Shown here: positions 1-64,000 of the stretch, in pieces
Position numbering within the stretch: the first letter of the stretch is position 1
Layout: each line of letters begins with the position of its first letter
NCBI GenBank assembly: GCA_021292105.1
Contig: CM037862.1
Span: forward strand, 1,930,501 to 1,994,500
Direction: 5' to 3'
Length of the DNA stretch: 64,000 nucleotides
DNA from: Anadara kagoshimensis
Taxonomy: Eukaryota; Mollusca; Bivalvia; Arcoida; Arcidae
Translations under genes and position numbers: made by a program
The notes under the pieces: generated by a model
Told to the model about the DNA's origin: nothing
Seen by the model: the letters and a program-made list of their open reading frames with translations, nothing else
The model's database searches: none

Positions 1-110
1 CTTAGCTATAGTCAATGTCTTCAACAATATATAATACTGATCATAATTGATGGAGGCTAGCTGTAAAACATAGACTTAGCTATAGTCAATGTCTTCAACA
101 ATATATATTG
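1..110. repeat. 75-bp direct repeat
   Basis: CTTAGCTATAGTCAATGTCT begins at 1 and again at 76. Confidence 0.8.
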
Positions 111-524
111 ACTAAATCTTTATTTGGACAAGCATTTGAAGGTCACATTGCTTTAAATTTCAACCAAAATGAACTTTTATGTAAATAGCGCTTGTCTTGT
201 AATAAAAATAAAGTCCATATTTCTTACATCCTGTGGGTGGTCTTTATATACAGGTTTTATGTACTTAGGTACTGTTACAGAGTGGTCGTTATATAAAGGG
301 TTAACAGTACTAATGTTCTATACGTCAGCTTTAAATACATGTTTTACTGTTTGTATACTTAACGAGACATAACTAAACCTCTAGGAAAACATCAAAGTCT
401 ACTACAGCATTGTGGAAATTCTAGTTATGTATGTTAAAAAGTCATAGGTTTAAAAGAAAGTTAATAATTTGACATGGTAAGAACTAAATAATGACAAATA
501 AGGTTTGAAATAACGTGAGTATTA

Positions 525-705
525 GATATGGACAAATATGGTAAAAAATCTATATTTATTTGTGAAATAAACTAAGACAAATATTTTTAAAAAAATCTGC
601 ATATTGCTAAAAAATCTGCATTTATTTGTGAATTAAACTACGACAAATATGATAAAAAATCTGAATTTATTTGTGAAATAAATAATGATAAATATGATCT
701 GAAAA
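525..705. repeat. AT-rich tandem repeat
   Basis: Three to four imperfect copies of about 50 bp built on GACAAATATG, AAAAAATCTG and ATTTATTTGTGAA. Confidence 0.75.
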
Positions 706-1294
706 ATCTCCATTGATGTCAGAATTACTGGTAGATATTAACACATACAGAGAGATAATATTTGTGAGAATCAAATAACAACAAAAACCCGAGAAAATTC
801 TTTAATAATCTGTACAGAATTCTAAAGAATATCTGAAGGACAGAAAGACAGCACAATGTCTATTATAATTACCCAGAAGGCAACTGTAACATATGACAGC
901 ATTTTGACGGACATTTTTGAGGAACCTTTATAGAAATCAATAAAAGAGAATTCGTATAATTCTGGACAGTAGATTGACAGTACATCTAATCAGGACCAGA
1001 ATACTAGATCCAGTGAGAGAGAGTGACTAATATTTCTAATCAACGTCTTATTTTTCTTAATCATACATAGAGAAATAAGATTTCAATACACTTATCAGTC
1101 AACAGACATGTACCTTTATACAACATCAATCAACTTATCCAAAATAGTCAGTCAGAGTAACATTAAGTAACACAGCTTGGAGGATTCATTTTTTCTCATT
1201 TATTTGAAATAAAGATACTTAGAAATGACATCTTGTTCTGGTACCTTATTAGACTAATCTGAGGATAAGTCTATATATATATATAATACTTCAG

Positions 1295-2150
1295 AATGAA
1301 TGTGACTACATCAATCAGTGTTGTATAATGAAGACATGTCAAACCTTATTATAAAGGTGTTTCCCTTATCTAACTAAATCAGAGTAGAGTGGAGTCCCAG
1401 TCAAGATTCATTTATATTGAGGTAGTTCGTTCAGGGATGATGGAGGACACCAGAGTATCTGAATGTGACTACATCAATCTGTGTTGTATATAGTAGACAT
1501 GTCAAACCTTATTATAAAGGTGTTTCCCTTATCTTACTAATTCAGAGAAGAGTGGAGTGACAGAATCCCTTATATTGAGGTAGTCAGTTCAATGATGGTA
1601 GAGTAAACCAGAGTACCTGAATGTGACTACATCAATCTGTGTTGTATATAGTAGACATGTCAAACCTTATTATAAAGGTGTTTCCCTTATCTTACTAATT
1701 CAGAGAAGAGTGGAGTGACAGAATCCCTTATATTGAGGTAGTCAGTTCAATGATGGTAGAGGAAACCAGAGTGTCTGAATGCTACTACATCAATCAGTAT
1801 TGTATAATGAAGACATGTCAAACCTTATTATATAGGTGTTTCCCTTATCTAACTAAATCAGAGAAGAGGGAAGTGATGGAATCAACCTCCAAGTCAAGAT
1901 TTATTTATATTGAGGTATTTAGGAAACCAGAGTGTCTGAATGTGGCTACAGTGCGGTATAATGAAAACATGTAGACCTTTATTATAAAGGTGTTTCCCTT
2001 ATCTAACTAAATCAGAGTCAAGAAGAATTGAGGTAGTTAGTTAAAGGATGGTAGAGGAAACCAGAGTGTCTGAATGTGACTACATCAATTAATATGATAA
2101 AATGAAGAAATGTCAAACCTTATTATAAAGGTGTTTCCCTTTAACTACAG
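1295..2150 (+). repeat. 158-bp tandem repeat, about six copies
   Basis: TGTGACTACATCAATC occurs near 1301, 1464, 1622, 1780, 1941 and 2074, each followed by CAAACCTTATTATAAAGGTG and CAGAGAAGAGTGGAGT. The last units are degenerate or shorter. Confidence 0.85.
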
Positions 2151-2335
2151 CCAAGCCTGTCTATAAAGACCACCCAAGGGAACCAGTAAAAGTGCACTTT
2201 ATGGGCAGGTGACTTTTATATACAGGTTCAATTATATGGATAAAGAACAATTGGGATACAATTCTACTGGCCTTTATAAGCAGGTGGCCCTTATTTAGAG
2301 GTGACTTCAAGGCAGGTTGGACTGTAATTCAGAAA
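2150..2335 (+). repeat. Dispersed repeat, GGCCTTTATA family
   Basis: AAGACCACCCAAGGGAACCA through CAGGTGGCCCTTATTTAGAG. Related copies near 205-310, 7750-7856, 8848-8920 and 28200-28380. Confidence 0.7.
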
Positions 2336-2449
2336 AGAGTGGAGTGCCGGAATCAACCTACAAGTCAAGATTCTTTCACAGTGTTTATGCTGTCTACACC
2401 ATAGAAAATGTGAATTGTTTATTACAAACTGCAAATACTAACACTGCCC

Positions 2450-3545
2450 ATGAATTTGGTGGACCATAATGTATGCAAGGTCAAGCAGACAGGTCAATGT
2501 TGTTATAAATTGTGTGTTTTTGAATTATGAGACTCACTAATATTTGAGTAAGTTTGGAGTGGTTTAATAGTTTTAAACTCCAGTCGAGATAAATTGGTTA
2601 ATTCTGGGATGATGAACCGACCTTTCGCAAATCTGACAAACTTTCTTAGAGTAGGATCTGCAAAAGTGAGGTACAAATCTAGATGAAAAAAGGCACTGTT
2701 GAGCATGCACTTTGGACCACTCGGTCACCGAGGCCCCCTGAGTGACTTCAGGGGGACTTCAAAAATCTAATTCAATCAAGAAAGACAAAAATAGTGCATT
2801 AATTAGCATGCACGAAGTTGTGATAATTACTGTTAATTCTTAGTCAGACTGAAAACAAATTATTTCAGAAATAGACATGTCAAACTAACAAGGTGTCAGA
2901 TATTTCATGAAAAAAACATACAACTATAAAGTACAGTTTAACTAGATATTATGAGAGATTAATTCATATAGATTAATAAAGTAGTTCTCGTTACGAATAA
3001 CTGAACAATTGCTGTTGCAACGTTAAGAAACATTCAACAACAACATACATTTGGTGGACCATTGTATATGACTATTCCTCATGAAAGGTCAAGCAGACAG
3101 GTCAATGTTGGCCTTAATTGGTTCACCTCATCTCATGTCAGTATATTGCAACTGTGGGAGTGGTACGTTTGTCTGCTGTGTACTGATTTGGTGAGCTAGC
3201 ACCTTAAAGACCCCCTAAGTGCACGCTAGTACAAGACAGACCATAAAACACACTCACACTTCACAAGCATAAACAAACTTGTTCATAGATTAATCCATTC
3301 ACTGTTAAGTATGCACTTTAAACCACTTGGCCACAGTGAGGCCCCCTGAGTGACTTCAGGTATCTACGTCAATCAAAAAAGACAAAAATGGTGTATTAAT
3401 TGGCATGCATGAAGTTGTGGTGATAATTGCTGTCAGACTGAAAATAAAAATTGATTTCAGAAATAGACATGTCAAACTAACAAGGTGTCAGATATTTAAT
3501 GAAAAAAACAAACAACTATAAAGTACGGTTTAACTATATATTTTA
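2450..3545 (+). repeat. About 600-bp direct duplication
   Basis: TTTGGTGGACC, CAAGCAGACAGGTCAATGTT, GGCCCCCTGAGTGACTTCAG and GACATGTCAAACTAACAAGG occur at about 2455-2950 and again, offset by roughly 600 bp, at 3050-3545. Confidence 0.8.
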
Positions 3546-3940
3546 AGGGATAACAATGGTGCTTTTTAAAATTAGTGAAAAAATAAACATAATTAGCATG
3601 TTTAGTGAGACAGACTTTAACAGGTTTTACACATCAAAAAAGCTATTTATAAACCACACAAAACAAGCACCTTGTAATTCTTGTAATAATTATGTAATAT
3701 TTAAATTTCAAACATATGGAATTATCTCTTTAACAACTCATCAAAACATCTTTACATAGTCCAAAGGTCATTTTATTTCAGCGGTTGTTGTGCTGGCTCA
3801 GGGACAATCAGTGCTGTATTCAGGGGCAATCATTCATTTATTCAGTGGGCACCAGTATTAAGGAGGTCAAGTGGGTATGATACATGCACCAGGTGATAAA
3901 ACATGGACACATTTGATATCAATCCCTATATAACAGTTAT

Positions 3941-4200
3941 AACATGAGGTAAAACTCAGCCAACAGCTTTACCTCATCCTGCAATAAGGTTACGTCAGTA
4001 ACAACATGAGGTAAAACTCAGCCAACAGCTTTACCTCATCCTGCAATAAGGTTACGTCAGTAACAACATGAGGTAAAACTCAGCAAACAGCTTTACATCA
4101 TCCTGCAATGAGGTTACATCAGTAATAACATGAGGTAAACCTTGGCAAGCAGTGGGGTAATATCAGTTATTACATTATATGAACCTCAGCCAGCAGTAGG
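3941..4200 (+). repeat. 62-bp minisatellite, about four copies
   Basis: AACATGAGGTAAAACTCAGC recurs at 3941, 4003, 4065 and 4127. Confidence 0.9.
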
Positions 4201-4479
4201 GATATGTCAGTGATTTCTGTGAAGTAATAACATTTGAGACAGAGAATTGGGGATTACCAGCTTTCTCACACAGACTCACAGCTAGAGCACTACATGTATA
4301 ATTTTACCACCACATCTCTTGTAATGAATTATAACTATACTACCTCTTTAACATTGTTATAAGAACTCTTTCCTACATGAAGACACACAATTTATCCTAT
4401 CATATTCCTCTAAAAGCAGGAACCCATGTGGCCAAGAGGTCTAAAACATGTGCTTACAGTGCCTTTCAACATTTAAGTT

Positions 4480-4600
4480 CCAACAGTTTAAGAAAGTGTG
4501 TCAGTTCACTTGCTAAAGGTCAGTGTTTTTCTCTGGGCACTCTAGTTTTCAACAATCTGACAAATGACTGCCTTAATATATGACAAAAAAATCTTAAATG
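4480..4600 (+). repeat. Fragment of SINE family C body
   Basis: GTGTGTCAGTTCACTTGCTA and TCTCTGGGCACTCTAGTTTT parallel the plus-strand body at 51640-51720. Confidence 0.5.
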
Positions 4601-4794
4601 GGGCATAAAAGCACCTTTTACAATATATACCACCCTCCATTCTAAAAACACTTACAATTGCATACAATATTTTTGATGATATAAGCTTTCTAATGCAATT
4701 TTCAGAAAATTGAGCCTATAATAACAGTATATCTGGGTTATAGAAAAATAAAGACACCCATAGTCTAAGCAAGTATAAACAAGCAAGTTCAGTG

Positions 4795-5010
4795 AATTAG
4801 GATCCCCCACCAGTAAGTACTTCTTTGTGATTGCACTTATGTACAAAGGGCCATAACTCCTAGGAAAATTAGCAAACCAACTCAGTTTAGGTAATTTGCA
4901 TCTCCTATCAATGTTGATGCTTTACACCAAGTTTCTTAAAACAGTGCTTCATAGTTTTGGAGAACGAATGCAAACAAAACATGTCTGGATGAGTGGAATA
5001 ACAAAGATGC
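4795..5010 (+). repeat. Dispersed repeat D, copy 1
   Basis: GGCCATAACTCC, CTCCTATCAATGTTGATGCT, CACCAAGTTTC and CAGTGCTTCATAGTTTTGGA. Also present at 23801-23960, 24005-24190 and 25745-26045. Confidence 0.75.
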
Positions 5011-5069
5011 GTCTGGATGAGTGAGTGAAAGAACAGAAGCCATTGACCATTTCTTTGATACCAAAATCA

Positions 5070-5255
5070 AACATACCAATCCATGTCTATACCAAAATCC
5101 AAAAGCAAAGTAAATACTTTGAAGCTGACAAACTAAGTTAAACATGTGAAATCTACCAGGAAAGTGAGGCTGGGTGCTCCGCAAGGGTGAGCACTTCCTG
5201 TCTAGCTAGCTTCACCCGTCATGTTGGTTATCAAAATTGGAAACGAAAGGAACAG
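5070..5255 (+). repeat. Dispersed repeat E, copy 1
   Basis: AAACATACCAATCCATGTCT, GTTAAACATGTGAAATCTAC and GAGCACTTCCTGTCTAGCTA. Copies at 27290-27510 (same strand), 16866-17075 and 28725-28895 (opposite strand). Confidence 0.75.
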
Positions 5256-7260
5256 GGGAAGGCAGTGGATAATGAGGACACATACAGCTATTGTAACAGT
5301 GCTGTTATATATGATGTTGTTAATCATTATATTCTTTATATACACATCTTTACATACAGTTCAATCCTCATAATGTTTTGATTTATACACTTAACCTATT
5401 ATTGATCATAAATTAGGTTTATGTAGTCGGCCATTTGTAAAATGTAGACCTGTTATCCAGCATCTTTCTACAGAGTTATTCATTCTAAAGCACCAGGCCC
5501 CAGATTCACAATCATTCCTTAAATAAGATTTTCTTTAACTTAAATATGACAAATTTGAAATCTTGCTTAGGTCAGTGGTTATATCCAATCACAGTAATTA
5601 CATCTGGGAACTCCGATTTCATTAGACCACATAAGTATAAGTGAAAGATTTTGACTGTAATTACCCCATTCCACTACCAACACAAACATTCTTAGTTCAG
5701 CAGTTGTTGTTCATAAATCTTTAATTTTTTATTTTTTGTAATGTGTTATCCTGTCATCCTTAAGTTAATAATTAAGTAATCAAATAAATAAAAGGACATC
5801 TACAAGCAAAATGCAACTATTAACTGTTGAAATATGTCACCAAATTTTTTAACAATCATTCGTTTTCATACCCGAGTTCAACTGAAAAAAAACAAACTTT
5901 TCAATTGACCTCAATATATTAAGAGTCATCTGTCTATAAAAGGCAGGAAAATTTGATCCAATAACTTTTGCAACTATGGTATTTAAACCTGTACATAAAA
6001 TAGTCACACCTGCTCATAAATATGACATCACTATAACTTATGACTCTGACTTCTTAAGAAATCCATTTTTTTTTCATGGTGTCAAAATTACTGTGTTTCC
6101 ACAGATTATCCGATACTTTAAATAGCCTATATTACAAAGGTATCTTAAACAGAATCCACAAATAACGTATTCAGCACCTTACAATATGGTATTTGTTCTT
6201 AGAACCATGAAATTGGACACCTGCATGAACATATATGACTCCACAGTATGAACAGGTTGAAGTCATTAAGTAAGAACATTAGTCTATAATTTACACTATG
6301 CCATCAACATTTGCTGTCCATTTAGATAATAGACATGCTTTACATTACAGGTGTCTCATATAAAAGTTAATTATCTTACCCTAACTCACTGTATTCTCAA
6401 TATTTATTATCTCTTCATACATAATTAAACATCTGAAAGCATTCATTCATCTATCAATGTATTTATCAGAATTACCCTGCCTCCATCCCTAGGTTACATG
6501 TTAAGGAATGTTTTATTGCCATGGAGATCTGTAATCTTAAGATAATGAAGCCATCACATTCTGAACCATCAACAGGTGATGTGAACTAAACCCCTAGGTC
6601 AAGGTCATACCTCTATAACATAGAAACTGACTACATGGCATTGGAAGCATGGTGAGATAGTGTTATAATGAGTTTATCATTGCAAAAGGAAGACCAGTAA
6701 AGTGGAGTTATGTCTGCAATTTTGTAAATTATATTGAGTTGGTCAGTTCTGGAATAGTGAAAGAAACTGTGATATCAAGAGTAAATCACCCACCTTTGAC
6801 AAGCAAACACAGCAACTTCCTAAAACTATGCTGAAGTGACAATCCTTTTAACTCCCCATCCCTATCCAAAATGTCTTTGAAGTGACAATCTTTGTCTATT
6901 CCACACTCTTCTATCAATAAAATCCTCACCTTCAATGAGAACCACCTGAGATAAGGATTACCTGACAGTGACAATCATGATAACAAAATGGTGAATATAG
7001 ATATCTAGATCTGATAGTTGTTTGAATGAAATAATGTTTAAAATTTCATCAGCAATTTTTCAGCTAATATTAATCTCTAAAGATTGACCTAAGAACAAGT
7101 TTGTGTATGAGTGAGATGTGTAAGTATTTTATAATCTGCCTTGTACTAACATACACTCAGGGCAACTGTAAAGTGCTACCTCACAATATACCATTGACAA
7201 ACATACCACTACCCTAGTCATATTATCCTGACAATGAATGAATTAGTAAATACTCTATCC
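5256..7260. other. AT-rich stretch with nothing recognised
   Basis: Stops are frequent in all frames, and I see no splice-bounded coding block, RNA gene or clear tandem repeat. The last GRIPAP1 exon could lie here or elsewhere below 11.1 kb without being recognised. Confidence 0.5.
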
Positions 7261-7264
7261 TCTT

Positions 7265-7395
7265 CATACCGAGCACCTGGTGAGGAAGCAGTATCTAAAA
7301 TCTTAAAATCTCATGTATGTCCCCGGGTTCAACCCCACAACCTTTCACTTGAAGTGGACACTATACCACTGAGCCACCAAAGTGGTAAATTCTGA
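7265..7395 (-). mobile_element. tRNA-like SINE head
   Basis: Minus strand reads GGTGGCTCAGTGGTATAGTG and GGGGTTGAACCCGG, box A and box B like, next to another SINE. Confidence 0.55.
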
Positions 7396-7446
7396 TATAA
7401 AAGCCTGTATAGACAAAACTTATTCAGGGTAGATTGATTGACTGAA

Positions 7447-7760
7447 TAGGGATTTCCGTCCCAGTCAACAATATACCACTTATATTAAGACAGCTATAGG
7501 TGGATTTGCAGAATTTTTTACCTTTTGCAGTCAGCTCATGGCAATGGTAGGGAGGGTTTTTTTAATGTGCCATGCATGCAGTGAAACAGGGCATCAGTTT
7601 TTAAGATTTCTTCAAATGAACTCAAAATTATATTTCTAAATGCTAAGTGCATGGTGAAAGGACAGTCACTGACTTTTTTCAAGTACTTGGTCACATCCTG
7701 GCAAATGTTCGAACTCAACATCCCACATATCAAGCTAGTACTCTACAAATTGAGCTAGAG
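7447..7760 (-). mobile_element. SINE family B copy
   Basis: Degenerate tRNA-like head at 7710-7760, body with AGTGACTGTCCTTTCACCAT (minus strand) and terminal GACTGGGACGGAAAT. Confidence 0.65.
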
Positions 7761-8847
7761 TCAAACTTGCCTATAAAGGCCAACCAAGGGAACCAGTAAA
7801 AGTGACCTTTATTGGCAGTTTGCCTTTTATAGCATGTTCAAATTTTTTGAATAAAGAAACATAGCACTGCCGTGATGTTGTACAGCGTAGTTGGGAAATG
7901 GTGTTGTGGCAAGACAGAATATAACCGAAAATTCGGGGGGGGGGGGGGGGTTCGATCTATGGCATAGTCTGACGGATGTTTTTTTTTTTTTTTTTTTTTG
8001 AAAAAGAAACAATGTACCAAACCATGTATTGCTGAATTAAATGGTAGAAAATAATAATTTCATAAATATATGTAAAAGACAATCGGTAATTAAAATTTTA
8101 AAAAGTTGTACCCGATCGTTTTGTCATTTCGGATAGAGAGAAAGTAGAGTTTTTGCAGATCCTACCGTCGCTATGAGGGGGTACATTCTAGCGGTTGTAT
8201 GTAACTGGATCATTTGCTGTTAATCTGGGTTTTAATTAACTGCTGATTATCACTCACAATATTCCCATTTCATGTTAATGGTGAAGTATTTAAAATCCAC
8301 ATGTGGTCATTTGCACACAACACTGTACGAATTATCTCCCTTTCCCGAAAGTGAAATCTAATCGATAAACAGTTTTAAAATATGACACAATTGCCTCAAC
8401 ATCAAAATATGTTATCATAACCTTCAAAATAAATTTAAATTTCCGTAGATTTCACAAAGAATTAATTAAATCAACCTGCCGTTGCTGTTCATTTCATAAA
8501 AAGTTATGATTTTACATCGTAGGACGCAAACTTCTCGGACTACTTTTTATTGTAAACATGAGATCAGTTCGCCAAATTGCAGAAATTATTAGATGCATCC
8601 CATCGCAATATTTTACTAGATTCCGAAATGTATTCAGAAAATTTATTCCAAATGTGCATATGTAACCAAATGCATTACCCGTCTCAGAATACATATCTCA
8701 CGATAAAACAGATATACTTCTTTCACGCTCATTTACCAGGCGCACTATTTCCATGTGTACTCATATCTTATAATTTCATAGCAAAGAAGCTCGATATCTT
8801 GGAAGAAAGCGATAGCAAAGTACGCATTCACTATCGTGAAACGCTGT
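7761..8847. mobile_element. Candidate about 1-kb insertion splitting a dispersed repeat
   Basis: A GGCCTTTATA-family repeat stops near 7856 and resumes near 8848, as judged against the intact copy at 2150-2335. Near the borders, TTGTACAGCGT at 7878-7888 is inverted as ACGCTGTACAA at 8841-8851. The insert holds a run of about 18 G at 7937 and about 20 T at 7980. No transposase frame is seen. Confidence 0.4.
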
Positions 8848-8919
8848 ACAAAAATTGGGATACAATTTTACTGGCCTTTATAGGCAGGTGGCCTTTATAT
8901 AGAGGTGAACTTTAAGGCT

Positions 8920-10520
8920 TTACCTAAATGATGAAGTTACATGTGTGATTATTAATCTGAGACTATATGTGACATATATTGGTAGTTTCATCATCATCAT
9001 TATATAGTGGTATAGGGAAACAAGACTGACCTGTCCGTTTGACCTGTAGGGATATTCAAAAACAATGATCCATCTGATGCATGGATAGTGTTAGATTTCA
9101 CAGTTAATACATATGCAATGTATGTTTCTCATGATGTAGAAAAAGCAAATACCTGTGTTTCCCTATAAGTAAATGTACTGGTCCATATTAATTATTTAAA
9201 TTAAAGGTGAAGTTGACAGGTCAAAGTTGTTTGCCTACAGATAATTTGTACCTGATAATAAACATGATGATGTAATTACTAATCCCCTCTATATCATCAC
9301 TGCTATATAGATAGCAGATACAAAATCAATTATAACGTTATTACATGACATACAGTATATATGAGTATCATACAGATGTATATTAAGGTCACTGTATAAT
9401 TTTTAACAGGGGTGAGTTGTTCAAAGCCTGATTAGTTTAATCAATTAAATAGTCAAAATTTAAATAATGCATAATTTCAAATCTGTTGCGAAATTAATGT
9501 TGAAAACGCCGTACGTGAATAGAACTTCAACAAATTGAAACACGTGGCTATAAATTTATAGATCTGAAGATGGATATGATGATTTTGATTGATATTTTAA
9601 ATCTTTGTTAATTATTGATTAAGCTTATCAAGCTTCGAACAACTAGGGCGGGTATTTTTGAATTCTTACAAAAGTTACAAAAATTAGTTACATATGAAGT
9701 TTCTGTAAAATTCAAAATGAAAACAAATAATTTCATTTTAAAATCAAATTCCATTGTGAATTTTTGTAACAATTCCATCAACATCATTCTGAAGCTATAT
9801 GGAAAGGGAGATAACCTCTATTACAATATTGCAATAATTAATACCATATTTCATCGCAATTTTGCCTAAAATATCTAAAAACTATTTGGGTTACTAAAGC
9901 AAAGCTTCACCATACTTTCGATTTGCATCTGACCAACTGAAAGTATCAACCAATAAATTCAGTACAATCAACGTTCAATCCTTATAGTCACAATCTTTTA
10001 ACCCTGGGAATGTCACAGGGACCAAAATAGGCCCTATCAGGGATGCATTCAGTGTCACAGGGCCTATTCAGCCTATAAAGCTTCAACTTTCAACTTTAAT
10101 GATCACAAATGAAAAACTGCCCACTTGTTAACACCAAAAGAAACAAACAAGTGACTTCATGGATGAAAAGTTGCATGTGTCCAAAAAATTTATTGGTAAA
10201 TACATGTATCTTCAGTTAATCTAAAAAGGTTTATTGAAAGGATATTCAGTATGACTATAAATTTTTTACTAATGTTCAAGTGTGATTGCTGATGTGAAGG
10301 CTGTTGTCTATGTACATGGTTGTACATTTGTAACCCCCCCGAGTCGGGAAACTTCAAATAATTCATCTCTTATGCAGAGTAACATGTCAAAACTGAAACC
10401 TGGGTAAAACAAACATGATGTCCTTTGTCTCGGTTAAGCTAAAATCCAGACTGTATACAATGAATTATTGCATCAGACCATACCATTGTTGGTAAATAGA
10501 TAAAACCAATCTATAATCCA
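8920..10520. other. Non-coding, nothing recognised
   Basis: AT-rich; open frames here (such as 9615-9869) have low-complexity K/N/I composition typical of AT-rich noise. Confidence 0.5.
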
Positions 10521-10524
10521 AAGA

Positions 10525-10745
10525 TTAAAAATAGCAAGGTCAGCCCATGTAGCCCATGGATCATAAAAATAGCAAGATGCACTGTAGCCCATGGCTTATA
10601 AAGATAACAATGGGCCTTGTACCCAATGGATCATAAAAATAGCAATGGACCAGTACCCAATGGCTCATGAAGATAACAAGGGGCTCTGAAGCCATGGATC
10701 ATAAAAATAGCAAGGAGCCAAGTAGCCCATGGGTCATAAAATAAG
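10525..10745 (+). repeat. Degenerate 45-55-bp tandem repeat, about five copies
   Basis: CCCATGGATCATAAAAATAGCAAGG-like units (ATCATAAAAATAGCAA) alternate with CTTATAAAGATAACAA units. Confidence 0.75.
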
Positions 10746-11085
10746 TCTGAGCCTCTAAATTTTACATATTTCAGCTATTCATTTGCTTCTTTGCTAGAGT
10801 AAGCTGGGCCCCTAACTCAAAATTGTGAAGCTTGAACCCTGTAATTTGAAATCTTCATTCTCAGAGGGGTTCAGTTTAGATAGGTTCCACTGTTTCAGGT
10901 TTGTTGCGGCCCTAAATTAAAATTGTGACTTTCAATGTCCCTGTTATTGTTGATCTAGATTATAATATCAGACATAACAGCCTATTAAACATGAAAATGG
11001 TTAGTTGGATTTATTAATTAATCTACACAAAAATCTTTGTGTTTGTGTTTGATGGCAAAGATTGTAACTTTTCAAGTGCTAAAAG

Positions 11086-11124
<39 letters not shown>
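11086..11124. repeat. (TG)n microsatellite at a splice donor
   Basis: About 19 TG repeats; on the minus strand the e26 donor GTGAGTCG runs directly into (CA)n. Confidence 0.95.
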
Positions 11125-11127
<3 letters not shown>

Positions 11128-11132
11128 CTCAC

Positions 11133-11290
11133 TTGTTCCAAATGCATATTTTTGGTAAGCGTTTCTTCTAGCATTCTCTGTAATTTTCTATTCATTTCTT
11201 TAATACCATGGATATCATCACCTTTATTTACTAAATCTAACACTTTCTTCAATGATAACTTATCATCTTGAGGATGATGGGGTTTTGGAT
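11133..11290 (-). CDS. GRIPAP1: GRIPAP1 exon e26 (last found)
   Basis: 158 bp, donor GTGAGT leading straight into a (TG/CA)n tract. Encodes [20 protein letters not shown] and [20 protein letters not shown], the conserved C-terminal region. About 40 further residues with the stop codon are expected downstream (below 11.1 kb) but I could not identify them. Confidence 0.95.
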
Positions 11291-14200
11291 CTGAAAAGAA
11301 AACAATTCAACATTACAATGGTACAAAACATATCAGAGTATGTATAAAAAAAACTTTAAATTATTATGTTGATATTGTAAAATCATTATTTCCCGTGGTG
11401 TTCCAATTTCCGATGTTTTGGTGGATTTATGTTTTATGTCCCAGTCATAACATTTCATTTATATTGAGATGTCACCAAATAAAGGTGAAGTGGTAGATAT
11501 TTTAACTTTTGCAATGCACTCAGGGCAATACATAGGGAGGGTTCTTTTATGTGACATCAGTTACACAGGGCATCAGTTTTTAACATCTTTTCCCGATGAA
11601 CTCTGATTACTTTCATTTTTAAAATGCACCACGAAAAACAAGTCACTTCATATTTAGAAGTCTTGGTCAGATCCTCGCCAGGGTTCCAACCCACAATCTC
11701 CCACATACGTAGCAAGCACTCTACCAATGAGCTGCTGTAGTGGTGTTATATAGAAGTATCTATACAAAAACTTCAAGTTATGGTTTATGCTGTGAAAAAA
11801 TTAATTTTGTGGCATCCCAATTTAGTTGTTTTTGCAGATACATGTACCTGGATTCATGAATTTACATGTTTATGAAATAGTATACAGTATATTATTAAAC
11901 GAATTTCCCTAACCACAAATAATCATCTCTACAAAATTATATTTTTTAGAACAATGGAAATTGGACACCACATGGGGCAAAACATGAAAAATCAATGATT
12001 CTACAGTGGCTACATTCTGTACCTCATAATTCTACTTTATGACTAGATGTTAGAGGACATTCAGTACTTTTGGCAAGGGTAAGGTCTTTAAGAGGTTTGT
12101 TATGGATTACTAAATGGATATATCGTATACATATTGTAATCAGAAGTCCTTAGACCTCATTTATTCCAAAGTTCAAAGTCAACTTGATTAAGAATGGTAA
12201 AAATCAAAGGGATTTCCCATACTTCTTATTCAGATAATATTTTAGCAGTTTTGTGACCAAGTATTGTGACGTATTTATTTTCACAATACAAGTATAAATA
12301 AAAAAACAGTATGACATATAAAACTAGAAATTGAGGTGTCAAAAATTGTGTATATATACATTTTTATTTGAGATAGACAATATTTTATTTACCTTTTTTA
12401 CTTTCCATCACATAATGTTCTATAATTTTTGTTTTTTGTATTAAATCATCGGCCATAGCTGAGGTACTTGTCTCTAAATGTGAAAGCTGTAATATATAAA
12501 AATAAAACATTCATGTAATAATAATAAAAACGGGCAAATGTTGATTACTTCAATTCTAACATGACTTAAATCAAAAGTATTGAAATAAACACTGCAAAAG
12601 TAAAGAGGATGGTTATGATCTGAAAACTTGTTCTTTAGACCACACTGCTACTACAGACAATAAAACTGTTTCACTACACAATTGACCATTTTAGAAATAA
12701 CTTTCAATTTGTTGTGATTTATGGAGTATAAACAAGATTTTGAAAGTGGCAATTCTTATAAAATCACGAAGCAATTTATGATAGAATTGCCAATTTCAAA
12801 AAAAAATTTATATCCCCATAAACCACAACAATTGAAAGTTGTTTCTTATACATGTATTTACAATATTAATCATTGACATTTCTTCTTAGAATTTGCAAAA
12901 GGACAAACATTTATTATTACAAAATACTGGATTTTATTTCTTATCCGCGGGTTTTGCAAGTGAATGGAATACCATCATTCATCATTTCAGAGCATTAAAC
13001 CCTGCCTTCTTTGACGTCATTTCATCATTTCAGAGCATTTAGCCCCGCTTTCTTTGACATCACAATACAGAACGAAGGGCAAAATCAGACTTGACGAGAG
13101 GTTGACAGGTCATGCTAGTTTACTGAAATGTAAATGTTATTCTTGTCAATAAGTTTATGTAAGAATAAAATCAGTGATTGTAATAAATGTATATGTACAA
13201 AAAGGTTTGAATTTAAATTTTTTATTTCATACAAGAACACAAGGAACATACCTTTTCTTCCAAGTTCCATTTTTGTTGTTGTAATTCTGTTACTCTACCC
13301 AATAACTCATTATGTTCTTGATCATAATTATTAGGTGGTGTGTGATTTCTGTCTGGTGACTGAAATAATCAATTAATTTTAATTATAAACTGTACTCCAT
13401 GTATAATACGGTAATGTCGATCAAGGATGTCCTTTTTTATGTTTATCAACCTTATATTATAAGTTTACAGGGTTTTGGCAGGTGACACAGCCCCATGTAC
13501 CTGTCACAGATTTATGTACCCTGAGCCACAGGCTCTATGTACCCCGCAAGTTAACCAATCTCTATGCGAGAAATATATTTGAAGGTAACAAATAAATAAC
13601 ATGTATATACCTAAAATACATGAGTGCAAGATAATTTTATCTTAGGTCTCTATGTATAAAAACAACTAAGCACTTAGACAAGAAAAAATGTAATCCCAAA
13701 AAGTGATAATCTAAGCCTGGATATTGGCATAAGCTTTTTTGTACTTCAAATCTGTTTAAAATAATGTGTCTAGTTTTATTATGTCTCCCAAAAGTTAAGG
13801 GACTTATTGGTCTGCTGCATTTTATATTCTTCAATTTATTCTGCTTCAACTCTTGTTCTTCTCATTTGGATTGTTTCTTCTCATCTTGCTCAGTCTGTTT
13901 CAGTCAATTTCTAGTAGTAAGCATTCTCTGTAGTGGCCACAGGTGGCATACACTTTTTATAATTCTACAGAGGTGTCTTTAGTGTTCTCCTCTGTAGTGG
14001 CCACAGGTGGCCTACACTTTTTATAACTCTACAGAGGTGTCTTTAGTGTTCTCCTCTGTAGTGGCCACAGGTGGCCTACTCTTTTTATAACTCTACAGAG
14101 GTGTCTTTTGTGTTCTCCTCTGTAGTGGCCACAGGTGGCCTACTCTTTTTATAACTCTACAGAGGTGTCTTTAGTGTTCTCCTCTGTAGTGGCCACAGGT

Positions 14201-17200
14201 GGCCTACACTTTTTATAACTCTACAGAGGTGCCTTTAGTGTTCTCCTCTGTAGTGGCCACAGGTGGCCTACTCTTTTTATAACTCTACAGAGGTGTCTTT
14301 AGTGTTCTCCTCTGTAGTGGCCACAGGTGGCCTACACTTTTTATAACTCTACAGAGGTGTCTTTAGTGTTCTCCTCTGTAGTGGCCACAGGTGGCCTACT
14401 CTTTTTATAACTCTACAGAGGTGTCTTTAGTGTTCTCCTCTGTAGTGGCCACAGGTGGCCTACACTTTTTATAACTCTACAGAGGTGTCTTTAGTGTTCT
14501 CCTCTGTAGTGGCCACAGGTGGCCTACTCTTTTTAAACTCTACAGAGGTGTCTTTAGTGTTCTCCTCTGTAGTGGCCACAGGTGGCCTACTCTTTTTATT
14601 ACTCTACAGAGGTGTCTTTAGTGTTCTCCTCTGTAGTGGCCACAGGTGGCCTACACTTTTTATAACTCTACAGAGGTGTCTTTAGTGTTCTCCTCTGTAG
14701 TGGCCACAGGTGGCCTACACTTTTTATAACTCTACAGAGGTGTCTTTAGTGTTCTCCTCTGTAGTGGCCACAGGTGGCCTACACTTTTTATAACTCTACA
14801 GAGTGTCTTTAGTGTTCTCCTCTGTAGTGGCCACAGGTGGCCTACACTTTTTATAACTCTACAGAGGTGTCTTTAGTGTTCTCTCTCTAGTGGCCACAGG
14901 TGGCCTACTCTTTTTATAACTCTACAGAGGTACCTTTAGTGTTCTCCTCTGTAGTGGCCACAGGTGGCCTACACTTTTTATAACTCTACAGAGGTGTCTT
15001 TAGTGTTCTCCTCTGTAGTGGCCACAGGTGGCCTACACTTTTTATAACTCTACAGAGGTGTCTTTAGTGTTCTCCTCTGTAGTGGCCACAGGTGGCCTAC
15101 ACTTTTTATAACTCTACAGAGGTGTCTTTAGTGTTCTCCTCTGTAGTGGCCACAGGTGGCCTACTCTTTTTATAACTCTACAGAGGTGTCTTTAGTGTTC
15201 TCCTCTGTAGTGGCCACAGGTGGCCTACTTTTTATAACTCTACAGAGGTGTCTTTAGTGTTCACTGAAACAAGGGACCTCGGTTTTGAGTTTCATTCAAA
15301 AGACTATTCTAGTAATTTAAGCTTTTTACAGCTCTAGTATGGACAGGAGATGAGAATCATCTCAAAAAATTTCCAAATCCTGAATGAGTTTCGAACCCAC
15401 AATCCTTGACTCAGAAAGCTGGTGACCGTACTACTCAGCCATGTCCATACATTCTTGTTCAGATTGCTTCTCAAAATATCTTATTTGATGTATTTTAATT
15501 TGCATTTAATACTGAGTTCTATATACAATTTACATCAACACTTACATGAGGTCCACCACTGATTATACTGGAATCTCTGGCCAGACTTGTACCATAACTC
15601 CACGATGATACAGAACTAAAATAAAACAAACAATAATTATTACCAAGGTCAGAATGTGAAAACTTACAGTAACATAACACTAAATATAAATTTATATTGA
15701 CACACATGATTAAACAGTAACATATTAATAAAATCAATCACTACTTGTGACAGTTAGGGAAATCTCAACCAAAATACATGTAATATTATTACACTTCAAT
15801 AAAGTTCTTAAACTACCATTGGTCGATTTCTAATCACTTGGTAAGAAACAATTCACGTTGTTTGAGCCAGCGGTCAACACTGCCATGAGATATTGCAATG
15901 TTCACTGCCAGGCACAGAAACTCACGAGAACTACCGAATAATCATACTTCTGTCTGTAATCCCTCCTTTATGACTAGGAGCACCCAAACATTTTTATGCA
16001 ATTTAATCAAACATTTTTATAATAAAAGGTAAAAGCCTATAGCCTGGGGAGATAATATTCCCTCTAGGAGACAATCCTCCATATTTTCCTCAATTAAGGG
16101 CATTATATAATACTATTGGTCTAGAACCACCAGGCTTGCAGTCTAATTGTTTTAATATAAAACACCACAAAATACATCAATTCAATTACAAATCAATATC
16201 AACATTTCTCAAACATCCATACACCTCTGATTTCATTGACAAATCTTCATGGGATAAAGAGTGTGTAGGCTATGTTGCAAAGGATTGTACAAGATGGAGA
16301 TGCCTTAACTGCTGCTTTTAATTTTTTTATAAAATTTTATGGGTGTTTTTTTCAATCTGGGGTGCAAGAATAATAGAACCCCAGGAGTTGAATATTTCAG
16401 TCAGAGACGAAGCTTGAATCAATCCTAGATTGTACACTGGTTTTTATTATATAATACCTTCTTTCATCATGTAGAGAGTCGTTTCCATCACTCTGACCAA
16501 ATAATTCTTCCATACCTGGACAAAATTAACATATAACAAGGTTACCAGGATATTATATTCTATAAAGCTACATAAAGTCACTGCAGTAAAACCTCATTAT
16601 AATGCCACTCAATAATCTTTGTCATCTTGCTTATTGCCACACCATTTCTTCTATGCTTTTCTTACAGCACCTCCCCCCCAACCTTCAATTTATCACCTAA
16701 CCGACTTATAGCACCAAACTTTGAATGTATCATTTTAAAGAGGTTGTCACATAATCTAAACATTAGGCTCTGACTCGGACTTAAAGTGGGACATACTGTA
16801 TTACAGACAAGGAAAAAAAGTCATAAATCATTATTTAAGTTTGTTAGTCCCATAGTTCCAGGTTTCTTTCATTCTTTATTTTAATTACACACCTGGCTGG
16901 TGTAGCTAGCTAGACAGGAAGCACTTACCCTTCCCGAGGACCTGGCCTAACTTCCCAGGTAAAAGTTCATATGTTTAACCTAAATTGTCAGTTTTCACAA
17001 TCTTTTACTTTGGTTTTTCAATTGTAATTTGGACATGGACTGGAATGATAGTTTATGATTAAACTCAGTAGGTAATACATTTGTATTGTCAAAATTTGCT
17101 GCTACTCAAAATCTGAAAATTCACAAAAACTTAGGTATACTCCCTCATGTAAAGTAATTCTTAGCTAAATTTAGTAAAAAATATTTTGGTCCTTTGGATA

Positions 17201-20200
17201 ATTATATGCCCATTGGAAAAAGTATTTTTAGTTTCACAATTTTGGTCCAAGCACTACTGATGGGGAATTGTATTCCAAATAAGTTGTCTGGTACTGTAAA
17301 ATTAATACTGATATTTTATGTAATCAAAATGATACATACTTCTGTTATTTTTACTATCAGATAATATTTCTTCTAATCTACTCTGTAACTTCTCAGCTCT
17401 CTTCCTTTCTGCTTGTAACTGTCTTTTCAGATCTTTGACCATAGCCATACCTTTCTTCTCGTGAAGCTTTCTATCATCTACACCGTCTTTAACATTCTGT
17501 ATCAATCAAGAAACAGGATATAAAACTATGAGAAAATACGAATTTACTAATTTAAGCTTATTTAATTTTCGCATGTATTTATTTTCGACTTATATGAAAT
17601 TTAGACATATCTGTGTAGTTTAATTTTCAAGTTTTTTAAATATCCACTAAAATACAATAAGCATAATATAATTTTCACTTAGTATTAATTTTTTGCACAA
17701 AACAAATGATTACGGAATAAGCGTAAATTAGTACACCATGGAAAATAAATATGTTTCCAGTATTTACAACTTAATACTGTAAATGTGGTTATTTTCACAT
17801 GGTGGAAATTTTTGCTATTTTTGCAAATTGAATAAAATGCGAAAAATTACACCCTAAAGAAATAAGACCTTGTTCATGTTGTTATCGACACAAGAATAGG
17901 TAAACATGGTAAAATTGCAAAAATAACCAATAACAAAATACCATCAATAAAAGTTCGCCAAAATTTCCACTCTCCTAAAAAAAACATGTTTACAGTATTC
18001 TAAAATATATTTAATTACAACAAGTATACATATATCTAGTTTATACATTTTTTGTATATGTCAAGTATATACTGAAAATGAATTTTGAGTGTATGTGCCA
18101 GTGAATGGTATAATCATGTTTTAGCAGCAATGACGTACCTGTTTTAGACTTTGTATTTCATTTTTACATTTTTCTAATTGTTGTTTCAGAGATTCTTCAA
18201 TATCACAGCACTCCTGAAATCATGATATAAATATATCAATTGACTAGACTATTATGACCTATAATAATTGGACACAAGATCCATACAAGGTCACTACAGC
18301 TTATGGCATGAAGAACAAAACAGTCACCATTTCTTAAAACAATACCAGGAAGAAATGTCCTTAAGTCAGTCATCTCAAATGCAGATACAACTTGACTTAT
18401 TCAAGTAGGTAGTGTCCAGACTTTACTTATTTTATTTCATGGATTTCAATTAAGGATTGAACTTTGTACTGAATTTCTTGGGTGATAATTTTATATGGTC
18501 ATGTAAAAGTTGAATGTATGGCATCATGGCATGTAGAGACTCCAGTAGAATAGTAAATATTAATCATGAACCTGCTCATACTACTTATACACGTACACCT
18601 CTTCATAATAATAGTTCATGTATCTTCAGTCTGTTGTAGGGGATTATTACCCGGATTAAAAGAGTGTACAGAATTTTTAATATACAGTAAAACTAAGATA
18701 ACACTCAGTATGCCAATACTGACTTCATGTTGTCAAATCTGAAGGACGTTAAAAATTCAAAGCACTGAGAGTGCTCATTGTAGGAAAGTAGTGATGAAAC
18801 AGTCAGGTAAAGCCAGTCAATGTTCTATACTTAACTCTTGTCTGATGACTAGAGGTTTTATATAAGGAAAACAAATACTATCAAATCTAAAAGATGATGA
18901 AAGAAACACAACGTATGGAATTAGGTATTGAGTATTGAGTTATCTATCATGGCTTTTCACAAAATCAGTCTATTGAAGTACATCTGCAGTTATACAAACA
19001 CAGTTGCCTTTTTTATCATTTAATTCATGTATTTATTCACTATCTAACTCATTAATTGATGATTTCATTCATTTATCACCCGATTCAATGACTGACTGAT
19101 AAAGATGTCTATATCAAGATTTTCTTGACAAAATATTCATAAACAACTTACTTGTAGTTTTTGTTGATGTTTTTCCCTGAGTGAATCTAGCTCTGTTTTA
19201 TGTTCATCTTTGAGATTACAAACTGTAGATTCATGTTCTGTTGTTATAGATGATATATGGCTCTCTTTCTCTTCTTTATAATTTGTAAACGATTCCTGAA
19301 ATATACAGAAGAATAATTTTTATGTATATATATAAATATACATGCCTCATTATTGAGTTGCAGGGATTTATCAAGGGCCTATTTAGGGCCGAAATTCGGC
19401 CCCATTCCCTATGGAAAAAACATTGATTTTTTCCCAAAATCAGCTGAGGAAATTCCCAATTAGAAAATTGTGTTGTTTTTATACAAAAACGAAAGTAAGT
19501 TATGTGAAAATGCGTCAAAATGTGATGATAACAAACTAGAACATCAAGTTAAATTAAAAACTGATAAACACTTAGCGGCAGAAAAAGATTATTCTGATTC
19601 AGAGCTGAAGTCGGCCCATGAATGTGGCTGCTTTTCTGAATCTGCAATAAACTCAATAAACTAAAAACATTAGATTTAATCATAAATGGCATGTCGAAGT
19701 TCTCCCAAAATGAGCAAAAAGTTGATCAATTTTCCAAATTTGTAGTTTAGGGCCTTTTCCCAAAAGACCCTGATAAATCCCTGAGTTGAGTAATGGTGTT
19801 TAAAGTCCCAGTCAAGAATATTTCACTTATATCAAGACGTCGCCAGTTATAGGCGAAGGAGCAGAAATTTTGCCTGTGTGTTGTGCTGATGGCATTATAC
19901 AGCAGGGTTCTTTATTGTGCCAAGCCTACCAAGACACGGAACCTCGTTTATTTTAAGTTCCCACCCGAAAGAACCATGACTTTCATCAAGAAAAGTCACT
20001 ACCCACTTTTAAGTCTTGGGTCAGACCTGGCCGGGGTTTGAACCCATGACCTCCCACTTACGGAGTGAGCGCTCTACCAACTGAGCTGCCGCAGTGGTTT
20101 GCCTCACCATTGCCACCTTGTTCATAAGGTATGGTAATCAGAGGGTGGCAAATGCTTGACTGTGTGGATGCATAGATGTTGCCATTAAACTTAACATTGA

Positions 20201-22395
20201 AGGCTGATACAATATGCTGTTGGTATTGGGATAGCTTCATGCAGTTTAGAATTTTAATTATTTAATATAAATTGTTAACTGCAACAGAAGATCCTTCATT
20301 GTATCTAGAAAATAGTAATATCATTCATAAAAGACAATACAGTAACACCTTGTTTCATCACCACCATTTGTTCAGTCAAATTTTGGCATTACAAAAGGGT
20401 TTTGGTGATGAAATTAAAAAGATGTTATTTTCAAATACTGATAGACATTTATTTTGCATCTACATGTATAATGTATTTCATGCAATAAAATTATTAAATT
20501 ATTGGATTTGAATGTTTTAGTTATAGAACTATATTTTTGGCGTAACGTTGATAGATCTGTACTCAAAATAAAGTCTAGCTGGAACAGCAGGAACCTTCAT
20601 CAATTCAAATTGATTTTTATAGTTAGTTTATTTGATGTGCATTAGAATGGAAATAAACACTTACAATTTGAAGAGTTCAAACTGTAAAACATAGATTTTA
20701 CTGTAGTAAATACTGCTCCGCAATCGTCATCAGGTAGACCTCAATTTGCAACAGTAAAATCCAATTTTACAGTCAGAACTCTTCAAAGGCAAAACAGATA
20801 TCTCCTAAACCTTATCTGATAGTTTGAGTCATTAAAATGCTATTGAAGCTACAAAGATACCTCAACTTCCTTCAGGTGCCTTTCCAGCCAACCTTTTGTT
20901 TCTTCTAATGATTGTAATTGTTGTTTTAGTTCTTCATTCTGTAGTTTTATTTTCTCCAATTCTGTACTTCTTTTCTAAAATTTTAAACAAAATATGATCT
21001 TAATATTACATTGTTTTATTTAAAATCTATGACAAATTGATCTTTAACTATACACAATATACAACATCTATCAGACAGTGTCACAGAGTGCCATTGGTCC
21101 CAAAATAATCATTTTGTCCTGCAAAAATACTGTCTGTGGGCCAACAATCCTGGCCCATGTTTTAAGTCTTAGCTGAGTTACTAATAAACCAATTTCTACC
21201 TCTTTCTTAATTATATTTTTTATTTCACTTAACACTGATCTGACATTTCAAATAAAACATGTAAAATGTCTCAGAAACGTTTTTCAAGGCCTGGGTCACA
21301 ATAAACCCATAAACCACACTTCTAGATAGAACACTTGTGGTCATGTTATACAATCTGCCAGGAGTTTGTTCAAATCAAGGCCGAAAAAATCGCTGTCATA
21401 AATGGATGATCTGACCATATAGTGATAACAAAATGGCAGATCTATAAACTTATTACATCTTAGATCATATTGCGTTATTGGAAAATGTTATCTTAAAACA
21501 GTAAATATATGATGATTATCAAGGATATATTATTATTCATCATTAATTAACTTTGAAAGGTTATAATTTATTTTTTTTTATTTTCAATTTTACACATTTT
21601 ATAAAAACTATTATTACACCATTCACACACTCATACATACACAGAATACACAGATACATGTACAAACTCTCAAACCATGTAATGAATTTACACGTTATAA
21701 TTATTAGTTTTACTTTTTCACTTTCACACTGTGTCTGTAAAGCTTGTATTTCAGTTTCATGTTCCTCTTCCAGTTTTCTAACTTTATCTTGGTGATTAGC
21801 GTTTTCTCTTTGATATGTGTTGGCAAGTTCATCTAGCATACTTTTCCGCTTCTCGGCAACCTTTAAAAAAAACCAAATACAAGTATTTTATTAAAACACA
21901 TGTAAAATATCCAACCTGATGATTTTGTTTAATTGATAGCACTAGAAGTGATTGACCAAGAAATACTCAACATCTGAGATGCAGTCACCTACACGTAACA
22001 TGTCAAGAGAAAGATTGTCACCACCAGGGATGTCAAAAATCAAGACTCAGTCTGTATTACATAGTTTTATAAAGAGTATCAAAATTCCAAGCATAAATAA
22101 AGTTGTTTATCAATCAATTACAACAATAAACTGACAGCATAAATAAAGTTGTTTATCAATCAATTACAACAATAAACTGACAGCATAAATAAAGTTGTTT
22201 ATCAATCAATTACAACAATAAACTAACTTCTACGAGTCCTAGTTGTAATAGTTACCTTATTGGCTTCCTGGCAGTCTTGTATTAGTTTATCTCTATCTTT
22301 CTGTACGGCATACAACTGATCTAAAGTTTCCTGACTAGCATTTTTACATTCCTGTTAAATGATAAATAAATTAATATTATTCATTTTACATGCAT

Positions 22396-22438
<43 letters not shown>

Positions 22439-25400
22439 TTCATTTGATAATTAATCTAAATGTATAGGTGAATGTATCATGTTGATAATATGGGCCTTGA
22501 ATATTTAATATGTTAGCAAGTTTTCTTAGTGGGATTTTCTTGAGGCATCTGAGCTCTGACCTGTAATTGGACTGATAAATAAAAAAAATATCAAAAGTTA
22601 CTGGGAAAATTTGGATTTCAAGCCTTGACATGGGAATTTAATTAAATTTCAAAGATTAGTTAAAACAAGATTTTTTAACCCCCAACATGAAATTTGAACT
22701 CTGACCTGTAACTGGACTGACAAATCATCTTTTTCCTGTCTTAAATTTCCGTACTGTTGTTTTAATTCTGATAACTGTTGTTGATATTTGGAATTTTGTT
22801 CCTGAAGTTGTTGATTACCAACAATACTTTGAGCATCAACCTAAAAATGAAACACAATTATTGTATAATCTGTCTAAAAATCCAAGTAATATTGCCATGA
22901 AGCAGAAATCATCATACATTAGTGTAATTGTAACAGAATATTTATGTTCTACCAGTAAAATTGTTCAAGAGGATAGTTTTCACTAGTTATTTAGTTTCAA
23001 ACCCAATAGTCACTAGTGATTTCTACTCTGTTTATCATGTTTACTTGTTGTTATATTTTAAATCACTAAGAATTCTATGTTATCTGGAACAAAACTATTT
23101 TTACATTACATAATCTCTGATCTTTAAGGTTACAGACATAGTCCTATTGTTGTAATGTAGACAGTGTCATCTTTTGTATATGACATGGTTGTAATGCCTT
23201 TTGATTGTTTTCCTATATGAAGAACAAATTTTCTGTACAAAAAGGAAATTTTTCTAGAGTTATAAAATACATGTACTTGTTCATGTTGTTAACCTTTGTT
23301 GAAGAAATGTTTATGCATCAGTGTTCACCGTTGTCTTACATGATATCCCATAACGTTTGTATGGAATACATATTTCCATTGGATATGGAGCCTTATCAAT
23401 TTTCTTTTTCTGTAAAAACAACATTATCCTGGCAATTCCCAAGTAAATTTTTTCCAAAATGTAACACACAAACACATAAAGGGTGTTGATTATGTGGTAC
23501 AGCAGCAAATCTCTCTCTCACAAAGCTCAATGAACAAAGATTTGTTTAATATATTCAATGCTATGTAATACTCATTTATGATCCTCTATGCTAAAATCTC
23601 AAATATTTGTATAGTTTTTTATCCTGTACAAAGGATTCTGTCTTCTAATGAACTTAAATTAATCAGTTTTGTTTTATAGGGTTACCAATGAAAACACAAA
23701 AGGACAGTTTGATGAAAAATCCCTTAGCCAAAGAGTTCATAAAGTTGTTTATTATTAAATTTTTTTCTTAATCTAGAAAAATGACAGATCATTTGTCTAA
23801 AGGGCCATAACTCCCAGGAAAATGAGCAAACAAACGTTAATGATATTCACATCACCTATCAATGTTGATGCTTTGCATTAAGTTTCCTAAAACAGTGCTT
23901 CATAATTTTAGAGAATTGCTAACTCAAGAAAAGATGTGTCTGGACGAACAGAAGGTAGTTTGAATTTAATATCCTCCTCTTTCTTTGAAAGGATGGGGAT
24001 AATAATACCAACTCAAGTTAATGATATGCACATCTCCTATCAATGTTAATATACATGTATTGCACCAAGTTTCCTAAAATAGTACTTCATAATTTTGGAG
24101 TATTGCTCCAGACATTCCGTGTCTGAACAGAGGGAAGTTCAAATTTAATATCCCCTACTTTCTTTGAAAGGTTGGGGATAATAATGTCAGTAAGTATTAC
24201 CTGTTGTTTAAGACTGATATTACTGGCTTCTAAATCTTTTATTCTTTGATTATTTGTTGACAAGATTTCTTCTTCATTCTGAAAGAAAATTATCACAAAA
24301 TGAATGTATCTATACTACTTCATCTGCTTCAGAAACTTAGCTCAATTTGGATGAAAATGAGTCAGATTAACATAGATAATAGACTCTCAAGTTTTCCTTA
24401 TGTACCTGTTTTTTGTAACAGTTTTATTATTTGTCAGTTTAAGGGGCTTGGGGATCTTGATATCAAATTGTGTTACAAGAGAGAGAGAGAGAAAAAAGAG
24501 TAATTGAGTAGTGATGTTTTTATGCCTGACAAGTTTTTCAGTCATTCACATTATATCAAGACCATCAGTTTAAGGATGGTGGAGGAAACTGGAGTACCCA
24601 GAGAAAACAACCAAGCTCCGGCAAACTAAGTGATAAACTTTCCCACACTAGTATCTCTCCCAATTGTAGCATGAATTGACAGATCGCCAGCCAAACCCAC
24701 AATGTTCCGTCAAAGGCCTGACATGCTTGAATTACATGCAAATAGAATGAACACTCTGTGCTGTTTAATGATGCACTGACACTAGTATGTCATTAGTTGC
24801 AGTGAAGCTACTTTGCTGCCGTGATGGCGGCCAGTGATGGAAGCTAATAGGCATGGTTGGCGATATGTCAATTGAGGCAGTAAGAAGGGTTGTGATTAGT
24901 GAGTATGGTTGGATCACTTAATCAATAAAGATCCAGGAGAGAGAGAGGGGAGATAAGGAGGGGGAGAGAGATGTATACTTTTTTATGTCTCTCTAACTCG
25001 TGTTGTAATTTGTTTATTTGATCTGTGTAATATTTCTGGTCTCTGTCCCGAGCTGACTGTAATTCCTCTACTTTTTTACTGAAATATTAAAATATTCCAA
25101 AATTAACTAGATATCATAAAATCAGAATTGTCACAAAAACAGTATAACTAGCCTGTAAATATACCTCTGTTTACATTTTAGCCATCAAACTTTAGGTAAA
25201 GATTGCAATAAACAAGATTGAAATTTCAAAGAGGCATAACTTTTGAGAAATTTCATAAGAAAAAGCATGATTAAAATTTCAAAGGGCCATAAATTTACAC
25301 AGAGATACCTCCTCTTCTAGTGTGCACAATGTCATATCTTGGTAATCATGTATACTCAGTTTAGTTTAAATATTCTTAAAAATGTTAGAGGAGTATGCCT

Positions 25401-28400
25401 GACAAACTGTCACTTTCATGGATGTACAAATGGAAGGTAACACCATACAATAATACACAAATTTATAGAAATTTCTAATTATAGAAATAGAAAACTATTA
25501 AACTTGATGTGTGTCCCTACTACTATGTATGTTAACAAAATGATTACTATATGAAAAAAAATTAAGCTACATTTGTCTACTTAGTTTAATTCAGAGTCAA
25601 TGTTGATACAATGTTCTCTTGAAAATAAAAACTTCAATCTGGTTTTTTTACTTACTTGCTTTCAGCAAATAGATTCTCCTTTTCTTCTTGTAAATGTATA
25701 AAGCTGAAAAATTCCAACAATACAAACATGAATACAACTAAAAAGCTGTTGAACAAGTAAATTCAGTGAATTAGGATCCCCCATCATCAGGTTCTTTGTA
25801 ATTTGCAATTGTACTCAAAGGGCTATAACTCCTGGGAGAATGAGGAAACCAACTCCTGTTAACAATATGCATCTTCTATCAATGTTGATGCTTTGCACCA
25901 AGTTTCATGAAACATGTGAAATAGTGCTTCATATTTTTGGAGAATTTTCACAGACAAGAAAATTTGAATGACAGAAGGGAGAAAGGACGGATAGAAACTT
26001 GAATTTAATATATCCCTCTTTCTTCAAAAGGCTGGGGATAAAAACTATTGATGCTTGGTCAGTGAACATGTCTATGACGGAATAGTGTTGTGACGAAATG
26101 CTTTTTTACAAAAAAATTCTACATTTAACCTAAATTAATTGTCGTGTGGAAAAGTATAAATTCTGTTGTAAAAAGGGAGGAAAAACATGGTAAAAATGTT
26201 GTTAGGATAACCAACATATATAAAGAGGGGTTTTTTGTATTTGTCTGTCAACATGGTCAAGTTTAATACAACTGAAAACAACTAAAACAGTGTTGAACTT
26301 CTATGAATGCTTTGGTCGATAAGCATGTCTTTGGAGTAATGAAATTTTAAACCAATGTTGATATATAAATATATCATAAAATCATTTGTTTCACAATCAA
26401 ATAATCTTTTAACATATTTTTCACAAAACAACAATGTTTATGAAATAAAAAAGCCCGCCTTAATTACTTATAAATCAGAAAATTATAATTATCAATATTT
26501 ACGTAAAAATACTAAAATTCATTTTTTTTAAAAATTACCTTATTTTTGTTTTGTTGCCAGTGCAAGTGAATATTATTTGCTTTCATCATGTTGATATACT
26601 TAAAATTAATAAATTTGTCTAAAAAACAGAGTGCCAGCATTTGGCATTCAGTTACCAGGAAACAGTTTGAAAAATTTATACCTTTCTTGTTTTTTCTTTA
26701 ACTTTTCAGAGATCTGCAAAACAAAATTGTTATCGAATATTTCTATAACAGTCAGTTCTGTGGTGATGGAAAAAATGGAATAACCGGAGACCACAAATAC
26801 AAACAGTACTTTCAGAAATTAATGTTTAATGAATATGTGCTTGCTTCATTCGATTGATTGATTGAAAGGGGTTTTATGTCCCAGTCAAGAATATTTCACT
26901 TATATCAAGACCAGCTACAGGTAAAGTAGCAGAAATTTTTACCTTTGCAGTGTGCTCAGAGCAATGTGCAAGGAGGGTTCTTTAACATACAAAGCCTTCC
27001 ATGACACTTAGCATTGGTTTTTAAGATCTCTTCTGAAAAACTGTGTAACTTTCATTTCTAACTGTAGAGTGATTGGTGAAAGAACAGTCACTACCTTTTT
27101 TCAAGTTTTGGTCACACCCTGGCAGGGGGTCCAACCCATGACCTCCCCAATATGAAGCAAGCACTCTACCAATTGAGCTACCGTAGTGGTTTGCTTCAAA
27201 ACAACAAAACAATTACTAGTATTCTCAGACTACATGTACATGATGCGGTATGTTGTAAGACTTCACTGTCTGTTAATGTCAAACACAAACATACTAATCA
27301 ATGTCTAAATCACAATCCTAAAGCAAAGTAAAAACAAACATACCAATCCCTGTCCAAATCAAGATCCAAAAGCAATGTAAAGTGTTTGAAAACTGACAAA
27401 TTAAGTTAAACATGTGAACTTCCACCAAGGAGGTGAGGACTAGTGCTCTAGAAGGGTAACCACCTTCTGTTAAACTAGCTACATCCTCAATGTGTGTAAT
27501 CAAAATTGAGAATGAAAAAAAAAAATGAAACTTTGGGACCTCATATATATCCAGAGCAATCCAACACACAGAGACATCAAACTTATCAACAATACTGTGA
27601 CGGCTGTAGATGCTGATTGTCCTCAAAAGATTACACATATTAATTAACAACAATAAATATATATATATATACCTTTTCATTTTCATCTTGTAGAGTTGAT
27701 ATTTGGTCTTTGTAGCCTTTCTACAAATAAAACACAACCTATTGATACATTTATATACAAAGCATAGTTCAAAATGCTAAACATGTGGTCATTTCTGCAT
27801 TTTATTTTTCACATAAATTCACAAGAGCAGCAAGACATTAAAATAAACTGTTGCGAACATTTAGAATGTTATAATATAAGTTATACAGGGTTTTGGCAGA
27901 TGTTACACAACCATATCTATGCTATCAAAGATTTACATTCAAGTTGATCTTTGACACAGTACATGGTGTCACCTTCAAAGCTATTGTTTGGTCTTTTTTA
28001 TTTTGATTCCATATACTGTGACTTATGAATGTTGTACCCTTTTGTTTGTATAATGTAACTGGACTTTCACCATATACAAGTTACTCCCCAAATATCGCTT
28101 AACGTTATGTGCATTTACATGTATGTATCTAGGCATATTACCGATTATAATTCAATGTACCCCAGCAAGTTAACCAATCGCATATCTAAAGGTAAATGCA
28201 CAGTCAAACTGATCTGTAAAAGCCACCCAATAGAACCAAAAAAGTGGCCTTTAGGGGAAGGTGGCCCTTATATGTAGGTTCAAATATCATAAATAAAGAG
28301 CAAATGTGACAAAACTTCTTTGGCCTTTAGAAGAAGGTGGCCCTTATATAGAGATGGTCTTTTAAGGCAGGCTCGACTATATGCAATTATACAATGTAAT

Positions 28401-31400
28401 TATAATGTTATTCTTACTGAAACTGTAAAATTTACCTCAAAGTTGGTTAACTGTTTTTTGAGAATCTTCTTCTCTTCAAGTTCTGTTTCAAGGCTTAAGT
28501 TAAGAGCTGAAATAATCAAAATTTTAAATTAATCAATTCAGAGGCCCAAAATACCCGGCGAGTTGTTTTATACAAGCTACTAACAAATAAATTGTTGATT
28601 TGGGGATATTGCATCCCTACGCTTATCAAGGCCATCAAAAAGTGTTATTGACTTCATCACAATGTTGTTGATAAGTATGATGCCTTTGTATCTAAAATTA
28701 CCCGTCCAATAGTTCCATGTTCCTTTTATTTTTAATTTTGATTATACACATGATGGATGTAGCTAGCTAAACAAGAGGTGCTTACCCTTCTGGAGCATCT
28801 GGCCTCACTTCCAGTTTTTAAAGATTATACTTTGCTTTGGCCTGGGAATTTGTCTATGGATTGGTATGTTTTACTCTGTTTTTGATTGCTAATCTGCAAA
28901 TGCACACTATCTGAATATCAAATAAATCTGAAATTATTCCAGTTTATAAGGACTTTACCATTAATTTCTTTATTTAAATCATCCACAGATACATCATGTT
29001 CTCCCACCTCACTGGTATCTATAAAATGAACATAAGAGACTGATTAAATAGCCATTATATCTAGTTGTTTTCAATCCAATTAATCAGGTTTTTTATAACT
29101 AGTAGTTGTGATCACTGTTATCAATCTAATACCAGTTTATGATTGTTCAAACATCTACATCTATAGTTGTATATGTCACTTATCATCTATTCAAATGACA
29201 TGAAATCAAATTCAATTCTAATTTATGCAAAGTTGCTTCCAGTGTTTTGCAATCTTTTCATCTCATTCACTCACTCACCCACTCAAACTCATTTGCTCAC
29301 TCACTCACTCACTTACACTTGCTCATACTCACATCATTCACCCTCTCACTCACTTACACTTGCTCACAATCACATCACTCACTCACTTACACTTGCATCA
29401 CTCATCCACTACCTCACTTGCACCTGGTCACACTCACTCACTCTCACCCACTCTCATTTGCTCACTCACTCACTTACAAGTACACTTGCTCACTCACTCA
29501 CTTACAAGTACACTTGCTCACTCACTCACTTACAAGTACACTTGCTCACTCACTCACTTACAAGTACACTTGCTCACTCACTCACTTACAAGTACACTTG
29601 CTCACTCATTCACTTACAAGTACACTTGCTCACTCATTCACTTACAAGTACACTTGCTCACTCACTCACTTACAAGTACACTTGCTCACTCACTCACTTA
29701 CAAGTACACTTGCTCACTCACTCACTTACAAGTACACTTGCTCACTCACTCACTTACAAGTACACTTGCTCACTCACTCACTTACAAGTACACTTGCTCA
29801 CTCACTCACTTACAAGTACACTTGCTCACTCACTCACTTACAAGTACACTTGCTCACTCACTCACTTACAAGTACACTTGCTCACTCATTCACTCACTTA
29901 CAAGTACACTTTCTCACTCACTCACACTTACAAGTACACTTGCTCACTCACTCACTTACAAGTACACTTGCTCACTCACTCACTTACAAGTACACTTGCT
30001 CACTCATTCACTCACTTACAAGTACACTTGCTCACTCACTCACTTACAAGTACACTTGCTCACTCACTCACTTACAAGTACACTTGCTCACTCACTCACT
30101 CACTTACAAGTACACTTGCTCACTCACTCACTTACAAGTACACTTGCTCACTCACTCACTTACAAGTACACTTGCTCACTCATTCACTCACTTACAAGTA
30201 CACTTGCTCACTCACTCACTTACAAGTACACTTGCTCACTCACTCACTTACAAGTACACTTGCTCACTCACTCACTTACAAGTACACTTGCTCACTCATT
30301 CACTCACTTACAAGTACACTTGCTCACTCACTCACTTACAAGTACACTTGCTCACTCACTCACTTACAAGTACACTTGCTCACTCACTCACTCACTTACA
30401 AGTACACTTGCTCACTCACTCACTTACAAGTACACTTGCTCACTCACTCACTCACTTACAAGTACACTTGCTCACTCACTCACTTACAAGTACACTTGCT
30501 CACTCACTCACTCACACTGCTTGCAAAAAGCAGACAGTAGGACTGGTATTAATGATAAGAGTCTATAAAACAAAGAGTTATCTACCTTGTTCTGATATAA
30601 AACTATCTTCATTATCAGCATTTAGTTCATCAGAACTGAAAATACATTATCATTACTCTGGTTAAACAGATTTACCCAACACAAAATACTCAATAATACC
30701 ACTATAGCAGATGAATGTAGTAACAAGTTATTTTGTTTTGTTGAGAAAATCACAAAAAACAAGTCAGAACTTGACAAATTTCATATCACTGAGAAACAGC
30801 AATCAACAAGATTTTATTTTTACATCTAAGAAAAATCTATGGTGAATGTTTTTTAAATGATTTCATATTATACTTTAAGTATAATGCCTTTATACTTGGG
30901 GAGGGGAGCTCAGTGACCAAATGGTCTAAATGCCTTTGTACTGGGGGTAAAAGGCTAAGTGGTCTGGTCTGAAATACCAGCTTATGTCAGTATGTATCAA
31001 AGCATCTCTCACTCTTTATGTTCAAAAGCCATCCAGACAGATCTTGAGGATGAAAGATTTATTTTATTTTGTTGCCAAATGTCTTTGGTTTTCTCTGGAT
31101 TCAATGGCTTACTCCATCTCAATACCGACTATCTCAATATAAATGAATGAAACATTACAAATCCACTACATTCCTTTATACATGTATGATATTTCTAATG
31201 ACTTTTTTAATTTCAACACTCTATAACATTTTTGCAGATTTACAAGTGAATTTATAATATACCTTTTATCTAAATGAGCTTCTTGTCCTGTTCTATGCTG
31301 ATGTTCTTTGTCAATTTTTTCTTGACAAGCTAAAATGATAAAATTAATAAAATATTCAAAATAGTAACTTCCTTAGTTTTAACACATTAGCGGATTTTTC

Positions 31401-34400
31401 ATAAAACTGGACTAACTTTTTCTCATGCATGCCACTCCCACCATAAAAAAAGAACTCTTTTTTCTCATGTCACACCAATCAAAAACAGAAATTTCATTTT
31501 CTCATGCCACACCCACCATAAAATGGGTATTTCTTGTTAAATATACATTACATGTTATAATTACCTGTTAAGTTTTTTTGTAAAGCTGTATTCTGTGCCT
31601 GTAACCTCCTAACTTCATCCTCTAACTGTGTATTAACTACAACAGACTCTACTGGTTTGTTATCTCCTAATTCTGATACCTGTTTTTCAAGTTCTTCATT
31701 TCTAGCCACCAGCTGTAATTAGTATACATGTACATGTACATCATAATATTTATTCCATGTTCTTAGTCTACATGCTTGTCAGGTCCAGGGCTTTTCCACT
31801 GTGGGCCAAAATCAGGTCTCATTCCCAATAGCAGAAATATGAATATATTCCAAATTTTTGAATTATTTTTCCAAACTACCTAGGTTCTATACTTTATACA
31901 GCTCATCCAAAATACTAGTACATGTATTAGTTCATATACACAGTATAAACATGATGTTTTCAATTATACTCTCTTATTTACAACTGGGATTATATAAATA
32001 TGCAATTCTTTATATAAAATATCTAAAATTTAATTTTCAAATTCTCAATTTGCATGGAAAAAGTCATGGTCCCGGCCACTTTTTCAAAAAGTCAGAAAAA
32101 GCCTTGAGGACACAGCTAACCCTAGTTTTATTGATGTGAAGAGAGAGTACAAAACTCGGCCCATTAATCTGTCAATCTCTATTTAAAATACCCAAAACAC
32201 TGCCCATTTCAAATTTTATTGAATAGAATATGACTAATAAAATTTGTTTCACATTTTTCGGTCCCTTGAAGTCTATTACCAGAACATTTTTACAATAAAG
32301 ATGTCGGAAAATTATGAAAACTAAATCTTAAGATATTTTCAAAACCTTCCTAACTTTGCAAGATGCTTAAAAGTTTGAATTCTCCTAGATTTGTTGATTG
32401 GTTGCTATGTATACCTAGGACTCAGATTTTACTTCCTTTTTGTTTCAAGTATGTTTTTATGTTAAAATAAAGTCTTCTTACCGTGGATAACTCCTGCATC
32501 AGTGTTTGATTCTGTAGTCTAAACTCATCTTCTTGACTTTGTAGTTTACGCTGAAGTCCATCATTTTCTTGAAATAATAACTCCAACTCCTACAAAATTA
32601 CCCAATAACAAAAACTGATGTAAATTCAGAAATGTTCATGTTCATTTTATTTTTGCTTAAATTTGCAAGTGTAAGAAACCATGAAAATAAGTCTTTCACG
32701 AACGTTTTATTTTGATCTAAATTCACCTTCATTTGCACTGGGTATCATCCAACAACCTAAAAATAATCGTACATGAATATCTTAAAATGACTATTTTGCC
32801 AGAATTAACTGATACAGAAATTTTATGATTTACAGTGCTATGTGTGATCTATAAAAAAGAACTACCATCTACCTTTACACACATGTGCTGCTTGGTGTCA
32901 AATCGTGGTTACATTGGTGATCAACAGGAGACTAAGAGAACAGACCTGTCGAAAGTTTAACAGTGAACTAACAAAAAGAATCAAAGTTAAAGCTCAGCTG
33001 CCTAGCGGCTGTAATATGGATATGTGGGTGAAAAGCTGCTGAGGCAGCTGTCGGAAAAACTGTCAAGATGTAGCTAACAAACGGCTGAATGAGCTGCCAA
33101 TGAACTTTTGTCTGTATTGATACTGTATCAACTTTATCAAATGAGCTGCCAATGAACTTTTGTCTGTATTGATACTGTATTAACTGTATCAAATGAGCTG
33201 CCAATGAACTTTTGTCTGTATTGATACTGTATTAACTGTATCAAATGAGCTGCCAATGAACTTTTGTCTGTATTGATACTGTATTAACTGTATCAAATGA
33301 GCTGCCCATGAACTTTTGTCTGTATTGATACTGTATTAACTGTATCAAATGAGCTGCCCATGAACTTTTGTCTGTACTGATACTGTATTAACTGTATCAA
33401 ATGAACTGCCAATGAACTTTTGTCTGTTCTGATACTGTATTAACTGTATCAAATGAACTGCCAATGAACTTTTGTCTGTATTGATACTGTATTAACTGTA
33501 TCAAATGAGCTGCCCATGAACTTTTGTCTGTATTGATACTGTATTAACTGTATCAAATGAGCTGCCCATGAACTTTTGTCTGTACTGATACTGTATTAAC
33601 TGTATCAAATGAACTGCCAATGAACTTTTGTCTGTTCTGATACTGTATTAACTGTATCAAATGAACTGCCAATGAACTTTTGTCTGTATTGATACTGTAT
33701 TAACTGTATCAAATGAGCTGCCCATGAACTTTTGTCTGTATTGATACTGTATTAACTGTATCAAATGAGCTGCCCATGAACTTTTGTCTGTATTGATACT
33801 GTATTAACTGTATCAAATGAGCAGCCCATGAACTTTTGTCTGTATTGATACTGTATTAACTGCATCAAATGAGCTGCCCATGAACTTTTGTCTGTATTGA
33901 TACTGTATTAACTGTATCAAATGAACTGCCAATGAACTTTTGTCTGTTCTGATACTGTATTAACTGTATCAAATGAGCTGCCCATGAACTTTTGTCTGTA
34001 TTGATACTGTATTAACTGTATCAAATGAGCTGCCCATGAACTTTTGTCTGTATTGATACTGTATTAACTGTATCAAATGAGCTGTCCATGAACTTTTGTC
34101 TGTATTGATACTGTATTAACTGTATCAAATGAGCAGCCCATGAACTTTTGTCTGTATTGATACTGTATTAACTGTATCAAATGAGCTGCCAATGAACTTT
34201 TGTCTGTATTGATACTGTATTAACTGTATCAAATGAGCTGCCCATGAACTTTTGTCTGTATTGATACTGTATTAACTGTATCAAATGAGCTGCCCATGAA
34301 CTTTTGTCTGTACTGATACTGTATTAACTGTATCAAATGAACTGCCAATGAACTTTTGTCTGTTCTGATACTGTATTAACTGTATCAAATGAACTGCCAA

Positions 34401-37400
34401 TGAACTTTTGTCTGTATTGATACTGTATTAACTGTATCAAATGAGCTGCCCATGAACTTTTGTCTGTATTGATACTGTATTAACTGTATCAAATGAGCTG
34501 CCCATGAACTTTTGTCTGTATTGATACTGTATTAACTGTATCAAATGAGCAGCCCATGAACTTTTGTCTGTATTGATACTGTATTAACTGCATCAAATGA
34601 GCTGCCCATGAACTTTTGTCTGTATTGATACTGTATTAACTGTATCAAATGAACTGCCAATGAACTTTTGTCTGTTCTGATACTGTATTAACTGTATCAA
34701 ATGAGCTGCCCATGAACTTTTGTCTGTATTGATACTGTATTAACTGTATCAAATGAGCTGCCCATGAACTTTTGTCTGTATTGATACTGTATTAACTGTA
34801 TCAAATGAGCTGCCCATGAACTTTTGTCTGTATTGATACTGTATTAACTGTATCAAATGAGCTGCCCATGAACTTTTGTCTGTATTGATACTGTATTAAC
34901 TGTATCAAATGAGCTGCCAATGAACTTTTGTCTGTATTGATACTGTATTAACTGTATCAAATGAGCTGCCCATGAACTTTTGTCTATATTGATACTGTAT
35001 TAACTGTATCAAATGAGCTGCCCATGAACTTTTGTCTGTATTGATACTGTATTAACTGTATCAAATGAGCTGCCCATGAACTTTTGTCTGTATTGATACT
35101 GTATTAACTGTATCAAATGAGCTGCCCATGAACTTTTGTCTGTATTGATACTGTATTAACTGCATCAAATGAGCTGCCAATGAACTTTTGTCTGTATTGA
35201 TACTGTATTAACTGTATCAAATGAGCTGCCAATGAACTTTTGTCTGTATTGATACTGTATTAACTGTATCAAATCAGCTGCCCATGAACTTTTGTCTGTA
35301 TTGATACTGTATTAACTGTATCAAATGAGCAGCCCATGAACTTTTGTCTGTATTGATACTGTATTAACTGCATCAAATGAGCTGCCCATGAACTTTTGTC
35401 TGTATTGATACTGTATTAACTGTATCAAATGAGCTGCCAATGAACTTTTGTCTGTATTGATACTGTATTAACTTTATCAAATGAGCTGCCAATGAACTTT
35501 TGTCTGTATTGATACTGTATTAACTGTATCAAATGAGCTGCCAATGAACTTTTGTCTGTATTGATACTGTATTAACTGTATCAAATGAGCTGCCAATGAA
35601 CTTTTGTCTGTATTGATACTGTATTAACTGTATCAAATGAACTGCCAATGAACTTTTGTCTGTTCTGATACTGTATTAACTGTATCAAATGAACTGCCAA
35701 TGAACTTTTGTCTGTATTGATACTGTATTAACTGTATCAAATGAGCTGCCCATGAACTTTTGTCTGTATTGATACTGTATTAACTTTATCAAATGAGCTG
35801 CCAATGAACTTTTGTCTGTATTGATACTGTATTAACTGTATCAAATGAGCTGCCAATTAACTTTTGTCTGTATTGATACTGTATTAACTGTATCAAATGA
35901 GCTGCCCATAAACTTTTGTCTGTACTGATACTGTATTAACTGTATCAAATGAACTGCCCATGAACTTTTGTCTGTTCTGATACTGTATTAACTGTATCAA
36001 ATGAGCTGCCCATGAACTTTTGTCTGTATTGATACTGTATTAACTGTATCAAATGAGCTGCCCATGAACTTTTGTCTGTATTGATACTCTATTAACTGTA
36101 TCAATTGAGCTGCCCATGAACTTTTGTCTGTATTGATACTGTATTAACTGTATCAAATGAGCTGCCCATGAACTTTTGTCTGTATTGATACTGTATTAAC
36201 TGCATTAAATGAGCTGCCCATGAACTTTTGTCTGTATTGATACTGTATTAACTGTATCAAATGAGCTGCCCATGAACTTTTGTCTGTACTGATACTGTAT
36301 TAACTGTATCAAATGAACTGCCAATGAACTTTTGTCTGTTCTGATACTGTATTAACTGTATCAAATGAGCTGCCCATGAACTTTTGTCTGTATTGATACT
36401 GTATTAACTGTATCAAATGAGCTGCCCATGAACTTTTGTCTGTATTGATACTGTATTAACTGTATCAAATGAGCTGCCCATGCACTTTTGTCTGTATTGA
36501 TACTGTATTAACTGTATCAAATGAGCTGCCCATGAACTTTTGTCTGTATTGATACTGTATTAACTGTATCAAATGAGCTGCCCATGAACTTTTGTCTGTA
36601 TTGATACTGTATTAACTGTATCAAATGAGCTGCCCATGAACTTTGTCTGTATTGATACTGTATTAACTGTATCAAATGAGCTGCCCATGAACTTTTGTCT
36701 GTATTGATACTGTATTAACTGTATCAAATGAGCTGCCCATGAACTTTTGTCTGTATTGATACTGTATTAACTGTATCAATGAGCTGCCAATGAACTTTTG
36801 TCTGTATTGATACTGTATTAACTGTATCAAATGAGCTGCCAATGAACTTTTGTCTGTATTGATACTGTATTAACTGTATCAAATGAGCTGCCCATGAACT
36901 TTTGTCTGTATTGATACTGTATTAACTGTATCAAATGAGCTGCCCATGAACTTTTGTCTGTACTGATACTGTATTAACTGTATCAAATGAACTGCCAATG
37001 AACTTTTGTCTGTTCTGATACTGTATTAACTGTATCAAATGAACTGCCAATGAACTTTTGTCTGTATTGATACTGTATTAACTGTATCAAATGAACTGCC
37101 CATGAACTTTTGTCTGTATTGATACTGTATTAACTGTATCAAATGAGCTGCCCATGAACTTTTGTCTGTATTGATACTGTATTAACTGTATCAAATGAGC
37201 TGCCCATGAACTTTTGTCTGTATTGATACTGTATTAACTGTATCAATGAGCTGCCCATGAACTTTTGTCTGTATTGATACTGTATTTACTGTATCAAATG
37301 AGCTGTCCATGAACTTTTGTCTGTATTGATACTGTATTAACTGTATCAATGAGCTGCCCATGAACTTTTGTCTGTATTGATACTGTATTTACTGTATCAA

Positions 37401-40400
37401 ATGAGCTGTCCATGAACTTTTGTCTGTATTGATACTGTATTAACTGTATCAAATGAGCAGCCCATGAACTTTTGTCTGTATTGATACTGTATTAACTGCA
37501 TCAAATGAGCTGCCCATGAACTTTTGTCTGTATTGATACTGTATTAACTGTATCAAATGATGCCCATAAACTTTTGTCTGTACTGATACTGTATTAACTG
37601 TATCAAATGAACTGCCCATGAACTTTTGTCTGTTCTGATACTGTATAACTGTATCAAATGAGCTGCCCATGAACTTTTGTCTGTATTGATACTGTATTAA
37701 CTGTATCAAATGAGCTGCCCATGAACTTTTGTCTGTATTGATACTGTATTAACTGTATCAAATGAGCTGCCCATGAACTTTTGTCTGTATTGATACTGTA
37801 TTAATTGTATCAAATGAGCTGCCCATGAACTTTTGTCTGTATTGATACTGTATTAACTGTATCAAATGAGCTGCCATGAACTTTTGTCTGTATTGATACT
37901 GTATTAACTGTATCAAATGAGCTGCCATGAACTTTTGTCTGTATTGATACTGTATTAACTGTATCAAATGAGCTGCCCATGAACTTTTGTCTGTATTGAT
38001 ACTGTATTAACTGTATCAAATGAGCTGCCCATGAACTTTTGTCTGTATTGATACTGTATTTACTGTATCAAATGAGCTGCCCATGAACTTTTGTCTGTAT
38101 TGATACTGTATTAACTTTATCAAATGAGCTGCCAATGAACTTTTGTCTGTATTGATACTGTATTAACTGTATCAAATGAGCTGCCAATTAACTTTTGTCT
38201 GTATTGATACTGTATTAACTGTATCAAATTGAGCTGCCCATAAACTTTTGTCTGTACTGATACTGTATTAACTGTATCAAATGAACTGCCCATGAACTTT
38301 TGTCTGTTCTGATACTGTATTAACTGTATCAAATGAGCTGCCCATGAACTTTTGTCTGTATTGATACTGTATTAACTGTATCAATGAGCTGCCCATGAAC
38401 TTTTGTCTGTATTGATACTCTATTAACTGTATCAATTGAGCTGCCCATGAACTTTTGTCTGTATTGATACTGTATTAACTGTATCAAATGAGCTGCCCAT
38501 GAACTTTTGTCTGTATTGATACTGTATTAACTGCATTAAATGAGCTGCCCATGAACTTTTGTCTGTATTGATACTGTATTAACTGTATCAAATGAGCTGC
38601 CCATGAACTTTTGTCTGTACTGATACTGTATTAACTGTATCAAATGAGCTGCCCATGAACTTTTGTCTGTACTGATACTGTATTAACTGTATCAAATGAG
38701 CTGCCAATGAACTTTTGTCTGTTCTGATACTGTATTAACTGTATCAAATGAGCTGCCCATGAACTTTTGTCTGTATTGATACTGTATTAACTGTATCAAA
38801 TGAGCTGCCCATGAACTTTTGTCTGTATTGATACTGTATTAACTGTATCAAATGAGCTGCCCATGCACTTTTGTCTGTATTGATACTGTATTAACTGTAT
38901 CAAATGAGCTGCCCTGAACTTTTGTCTGTATTGATACTGTATTAACTGTATCAAATGAGCTGCCCATGAACTTTTGTCTGTATTGATACTGTATTAACTG
39001 TATCAAATGAGCTGCCCATGAACTTTTGTCTGTATTGATACTGTATTACTGTATCAAATGAGCTGCCCATGAACTTTTGTCTGTATTGATACTGTATTAA
39101 CTGTATCAAATGAGCTGCCCATGAACTTTTGTCTGTATTGATACTGTATTAACTGTATCAATGAGCTGCCCATGAACTTTTGTCTGTATTGATACTGTAT
39201 TAACTGTATCAAATGAGCTGCCAATGAACTTTTGTCTGTATTGATACTGTATTAACTGTATCAAATGAGCTGCCCATGAACTTTTGTATGTATTGATACT
39301 GTATTAACTGTATCAAATGAGCTGCCCATGAACTTTTGTCTGTACTGATACTGTATTAACTGTATCAAATGAACTGCCAATGAACTTTTGTCTGTTCTGA
39401 TACTGTATTAACTGTATCAAATGAACTGCCAATGAACTTTTGTCTGTATTGATACTGTATTAACTGTATCAAATGAACTGCCCATGAACTTTGTCTGTAT
39501 TGATACTGTATTAACTGTATCAATGAGCTGCCCATGAACTTTTGTCTATATTGATACTGTATTAACTGTATCAAATGAGCTGCCCATGAACTTTTGTCTG
39601 TATTGATACTGTATTAACTGTATCAAATGAGCTGCCATGAACTTTTGTCTGTATTGATACTGTATTTACTGTATCAAATGAGCTGTCCATGAACTTTTGT
39701 CTGTATTGATACTGTATTAACTGTATCAAAATGAGCTGCCCATGAACTTTTGTCTGTATTGATACTGTATTTACTGTATCAATGAGCTGTCCATGAACTT
39801 TGTCTGTATTGATACTGTATTAACTGTATCAAATGAGCAGCCCATGAACTTTTGTCTGTATTGATACTGTATTAACTGCATCAAATGAGCTGCCCATGAA
39901 CTTTTGTCTGTATTGATACTGTATTAACTGTATCAAATGAGCTGCCCATAACTTTTGTCTGTACTGATACTGTATTAACTGTATCAAATGACTGCCCATG
40001 AACTTTTGTCTGTTCTGATACTGTATTAACTGTATCAAATGAGCTGCCCATGAACTTTTGTCTGTATTGATACTGTATTAACTGTATCAAATGAGCTGCC
40101 CATGAACTTTTGTCTGTATTGATACTGTATTAACTGTATCAAATGAGCTGCCCATGAACTTTTGTCTGTATTGATACTGTATTAATTGTATCAAATGAGC
40201 TGCCCATGAACTTTTGTCTGTATTGATACTGTATTAACTGTATCAAATGAGCTGCCCATGAACTTTTGTCTGTATTGATACTGTATTAACTGTATCAAAT
40301 GAGCTGCCCATGAACTTTTGTCTGTATTGATACTGTATTAACTGTATCAATGAGCTGCCCATGAACTTTTGTCTGTATTGATACTGTATTAAGTATCAAA

Positions 40401-43400
40401 TGAGCTGCCCATGAACTTTTGTCTGTATTGATACTGTATTACTGTATCAAATGAGCTGCCCATGAACTTTTGTCTGTATTGATACTGTATTAACTGTATC
40501 AAATGAGCTGCCCATGAACTTTGTCTGTATTGATACTGTATTAACTGTATCAAATGAGCAGCCATGAACTTTTGTCTGTATTGATACTGTATTAACTGTA
40601 TCAAATGAGCAGCCCATGAACTTTTGTCTGTATTGATACTGTATTAACTGTATCAAATGAGCTGTCCTGACTTTTTGTCTGTATTGATACTGTATTAACT
40701 GTATCAAATGAGCTGCCAATGAACTTTTGTCTGTATTGATACTGTATTAACTGTATCAAATGAGCTGCCAATGACTTTTGTCTGTATTGATACTGTATTA
40801 ACTGTATCAATGAGCTGCCCATGAACTTTTGTCTGTATTGATACTGTATTAACTGTATCAAAGGAGCTGCCATGAACTTTTGTCTGTATTGATACTGTAT
40901 TAACTGTATCAAATGAGCTGCCCATGAATTTTTGTCTGTATTGATACTGTATTAACTGTATCAAATGAGCTGCCAATCAACTTTTGTCTGTACTGATACT
41001 GTATTAACTGTATCAAATGAGCTGCCCATGAACTTTTGTCTGTATTGATACTGTATTAACTGTATCAAATGAGCTGCCAATCAACTTTTGTCTGTACTGA
41101 TACTGTATTAACGTATCAAATGAGACTGTTGTCATACAACAGCACTGACGTGGCAACAGTAGGAAAGAAAAAGTTGGACCACCAAAGATAACTTGGGGAA
41201 TGGAGAACATGGACGACCAAGAAGAAAGATCACAACTGGACTGGGCAGTTGGGCATCAGCAGGATGGCACAGGACAGACAAACAGAGATGGTGTATCTGG
41301 ACTTTATGTGACAGCAGACACAAAGAGGATAGATGAAGTGAGTATAACATCTATTTCAGGCTCATGAGGTTTACCTGCTATATGTTTATATGTATACTAA
41401 TAAGCTAGTGTACACTTGTGTTATTATCATACAATTTATATATACCACTGTGATACTCAGTTGGTAGTGTGCTTGCTTCTGTAAGTGGGAGTCGTGAGTT
41501 TAAACCCCAACCGTCTGACCCAGATTATATATACCACTGCGGTAGCTCAGTTGTAGAGTGCTCGCTCTGTATGTGGGAGGTCGTAGGTTCTCACCCCGAC
41601 CAGGTCTGACCCAAGACTTGAAATTGGGTAGTGACTGTTCTTTCACCAAGCACTCAAAATTACAAATAAGTTAAGAGTTCTTTCTGATTGGAACTTGAAT
41701 AAACGAGGTCTTGTGTCATGGTAGGCATGGATCAATATAAAACGCTGATGTATGATGCCATCAGCGCAACGCACAGGCAAATATTTCTGCACCTTGGCCT
41801 ATAGCTGGCGACGTCTGGATATAAGTGAAATACTCTTGGATGTTAAATACCATTTCTCAACTTAATACAAATTATACAAACCTGAGCCTTTTACTTTTCT
41901 GAATCGCCTGAAAAATAGTAATTTATTCATCTTAATAAAATGAATAATATAGTAATAAAACAGTAATCCCCAAATCTAGGGCAGAGAGAATAGGATGGGG
42001 TGGGGTAAAATAGTGTTCAGTTTTTAGTCAGATTATTCATTTATCAAGATTGTTCTAAATGGTGGAGAAACTGAAGAAACCAAAGGAAAAATATAATGTG
42101 TTTCAGAGAAAGCAAGCCGATGATCTCAAGAACAGATTGAAGTTATAAGTTTTATACCCAGTCAAGATAAATATTTAACTTATATTGAGGCAGTTAGTTC
42201 TGATATGGTGGAAAAAATTAGAGTGTCAAGAGAAAACCACAACCTATGGAAAGTGAACTGACAAACTTTCACACCAGGATCTTTGCAGGATTCAAACCTA
42301 GGCAGTGAGAAGTGCTGTGGTCTGTAAGTGGATAATATAGACCACTCAGCCAGTAAACCTCCCCCTCATATATCTTAGTTTTGTAAGGTTTCCATGACAA
42401 TCATGAATGAGTACCAGAGCTTCTATTTACATGTAACAATAGATATTGCTACAGGTTAAGTCTCAACATTTAAAATACAGTACTACTAAACAACTGCACC
42501 CACAGGACCTAAGTATATGGACACTACTGACAGGTGTATTTATTTAGAGATTCATGCTAGTGTATTATGAAGCACTATGAAACTCAAGACACTGGTATTA
42601 ATGAACAGTTGGTTTAATATATAAAATCTCTTTTGGTTGATGTATAAAAAAGAGACATTAAACAATGATCTTAATCATGTTGTGTGGAAGCGTGTGGCCT
42701 AGTGGTTAAGGTGTTGGACTTATGATTCGAAGGTCGTGGGTTCAATCCCTGGACCGGGCGATGTGTTGTGTCCTGAGCAAGACACTTAATTTCACGTTGT
42801 TCAGTTCACTCAGCTGAAAAATAAACGAGTACCAGCAAATGCTGGGGGTTAACCCTGCGATGGACCGGCGTCCCATTCAGGGAGAGTCTTGTACTCTCAG
42901 TCGCTTAACGCCACCGAAACCGGATAAGCTCCGGCCTGATGGCCTAATGGCTCGGACAGACTTTAAACTACTTTAACTTAATCATGTTAATGGGCAGTCC
43001 TTATATATCAGGTTTTACTATAATTTTATCATGACACTGGAAGACCATCAAATGTTATTTTAAACATATATACCTTATTTGCTTTTTGTAAATCCTTTTT
43101 CTACAGATTCAGACTTTTCTTTCCACAAAGATATTTCTAAAACAAAAAGAAGATACAAGTTAAATGTATTCTGTTTATCAATGATTAAGATGATGTTAAG
43201 TTACTTCCATCAAACAAAAAAAAAAGACAGGTACTGTGCTAGTTTATAAAATCTAACTTAACAGTTACAGGCATGTAACTTGACAATAAAAATTTAAGTT
43301 ATTTTACTTGGGTATGTTTTAACACATAATTTGAAAGAGCAAATCAAAACAAGTAATTGGCTTTGTATGGTGACATTTTTATTGTCAAACTTTGTATGGT

Positions 43401-44666
43401 GACATTTTATTGTCAGACTTTGTATAGGGACATTTTATTGTCAGACTCTGTATGGTGACTTTTTATTGTCAGACTTTGTATGGTGACATTTTATTGTCAG
43501 ACTTTGTATGGTGACATTTTATTGTCAGACTCTGTATGGTGACAGCTCTGTATGGTGACATTTTTGTCAAACTTTGTATGGTGACATTTTATTGTCAGAC
43601 TTTGTATGGTGACATTTTATTGTCAAACTCTGTATGGTGACATTTTACTGTCAAACTTTGTATGGTGACATTTTATTGTCAAACTTTGTATGGTGACATT
43701 GTCAAACTTTGTATGGTGGACATTTTATTGTCAGACTCTGTATGTGACATTTTATTGTCAAACATTGATGGTGACATTTTATTGTCAACCTTTGTATGGT
43801 GACATTTTATTGTCAGACTTTGTATGGGACATTTTATTGTCAGACTCTGTATGGTACATTTTACTGTCCAACTTTGTATGGTGACATTTTATTGTCAACT
43901 TTGTATGGTGACATTGTCAAACTTTGTATGGTGACATTTATTGTCAGACTCTGTATGGTGACATTTTATTGTCAAACATTGAATGGTGACATTTTATTGT
44001 CAAACTTTGTATGGTGACATTTTATTGTCAGACTCTGTATGGTGACATTTTATTGTCAGACTTTGTATGGGGATAATTTTATTGTCAGACTCTGTATGGT
44101 GACATTTTTTATTGTCAGACTTTGTATGGTGACATTTTATTGTCAAACTTTGTATGGTGACATTTTATTGTCAGACTTTGTATGGTGACATTTTATTGTC
44201 AAACTTTGTATGGTGACATTTTATTGTCAGACTTTGTATGGTGACAGCTCTGTATGGTGACATTTTATTGTCAAACTTTGTATGGTGACATTTACTGTCA
44301 AACTTTGTATGGTGACATTTTATTGTCAACTTTGTATGGTGACATTTTACTGTCAAACTTTTGTATGGTGACATTTTATTGTCAGACTTTGTATGGTGAC
44401 ATTTTATTGTCAGACTTTGTATGGTGACATTTTATTGTCAGACTTTGTATGGTGACATTTTATTGTCAAACTTATAACAACATATATTGAAGAACATGAA
44501 TTGTTCTTCTATATAACAACTATCTCAGCTTAGTCCAATATTTAGTCTAGTACAGAAAAACCTTAGATTTCTTAATTGTCACCATTTTTATTTATTATTT
44601 CATTTATGTAATGATAATGATTTCATACCTCTTTCCATTTTAATTATCGTTTATTTATTTATCTAT

Positions 44667-44709
<43 letters not shown>

Positions 44710-44795
44710 TTCGTGTAATGATATCATACCTCTTTCTTGTTTTTACATTTTTCCATCTAGTTCATAATTGGCTGTTCTTATTCAAGCAGCTGCAG
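11133..44795 (-). CDS. GRIPAP1: GRIPAP1 / GRASP-1 orthologue, multi-exon, partial at both ends
   Basis: Twenty-six exons on the minus strand, all bounded by AG acceptors and GT donors with matching phases, sum to about 774 codons; the human protein is about 840 residues. Predicted coiled coil throughout, rich in E, Q, K and L, with no signal peptide or membrane segment. Blocks in order match GRIPAP1: [102 protein letters not shown]. In vertebrates GRASP-1 is a Rab4 effector on recycling endosomes that binds GRIP1 and supports AMPA-receptor recycling; the role here is inferred by orthology. Missing: exon 1 (the human counterpart encodes about 18 residues before this start) and the last roughly 40 residues. 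Exons e1, e2 and e3 in this copy carry single-base indels that the mirrored copy lacks, so the gene itself is probably intact in the organism. Confidence 0.94.
11432..11745 (-). mobile_element. SINE family B copy
   Basis: Minus-strand head CAGCTCATTGGTAGAGTGCT with box B GGGTTGGAACCC, body ending GACATAAAAC. In the e25-e26 intron. Confidence 0.75.
12393..12486 (-). CDS. GRIPAP1: GRIPAP1 exon e25
   Basis: 94 bp. Encodes [20 protein letters not shown] then [11 protein letters not shown]; human has VKHLEVSSASMAEDL..IIETYVMDSR. Confidence 0.96.
12694..12848. mobile_element. Short fold-back element in e24-e25 intron
   Basis: AGAAATAACTTTCAATTTGT at 12694 pairs with CAATTGAAAGTTGTTTCT ending near 12848; arms of about 67 bp, roughly 80% matched, loop about 20 nt. 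Confidence 0.6.
12978..13060 (+). repeat. 42-bp tandem duplication
   Basis: TTCATCATTTCAGAGCATT followed by CTTTGACGTCA occurs twice, with a few changes (second copy has GACATCA). Confidence 0.75.
13252..13359 (-). CDS. GRIPAP1: GRIPAP1 exon e24
   Basis: 108 bp, 36 codons. Encodes [20 protein letters not shown], aligning to [20 protein letters not shown]. Confidence 0.95.
13929..15262 (+). repeat. 64-bp minisatellite, about 21 units
   Basis: Unit starts TGTAGTGGCCACAGGTGGCC and ends CTTTAGTGTTCTCCTC, very homogeneous. It contains nested inverted pairs: GGCCAC/GTGGCC with a 2-nt spacer inside CCTCTGTAG/CTACAGAGG. In the intron between e23 and e24. Confidence 0.96.
15270..15455 (-). mobile_element. 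tRNA-like SINE fragment
   Basis: Minus strand: ATGGCTGAGTAGTACGGTCA and GTGGGTTCGAAACTC. Directly abuts the minisatellite. Confidence 0.55.
15546..15615 (-). CDS. GRIPAP1: GRIPAP1 exon e23
   Basis: 70 bp, donor GTAAGT. Encodes [20 protein letters not shown], like the SSSISSFSYREILRE linker of human GRIPAP1. Confidence 0.9.
15616..16457. other. Intron e22-e23, nothing recognised
   Basis: No SINE, tandem array or open coding block seen in this intron. Confidence 0.5.
16458..16515 (-). CDS. GRIPAP1: GRIPAP1 exon e22
   Basis: 58 bp. Encodes [18 protein letters not shown], the start of the serine-rich linker that follows the conserved coil. Confidence 0.9.
16866..17075 (-). repeat. Dispersed repeat E, reverse copy
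   Basis: GTAGCTAGCTAGACAGGAAG and CATATGTTTAACCTAAATTG; in the e21-e22 intron. Confidence 0.7.
17340..17496 (-). CDS. GRIPAP1: GRIPAP1 exon e21, most conserved block
   Basis: 157 bp. Encodes [36 protein letters not shown] and [14 protein letters not shown]. Human has VKDTVDGQ..EKKG, LKDLKRQLHLERKRADKLQ and LQDILTNSKSRS. The DGVD tetrapeptide sits where the vertebrate caspase-3 site DTVD lies. Confidence 0.97.
17773..17999. mobile_element. Short terminal-inverted-repeat element
   Basis: AATACTGTAAA at 17773 is inverted as TTTACAGTATT at 17989-17999. Inner arms also pair (GGTGGAAATTTTTG with CCAAAATTTCCACT). 227 bp, no coding capacity, MITE-like; in the e20-e21 intron. Confidence 0.6.
18139..18213 (-). 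CDS. GRIPAP1: GRIPAP1 exon e20
   Basis: 75 bp, 25 codons, donor GTACGT. Ends in [11 protein letters not shown], aligning to HLKTISSLKQ. Confidence 0.92.
18214..19151. other. Intron e19-e20, nothing recognised
   Basis: AT-rich, no repeat family recognised. Confidence 0.5.
19152..19295 (-). CDS. GRIPAP1: GRIPAP1 exon e19
   Basis: 144 bp, 48 codons, donor GTAAGT. Highly charged coiled coil ending in [14 protein letters not shown]. Confidence 0.92.
19796..20100 (-). mobile_element. SINE family B copy, well preserved
   Basis: Minus strand: GGCAGCTCAGTTGGTAGAGC, box B GGGTTCAAACCCC, body CCTATAACTGGCGACGTCTT. Best family member for a consensus. Confidence 0.85.
20669..20785. mobile_element. Hairpin element 75 bp from exon e18
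   Basis: TGAAGAGTTCAAACTGTAAA at 20669-20704 pairs with TTTTACAGTCAGAACTCTTC ending at 20785; arms about 35 bp, loop about 46 nt. Confidence 0.6.
20861..20974 (-). CDS. GRIPAP1: GRIPAP1 exon e18
   Basis: 114 bp, 38 codons. Ends in [14 protein letters not shown], matching GAKGWFERRLKEAEE of the vertebrate protein. Confidence 0.95.
20975..21713. other. Intron e17-e18, nothing recognised
   Basis: No repeat or gene recognised. Confidence 0.5.
21714..21860 (-). CDS. GRIPAP1: GRIPAP1 exon e17
   Basis: 147 bp, 49 codons. Encodes [19 protein letters not shown], matching AEKRKAMLDELA of human GRIPAP1, then [17 protein letters not shown]. Confidence 0.95.
22090..22226 (+). repeat. 46-bp tandem repeat, three copies
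   Basis: GCATAAATAAAGTTGTTTAT with CAATCAATTACAACAATAAA repeated three times, nearly identical, ending 30 bp from exon e16. Confidence 0.9.
22256..22351 (-). CDS. GRIPAP1: GRIPAP1 exon e16
   Basis: 96 bp, 32 codons, phase 0. Encodes [20 protein letters not shown] and [12 protein letters not shown], corresponding to the LLEQLQEIGQEKEQLTQELQ region. Confidence 0.92.
22397..22435. repeat. (CT)n microsatellite
   Basis: About 19 CT units; on the gene strand this is (AG)n in the e15-e16 intron. Confidence 0.95.
22706..22840 (-). CDS. GRIPAP1: GRIPAP1 exon e15
   Basis: 135 bp, 45 codons, phase 0. Contains [20 protein letters not shown], aligning to the ELQQQQAEYEDLMGQKDDL region. A 27-bp near copy of its 3' end plus donor lies in the next intron at 22554-22580. 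Confidence 0.92.
23801..24190 (+). repeat. Dispersed repeat D, two consecutive copies
   Basis: GGGCCATAACTCCCAGGAAA at 23801, then a second partial copy from 24005; both end in TTTCTTTGAAAGG.GGGGAT. The second copy stops 11 bp before exon e14. Confidence 0.75.
24201..24278 (-). CDS. GRIPAP1: GRIPAP1 exon e14
   Basis: 78 bp, 26 codons, phase 0 at both ends. Encodes [20 protein letters not shown] followed by ISLKQQ. Coiled coil; similarity to vertebrates is weaker here. Confidence 0.88.
24535..24720 (-). repeat. SINE family C-like fragment
   Basis: TTATATCAAGACCATCAGTT and GTGGAGGAAACTGGAGTACC parallel the 42130-42365 body. Confidence 0.5.
24979..25078 (-). CDS. GRIPAP1: GRIPAP1 exon e13
   Basis: 100 bp between TTTCAG and GTATAC. 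Encodes [20 protein letters not shown] and further coiled coil ending in ELERHKK; human NKIEELQQRK aligns. Confidence 0.92.
25079..25655. other. Intron e12-e13, nothing recognised
   Basis: Short fragments resembling repeat D (GGGCCATAAATTTAC) but no full copy. Confidence 0.45.
25656..25703 (-). CDS. GRIPAP1: GRIPAP1 exon e12
   Basis: 48 bp between TTTCAG and GTAAGT. Encodes [15 protein letters not shown], aligned to FCRLQTEKETLFNDS in human. Confidence 0.92.
25745..26045 (+). repeat. Dispersed repeat D, copy
   Basis: AAGGGCTATAACTCCTGGGA through TTCAAAAGGCTGGGGATAA. Confidence 0.75.
26682..26713 (-). CDS. GRIPAP1: GRIPAP1 exon e11, micro-exon
   Basis: 32 bp between TTGCAG and GTATAA. Encodes [10 protein letters not shown], near identical to SEKLKKKQE of vertebrate GRIPAP1. 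Confidence 0.92.
26870..27190 (-). mobile_element. SINE family B copy
   Basis: Minus strand: GGTAGCTCAATTGGTAGAGT and GGGTTGGACCCCC; tail GACATAAAACCCC. Confidence 0.8.
27290..27510 (+). repeat. Dispersed repeat E with local duplication
   Basis: CATACTAATCAATGTCTAAA and CATACCAATCCCTGTCCAAA are consecutive copies of the same 50-bp start. Confidence 0.65.
27673..27720 (-). CDS. GRIPAP1: GRIPAP1 exon e10
   Basis: 48 bp, 16 codons, [16 protein letters not shown]. Its donor runs into a short (AT)n tract. Confidence 0.88.
27885..28195 (+). repeat. Dispersed repeat F, interrupted copy
   Basis: ACAGGGTTTTGGCAG and TGTACCCC.GCAAGTTAACCAATC also occur at 13467-13570, where they lie closer together; here about 200 bp separates them. 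Confidence 0.55.
28200..28380 (+). repeat. GGCCTTTATA-family dispersed repeat
   Basis: CCACCCAATAGAACCAAAAA through GGTGGCCCTTATATAGAGAT, ending 56 bp from exon e9. Confidence 0.65.
28436..28506 (-). CDS. GRIPAP1: GRIPAP1 exon e9
   Basis: 71 bp between TTTCAG and GTAAAT. Encodes [20 protein letters not shown] and four further residues; corresponds to the EMEKEEKRLLWEQL region of the human protein. Confidence 0.9.
28725..28895 (-). repeat. Dispersed repeat E, reverse copy
   Basis: GTAGCTAGCTAAACAAGAGG and GCATCTGGCCTCACTTCCAG. Confidence 0.65.
28959..29018 (-). CDS. GRIPAP1: GRIPAP1 exon e8
   Basis: 60 bp between TTATAG and GTAAAG. Encodes [20 protein letters not shown], in phase with e7 and e9. 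Confidence 0.88.
29455..30513 (+). repeat. 28-bp intronic minisatellite, left arm
   Basis: Unit of 28 bp (CTTACAAGTACACTTGCTCA plus CTCACTCA) with 32-bp variants carrying an extra CTCA or ATTCACTCA. Degenerate ACTCACTCA/CTTGCTCAC versions extend upstream to about 29260. It lies in the intron between e7 and e8. All three plus-strand frames stay open for about 450 codons because 28 is not a multiple of three and the unit has no stop. Confidence 0.95.
30586..30635 (-). CDS. GRIPAP1: GRIPAP1 exon e7
   Basis: 50 bp between TTTCAG and GTAGAT. Encodes the acidic linker [16 protein letters not shown]. The intron downstream of it holds the 28-bp array. Confidence 0.88.
30895..31150 (+). mobile_element. 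SINE-like element in e6-e7 intron, left arm
   Basis: GGAGCTCAGTGACCAAATGG head-like sequence followed by a body with CTCTGGATTCAATGGCTTAC and ending in CTCAATATAAATGAATGA, like family C tails. Any open frame here is incidental. Confidence 0.5.
31263..31329 (-). CDS. GRIPAP1: GRIPAP1 exon e6
   Basis: 67 bp between TTTTAG and GTATAT. Encodes [20 protein letters not shown]; phases join e5 and e7. Confidence 0.9.
31565..31712 (-). CDS. GRIPAP1: GRIPAP1 exon e5
   Basis: 148 bp, ending in phase 1 before GTAATT. Encodes [16 protein letters not shown], then [13 protein letters not shown], which aligns to LRLQAENTALQKN of the human protein. Confidence 0.95.
31713..32481. other. Intron e4-e5, nothing recognised
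   Basis: The 93-codon open frame at 31858-32139 is repeated exactly in the mirror at 61828-62109, but it lies in the intron and resembles no family I know; probably chance. Confidence 0.5.
32482..32589 (-). CDS. GRIPAP1: GRIPAP1 exon e4
   Basis: 108 bp, 36 codons, phase 0 at both ends. Contains [17 protein letters not shown], one of the strongest matches to vertebrate GRIPAP1. Its upstream intron contains the 52-bp satellite. Confidence 0.95.
33088..41124 (+). repeat. 52-bp satellite array, left arm (about 155 units)
   Basis: Unit of 52 bp containing TGAACTTTTGTCTGTATTGA and a 7-bp inverted pair TTGATAC/GTATCAA around a 10-nt loop. Variants (CCCATG or CAATG, ATTG, ACTG or TTCTG, GCAGCCC, TGCATC) recur in order at 728 bp (14 units), and a larger block recurs at about 2.33 kb. 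Single-base deletions are frequent from about 36.6 kb on. The array lies in the intron between e4 and e3. Confidence 0.97.
41125..41365 (+). mobile_element. LINE reverse-transcriptase C-terminal remnant, left arm
   Basis: After the last satellite unit a decayed frame reads GEHGRPRRK, then with a shift [16 protein letters not shown] and a stop at 41334-41336. This is the usual tail of non-LTR ORF2 proteins (GRPxxxW followed by DRxxW and LC..R). Only the 3' end is present; upstream is satellite. Confidence 0.65.
41451..41530 (+). mobile_element. Truncated tRNA-derived SINE head
   Basis: ATACTCAGTTGGTAGTGTGC (box A like) and GAGTTTAAACCCC (box B like) directly precede a second, fuller copy. Confidence 0.65.
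41531..41865 (+). mobile_element. tRNA-derived SINE (family B), left arm
   Basis: tRNA-like head GGTAGCTCAGTTGTAGAGTG with box B GGTTCTCACCCC, followed by a 250-bp body containing TCTTTCACCAAGCACT and GGCGACGTCTGGATATAAGTG. Same family as the copies near 7.5, 11.5, 19.9 and 27 kb. Confidence 0.8.
41882..41907 (-). CDS. GRIPAP1: GRIPAP1 exon e3, micro-exon with a 1-bp deletion
   Basis: Should be 27 bp encoding AIQKSKKAQ, matching the SKSKKAQ stretch of vertebrate GRIPAP1. This copy has 26 bp because one A is missing from an A run; the mirror copy has 27. Confidence 0.87.
42130..42365 (-). mobile_element. tRNA-like SINE (family C), left arm
   Basis: Minus strand: GGCTGAGTGGTCTA head and TAGGTTTGAATCCTGC box B, body ending in TTATCTTGACTGGG. 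Related bodies occur at 4480-4600 and 24535-24720. Confidence 0.65.
42670..42988 (+). mobile_element. tRNA-derived SINE (family A) with 12-bp target duplication
   Basis: Head GTGGCCTAGTGGTTAAGGTG with box B GTGGGTTCAATCCC, then a body with GGTTAACCCTGCGATGGACC and GGCGTCCCATTCAGGG. CTTAATCATGTT occurs at 42670-42681 and 42977-42988, a likely target-site duplication. Confidence 0.85.
43074..43136 (-). CDS. GRIPAP1: GRIPAP1 exon e2, carries a 1-bp insertion
   Basis: Begins after TTTTAG and ends before GTATAT. The mirror copy is 62 bp and reads [19 protein letters not shown] in frame. This copy has an extra A in the run before GGATTT (63 bp). Confidence 0.88.
43355..44471 (+). repeat. Second 28-bp minisatellite, left arm
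   Basis: About 40 units of TTTGTATGGTGACATTTTAT plus TGTCAGAC (or AAAC). Each unit can pair TGACA with TGTCA. Many units show single-base losses. In the intron between e2 and e1. Confidence 0.95.
44640..44711 (+). repeat. (TTTA)n microsatellite, left arm
   Basis: Run of TTTA units with one TCTA interruption, ending 19 bp from exon e1. Confidence 0.95.
44730..44795 (-). CDS. GRIPAP1: GRIPAP1 exon e1 (first found), carries a 1-bp deletion
   Basis: Acceptor TATAG and donor GTATGA. Encodes [20 protein letters not shown], matching the GRIPAP1 N-terminus, whose human counterpart starts about 15 residues earlier. It is 66 bp here against 67 bp in the mirror copy: one T is missing after TTGAA, which breaks the frame. 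Confidence 0.9.
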
Positions 44796-45892
44796 CTATA
44801 TAAAAACAAATACAATATTAGAAAAAACCTCAAAGCAGCTTTTCATGACCACAGATGTGCAAAGTTTTCACAATATATATGTGTGTACATAATTCTAAAA
44901 CCAATCAAACTACAACAAGCCTATACTTCAACACAACAGTCTGTATACTGGTATTTTGTGTCAAATTCAAGTTGATTTCTAATAAGATGTCACCATTTTA
45001 ACCACAACCATAAAGGGATCTCACATATCTTGAGATATTTCAGAACAAATCATTTCAAAGGAATTCTGAATTTTCCCCTAATAAATATAGAAAAAATACA
45101 TTAGGGTTTCAAAAGATTTGACCTCGTACATCTATTATGTCATGCTTCGCAGTTCAATGAATATGCTATTCCTGAGCTTCATTCATAATACCAAATGAAT
45201 ACACTCAAATAAAATGTTATTTCTTATATGTACAATCAATAAAAAAATATTGATAGCATGTCTGAAATATACAATTGTCGCTACAATAATTTATTTCATT
45301 CAAGAATTCCGACAAACATACAGTATTGATGGAACAGCCTTGCTCCAAATAAGGAAAGTTACGTTGGGCGTAGATTTGGATGCTGACCAATCAAAAAATG
45401 CATGACGTAATAGATGTCATCTGTGACGTAATTGAATAGTCAAATGGTTATGTAATCAGAGGTCATGACCCCACACTGTATTCAAGACAATTGAATGCCA
45501 GTAAAAACATAGGTTCATCTAAAGAAGGTCAATTCCAATTGTAAATATATCTGCATAAGGCCTAGGCTAAATAAGAATAAATTTGTGTCACAGTGGTCTG
45601 CTGGGCTTTCCTAATTTAAGTGGTCATACTGTCAGTCAACTCGTATTATAATGTTGCTAAAATCTTTGGAACAATTATCAACTAACGAGGCTACATGTCG
45701 TTTGATCCCTGTTAAAACATTGCCATAATAAAATAATTTTGAAGTAGCAGATATGATTATTTCTTCCAGCCATTCTGGAGAGTGAGGTATTTAGGATCAA
45801 CCTCTCATGTCAGTACTAGTCCAACGCCATTTTGTTAAACTGTACATTACATACAGCACCTAAACACTAAAACGCCATCTCTGGGATACAAG
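44796..45892. other. Non-coding between e1 and the LINE-like tail
   Basis: Searched on the minus strand, and in the mirror 48005-49104, for the missing first coding exon; no ATG leads to an open block with a donor and the expected ..EEFQ..Q-like residues. Confidence 0.5.
45388..45431 (-). promoter_or_regulatory. CRE-like and CCAAT-like cluster
   Basis: Two TGACGTAA half-palindromes lie within 30 bp of an inverted CCAAT (ACCAATCA). Mirrored at 48465-48510. Motif match only; no transcription start is visible. Confidence 0.25.
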
Positions 45893-46250
45893 ATACAAGG
45901 AGCTTTATTTAGAGTCGATGAAATTACAAATAACATAAGTTCTGTAGAGTAAAAACACAAAGCTAAATTTAATCATAAGCTGCTAACTATTGGTTTAGTA
46001 AAAATAGACATATACATGATTAAATTATAGAGACATGCAAAGTAACAAGAAGACATACACCATGAAGCACAACAATAACAAATAGAAATATATACCTGAT
46101 AACATGCATGTAAAAAATAAAGGATGAATAACTATAAAAGGAATATGCATAAAGCACTAAAAGTACATAAAGCACATGAAAGCAAATAAAAATATTTATT
46201 AAAAATAAAAACTTAAAAATTATTTTTTTAGAAAATAAAGCTACTACAGT
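45893..46250 (-). mobile_element. Possible LINE 3' end with TTGTATC tail, left arm
   Basis: On the minus strand an AATAAA-type signal is followed by CTCCTTGTATCTTGTATC. Tandem heptamer tails of this kind end many CR1-like LINEs. No coding part seen. Confidence 0.4.
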
Positions 46251-47640
46251 TAAAACTCGATCCTATATTAGTTCTAACATGTTTAACATGAATGGGTATA
46301 AAATGTGTAGGCGGCTGGCAAAATCTTACACCCAATTTTCAATGATCTATATTTCAATAAATATCTATTGGATTCTTATAATATTTACACATAATATTGG
46401 GCATGACCTCAATTTTTAAAATATATTTTTGATTTTAAAAAATATTTGATATTTTTGAAGTTATTACAAAAAAACATGGTCTACACTTTTTTCAATTGGT
46501 AAAAATTCATCCGAGACAGGATAACAAAATTTTACCACCCAATTTTCATTGATCTATATTTCAATAAATATCTATTGGATTATAATATTTTTACATAATA
46601 TTGGGCATGACCTTTGTTTAAAATATTTTATTTAAAAAATATTAGATATTTTTTAAGTTATTAAAGAAAATACGGGCTACACTTTTTCCAATCGGTCAAA
46701 ATTCATGCGAGGTAGGACGAGTGAGGTTTGAACATTGATCGATATCTCTCCACATAATTATGCTTGCCTATTAAATTTTTCAACAAATACGCGGTGGATA
46801 TATATCTTTATACCAAAAGTATTCCTACAATGAGTGGTTTTCTTTTTATAAACGATTGTTTGTGACAGTTTATTGTTCTTTCATTGCGATAAGTACGCCG
46901 CCATCTTTGATCAAGGCACGACAGGTTCACCATTACACAGAAGGGATTTACAGAAAAATAACTTATGGCGTCATACTTATAGAACAATCAAATGTCACAA
47001 ACAATCGGTTATAAAAAGAAAACCACTGCATTATAGGAAGTACCATTTAGTGGTATCAAAGATACATATCCACCGCGTATTTGTTGCAAATTTTAATGGG
47101 CAAGCATAATCATGTGAAGAGATATTGATCAATGTTCAAAGCTTACCTGTCCTGCCTCGGATGAATTTTGACCGATTGGAAAAAGTGTAGCCCGTATTTT
47201 CTATAATAACTTCAAAAATATTAAATATTTTTTATAATCAGACACATATTTTAAAAATTAAGGCCATGCCGGATATTATGTCAAAATACTATATAAATCC
47301 AATAGATATTTATTGAAATATAGATAATTGAAAATTGGGTTGTAAAATTTTGTTATCCTGTCTCGGATGAATTTTGACAGATTGAAAAAAGTGTAGCCCA
47401 TGTTTTTTGTAATAACTTCAAAAATATCGAATATTTTTTTTAAATCAAAATATATTTTAAAAAGTGAGATCATGCCCAATATTGTGTGAAAATATTATAA
47501 AAATCCAAAAGATATTTATTGAAATATAGATCATTGAAAATTGGGTGTAAGATTTTGCCAGCACGCCTACACATTTTATACCCATTCATGTTAAACATGT
47601 TAGAACCTAATTCATAGGATCGAGTTTTTAACTGTAGTAG
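46250..47640. repeat. Central diverged inverted repeat with short loop
   Basis: Two arms of roughly 600-650 bp face each other around an unpaired core near 46.90-46.97 kb. Unlike the flanks, they differ by many substitutions (about 5-15% by eye). Each arm holds two tandem copies of an AT-rich block with the motif ATATTTCAATAAATAT and a second motif GAATTTTGACCGATTG. It resembles a fold-back type element. Confidence 0.8.
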
Positions 47641-48004
47641 CTTTATTTTTCTAAAAAAATAATTTTTTAAGTTTTTATTTTTTAATAAATATTTTTATTT
47701 GCTTTCATGTGCTTTATGTACTTTTAGTGCTTTATGCATATTCCTTTTATAGTTATTCATCCTTTATTTTTTACATGCATGTTATCAGGTTATATATTTT
47801 CTATTTTGTTATTGTTGTGCTTCATGGTGTATGTCTTCTTGCTTACTTTGCATGTCTCTATAATTTAATCATGTATATGTCTATTTTTACTAAACCAATA
47901 GTTAGCAGCTTATGATTAAATTTTAGCTTTGTGTTTTACTCTACAGAACTTATGTTATTTGTAATTTCATTCGACTCTAAATAAAGCTCCTTGTATCTTG
48001 TATC
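47640..48004 (+). mobile_element. Possible LINE 3' end with TTGTATC tail, right arm
   Basis: Mirror of 45893-46250; AATAAA near 47980 and two TTGTATC units at 47991-48004. Confidence 0.4.
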
Positions 48005-49104
48005 CCAGAGATGGCGTTTTAGTTGTTTAGGTGCTGTATGTAATGTACAGTTTAACAAACTTGGCGTTGGACTAGTACTGACATGAGAGGTTGATCCTAA
48101 ATACCTCACTCTCCAGAATGGCTGGAAGAATAATCATATCTGCTACTTCAAAATTATTTTATTATGGCAATGTTTTAACAGGGATCAAACGACATGTAGG
48201 CCTCGTTAGTTGATTAATTGTTCCAAAGATTTTAGCAACATTTATAATACGAGTTGACTGACAGTATGACCACTTAAATTAGAAAGCCCAGCAGACCACT
48301 GTGACACAAATTTTATTCTTATTTTAGCCTAGGCCTTATGCAGATATATTTACAATTGGAATTGACCTTCTTTAGATGAACCTATTTGTTTTTACTGGCA
48401 TTCAATTGCTCTTGAATACAGTGTGGGGTCATGACCTCTGATTACATAACATTTGACTATTCAATTACGTCACAGAATGACATCTATTACGTCATGCATT
48501 TTTTGATTGGTCAGCATCCAAATCTACGCCCCAACGTAACTTTCCTTATTTGGAGCAAGGCTGTTCCATCAATACTGTATGTTTGTCGGAATCTTGAATG
48601 AAATAAATTATTGTAGCGACAATTGTATATTTCAGACATGCTATCAATATTTTTTATGATTGTACATATAAGAAATAACATTTTATTTGAGTGTATTCAT
48701 TTGGTATTATGAATGAAGCTCAGGAATAGCATATTCATTGAACTGCGAAGCATGACATAATAGATGTACGAGGTCAAATCTTTTGAAACCCTAATGTATT
48801 TTTTCTATATTTATTAGGGGGAAAATTCAGAATTCCTTTGAAATGATTTGTTCTGAAATATCTCAAGATATTGTGAGATCCCTTTATGGTTGTGGTTAAA
48901 ATGGTGACATCTTATTAGAAATCCAACTTGAATTTGACACAAAATACCAGTATACAGACTGTTGTGTTGAAGTAATAGGCTTGTTGTAGTTTGATTGGTT
49001 TTAGAATTATGTACACACATTATATATTGTGAAAACTTTGCACATCTGTGGTCATGAAAAGCTGCTTTGAGTTTTTTCTAATATTGTATTTGTTTTTTAT
49101 ATAG

Positions 49105-49171
49105 CTGCAGCTGCTTGAATTAAGAACAGCCAATTATGAACTAGATGGAAAATGTAAAAAACAAGAAAGAG
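49105..49171 (+). CDS. GRIPAP1: Mirror of exon e1, intact
   Basis: 67 bp, 22 codons plus one base. [20 protein letters not shown] reads without a break, showing that the missing T in the left copy is not ancestral. Confidence 0.85.
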
Positions 49172-49190
49172 GTATGATATCATTACCCGA

Positions 49191-49191
49191 A

Positions 49192-49230
<39 letters not shown>

Positions 49231-49252
49231 ATAGATAAATAAATAAACGAAT
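49191..49252 (-). repeat. (TTTA)n microsatellite, right arm
   Basis: Mirror of the left tract with the same single interrupted unit. Confidence 0.95.
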
Positions 49253-49429
49253 AATTAAAATGGAAAGAGGTATGAAATCATTATCATTACATAAATGAAA
49301 TAATAAATAAAAATGGTGACAATTAAGAAATCTAAGGTTTTTCTGTACTAGACTAAATATTGGACTAAGCTGAGATAGTTGTTATATAGAAGAACAATTC
49401 ATGTTCTTCAATATATTGTTGTTATAAGT

Positions 49430-50543
49430 TTGACAATAAAATGTCACCATACAAAGTCTGACAATAAAATGTCACCATACAAAGTCTGACAATAAAATGT
49501 CACCATACAAAGTCTGACAATAAAATGTCACCATACAAAGTTTGACAGTAAAATGTCACCATACAAAGTTTGACAATAAAATGTCACCATACAAAGTTTG
49601 ACAGTAAAATGTCACCATACAAAGTTTGACAATAAAATGTCACCATACAGAGCTGTCACCATACAAAGTCTGACAATAAAATGTCACCATACAAAGTTTG
49701 ACAATAAAATGTCACCATACAAAGTCTGACAATAAAATGTCACCATACAAAGTTTGACAATAAAATGTCACCATACAAAGTCTGACAATAAAAATGTCAC
49801 CATACAGAGTCTGACAATAAAATGTCCCCATACAAAGTCTGACAATAAAATGTCACCATACAGAGTCTGACAATAAAATGTCACCATACAAAGTTTGACA
49901 ATAAAATGTCACCATTCAATGTTTGACAATAAAATGTCACCATACAGAGTCTGACAATAAAATGTCACCATACAAAGTTTGACAATGTCACCATACAAAG
50001 TTTGACAATAAAATGTCACCATACAAAGTTTGACAGTAAAATGTCACCATACAGAGTCTGACAATAAAATGTCCCCATACAAAGTCTGACAATAAAATGT
50101 CACCATACAAAGTTTGACAATAAAATGTCACCATTCAATGTTTGACAATAAAATGTCACCATACAGAGTCTGACAATAAAATGTCACCATACAAGTTTGA
50201 CAATGTCACCATACAAAGTTTGACAATAAAATGTCACCATACAAAGTTTGACAGTAAAATGTCACCATACAGAGTTTGACAATAAAATGTCACCATACAA
50301 AGTCTGACAATAAAATGTCACCATACAAAGTTTGACAATAAAATGTCACCATACAGAGCTGTCACCATACAGAGTCTGACAATAAAATGTCACCATACAA
50401 AGTCTGACAATAAAATGTCACCATACAAAGTCTGACAATAAAAATGTCACCATACAGAGTCTGACAATAAAATGTCCCTATACAAAGTCTGACAATAAAA
50501 TGTCACCATACAAAGTTTGACAATAAAATGTCACCATACAAAG
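49430..50543 (-). repeat. Second 28-bp minisatellite, right arm
   Basis: Reverse complement of 43355-44471, with cleaner units than the left copy. Confidence 0.95.
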
Positions 50544-50771
50544 CCAATTACTTGTTTTGATTTGCTCTTTCAAATTATGTGTTAAAACATACCCAAGTAA
50601 AATAACTTAAATTTTTATTGTCAAGTTACATGCCTGTAACTGTTAAGTTAGATTTTATAACTAGCACAGTACCTGTCTTTTTTTTTTTTGTTTGATGGGA
50701 AGTAACTTTAACATCATCTCTAATCATTGATAAACAGAATACATTTAACTTGTATCTTCTTTTTGTTTTAG

Positions 50772-50833
50772 AAATATCTTTGTGGAAAGAAAAGTCTGAA
50801 TCTGTAGAAAAGGATTTACAAAAAGCAAATAAG
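50772..50833 (+). CDS. GRIPAP1: Mirror of exon e2, intact
   Basis: 62 bp. With the last G of e1 it gives [20 protein letters not shown] and a final K. Confidence 0.85.
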
Positions 50834-50919
50834 GTATATATGTTTTAAAATAACATTTGATGGTCTTCCAGTGTCATGATAAAATTATAGTAAAACCTGA
50901 TATATAAGGACTGCCCATT

Positions 50920-51245
50920 AACATGATTAAGTTAAAGTTAGTTAAAGTCTGTTCCGAGCCATTAGGCCCATCAGGCCGGAGCTTATCCCGGTTTCGGTGG
51001 CGTTAAGCGACTGAGAGTACAAGACTCTCCCCTGAATGGGACGCCGGTCCATCGCAGGGTTAACCCCCAGCATTTTGCTGGTACTCGTTTATTTTTCAGC
51101 TGAGTGAACTGGAACAACGTGAAATTAAGTGTCTTGCTCAAGGACACAACACATCGCCCGGTCCAGGGATTGAACCCACGACCTTCGAATCATAAGTCCA
51201 ACACCTTAACCACTAGGCCACACGCTTCCACACAACATGATTAAG
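50920..51245 (-). mobile_element. tRNA-derived SINE (family A), right arm
   Basis: Mirror of 42670-42988, flanked by the same duplication (AACATGATTAAG) on both sides. Confidence 0.85.
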
Positions 51246-51544
51246 ATCATTGTTTTAATGTCTCTTTTTTATACATCAACCAAAAGAGATTTTATATATT
51301 AACCAACTGTTCATTAATACCAGTGTCTTGAGTTTCATAGTGCTTCATAATACACTAGCATGAATCTCTAAATAAATACCACCTGTCAGTAGTGTCCATA
51401 TTACTTAGGTCCTGTGGGTGCAGTTGTTTAGTAGTACTGGTATTTTAAATGTTGAGACTTCACCTGTAGCAATATCTATTGTTACATGTAAATAGAAGCT
51501 CTGGTACTCATTCATGATTGTCATTGGAAACCTTACAAACTAAG

Positions 51545-51780
51545 ATATATGAGGGGGAGGTTTACTGGCTGAGTGGTCTATATTATCCACTTACAGACCA
51601 CAGCACTTCTCACTGCCTAGGTTTGAATCCTGCAAAGATCCTGGTGTGAAAGTTTGTCAGTTCACTTTCCATAGGTTGGTGGTTTTTCTCTTGACACTCT
51701 AATTTTTTTCCACCATATCAGAACTAACTGCCTCAATATAAGTTAAATATTATCTTGACTGGGGTATAAAACCTTATAAC
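51545..51780 (+). mobile_element. tRNA-like SINE (family C), right arm
   Basis: Mirror of 42130-42365. Confidence 0.65.
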
Positions 51781-52019
51781 TTCAATCTGTTCTTGAGATC
51801 ATCGGCTTGCTTTCTCTGAAACACATTATATTTTTCCTTTGGTTTCTTCAGTTTCTCCACCATTTAGAACAATCTTGATATAAATGAATAATCCTGACTA
51901 AACTGAACACTATTTTACCCCACCCCATCCTATTCTCTCTTGCCCTAGATTTGGGGATTTACTGTTTTTATTACTATATTAATTCATTTTATTAAGATGA
52001 ATAAATTACTATTTTTCAG

Positions 52020-52046
52020 GCGATTCAGAAAAGTAAAAAGGCTCAG
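52020..52046 (+). CDS. GRIPAP1: Mirror of exon e3, intact
   Basis: 27 bp micro-exon AIQKSKKAQ between TTTCAG and GTTTGT. Confidence 0.85.
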
Positions 52047-52075
52047 GTTTGTATAAATTTGTATTAAGTTGAGAA

Positions 52076-52492
52076 ATGGTATTTAACATCCAAGAGTATT
52101 TCACTTATATCCAGACGTCGCCAGCTATAGGCCAAGGTGCAGAAATATTTGCCTGTGCGTTGCGCTGATGGCATCATACATCAGCGTTTTATATTGATCC
52201 ATGCCTACCATGACACAAGACCTCGTTTATTTCAAGTTCCAATCAGAAAGAACTCTTAACTTTCATTTGTAATTTTGAGTGCTTGGTGAAAGAACAGTCA
52301 CTACCCAATTTCAAGTCTTGGGTCAGACCTGGTCGGGGTGAGAACCTACGACCTCCCACATACAGAGCGAGCACTCTACCAACTGAGCTACCGCAGTGGT
52401 ATATATAATCTGGGTCAGACCTGGTTGGGGTTTAAACTCACGACCTCCCACTTACAGAGCAAGCACACTACCAACTGAGGTATCACAGTGGT
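52076..52492 (-). mobile_element. tRNA-derived SINE (family B) with double head, right arm
   Basis: Mirror of 41451-41865; box A read as CTCAGTTGGTAGAGTGCTCG on the minus strand. Confidence 0.8.
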
Positions 52493-52564
52493 ATATATAA
52501 ATTTGTATGATAATAACACAAGTGTACACTAGCTTATTAGTATACATATAAACATATAGCAGGT

Positions 52565-52822
52565 ACAACCTCATGAGCCTGAAATAGATGTTATACTCAC
52601 TTCATCTATCCTCTTTGTGTCTGCTGTCACATAAGGTCCAGATACACCATCTCTGTGTTTGTCTGTCCTTGGTTGCCATCCTTGCTGATGCCCAACTGCT
52701 CCAGTCCAGTTGTGATCTTTCTTCTTTGGTCGTCCATGTTCTCCATTCCCCAAGTTATCTTTGGTGGTCCAACTTTTCTCTTTCCTACTGGTTGCCACGT
52801 CAGTGCTGTTGTATGACAACAG
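52565..52822 (-). mobile_element. LINE reverse-transcriptase C-terminal remnant, right arm
   Basis: Mirror of the left remnant but better preserved: WASARMATKDRQTQRWCIW then [11 protein letters not shown] and stop at 52592-52594. GRPKKK lies upstream in another frame. Confidence 0.65.
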
Positions 52823-55800
52823 TCTCATTTGATACAGTTAATACAGTATCAGTACAGACAAAAGTTGATTGGCAGCTCATTTGATACAGTTAATACAGTA
52901 TCAATACAGACAAAAGTTCATGGGCAGCTCATTTGATACAGTTAATACAGTATCAGTACAGACAAAAGTTGATTGGCAGCTCATTTGATACAGTTAATAC
53001 AGTATCAATACAGACAAAAATTCATGGGCAGCTCATTTGATACAGTTAATACAGTATCAATACAGACAAAAGTTCATTGGCAGCTCCTTTGATACAGTTA
53101 ATACAGTATCAATACAGACAAAAGTTCATGGGCAGCTCATTTGATACAGTTAATACAGTATCAATACAGACAAAAGTTCATTGGCAGCTCATTTGATACA
53201 GTTAATACAGTATCAATACAGACAAAAGTTCATTGGCAGCTCATTTGATACAGTTAATACAGTATCAATACAGACAAAAGTTCATGGACAGCTCATTTGA
53301 TACAGTTAATACAGTATCAATACAGACAAAAGTTCATGGGCTGCTCATTTGATACAGTTAATACAGTATCAATACAGACAAAAGTTCATGGGCTGCTCAT
53401 TTGATACAGTTAATACAGTATCAATACAGACAAAAGTTCATGGGCAGCTCATTTGATACAGTTAATACAGTATCAATACAGACAAAAGTTCATGGGCAGC
53501 TCATTTGATACAGTAAATACAGTATCAATACAGACAAAAGTTCATGGGCAGCTCATTTGATACAGTTAATACAGTATCAATACAGACAAAAGTTCATGGG
53601 CAGCTCATTTGATACAGTTAATACAGTATCAATACAGACAAAAGTTCATGGGCAGCTCATTTGATACAGTTAATACAGTATCAATACAGACAAAAGTTCA
53701 TGGGCAGCTCATTTGATACAGTTAATACAGTATCAATACAGACAAAAGTTCATGGGCAGCTCATTTGATACAATTAATACAGTATCAATACAGACAAAAG
53801 TTCATGGGCAGCTCATTTGATACAGTTAATACAGTATCAATACAGACAAAAGTTCATGGGCAGCTCATTTGATACAGTTAATACAGTATCAATACAGACA
53901 AAAGTTCATGGGCAGCTCATTTGATACAGTTAATACAGTATCAGAACAGACAAAAGTTCATGGGCAGTTCATTTGATACAGTTAATACAGTATCAGTACA
54001 GACAAAAGTTTATGGGCAGCTCATTTGATACAGTTAATACAGTATCAATACAGACAAAAGTTCATGGGCAGCTCATTTGATGCAGTTAATACAGTATCAA
54101 TACAGACAAAAGTTCATGGGCTGCTCATTTGATACAGTTAATACAGTATCAATACAGACAAAAGTTCATGGACAGCTCATTTGATACAGTAAATACAGTA
54201 TCAATACAGACAAAAGTTCATGGGCAGCTCATTTGATACAGTTAATACAGTATCAATACAGACAAAAGTTCATGGACAGCTCATTTGATACAGTAAATAC
54301 AGTATCAATACAGACAAAAGTTCATGGGCAGCTCATTTGATACAGTTAATACAGTATCAATACAGACAAAAGTTCATGGGCAGCTCATTTGATACAGTTA
54401 ATACAGTATCAATATAGACAAAAGTTCATGGGCAGCTCATTTGATACAGTTAATACAGTATCAATACAGACAAAAGTTCATGGGCAGTTCATTTGATACA
54501 GTTAATACAGTATCAATACAGACAAAAGTTCATTGGCAGTTCATTTGATACAGTTAATACAGTATCAGAACAGACAAAAGTTCATTGGCAGTTCATTTGA
54601 TACAGTTAATACAGTATCAGTACAGACAAAGTTCATGGGCAGCTCATTTGATACAGTTAATACAGTATCAATACAGACAAAAGTTCATGGCAGCTCATTT
54701 GATACAGTTAATACAGTATCAATACAGACAAAAGTTCATTGGCAGCTCATTTGATACAGTTAATACAGTATCAATACAGACAAAAGTTCATGGGCAGCTC
54801 ATTGATACAGTTAATACAGTATCAATACAGACAAAAGTTCATGGGCAGCTCATTTGATACAGTTAATACAGTATCAATACAGACAAAAGTTCATGGGCAG
54901 CTCATTTGATACAGTTAATACAGTATCAATACAGACAAAAGTTCATGGGCAGCTCATTTGATACAGTTAATACAGTATCAATACAGACAAAAGTTCATGG
55001 GCAGCTCATTTGATACAGTTAATACAGTATCAATACAGACAAAAGTTCATGGGCAGCTCATTTGATACAGTTAATACAGTATCAATACAGACAAAAGTGC
55101 ATGGGCAGCTCATTTGATACAGTTAATACAGTATCAATACAGACAAAAGTTCATGGGCAGCTCATTTGATACAGTTAATACAGTATCAATACAGACAAAA
55201 GTTCATGGGCAGCTCATTTGATACAGTTAATACAGTATCAGAACAGACAAAAGTTCATTGGCAGCTCATTTGATACAGTTAATACAGTATCAGTACAGAC
55301 AAAAGTTCATGGGCAGCTCATTTGATACAGTTAATACAGTATCAGTACAGACAAAAGTTCATGGGCAGCTCATTTGATACAGTTAATACAGTATCAATAC
55401 AGACAAAAGTTCATGGGCAGCTCATTTAATGCAGTTAATACAGTATCAATACAGACAAAAGTTCATGGGCAGCTCATTTGATACAGTTAATACAGTATCA
55501 ATACAGACAAAGTTCATGGGCAGCTCAATTGATACAGTTAATAGAGTATCAATACAGACAAAAGTTCATGGGCAGCTCATTTGATACAGTTAATACAGTA
55601 TCAATACAGACAAAAGTTCATGGGCAGCTCATTTGATACAGTTAATACAGTATCAGAACAGACAAAAGTTCATGGGCAGTTCATTTGATACAGTTAATAC
55701 AGTATCAGTACAGACAAAAGTTTATGGGCAGCTCATTTGATACAGTTAATACAGTATCAATACAGACAAAAGTTAATTGGCAGCTCATTTGATACAGTTA

Positions 55801-58800
55801 ATACAGTATCAATACAGACAAAAGTTCATTGGCAGCTCATTTGATAAAGTTAATACAGTATCAATACAGACAAAAGTTCATGGGCAGCTCATTTGATACA
55901 GTAAATACAGTATCAATACAGACAAAAGTTCATGGGCAGCTCATTTGATACAGTTAATACAGTATCAATACAGACAAAAGTTCATGGGCAGCTCATTTGA
56001 TACAGTTAATACAGTATCAATACAGACAAAAGTTCATGGGCAGCTCATTTGATACAGTTAATACAGTATCAATACAGACAAAAGTTCATGGGCAGCTCAT
56101 TTGATACAGTTAATACAGTATCAATACAGACAAAAGTTCATGGGCAGCTCATTTGATACAATTAATACAGTATCAATACAGACAAAAGTTCATGGGCAGC
56201 TCATTTGATACAGTTAATACAGTATCAATACAGACAAAAGTTCATGGGCAGCTCATTTGATACAGTTAATACAGTATCAATACAGACAAAAGTTCATGGG
56301 CAGCTCATTTGATACAGTTAATACAGTATCAGAACAGACAAAAGTTCATGGGCAGTTCATTTGATACAGTTAATACAGTATCAGTACAGACAAAAGTTTA
56401 TGGGCAGCTCATTTGATACAGTTAATACAGTATCAATACAGACAAAAGTTCATGGGCAGCTCATTTGATGCAGTTAATACAGTATCAATACAGACAAAAG
56501 TTCATGGGCTGCTCATTTGATACAGTTAATACAGTATCAATACAGACAAAAGTTCATGGACAGCTCATTTGATACAGTAAATACAGTATCAATACAGACA
56601 AAAGTTCATGGGCAGCTCATTTGATACAGTTAATACAGTATCAATACAGACAAAAGTTCATGGACAGCTCATTTGATACAGTAAATACAGTATCAATACA
56701 GACAAAAGTTCATGGGCAGCTCATTTGATACAGTTAATACAGTATCAATACAGACAAAAGTTCATGGGCAGCTCATTTGATACAGTTAATACAGTATCAA
56801 TACAGACAAAAGTTCATGGGCAGCTCATTTGATACAGTTAATACAGTATCAATACAGACAAAAGTTCATGGGCAGTTCATTGATACAGTTAATACAGTAT
56901 CAATACAGACAAAAGTTCATTGGCAGTTCATTTGATACAGTTAATACAGTATCAGAACAGACAAAAGTTCATTGGCAGTTCATTTGATACAGTTAATACA
57001 GTATCAGTACAGACAAAAGTTCATGGGCAGCTCATTTGATACAGTTAATACAGTATCAATACAGACAAAAGTTCATGGGCAGCTCATTTGATACAGTTAA
57101 TACAGTATCAATACAGACAAAAGTTCATTGGCAGCTCATTTGATACAGTTAATACAGTATCAATACAGACAAAAGTTCATTGGCAGCTCATTGATACAGT
57201 TAATACAGTATCAATACAGACAAAAGTTCATGGGCAGCTCATTTGATACAGTTAATACAGTATCAATACAGACAAAAGTTCATGGGCAGCTCATTTGATA
57301 CAGTTAATACAGTATCAATACAGACAAAAGTTCATGGGCAGCTCATTTGATACAGTTAATACAGTATCAATACAGACAAAAGTTCATGGGCAGCTCATTT
57401 GATACAGTTAATACAGTATCAATACAGACAAAAGTTCATGGGCAGCTCATTTGATACAGTTAATACAGTATCAATACAGACAAAAGTGCATGGGCAGCTC
57501 ATTTGATACAGTTAATACAGTATCAATACAGACAAAAGTTCATGGGCAGCTCATTTGATACAGTTAATACAGTATCAATACAGACAAAAGTTCATGGGCA
57601 GCTCATTTGATACAGTTAATACAGTATCAGAACAGACAAAAGTTCATTGGCAGTTCATTTGATACAGTTAATACAGTATCAGTACAGACAAAAGTTCATG
57701 GGCAGCTCATTTGATACAGTTAATACAGTATCAATACAGACAAAAGTTCATGGGCAGCTCATTTAATGCAGTTAATACAGTATCAATACAGACAAAAGTT
57801 CATGGGCAGCTCATTTGATACAGTTAATACAGTATCAATACAGACAAAAGTTCATGGGCAGCTCAATTGATACAGTTAATAGAGTATCAATACAGACAAA
57901 AGTTCATGGGCAGCTCATTTGATACAGTTAATACAGTATCAATACAGACAAAAGTTCATGGGCAGCTCATTTGATACAGTTAATACAGTATCAGAACAGA
58001 CAAAAGTTCATGGGCAGTTCATTTGATACAGTTAATACAGTATCAGTACAGACAAAAGTTTATGGGCAGCTCATTTGATACAGTTAATACAGTATCAATA
58101 CAGACAAAAGTTAATTGGCAGCTCATTTGATACAGTTAATACAGTATCAATACAGACAAAAGTTCATTGGCAGCTCATTTGATAAAGTTAATACAGTATC
58201 AATACAGACAAAAGTTCATGGGCAGCTCATTTGATACAGTTAATACAGTATCAATACAGACAAAAGTTCATTGGCAGTTCATTTGATACAGTTAATACAG
58301 TATCAGAACAGACAAAAGTTCATTGGCAGTTCATTTGATACAGTTAATACAGTATCAATACAGACAAAAGTTCATTGGCAGCTCATTTGATACAGTTAAT
58401 ACAGTATCAATACAGACAAAAGTTCATTGGCAGCTCATTTGATACAGTTAATACAGTATCAATACAGACAAAAGTTCATTGGCAGCTCATTTGATAAAGT
58501 TAATACAGTATCAATACAGACAAAAGTTCATTGGCAGCTCATTTGATACAGTTAATACAGTATCAATACAGACAAAAGTTCATGGGCAGCTCATTTGATG
58601 CAGTTAATACAGTATCAATACAGACAAAAGTTCATGGGCTGCTCATTTGATACAGTTAATACAGTATCAATACAGACAAAAGTTCATGGGCAGCTGATTT
58701 GATACAGTTAATACAGTATCAATACAGACAAAAGTTCATTGGCAGCTCATTTGATACAGTTAATACAGTATCAATACAGACAAAAGTTCATTGGCAGCTC

Positions 58801-60881
58801 ATTTGATGCAGTTAATACAGTATCAATACAGACAAAAGTTCATGGGCAGCTCATTTGATACAGTTAATACAGTATCAATACAGACAAAAGTTCATGGGCA
58901 GCTCATTTGATACAGTTAATACAGTATCAATACAGACAAAAGTTCATGGGCAGCTCATTTGATACAGTTAATACAGTATCAATATAGACAAAAGTTCATG
59001 GGCAGCTCATTTGATACAGTTAATACAGTATCAATACAGACAAAAGTTCATTGGCAGCTCATTTGATACAGTTAATACAGTATCAATACAGACAAAAGTT
59101 CATGGGCAGCTCATTTGATACAGTTAATACAGTATCAATACAGACAAAAGTTCATGGGCAGCTCATTTGATACAGTTAATACAGTATCAATACAGACAAA
59201 AGTTCATGGGCAGCTCATTTGATACAGTTAATACAGTATCAATACAGACAAAAGTTCATGGGCAGCTCATTTGATACAGTTAATACAGTATCAGAACAGA
59301 CAAAAGTTCATTGGCAGTTCATTTGATACAGTTAATACAGTATCAATACAGACAAAAGTTCATGGGCAGCTCATTTGATGCAGTTAATACAGTATCAATA
59401 CAGACAAAAGTTCATGGGCTGCTCATTTGATACAGTTAATACAGTATCAATACAGACAAAAGTTCATGGGCAGCTCATTTGATACAGTTAATACAGTATC
59501 AATACAGACAAAAGTTCATGGGCAGCTCATTTGATACAGTTAATACAGTATCAATACAGACAAAAGTTCATTGGCAGTTCATTTGATACAGTTAATACAG
59601 TATCAGAACAGACAAAAGTTCATTGGCAGTTCATTTGATACAGTTAATACAGTATCAGTACAGACAAAAGTTCATGGGCAGCTCATTTGATACAGTTAAT
59701 ACAGTATCAATACAGACAAAAGTTCATGGGCAGCTCATTTGATACAGTTAATACAGTATCAATACAGACAAAAGTTCATTGGCAGCTCATTTGATACAGT
59801 TAATACAGTATCAATACAGACAAAAGTTCATGGGCTGCTCATTTGATACAGTTAATACAGTATCAATACAGACAAAAGTTCATGGACAGCTCATTTGATA
59901 CAGTTAATACAGTATCAATACAGACAAAAGTTCATGGGCAGCTCATTTGATACAGTTAATACAGTATCAATACAGACAAAAGTTCATGGCAGCTCATTTG
60001 ATACAGTTAATACAGTATCAGAACAGACAAAAGTTCATTGGCAGTTCATTTGATACAGTTAATACAGTATCAATACAGACAAAAGTTCATGGGCAGCTCA
60101 TTTGATGCAGTTAATACAGTATCAATACAGACAAAAGTTCATGGGCTGCTCATTTGATACAGTTAATACAGTATCAATACAGACAAAAGTTCATGGGCAG
60201 CTCATTTGATACAGTTAATACAGTATCAATACAGACAAAAGTTCATGGGCAGCTCATTTGATACAGTTAATACAGTATCAATACAGACAAAAGTTCATTG
60301 GCAGTTCATTTGATACAGTTAATACAGTATCAGAACAGACAAAAGTTCATTGGCAGTTCATTTGATACAGTTAATACAGTATCAGTACAGACAAAAGTTC
60401 ATGGGCAGCTCATTTGATACAGTTAATACAGTATCAATACAGACAAAAGTTCATGGGCAGCTCATTTGATACAGTTAATACAGTATCAATACAGACAAAA
60501 GTTCATTGGCAGTTCATTTGATACAGTTAATACAGTATCAGAACAGACAAAAGTTCATTGGCAGTTCATTTGATACAGTTAATACAGTATCAGTACAGAC
60601 AAAAGTTCATGGGCAGCTCATTTGATACAGTTAATACAGTATCAATACAGACAAAAGTTCATGGGCAGCTCATTTGATACAGTTAATACAGTATCAATAC
60701 AGACAAAAGTTCATTGGCAGCTCATTTGATACAGTTAATACAGTATCAATACAGACAAAAGTTCATTGGCAGCTCATTTGATACAGTTAATACAGTATCA
60801 ATACAGACAAAAGTTCATTGGCAGCTCATTTGATAAGTTGATACAGTATCAATACAGACAAAAGTTCATTGGCAGCTCATT
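52823..60881 (-). repeat. 52-bp satellite array, right arm (about 155 units)
   Basis: Reverse complement of the left array, about 8,059 bp against 8,037 bp, with the same variant order and fewer single-base deletions. Near-identical length is unusual for two independent satellite arrays. Confidence 0.97.
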
Positions 60882-61379
60882 CAGCCGTTTGTTAGCTACA
60901 TCTTGACAGTTTTTCCGACAGCTGCCTCAGCAGCTTTTCACCCACATATCCATATTACAGCCGCTAGGCAGCTGAGCTTTAACTTTGATTCTTTTTGTTA
61001 GTTCACTGTTAAACTTTCGACAGGTCTGTTCTCTTAGTCTCCTGTTGATCACCAATGTAACCACGATTTGACACCAAGCAGCACATGTGTGTAAAGGTAG
61101 ATGGTAGTTCTTTTTTATAGATCACACATAGCACTGTAAATCATAAAATTTCTGTATCAGTTAATTCTGGCAAAATAGTCATTTTAAGATATTCATGTAC
61201 GATTATTTTTAGGTTGTTGGATGATACCCAGTGCAAATGAAGGTGAATTTAGATCAAAATAAAACGTTCGTGAAAGACTTATTTTCATGGTTTCTTACAC
61301 TTGCAAATTTAAGCAAAAATAAAATGAACATGAACATTTCTGAATTTACATCAGTTTTTGTTATTGGGTAATTTTGTAG

Positions 61380-61486
61380 GAGTTGGAGTTATTATTTCAA
61401 GAAAATGATGGACTTCAGCGTAAACTACAAAGTCAAGAAGATGAGTTAGACTACAGAATCAAACACTGATGCAGGAGTTATCCACG
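61380..61486 (+). CDS. GRIPAP1: Mirror of exon e4, frameshifted
   Basis: 107 bp against 108 in the left arm; one T is lost from a TTT run after GATGAG. Confidence 0.85.
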
Positions 61487-62254
61487 GTAAGAAGACTTTA
61501 TTTTAACATAAAAACATACTTGAAACAAAAAGGAAGTAAAATCTGAGTCCTAGGTATACATAGCAACCAATCAACAAATCTAGGAGAATTCAAACTTTTA
61601 AGCATCTTGCAAAGTTAGGAAGGTTTTGAAAATATCTTAAGATTTAGTTTTCATAATTTTCCGACATCTTTATTGTAAAAAGTTCTGGTAATAGACTTCA
61701 AGGGACCGAAAAATGTGAAACAAATTTTATTAGTCATATTCTATTCAATAAAATTTGAAATGGGCAGTGTTTTGGGTATTTTAAATAGAGATTGACAGAT
61801 TAATGGGCCGAGTTTTGTACTCTCTCTTCACATCAATAAAACTAGGGTTAGCTGTGTCCTCAAGGCTTTTTCTGACTTTTTGAAAAAGTGGCCGGGACCA
61901 TGACTTTTTCCATGCAAATTGAGAATTTGAAAATTAAATTTTAGATATTTTATATAAAGAATTGCATATTTATATAATCCCAGTTGTAAATAAGAGAGTA
62001 TAATTGAAAACATCATGTTTATACTGTGTATATGAACTAATACATGTACTAGTATTTTGGATGAGCTGTATAAAGTATAGAACCTAGGTAGTTTGGAAAA
62101 ATAATTCAAAAATTTGGAATATATTCATATTTCTGCTATTGGGAATGAGACCTGATTTTGGCCCACAGTGGAAAAGCCCTGGACCTGACAAGCATGTAGA
62201 CTAAGAACATGGAATAAATATTATGATGTACATGTACATGTATACTAATTACAG

Positions 62255-62401
62255 CTGGTGGCTAGAAATGAAGAACTTGAAAAAAGGTATCAGAATTAGG
62301 AGATAACAAACCAGTAGAGTCTGTTGTAGTTAATACACAGTTAGAGGATGAAGTTAGGAGGTTACAGGCACAGAATACAGCTTTACAAAAAAACTTAACA
62401 G
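62255..62401 (+). CDS. GRIPAP1: Mirror of exon e5, frameshifted
   Basis: 147 bp against 148; GAAAAACAGG has become GAAAAAAGG, removing a base and the Q codon. Confidence 0.85.
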
Positions 62402-62636
62402 GTAATTATAACATGTAATGTATATTTAACAAGAAATACCCATTTTATGGTGGGTGTGGCATGAGAAAATGAAATTTCTGTTTTTGATTGGTGTGACATG
62501 AGAAAAAAGAGTTCTTTTTTTATGGTGGGAGTGGCATGCATGAGAAAAAGTTAGTCCAGTTTTATGAAAAATCCGCTAATGTGTTAAAACTAAGGAAGTT
62601 ACTATTTTGAATATTTTATTAATTTTATCATTTTAG

Positions 62637-62703
62637 CTTGTCAAGAAAAAATTGACAAAGAACATCAGCATAGAACAGGACAAGAAGCTCATTTAGATAA
62701 AAG
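62637..62703 (+). CDS. GRIPAP1: Mirror of exon e6, intact
   Basis: 67 bp, identical to the left-arm exon by eye. Confidence 0.85.
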
Positions 62704-62815
62704 GTATATTATAAATTCACTTGTAAATCTGCAAAAATGTTATAGAGTGTTGAAATTAAAAAAGTCATTAGAAATATCATACATGTATAAAGGAATGTAG
62801 TGGATTTGTAATGTT

Positions 62816-63070
62816 TCATTCATTTATATTGAGATAGTCGGTATTGAGATGGAGTAAGCCATTGAATCCAGAGAAAACCAAAGACATTTGGCAACAAAAT
62901 AAAATAAATCTTTCATCCTCAAGATCTGTCTGGATGGCTTTTGAACATAAAGAGTGAGAGATGCTTTGATACATACTGACATAAGCTGGTATTTCAGACC
63001 AGACCACTTAGCCTTTTACCCCCAGTACAAAGGCATTTAGACCATTTGGTCACTGAGCTCCCCTCCCCAA
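62816..63070 (-). mobile_element. SINE-like element, right arm
   Basis: Mirror of 30895-31150. Confidence 0.5.
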
Positions 63071-63328
63071 GTATAAAGGCATTATACTTAAAGTATAATA
63101 TGAAATCATTTAAAAAACATTCACCATAGATTTTTCTTAGATGTAAAAATAAAATCTTGTTGATTGCTGTTTCTCAGTGATATGAAATTTGTCAAGTTCT
63201 GACTTGTTTTTGTGATTTTCTCAACAAAACAAAATAACTTGTTACTACATTCATCTGCTATAGTGGTATTATTGAGTATTTTGTGTTGGGTAAATCTGTT
63301 AACCAGAGTAATGATAATGTATTTTCAG

Positions 63329-63378
63329 TTCTGATGAACTAAATGCTGATAATGAAGATAGTTTTATATCAGAACAAG
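63329..63378 (+). CDS. GRIPAP1: Mirror of exon e7, intact
   Basis: 50 bp, identical to the left-arm exon by eye. Confidence 0.85.
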
Positions 63379-63447
63379 GTAGATAACTCTTTGTTTTATA
63401 GACTCTTATCATTAATACCAGTCCTACTGTCTGCTTTTTGCAAGCAG

Positions 63448-64000
63448 TGTGAGTGAGTGAGTGAGCAAGTGTACTTGTAAGTGAGTGAGTGAGCAAGTGT
63501 ACTTGTAAGTGAGTGAGTGAGTGAGCAAGTGTACTTGTAAGTGAGTGAGTGAGCAAGTGTACTTGTAAGTGAGTGAGTGAGTGAGCAAGTGTACTTGTAA
63601 GTGAGTGAGTGAGCAAGTGTACTTGTAAGTGAGTGAGTGAGCAAGTGTACTTGTAAGTGAGTGAATGAGTGAGCAAGTGTACTTGTAAGTGAGTGAGTGA
63701 GCAAGTGTACTTGTAAGTGAGTGAGTGAGCAAGTGTACTTGTAAGTGAGTGAGTGAGCAAGTGTACTTGTAAGTGAGTGAATGAGTGAGCAAGTGTACTT
63801 GTAAGTGAGTGAGTGAGCAAGTGTACTTGTAAGTGAGTGAGTGAGCAAGTGTACTTGTAAGTGAGTGAGTGAGTGAGCAAGTGTACTTGTAAGTGAGTGA
63901 GTGAGCAAGTGTACTTGTAAGTGAGTGAGTGAGCAAGTGTACTTGTAAGTGAGTGAATGAGTGAGCAAGTGTACTTGTAAGTGAGTGAGTGAGCAAGTGT
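63448..64000 (-). repeat. 28-bp minisatellite, right arm, cut by window end
   Basis: Reverse complement of the left array, same order of 28- and 32-bp units as far as visible; continues past the window. Confidence 0.95.

Follow-up and report, generated by a model that had tools for sequence, protein, structure and literature searches.

The window analysed here is a stretch of 64,000 nt from Anadara kagoshimensis (GCA_021292105.1, contig CM037862.1, 1,930,501-1,994,500, forward strand), which holds a GRIPAP1-like gene, several tandem arrays and a very long inverted repeat (Table 1). A human GRIPAP1 sequence served as a probe; its matches (best E 4e-14) are minus-strand exons, largely collinear with it, between ~11.1 kb and the palindrome. 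None of five exon pieces scored above the Pfam cutoff, so the gene name depends on this probe.

Compared with itself, the window has one dominant inverted match, 29964-46879 against 64000-46981, which spans 17,063 columns at 98.6% identity. It shares 28,333 inverted 25-mers with itself, as against 0 in each of three base shuffles, and 0 are found when the stretch 1-29963 is taken alone. Long and nearly exact inverted arms thus surround a single axis, and the palindrome of at least 34 kb described in the initial annotation is borne out by both comparisons. The limits given there, 29966-64000, enclose a true mirror but do not mark its outer end: the right arm is still mirrored at the window's final base (64000), so 29964 is no more than the reflection of that point, and the palindrome may extend further. 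The mirrored content comprises a 52-bp satellite, a 28-bp minisatellite, part of a second array, a tRNA-like dimer and four recognised exons; at its outer end, the second array is mirrored for the part that lies within the window on both sides. Seven mirrored exons had been counted, whereas we recognise four, one of these only weakly. The two copies of the 52-bp satellite are indeed of near-equal length (8,037 bp in the left arm and 8,058 bp in the right) and keep the same order of unit variants, since aligning them in register leaves 3 substituted bases and shifting one copy by a single unit gives 226 mismatches.

Table 1. Features of the palindrome, in coordinates of the window.
Feature	Position	Strand	Remarks
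Left arm, outer zone	29964-46366	+	Differs from right arm only in indels and 10 substitutions; sound over 29964-36599, rich in deletions over 41125-46366
GRIPAP1-like exon, human residues ~102-151	31569-31715	-	Frame intact; right-arm copy 62240-62400 broken
GRIPAP1-like exon, human residues ~67-101	32485-32589	-	Frame intact; right-arm copy 61380-61486 broken
52-bp satellite, left copy	33088-41124	+	155 units; served to assign errors to arms
28-bp minisatellite, left copy	43361-44473	+	~2.5-3.6 kb from axis
Native inverted repeat, left copy	46319-46879	+	Two ~204-bp tandem units and a tail; ~8% unlike right copy from 46367 inward
Spacer at axis	46880-46980	.	~100 bp
Native inverted repeat, right copy	46981-47557	-	Change from diverged to identical at or outside 47509
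Right arm, outer zone	47510-64000	-	Mirror of left arm, running off window end; fewer errors near axis than left arm
GRIPAP1-like exon, human residues ~16-41	49108-49185	+	Frame intact; left copy within 44715-44800 broken
28-bp minisatellite, right copy	49426-50543	-	
Weakly matched exon piece, human residues ~58-67 (E 0.78)	52017-52046	+	Frame intact; left copy within 41860-41935 broken
52-bp satellite, right copy	52824-60881	-	Variant order as in left copy

A correction to the initial annotation concerns the centre: the outer arms are near-identical, but the innermost ~0.5 kb is different in kind. Over the outer 16.4 kb (29964-46366), the alignment of the arms contains 155 indels, 130 of them in homopolymers, as against 10 substitutions, and the gaps fall 118 times in the left arm and 37 times in the right. 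The inner zone (46367-46879) has 43 substitutions and 13 indels in 513 bp, a divergence of ~8%. This density of substitutions marks the core as an older, diverged inverted repeat, lying around the spacer, with the near-identical arms beginning in its outer part. Folded as DNA, the stretch 46500-47380 forms a strong hairpin with a predicted energy of -314 kcal/mol, whereas 20 shuffles average -75. Homology between the repeat units begins at 46319, and the outermost 48 bp of the repeat are identical between its copies, a run with a chance of 0.015 at the mean divergence. This edge hints at a switch inside the repeat, but it is only suggestive, since divergence is uneven and the diverged zone itself holds an identical stretch of 42 bp (46665-46706). 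The two ~204-bp tandem units on each side (46319-46717 and 47150-47557) are 84-87% alike.

Within the tandem arrays, the other units show which arm departs from the norm at each difference, so the errors can be assigned to an arm. Among 55 differences in the two arrays, 48 are departures of the left arm and 6 of the right, with one tie (48 against 6, p 3e-9), with five of the 55 assignments resting on counts of 3 or fewer. The arms therefore differ in the manner of sequencing errors rather than alleles, 54 of the 55 differences being assignable to an error in one arm. In the 28-bp array near the axis, 17 of 18 differences are left-arm errors and 1 is a right-arm error (p 1.4e-4). Even when the gap itself lies in the right arm (14 array differences), the left arm is at fault in 7 and the right in 6, with 1 tie, so some of the right-arm gaps are left-arm insertions. 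Six of the 10 substituted bases lie within differences assigned to left-arm error, and the other four lie outside the arrays, where no assignment can be made. The indel percentages that TRF reports for the 52-bp array round to 0 in both arms and say nothing about quality.

The errors also form a gradient. Left-arm gaps rise from 0 per kb at 29964-36599 to 5.97 at 36600-41124 and 17.36 at 41125-46366, and the right-arm gaps opposite the same three bins come to 1.05, 1.33 and 4.58 per kb. In the innermost of these bins, the single-base deletions of the left arm fall on A 42 times and on T 11 times (p 1e-5), the bin having 353 A runs and 366 T runs, and the right-arm gaps show no strand bias there (A 7, T 11). 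The left-arm deletions of G and C in that bin (20 against 9) are not unusual given the numbers of runs (p 0.45), and strand bias is absent from the satellite part (purine 14, pyrimidine 11). This partial bias may mean that few reads, all from a single strand, stand behind the inner left arm.

The exon frames carry a complementary record. Every one of the four recognised exons has lost its frame in just one of its two copies: for the outer pair this is the right-arm copy and for the inner pair the left-arm copy, so that in neither arm are all four intact together. The native inverted repeat sits 5' of these exons. Between the axis and the first of them, neither translation with motif inspection nor a scan for an ATG plus a donor revealed a convincing first exon; the scan, which assumed a phase-0 donor and easily misses a short exon, gave five candidates in the right arm and three in the left, none like the expected start. 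If the first exon lies beyond the repeat, the palindrome would have replaced the true 5' end of the gene, a reading that is suggestive only.

We favour the interpretation that the 34-kb mirror is a technical product, formed when sequencing or assembly turned round at the native hairpin, and most likely not part of a real chromosome; we put its probability at roughly 0.86, which falls short of proof. The initial annotation had leaned the same way on the grounds of homopolymer indels, and their predominance over substitutions in the outer arms supports it, as do, further, the consensus of the arrays, the exon frames, the strand bias and the one-sided error gradient. Two features had escaped the initial annotation: the axis lies within a native inverted repeat that is ~8% diverged, and each arm has a good half and a bad half. 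The position of the axis inside that repeat explains why the turn occurred where it did. As to the second feature, the many reads expected to cross a real axis should leave both of its sides equally good, so the unequal sides count against a real palindrome.

The real locus would on this interpretation contain a natural hairpin-forming inverted repeat, with two ~0.5-kb copies ~8% different from each other around the ~100-bp spacer. A library strand may have folded back on this repeat and then been copied or ligated, or the assembler may have turned round on it; in either case, the sequence of one side would now be followed by its own reverse complement, and the genuine continuation past the repeat would have been lost. 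During polishing, reads anchored in the unique left flank would have corrected the outer left arm, and reads passing through the repeat and spacer would have corrected the inner right arm, leaving the inner left arm rich in deletions. The mirror, the diverged core, the one-sided errors with their strand bias and the complementary frameshifts are direct observations, and the fold-back event, this course of polishing and the choice of the true join are inferred. Of the two routes, we prefer a fold-back molecule or read, which we consider somewhat better than an even bet; a pure turn by the assembler is possible but rather unlikely.

A toy model of read placement illustrates what such histories would leave behind. 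It is not fitted to the data, and assumes a mean read length of 12 kb, a given depth and 2% draft deletions. A real palindrome gives a modelled depth of 38.6 on the left and 40.6 on the right in the first kilobase beside the axis, and a false palindrome with its true join in the right arm gives 4.3 on the left and 28.0 on the right at the axis, and 27.0 and 0.0 outermost. With the opposite true join, the false palindrome gives 26.5 and 0.0. The direction of the observed gradient is that of the false palindrome with its true join in the right arm, but its size does not fit. The outer right arm (57330-64000) has ~1 gap per kb, against 17 in the inner left arm, and is cleaner than read placement alone predicts. 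Since it is clean despite the few reads expected there, a second cause is needed for the poor state of the inner left arm.

The strongest alternative is a real and very recent inverted duplication in the sequenced animal, whether germline, heterozygous or somatic, that arose at the native repeat through fold-back synthesis or replication template switching. Its expected geometry is the same as that seen here, with a native inverted repeat at the centre and exact arms outside it, and a very young event would show no substitutions; in vivo routes of this kind have been published (PMC10766183, PMC10164571, PMC7999016). However, reads that span the axis would support its left and right sides alike, and the errors near it are very unequal: judged indirectly through the 17 left-arm and 1 right-arm errors of the 28-bp array, support on the two sides is not equal. 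Exons are moreover broken in both arms in a complementary pattern, and the lack of a convincing first exon on the axis side of the first recognised exon, which may mean that the gene is cut, counts weakly in the same direction. We consider such a duplication unlikely. Were the palindrome of more than 34 kb nonetheless a product of fold-back at the native hairpin in the animal or in its recent ancestry, it would have left a GRIPAP1-like copy severed from its 5' end, and reading of a single strand would have to have degraded one arm, which is equally improbable.

Much less probable still is an old palindrome whose arms have been homogenised by gene conversion, with the inner ~0.5 kb escaping. 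Arms that have diverged little around a centre that has diverged more are what it would produce, but the step from ~8% to near-zero substitutions is abrupt and falls within a discrete repeat, and the differences between the arms behave as errors rather than variants, with exon frames broken in both. We reject it, as the scattered arm-specific substitutions of an old palindrome are not found: 10 bases in 16.4 kb differ, six of them assigned to left-arm error. Two sequencing adapters have no match within 46801-47060 (best ungapped identity 0.44 and 0.57), and the axis falls in a genomic spacer flanked by the two copies of a diverged inverted repeat. A missed adapter, retained within a PacBio subread or a nanopore two-strand read so that the whole passed for a single read, is therefore rejected as scarcely credible, although it is given as a known source of palindromic reads in PMC6218980.

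The technical reading has several parallels. Passages of PMC12870357 and PMC13141652 describe fold-back (inverted chimeric) artefact reads in nanopore and PacBio libraries, which, according to the former, entangle assembly graphs and produce spurious structural variants. The palindrome resembles the reads described in those passages in being a near-perfect mirror of the locus with no adapter at the axis, but differs from them in that its axis falls within a native inverted repeat that has diverged and that the product stands in assembled sequence rather than in a single read. Whole-genome amplification also yields palindromic fragments, according to PMC6218980 and PMC13265396, and there too inverted artefacts have reached assemblies, with the inverted duplications of a gorilla Y assembly judged to be artefacts; this parallel would apply only if the Anadara DNA had been amplified. 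PMC7229812 reports that the accuracy of nanopore base-calling drops after an inverted junction, with bases missed, which recalls the deletion-rich arm beside the axis here. The inverted duplications studied in that paper are real, and such duplications show this loss too, one read at a time; post-junction base loss may have contributed to the poor inner left arm if the reads were nanopore reads. Inverted duplications that form in vivo at inverted repeats (PMC10766183, PMC10164571, PMC7999016) share the central inverted repeat and the long mirrored arms, but here the distribution of errors next to the axis argues against a population of crossing reads.

As biology, the palindrome most likely means nothing. 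Annotators should not take it for a duplicated gene, and should look elsewhere in the assembly for the gene's true 5' part. The value of the case is in its method: tandem arrays and exon frames within the arms reveal from sequence alone which arm bears each error, and an unequal error load beside the axis is the mark of a doubtful palindrome.

Two further repeats in the window deserve description. The tRNA-like dimer of ~89 bp, at 41436-41613 and 52319-52500, has, by eye, stretches resembling the box A and box B of a tRNA and is SINE-like; ARAGORN called no tRNA gene there, and tRNA and Rfam scans found nothing. Outside the palindrome, the 3' half of the GRIPAP1-like gene contains a 64-bp tandem array at 13926-15262, with 21 copies that are 97% alike.
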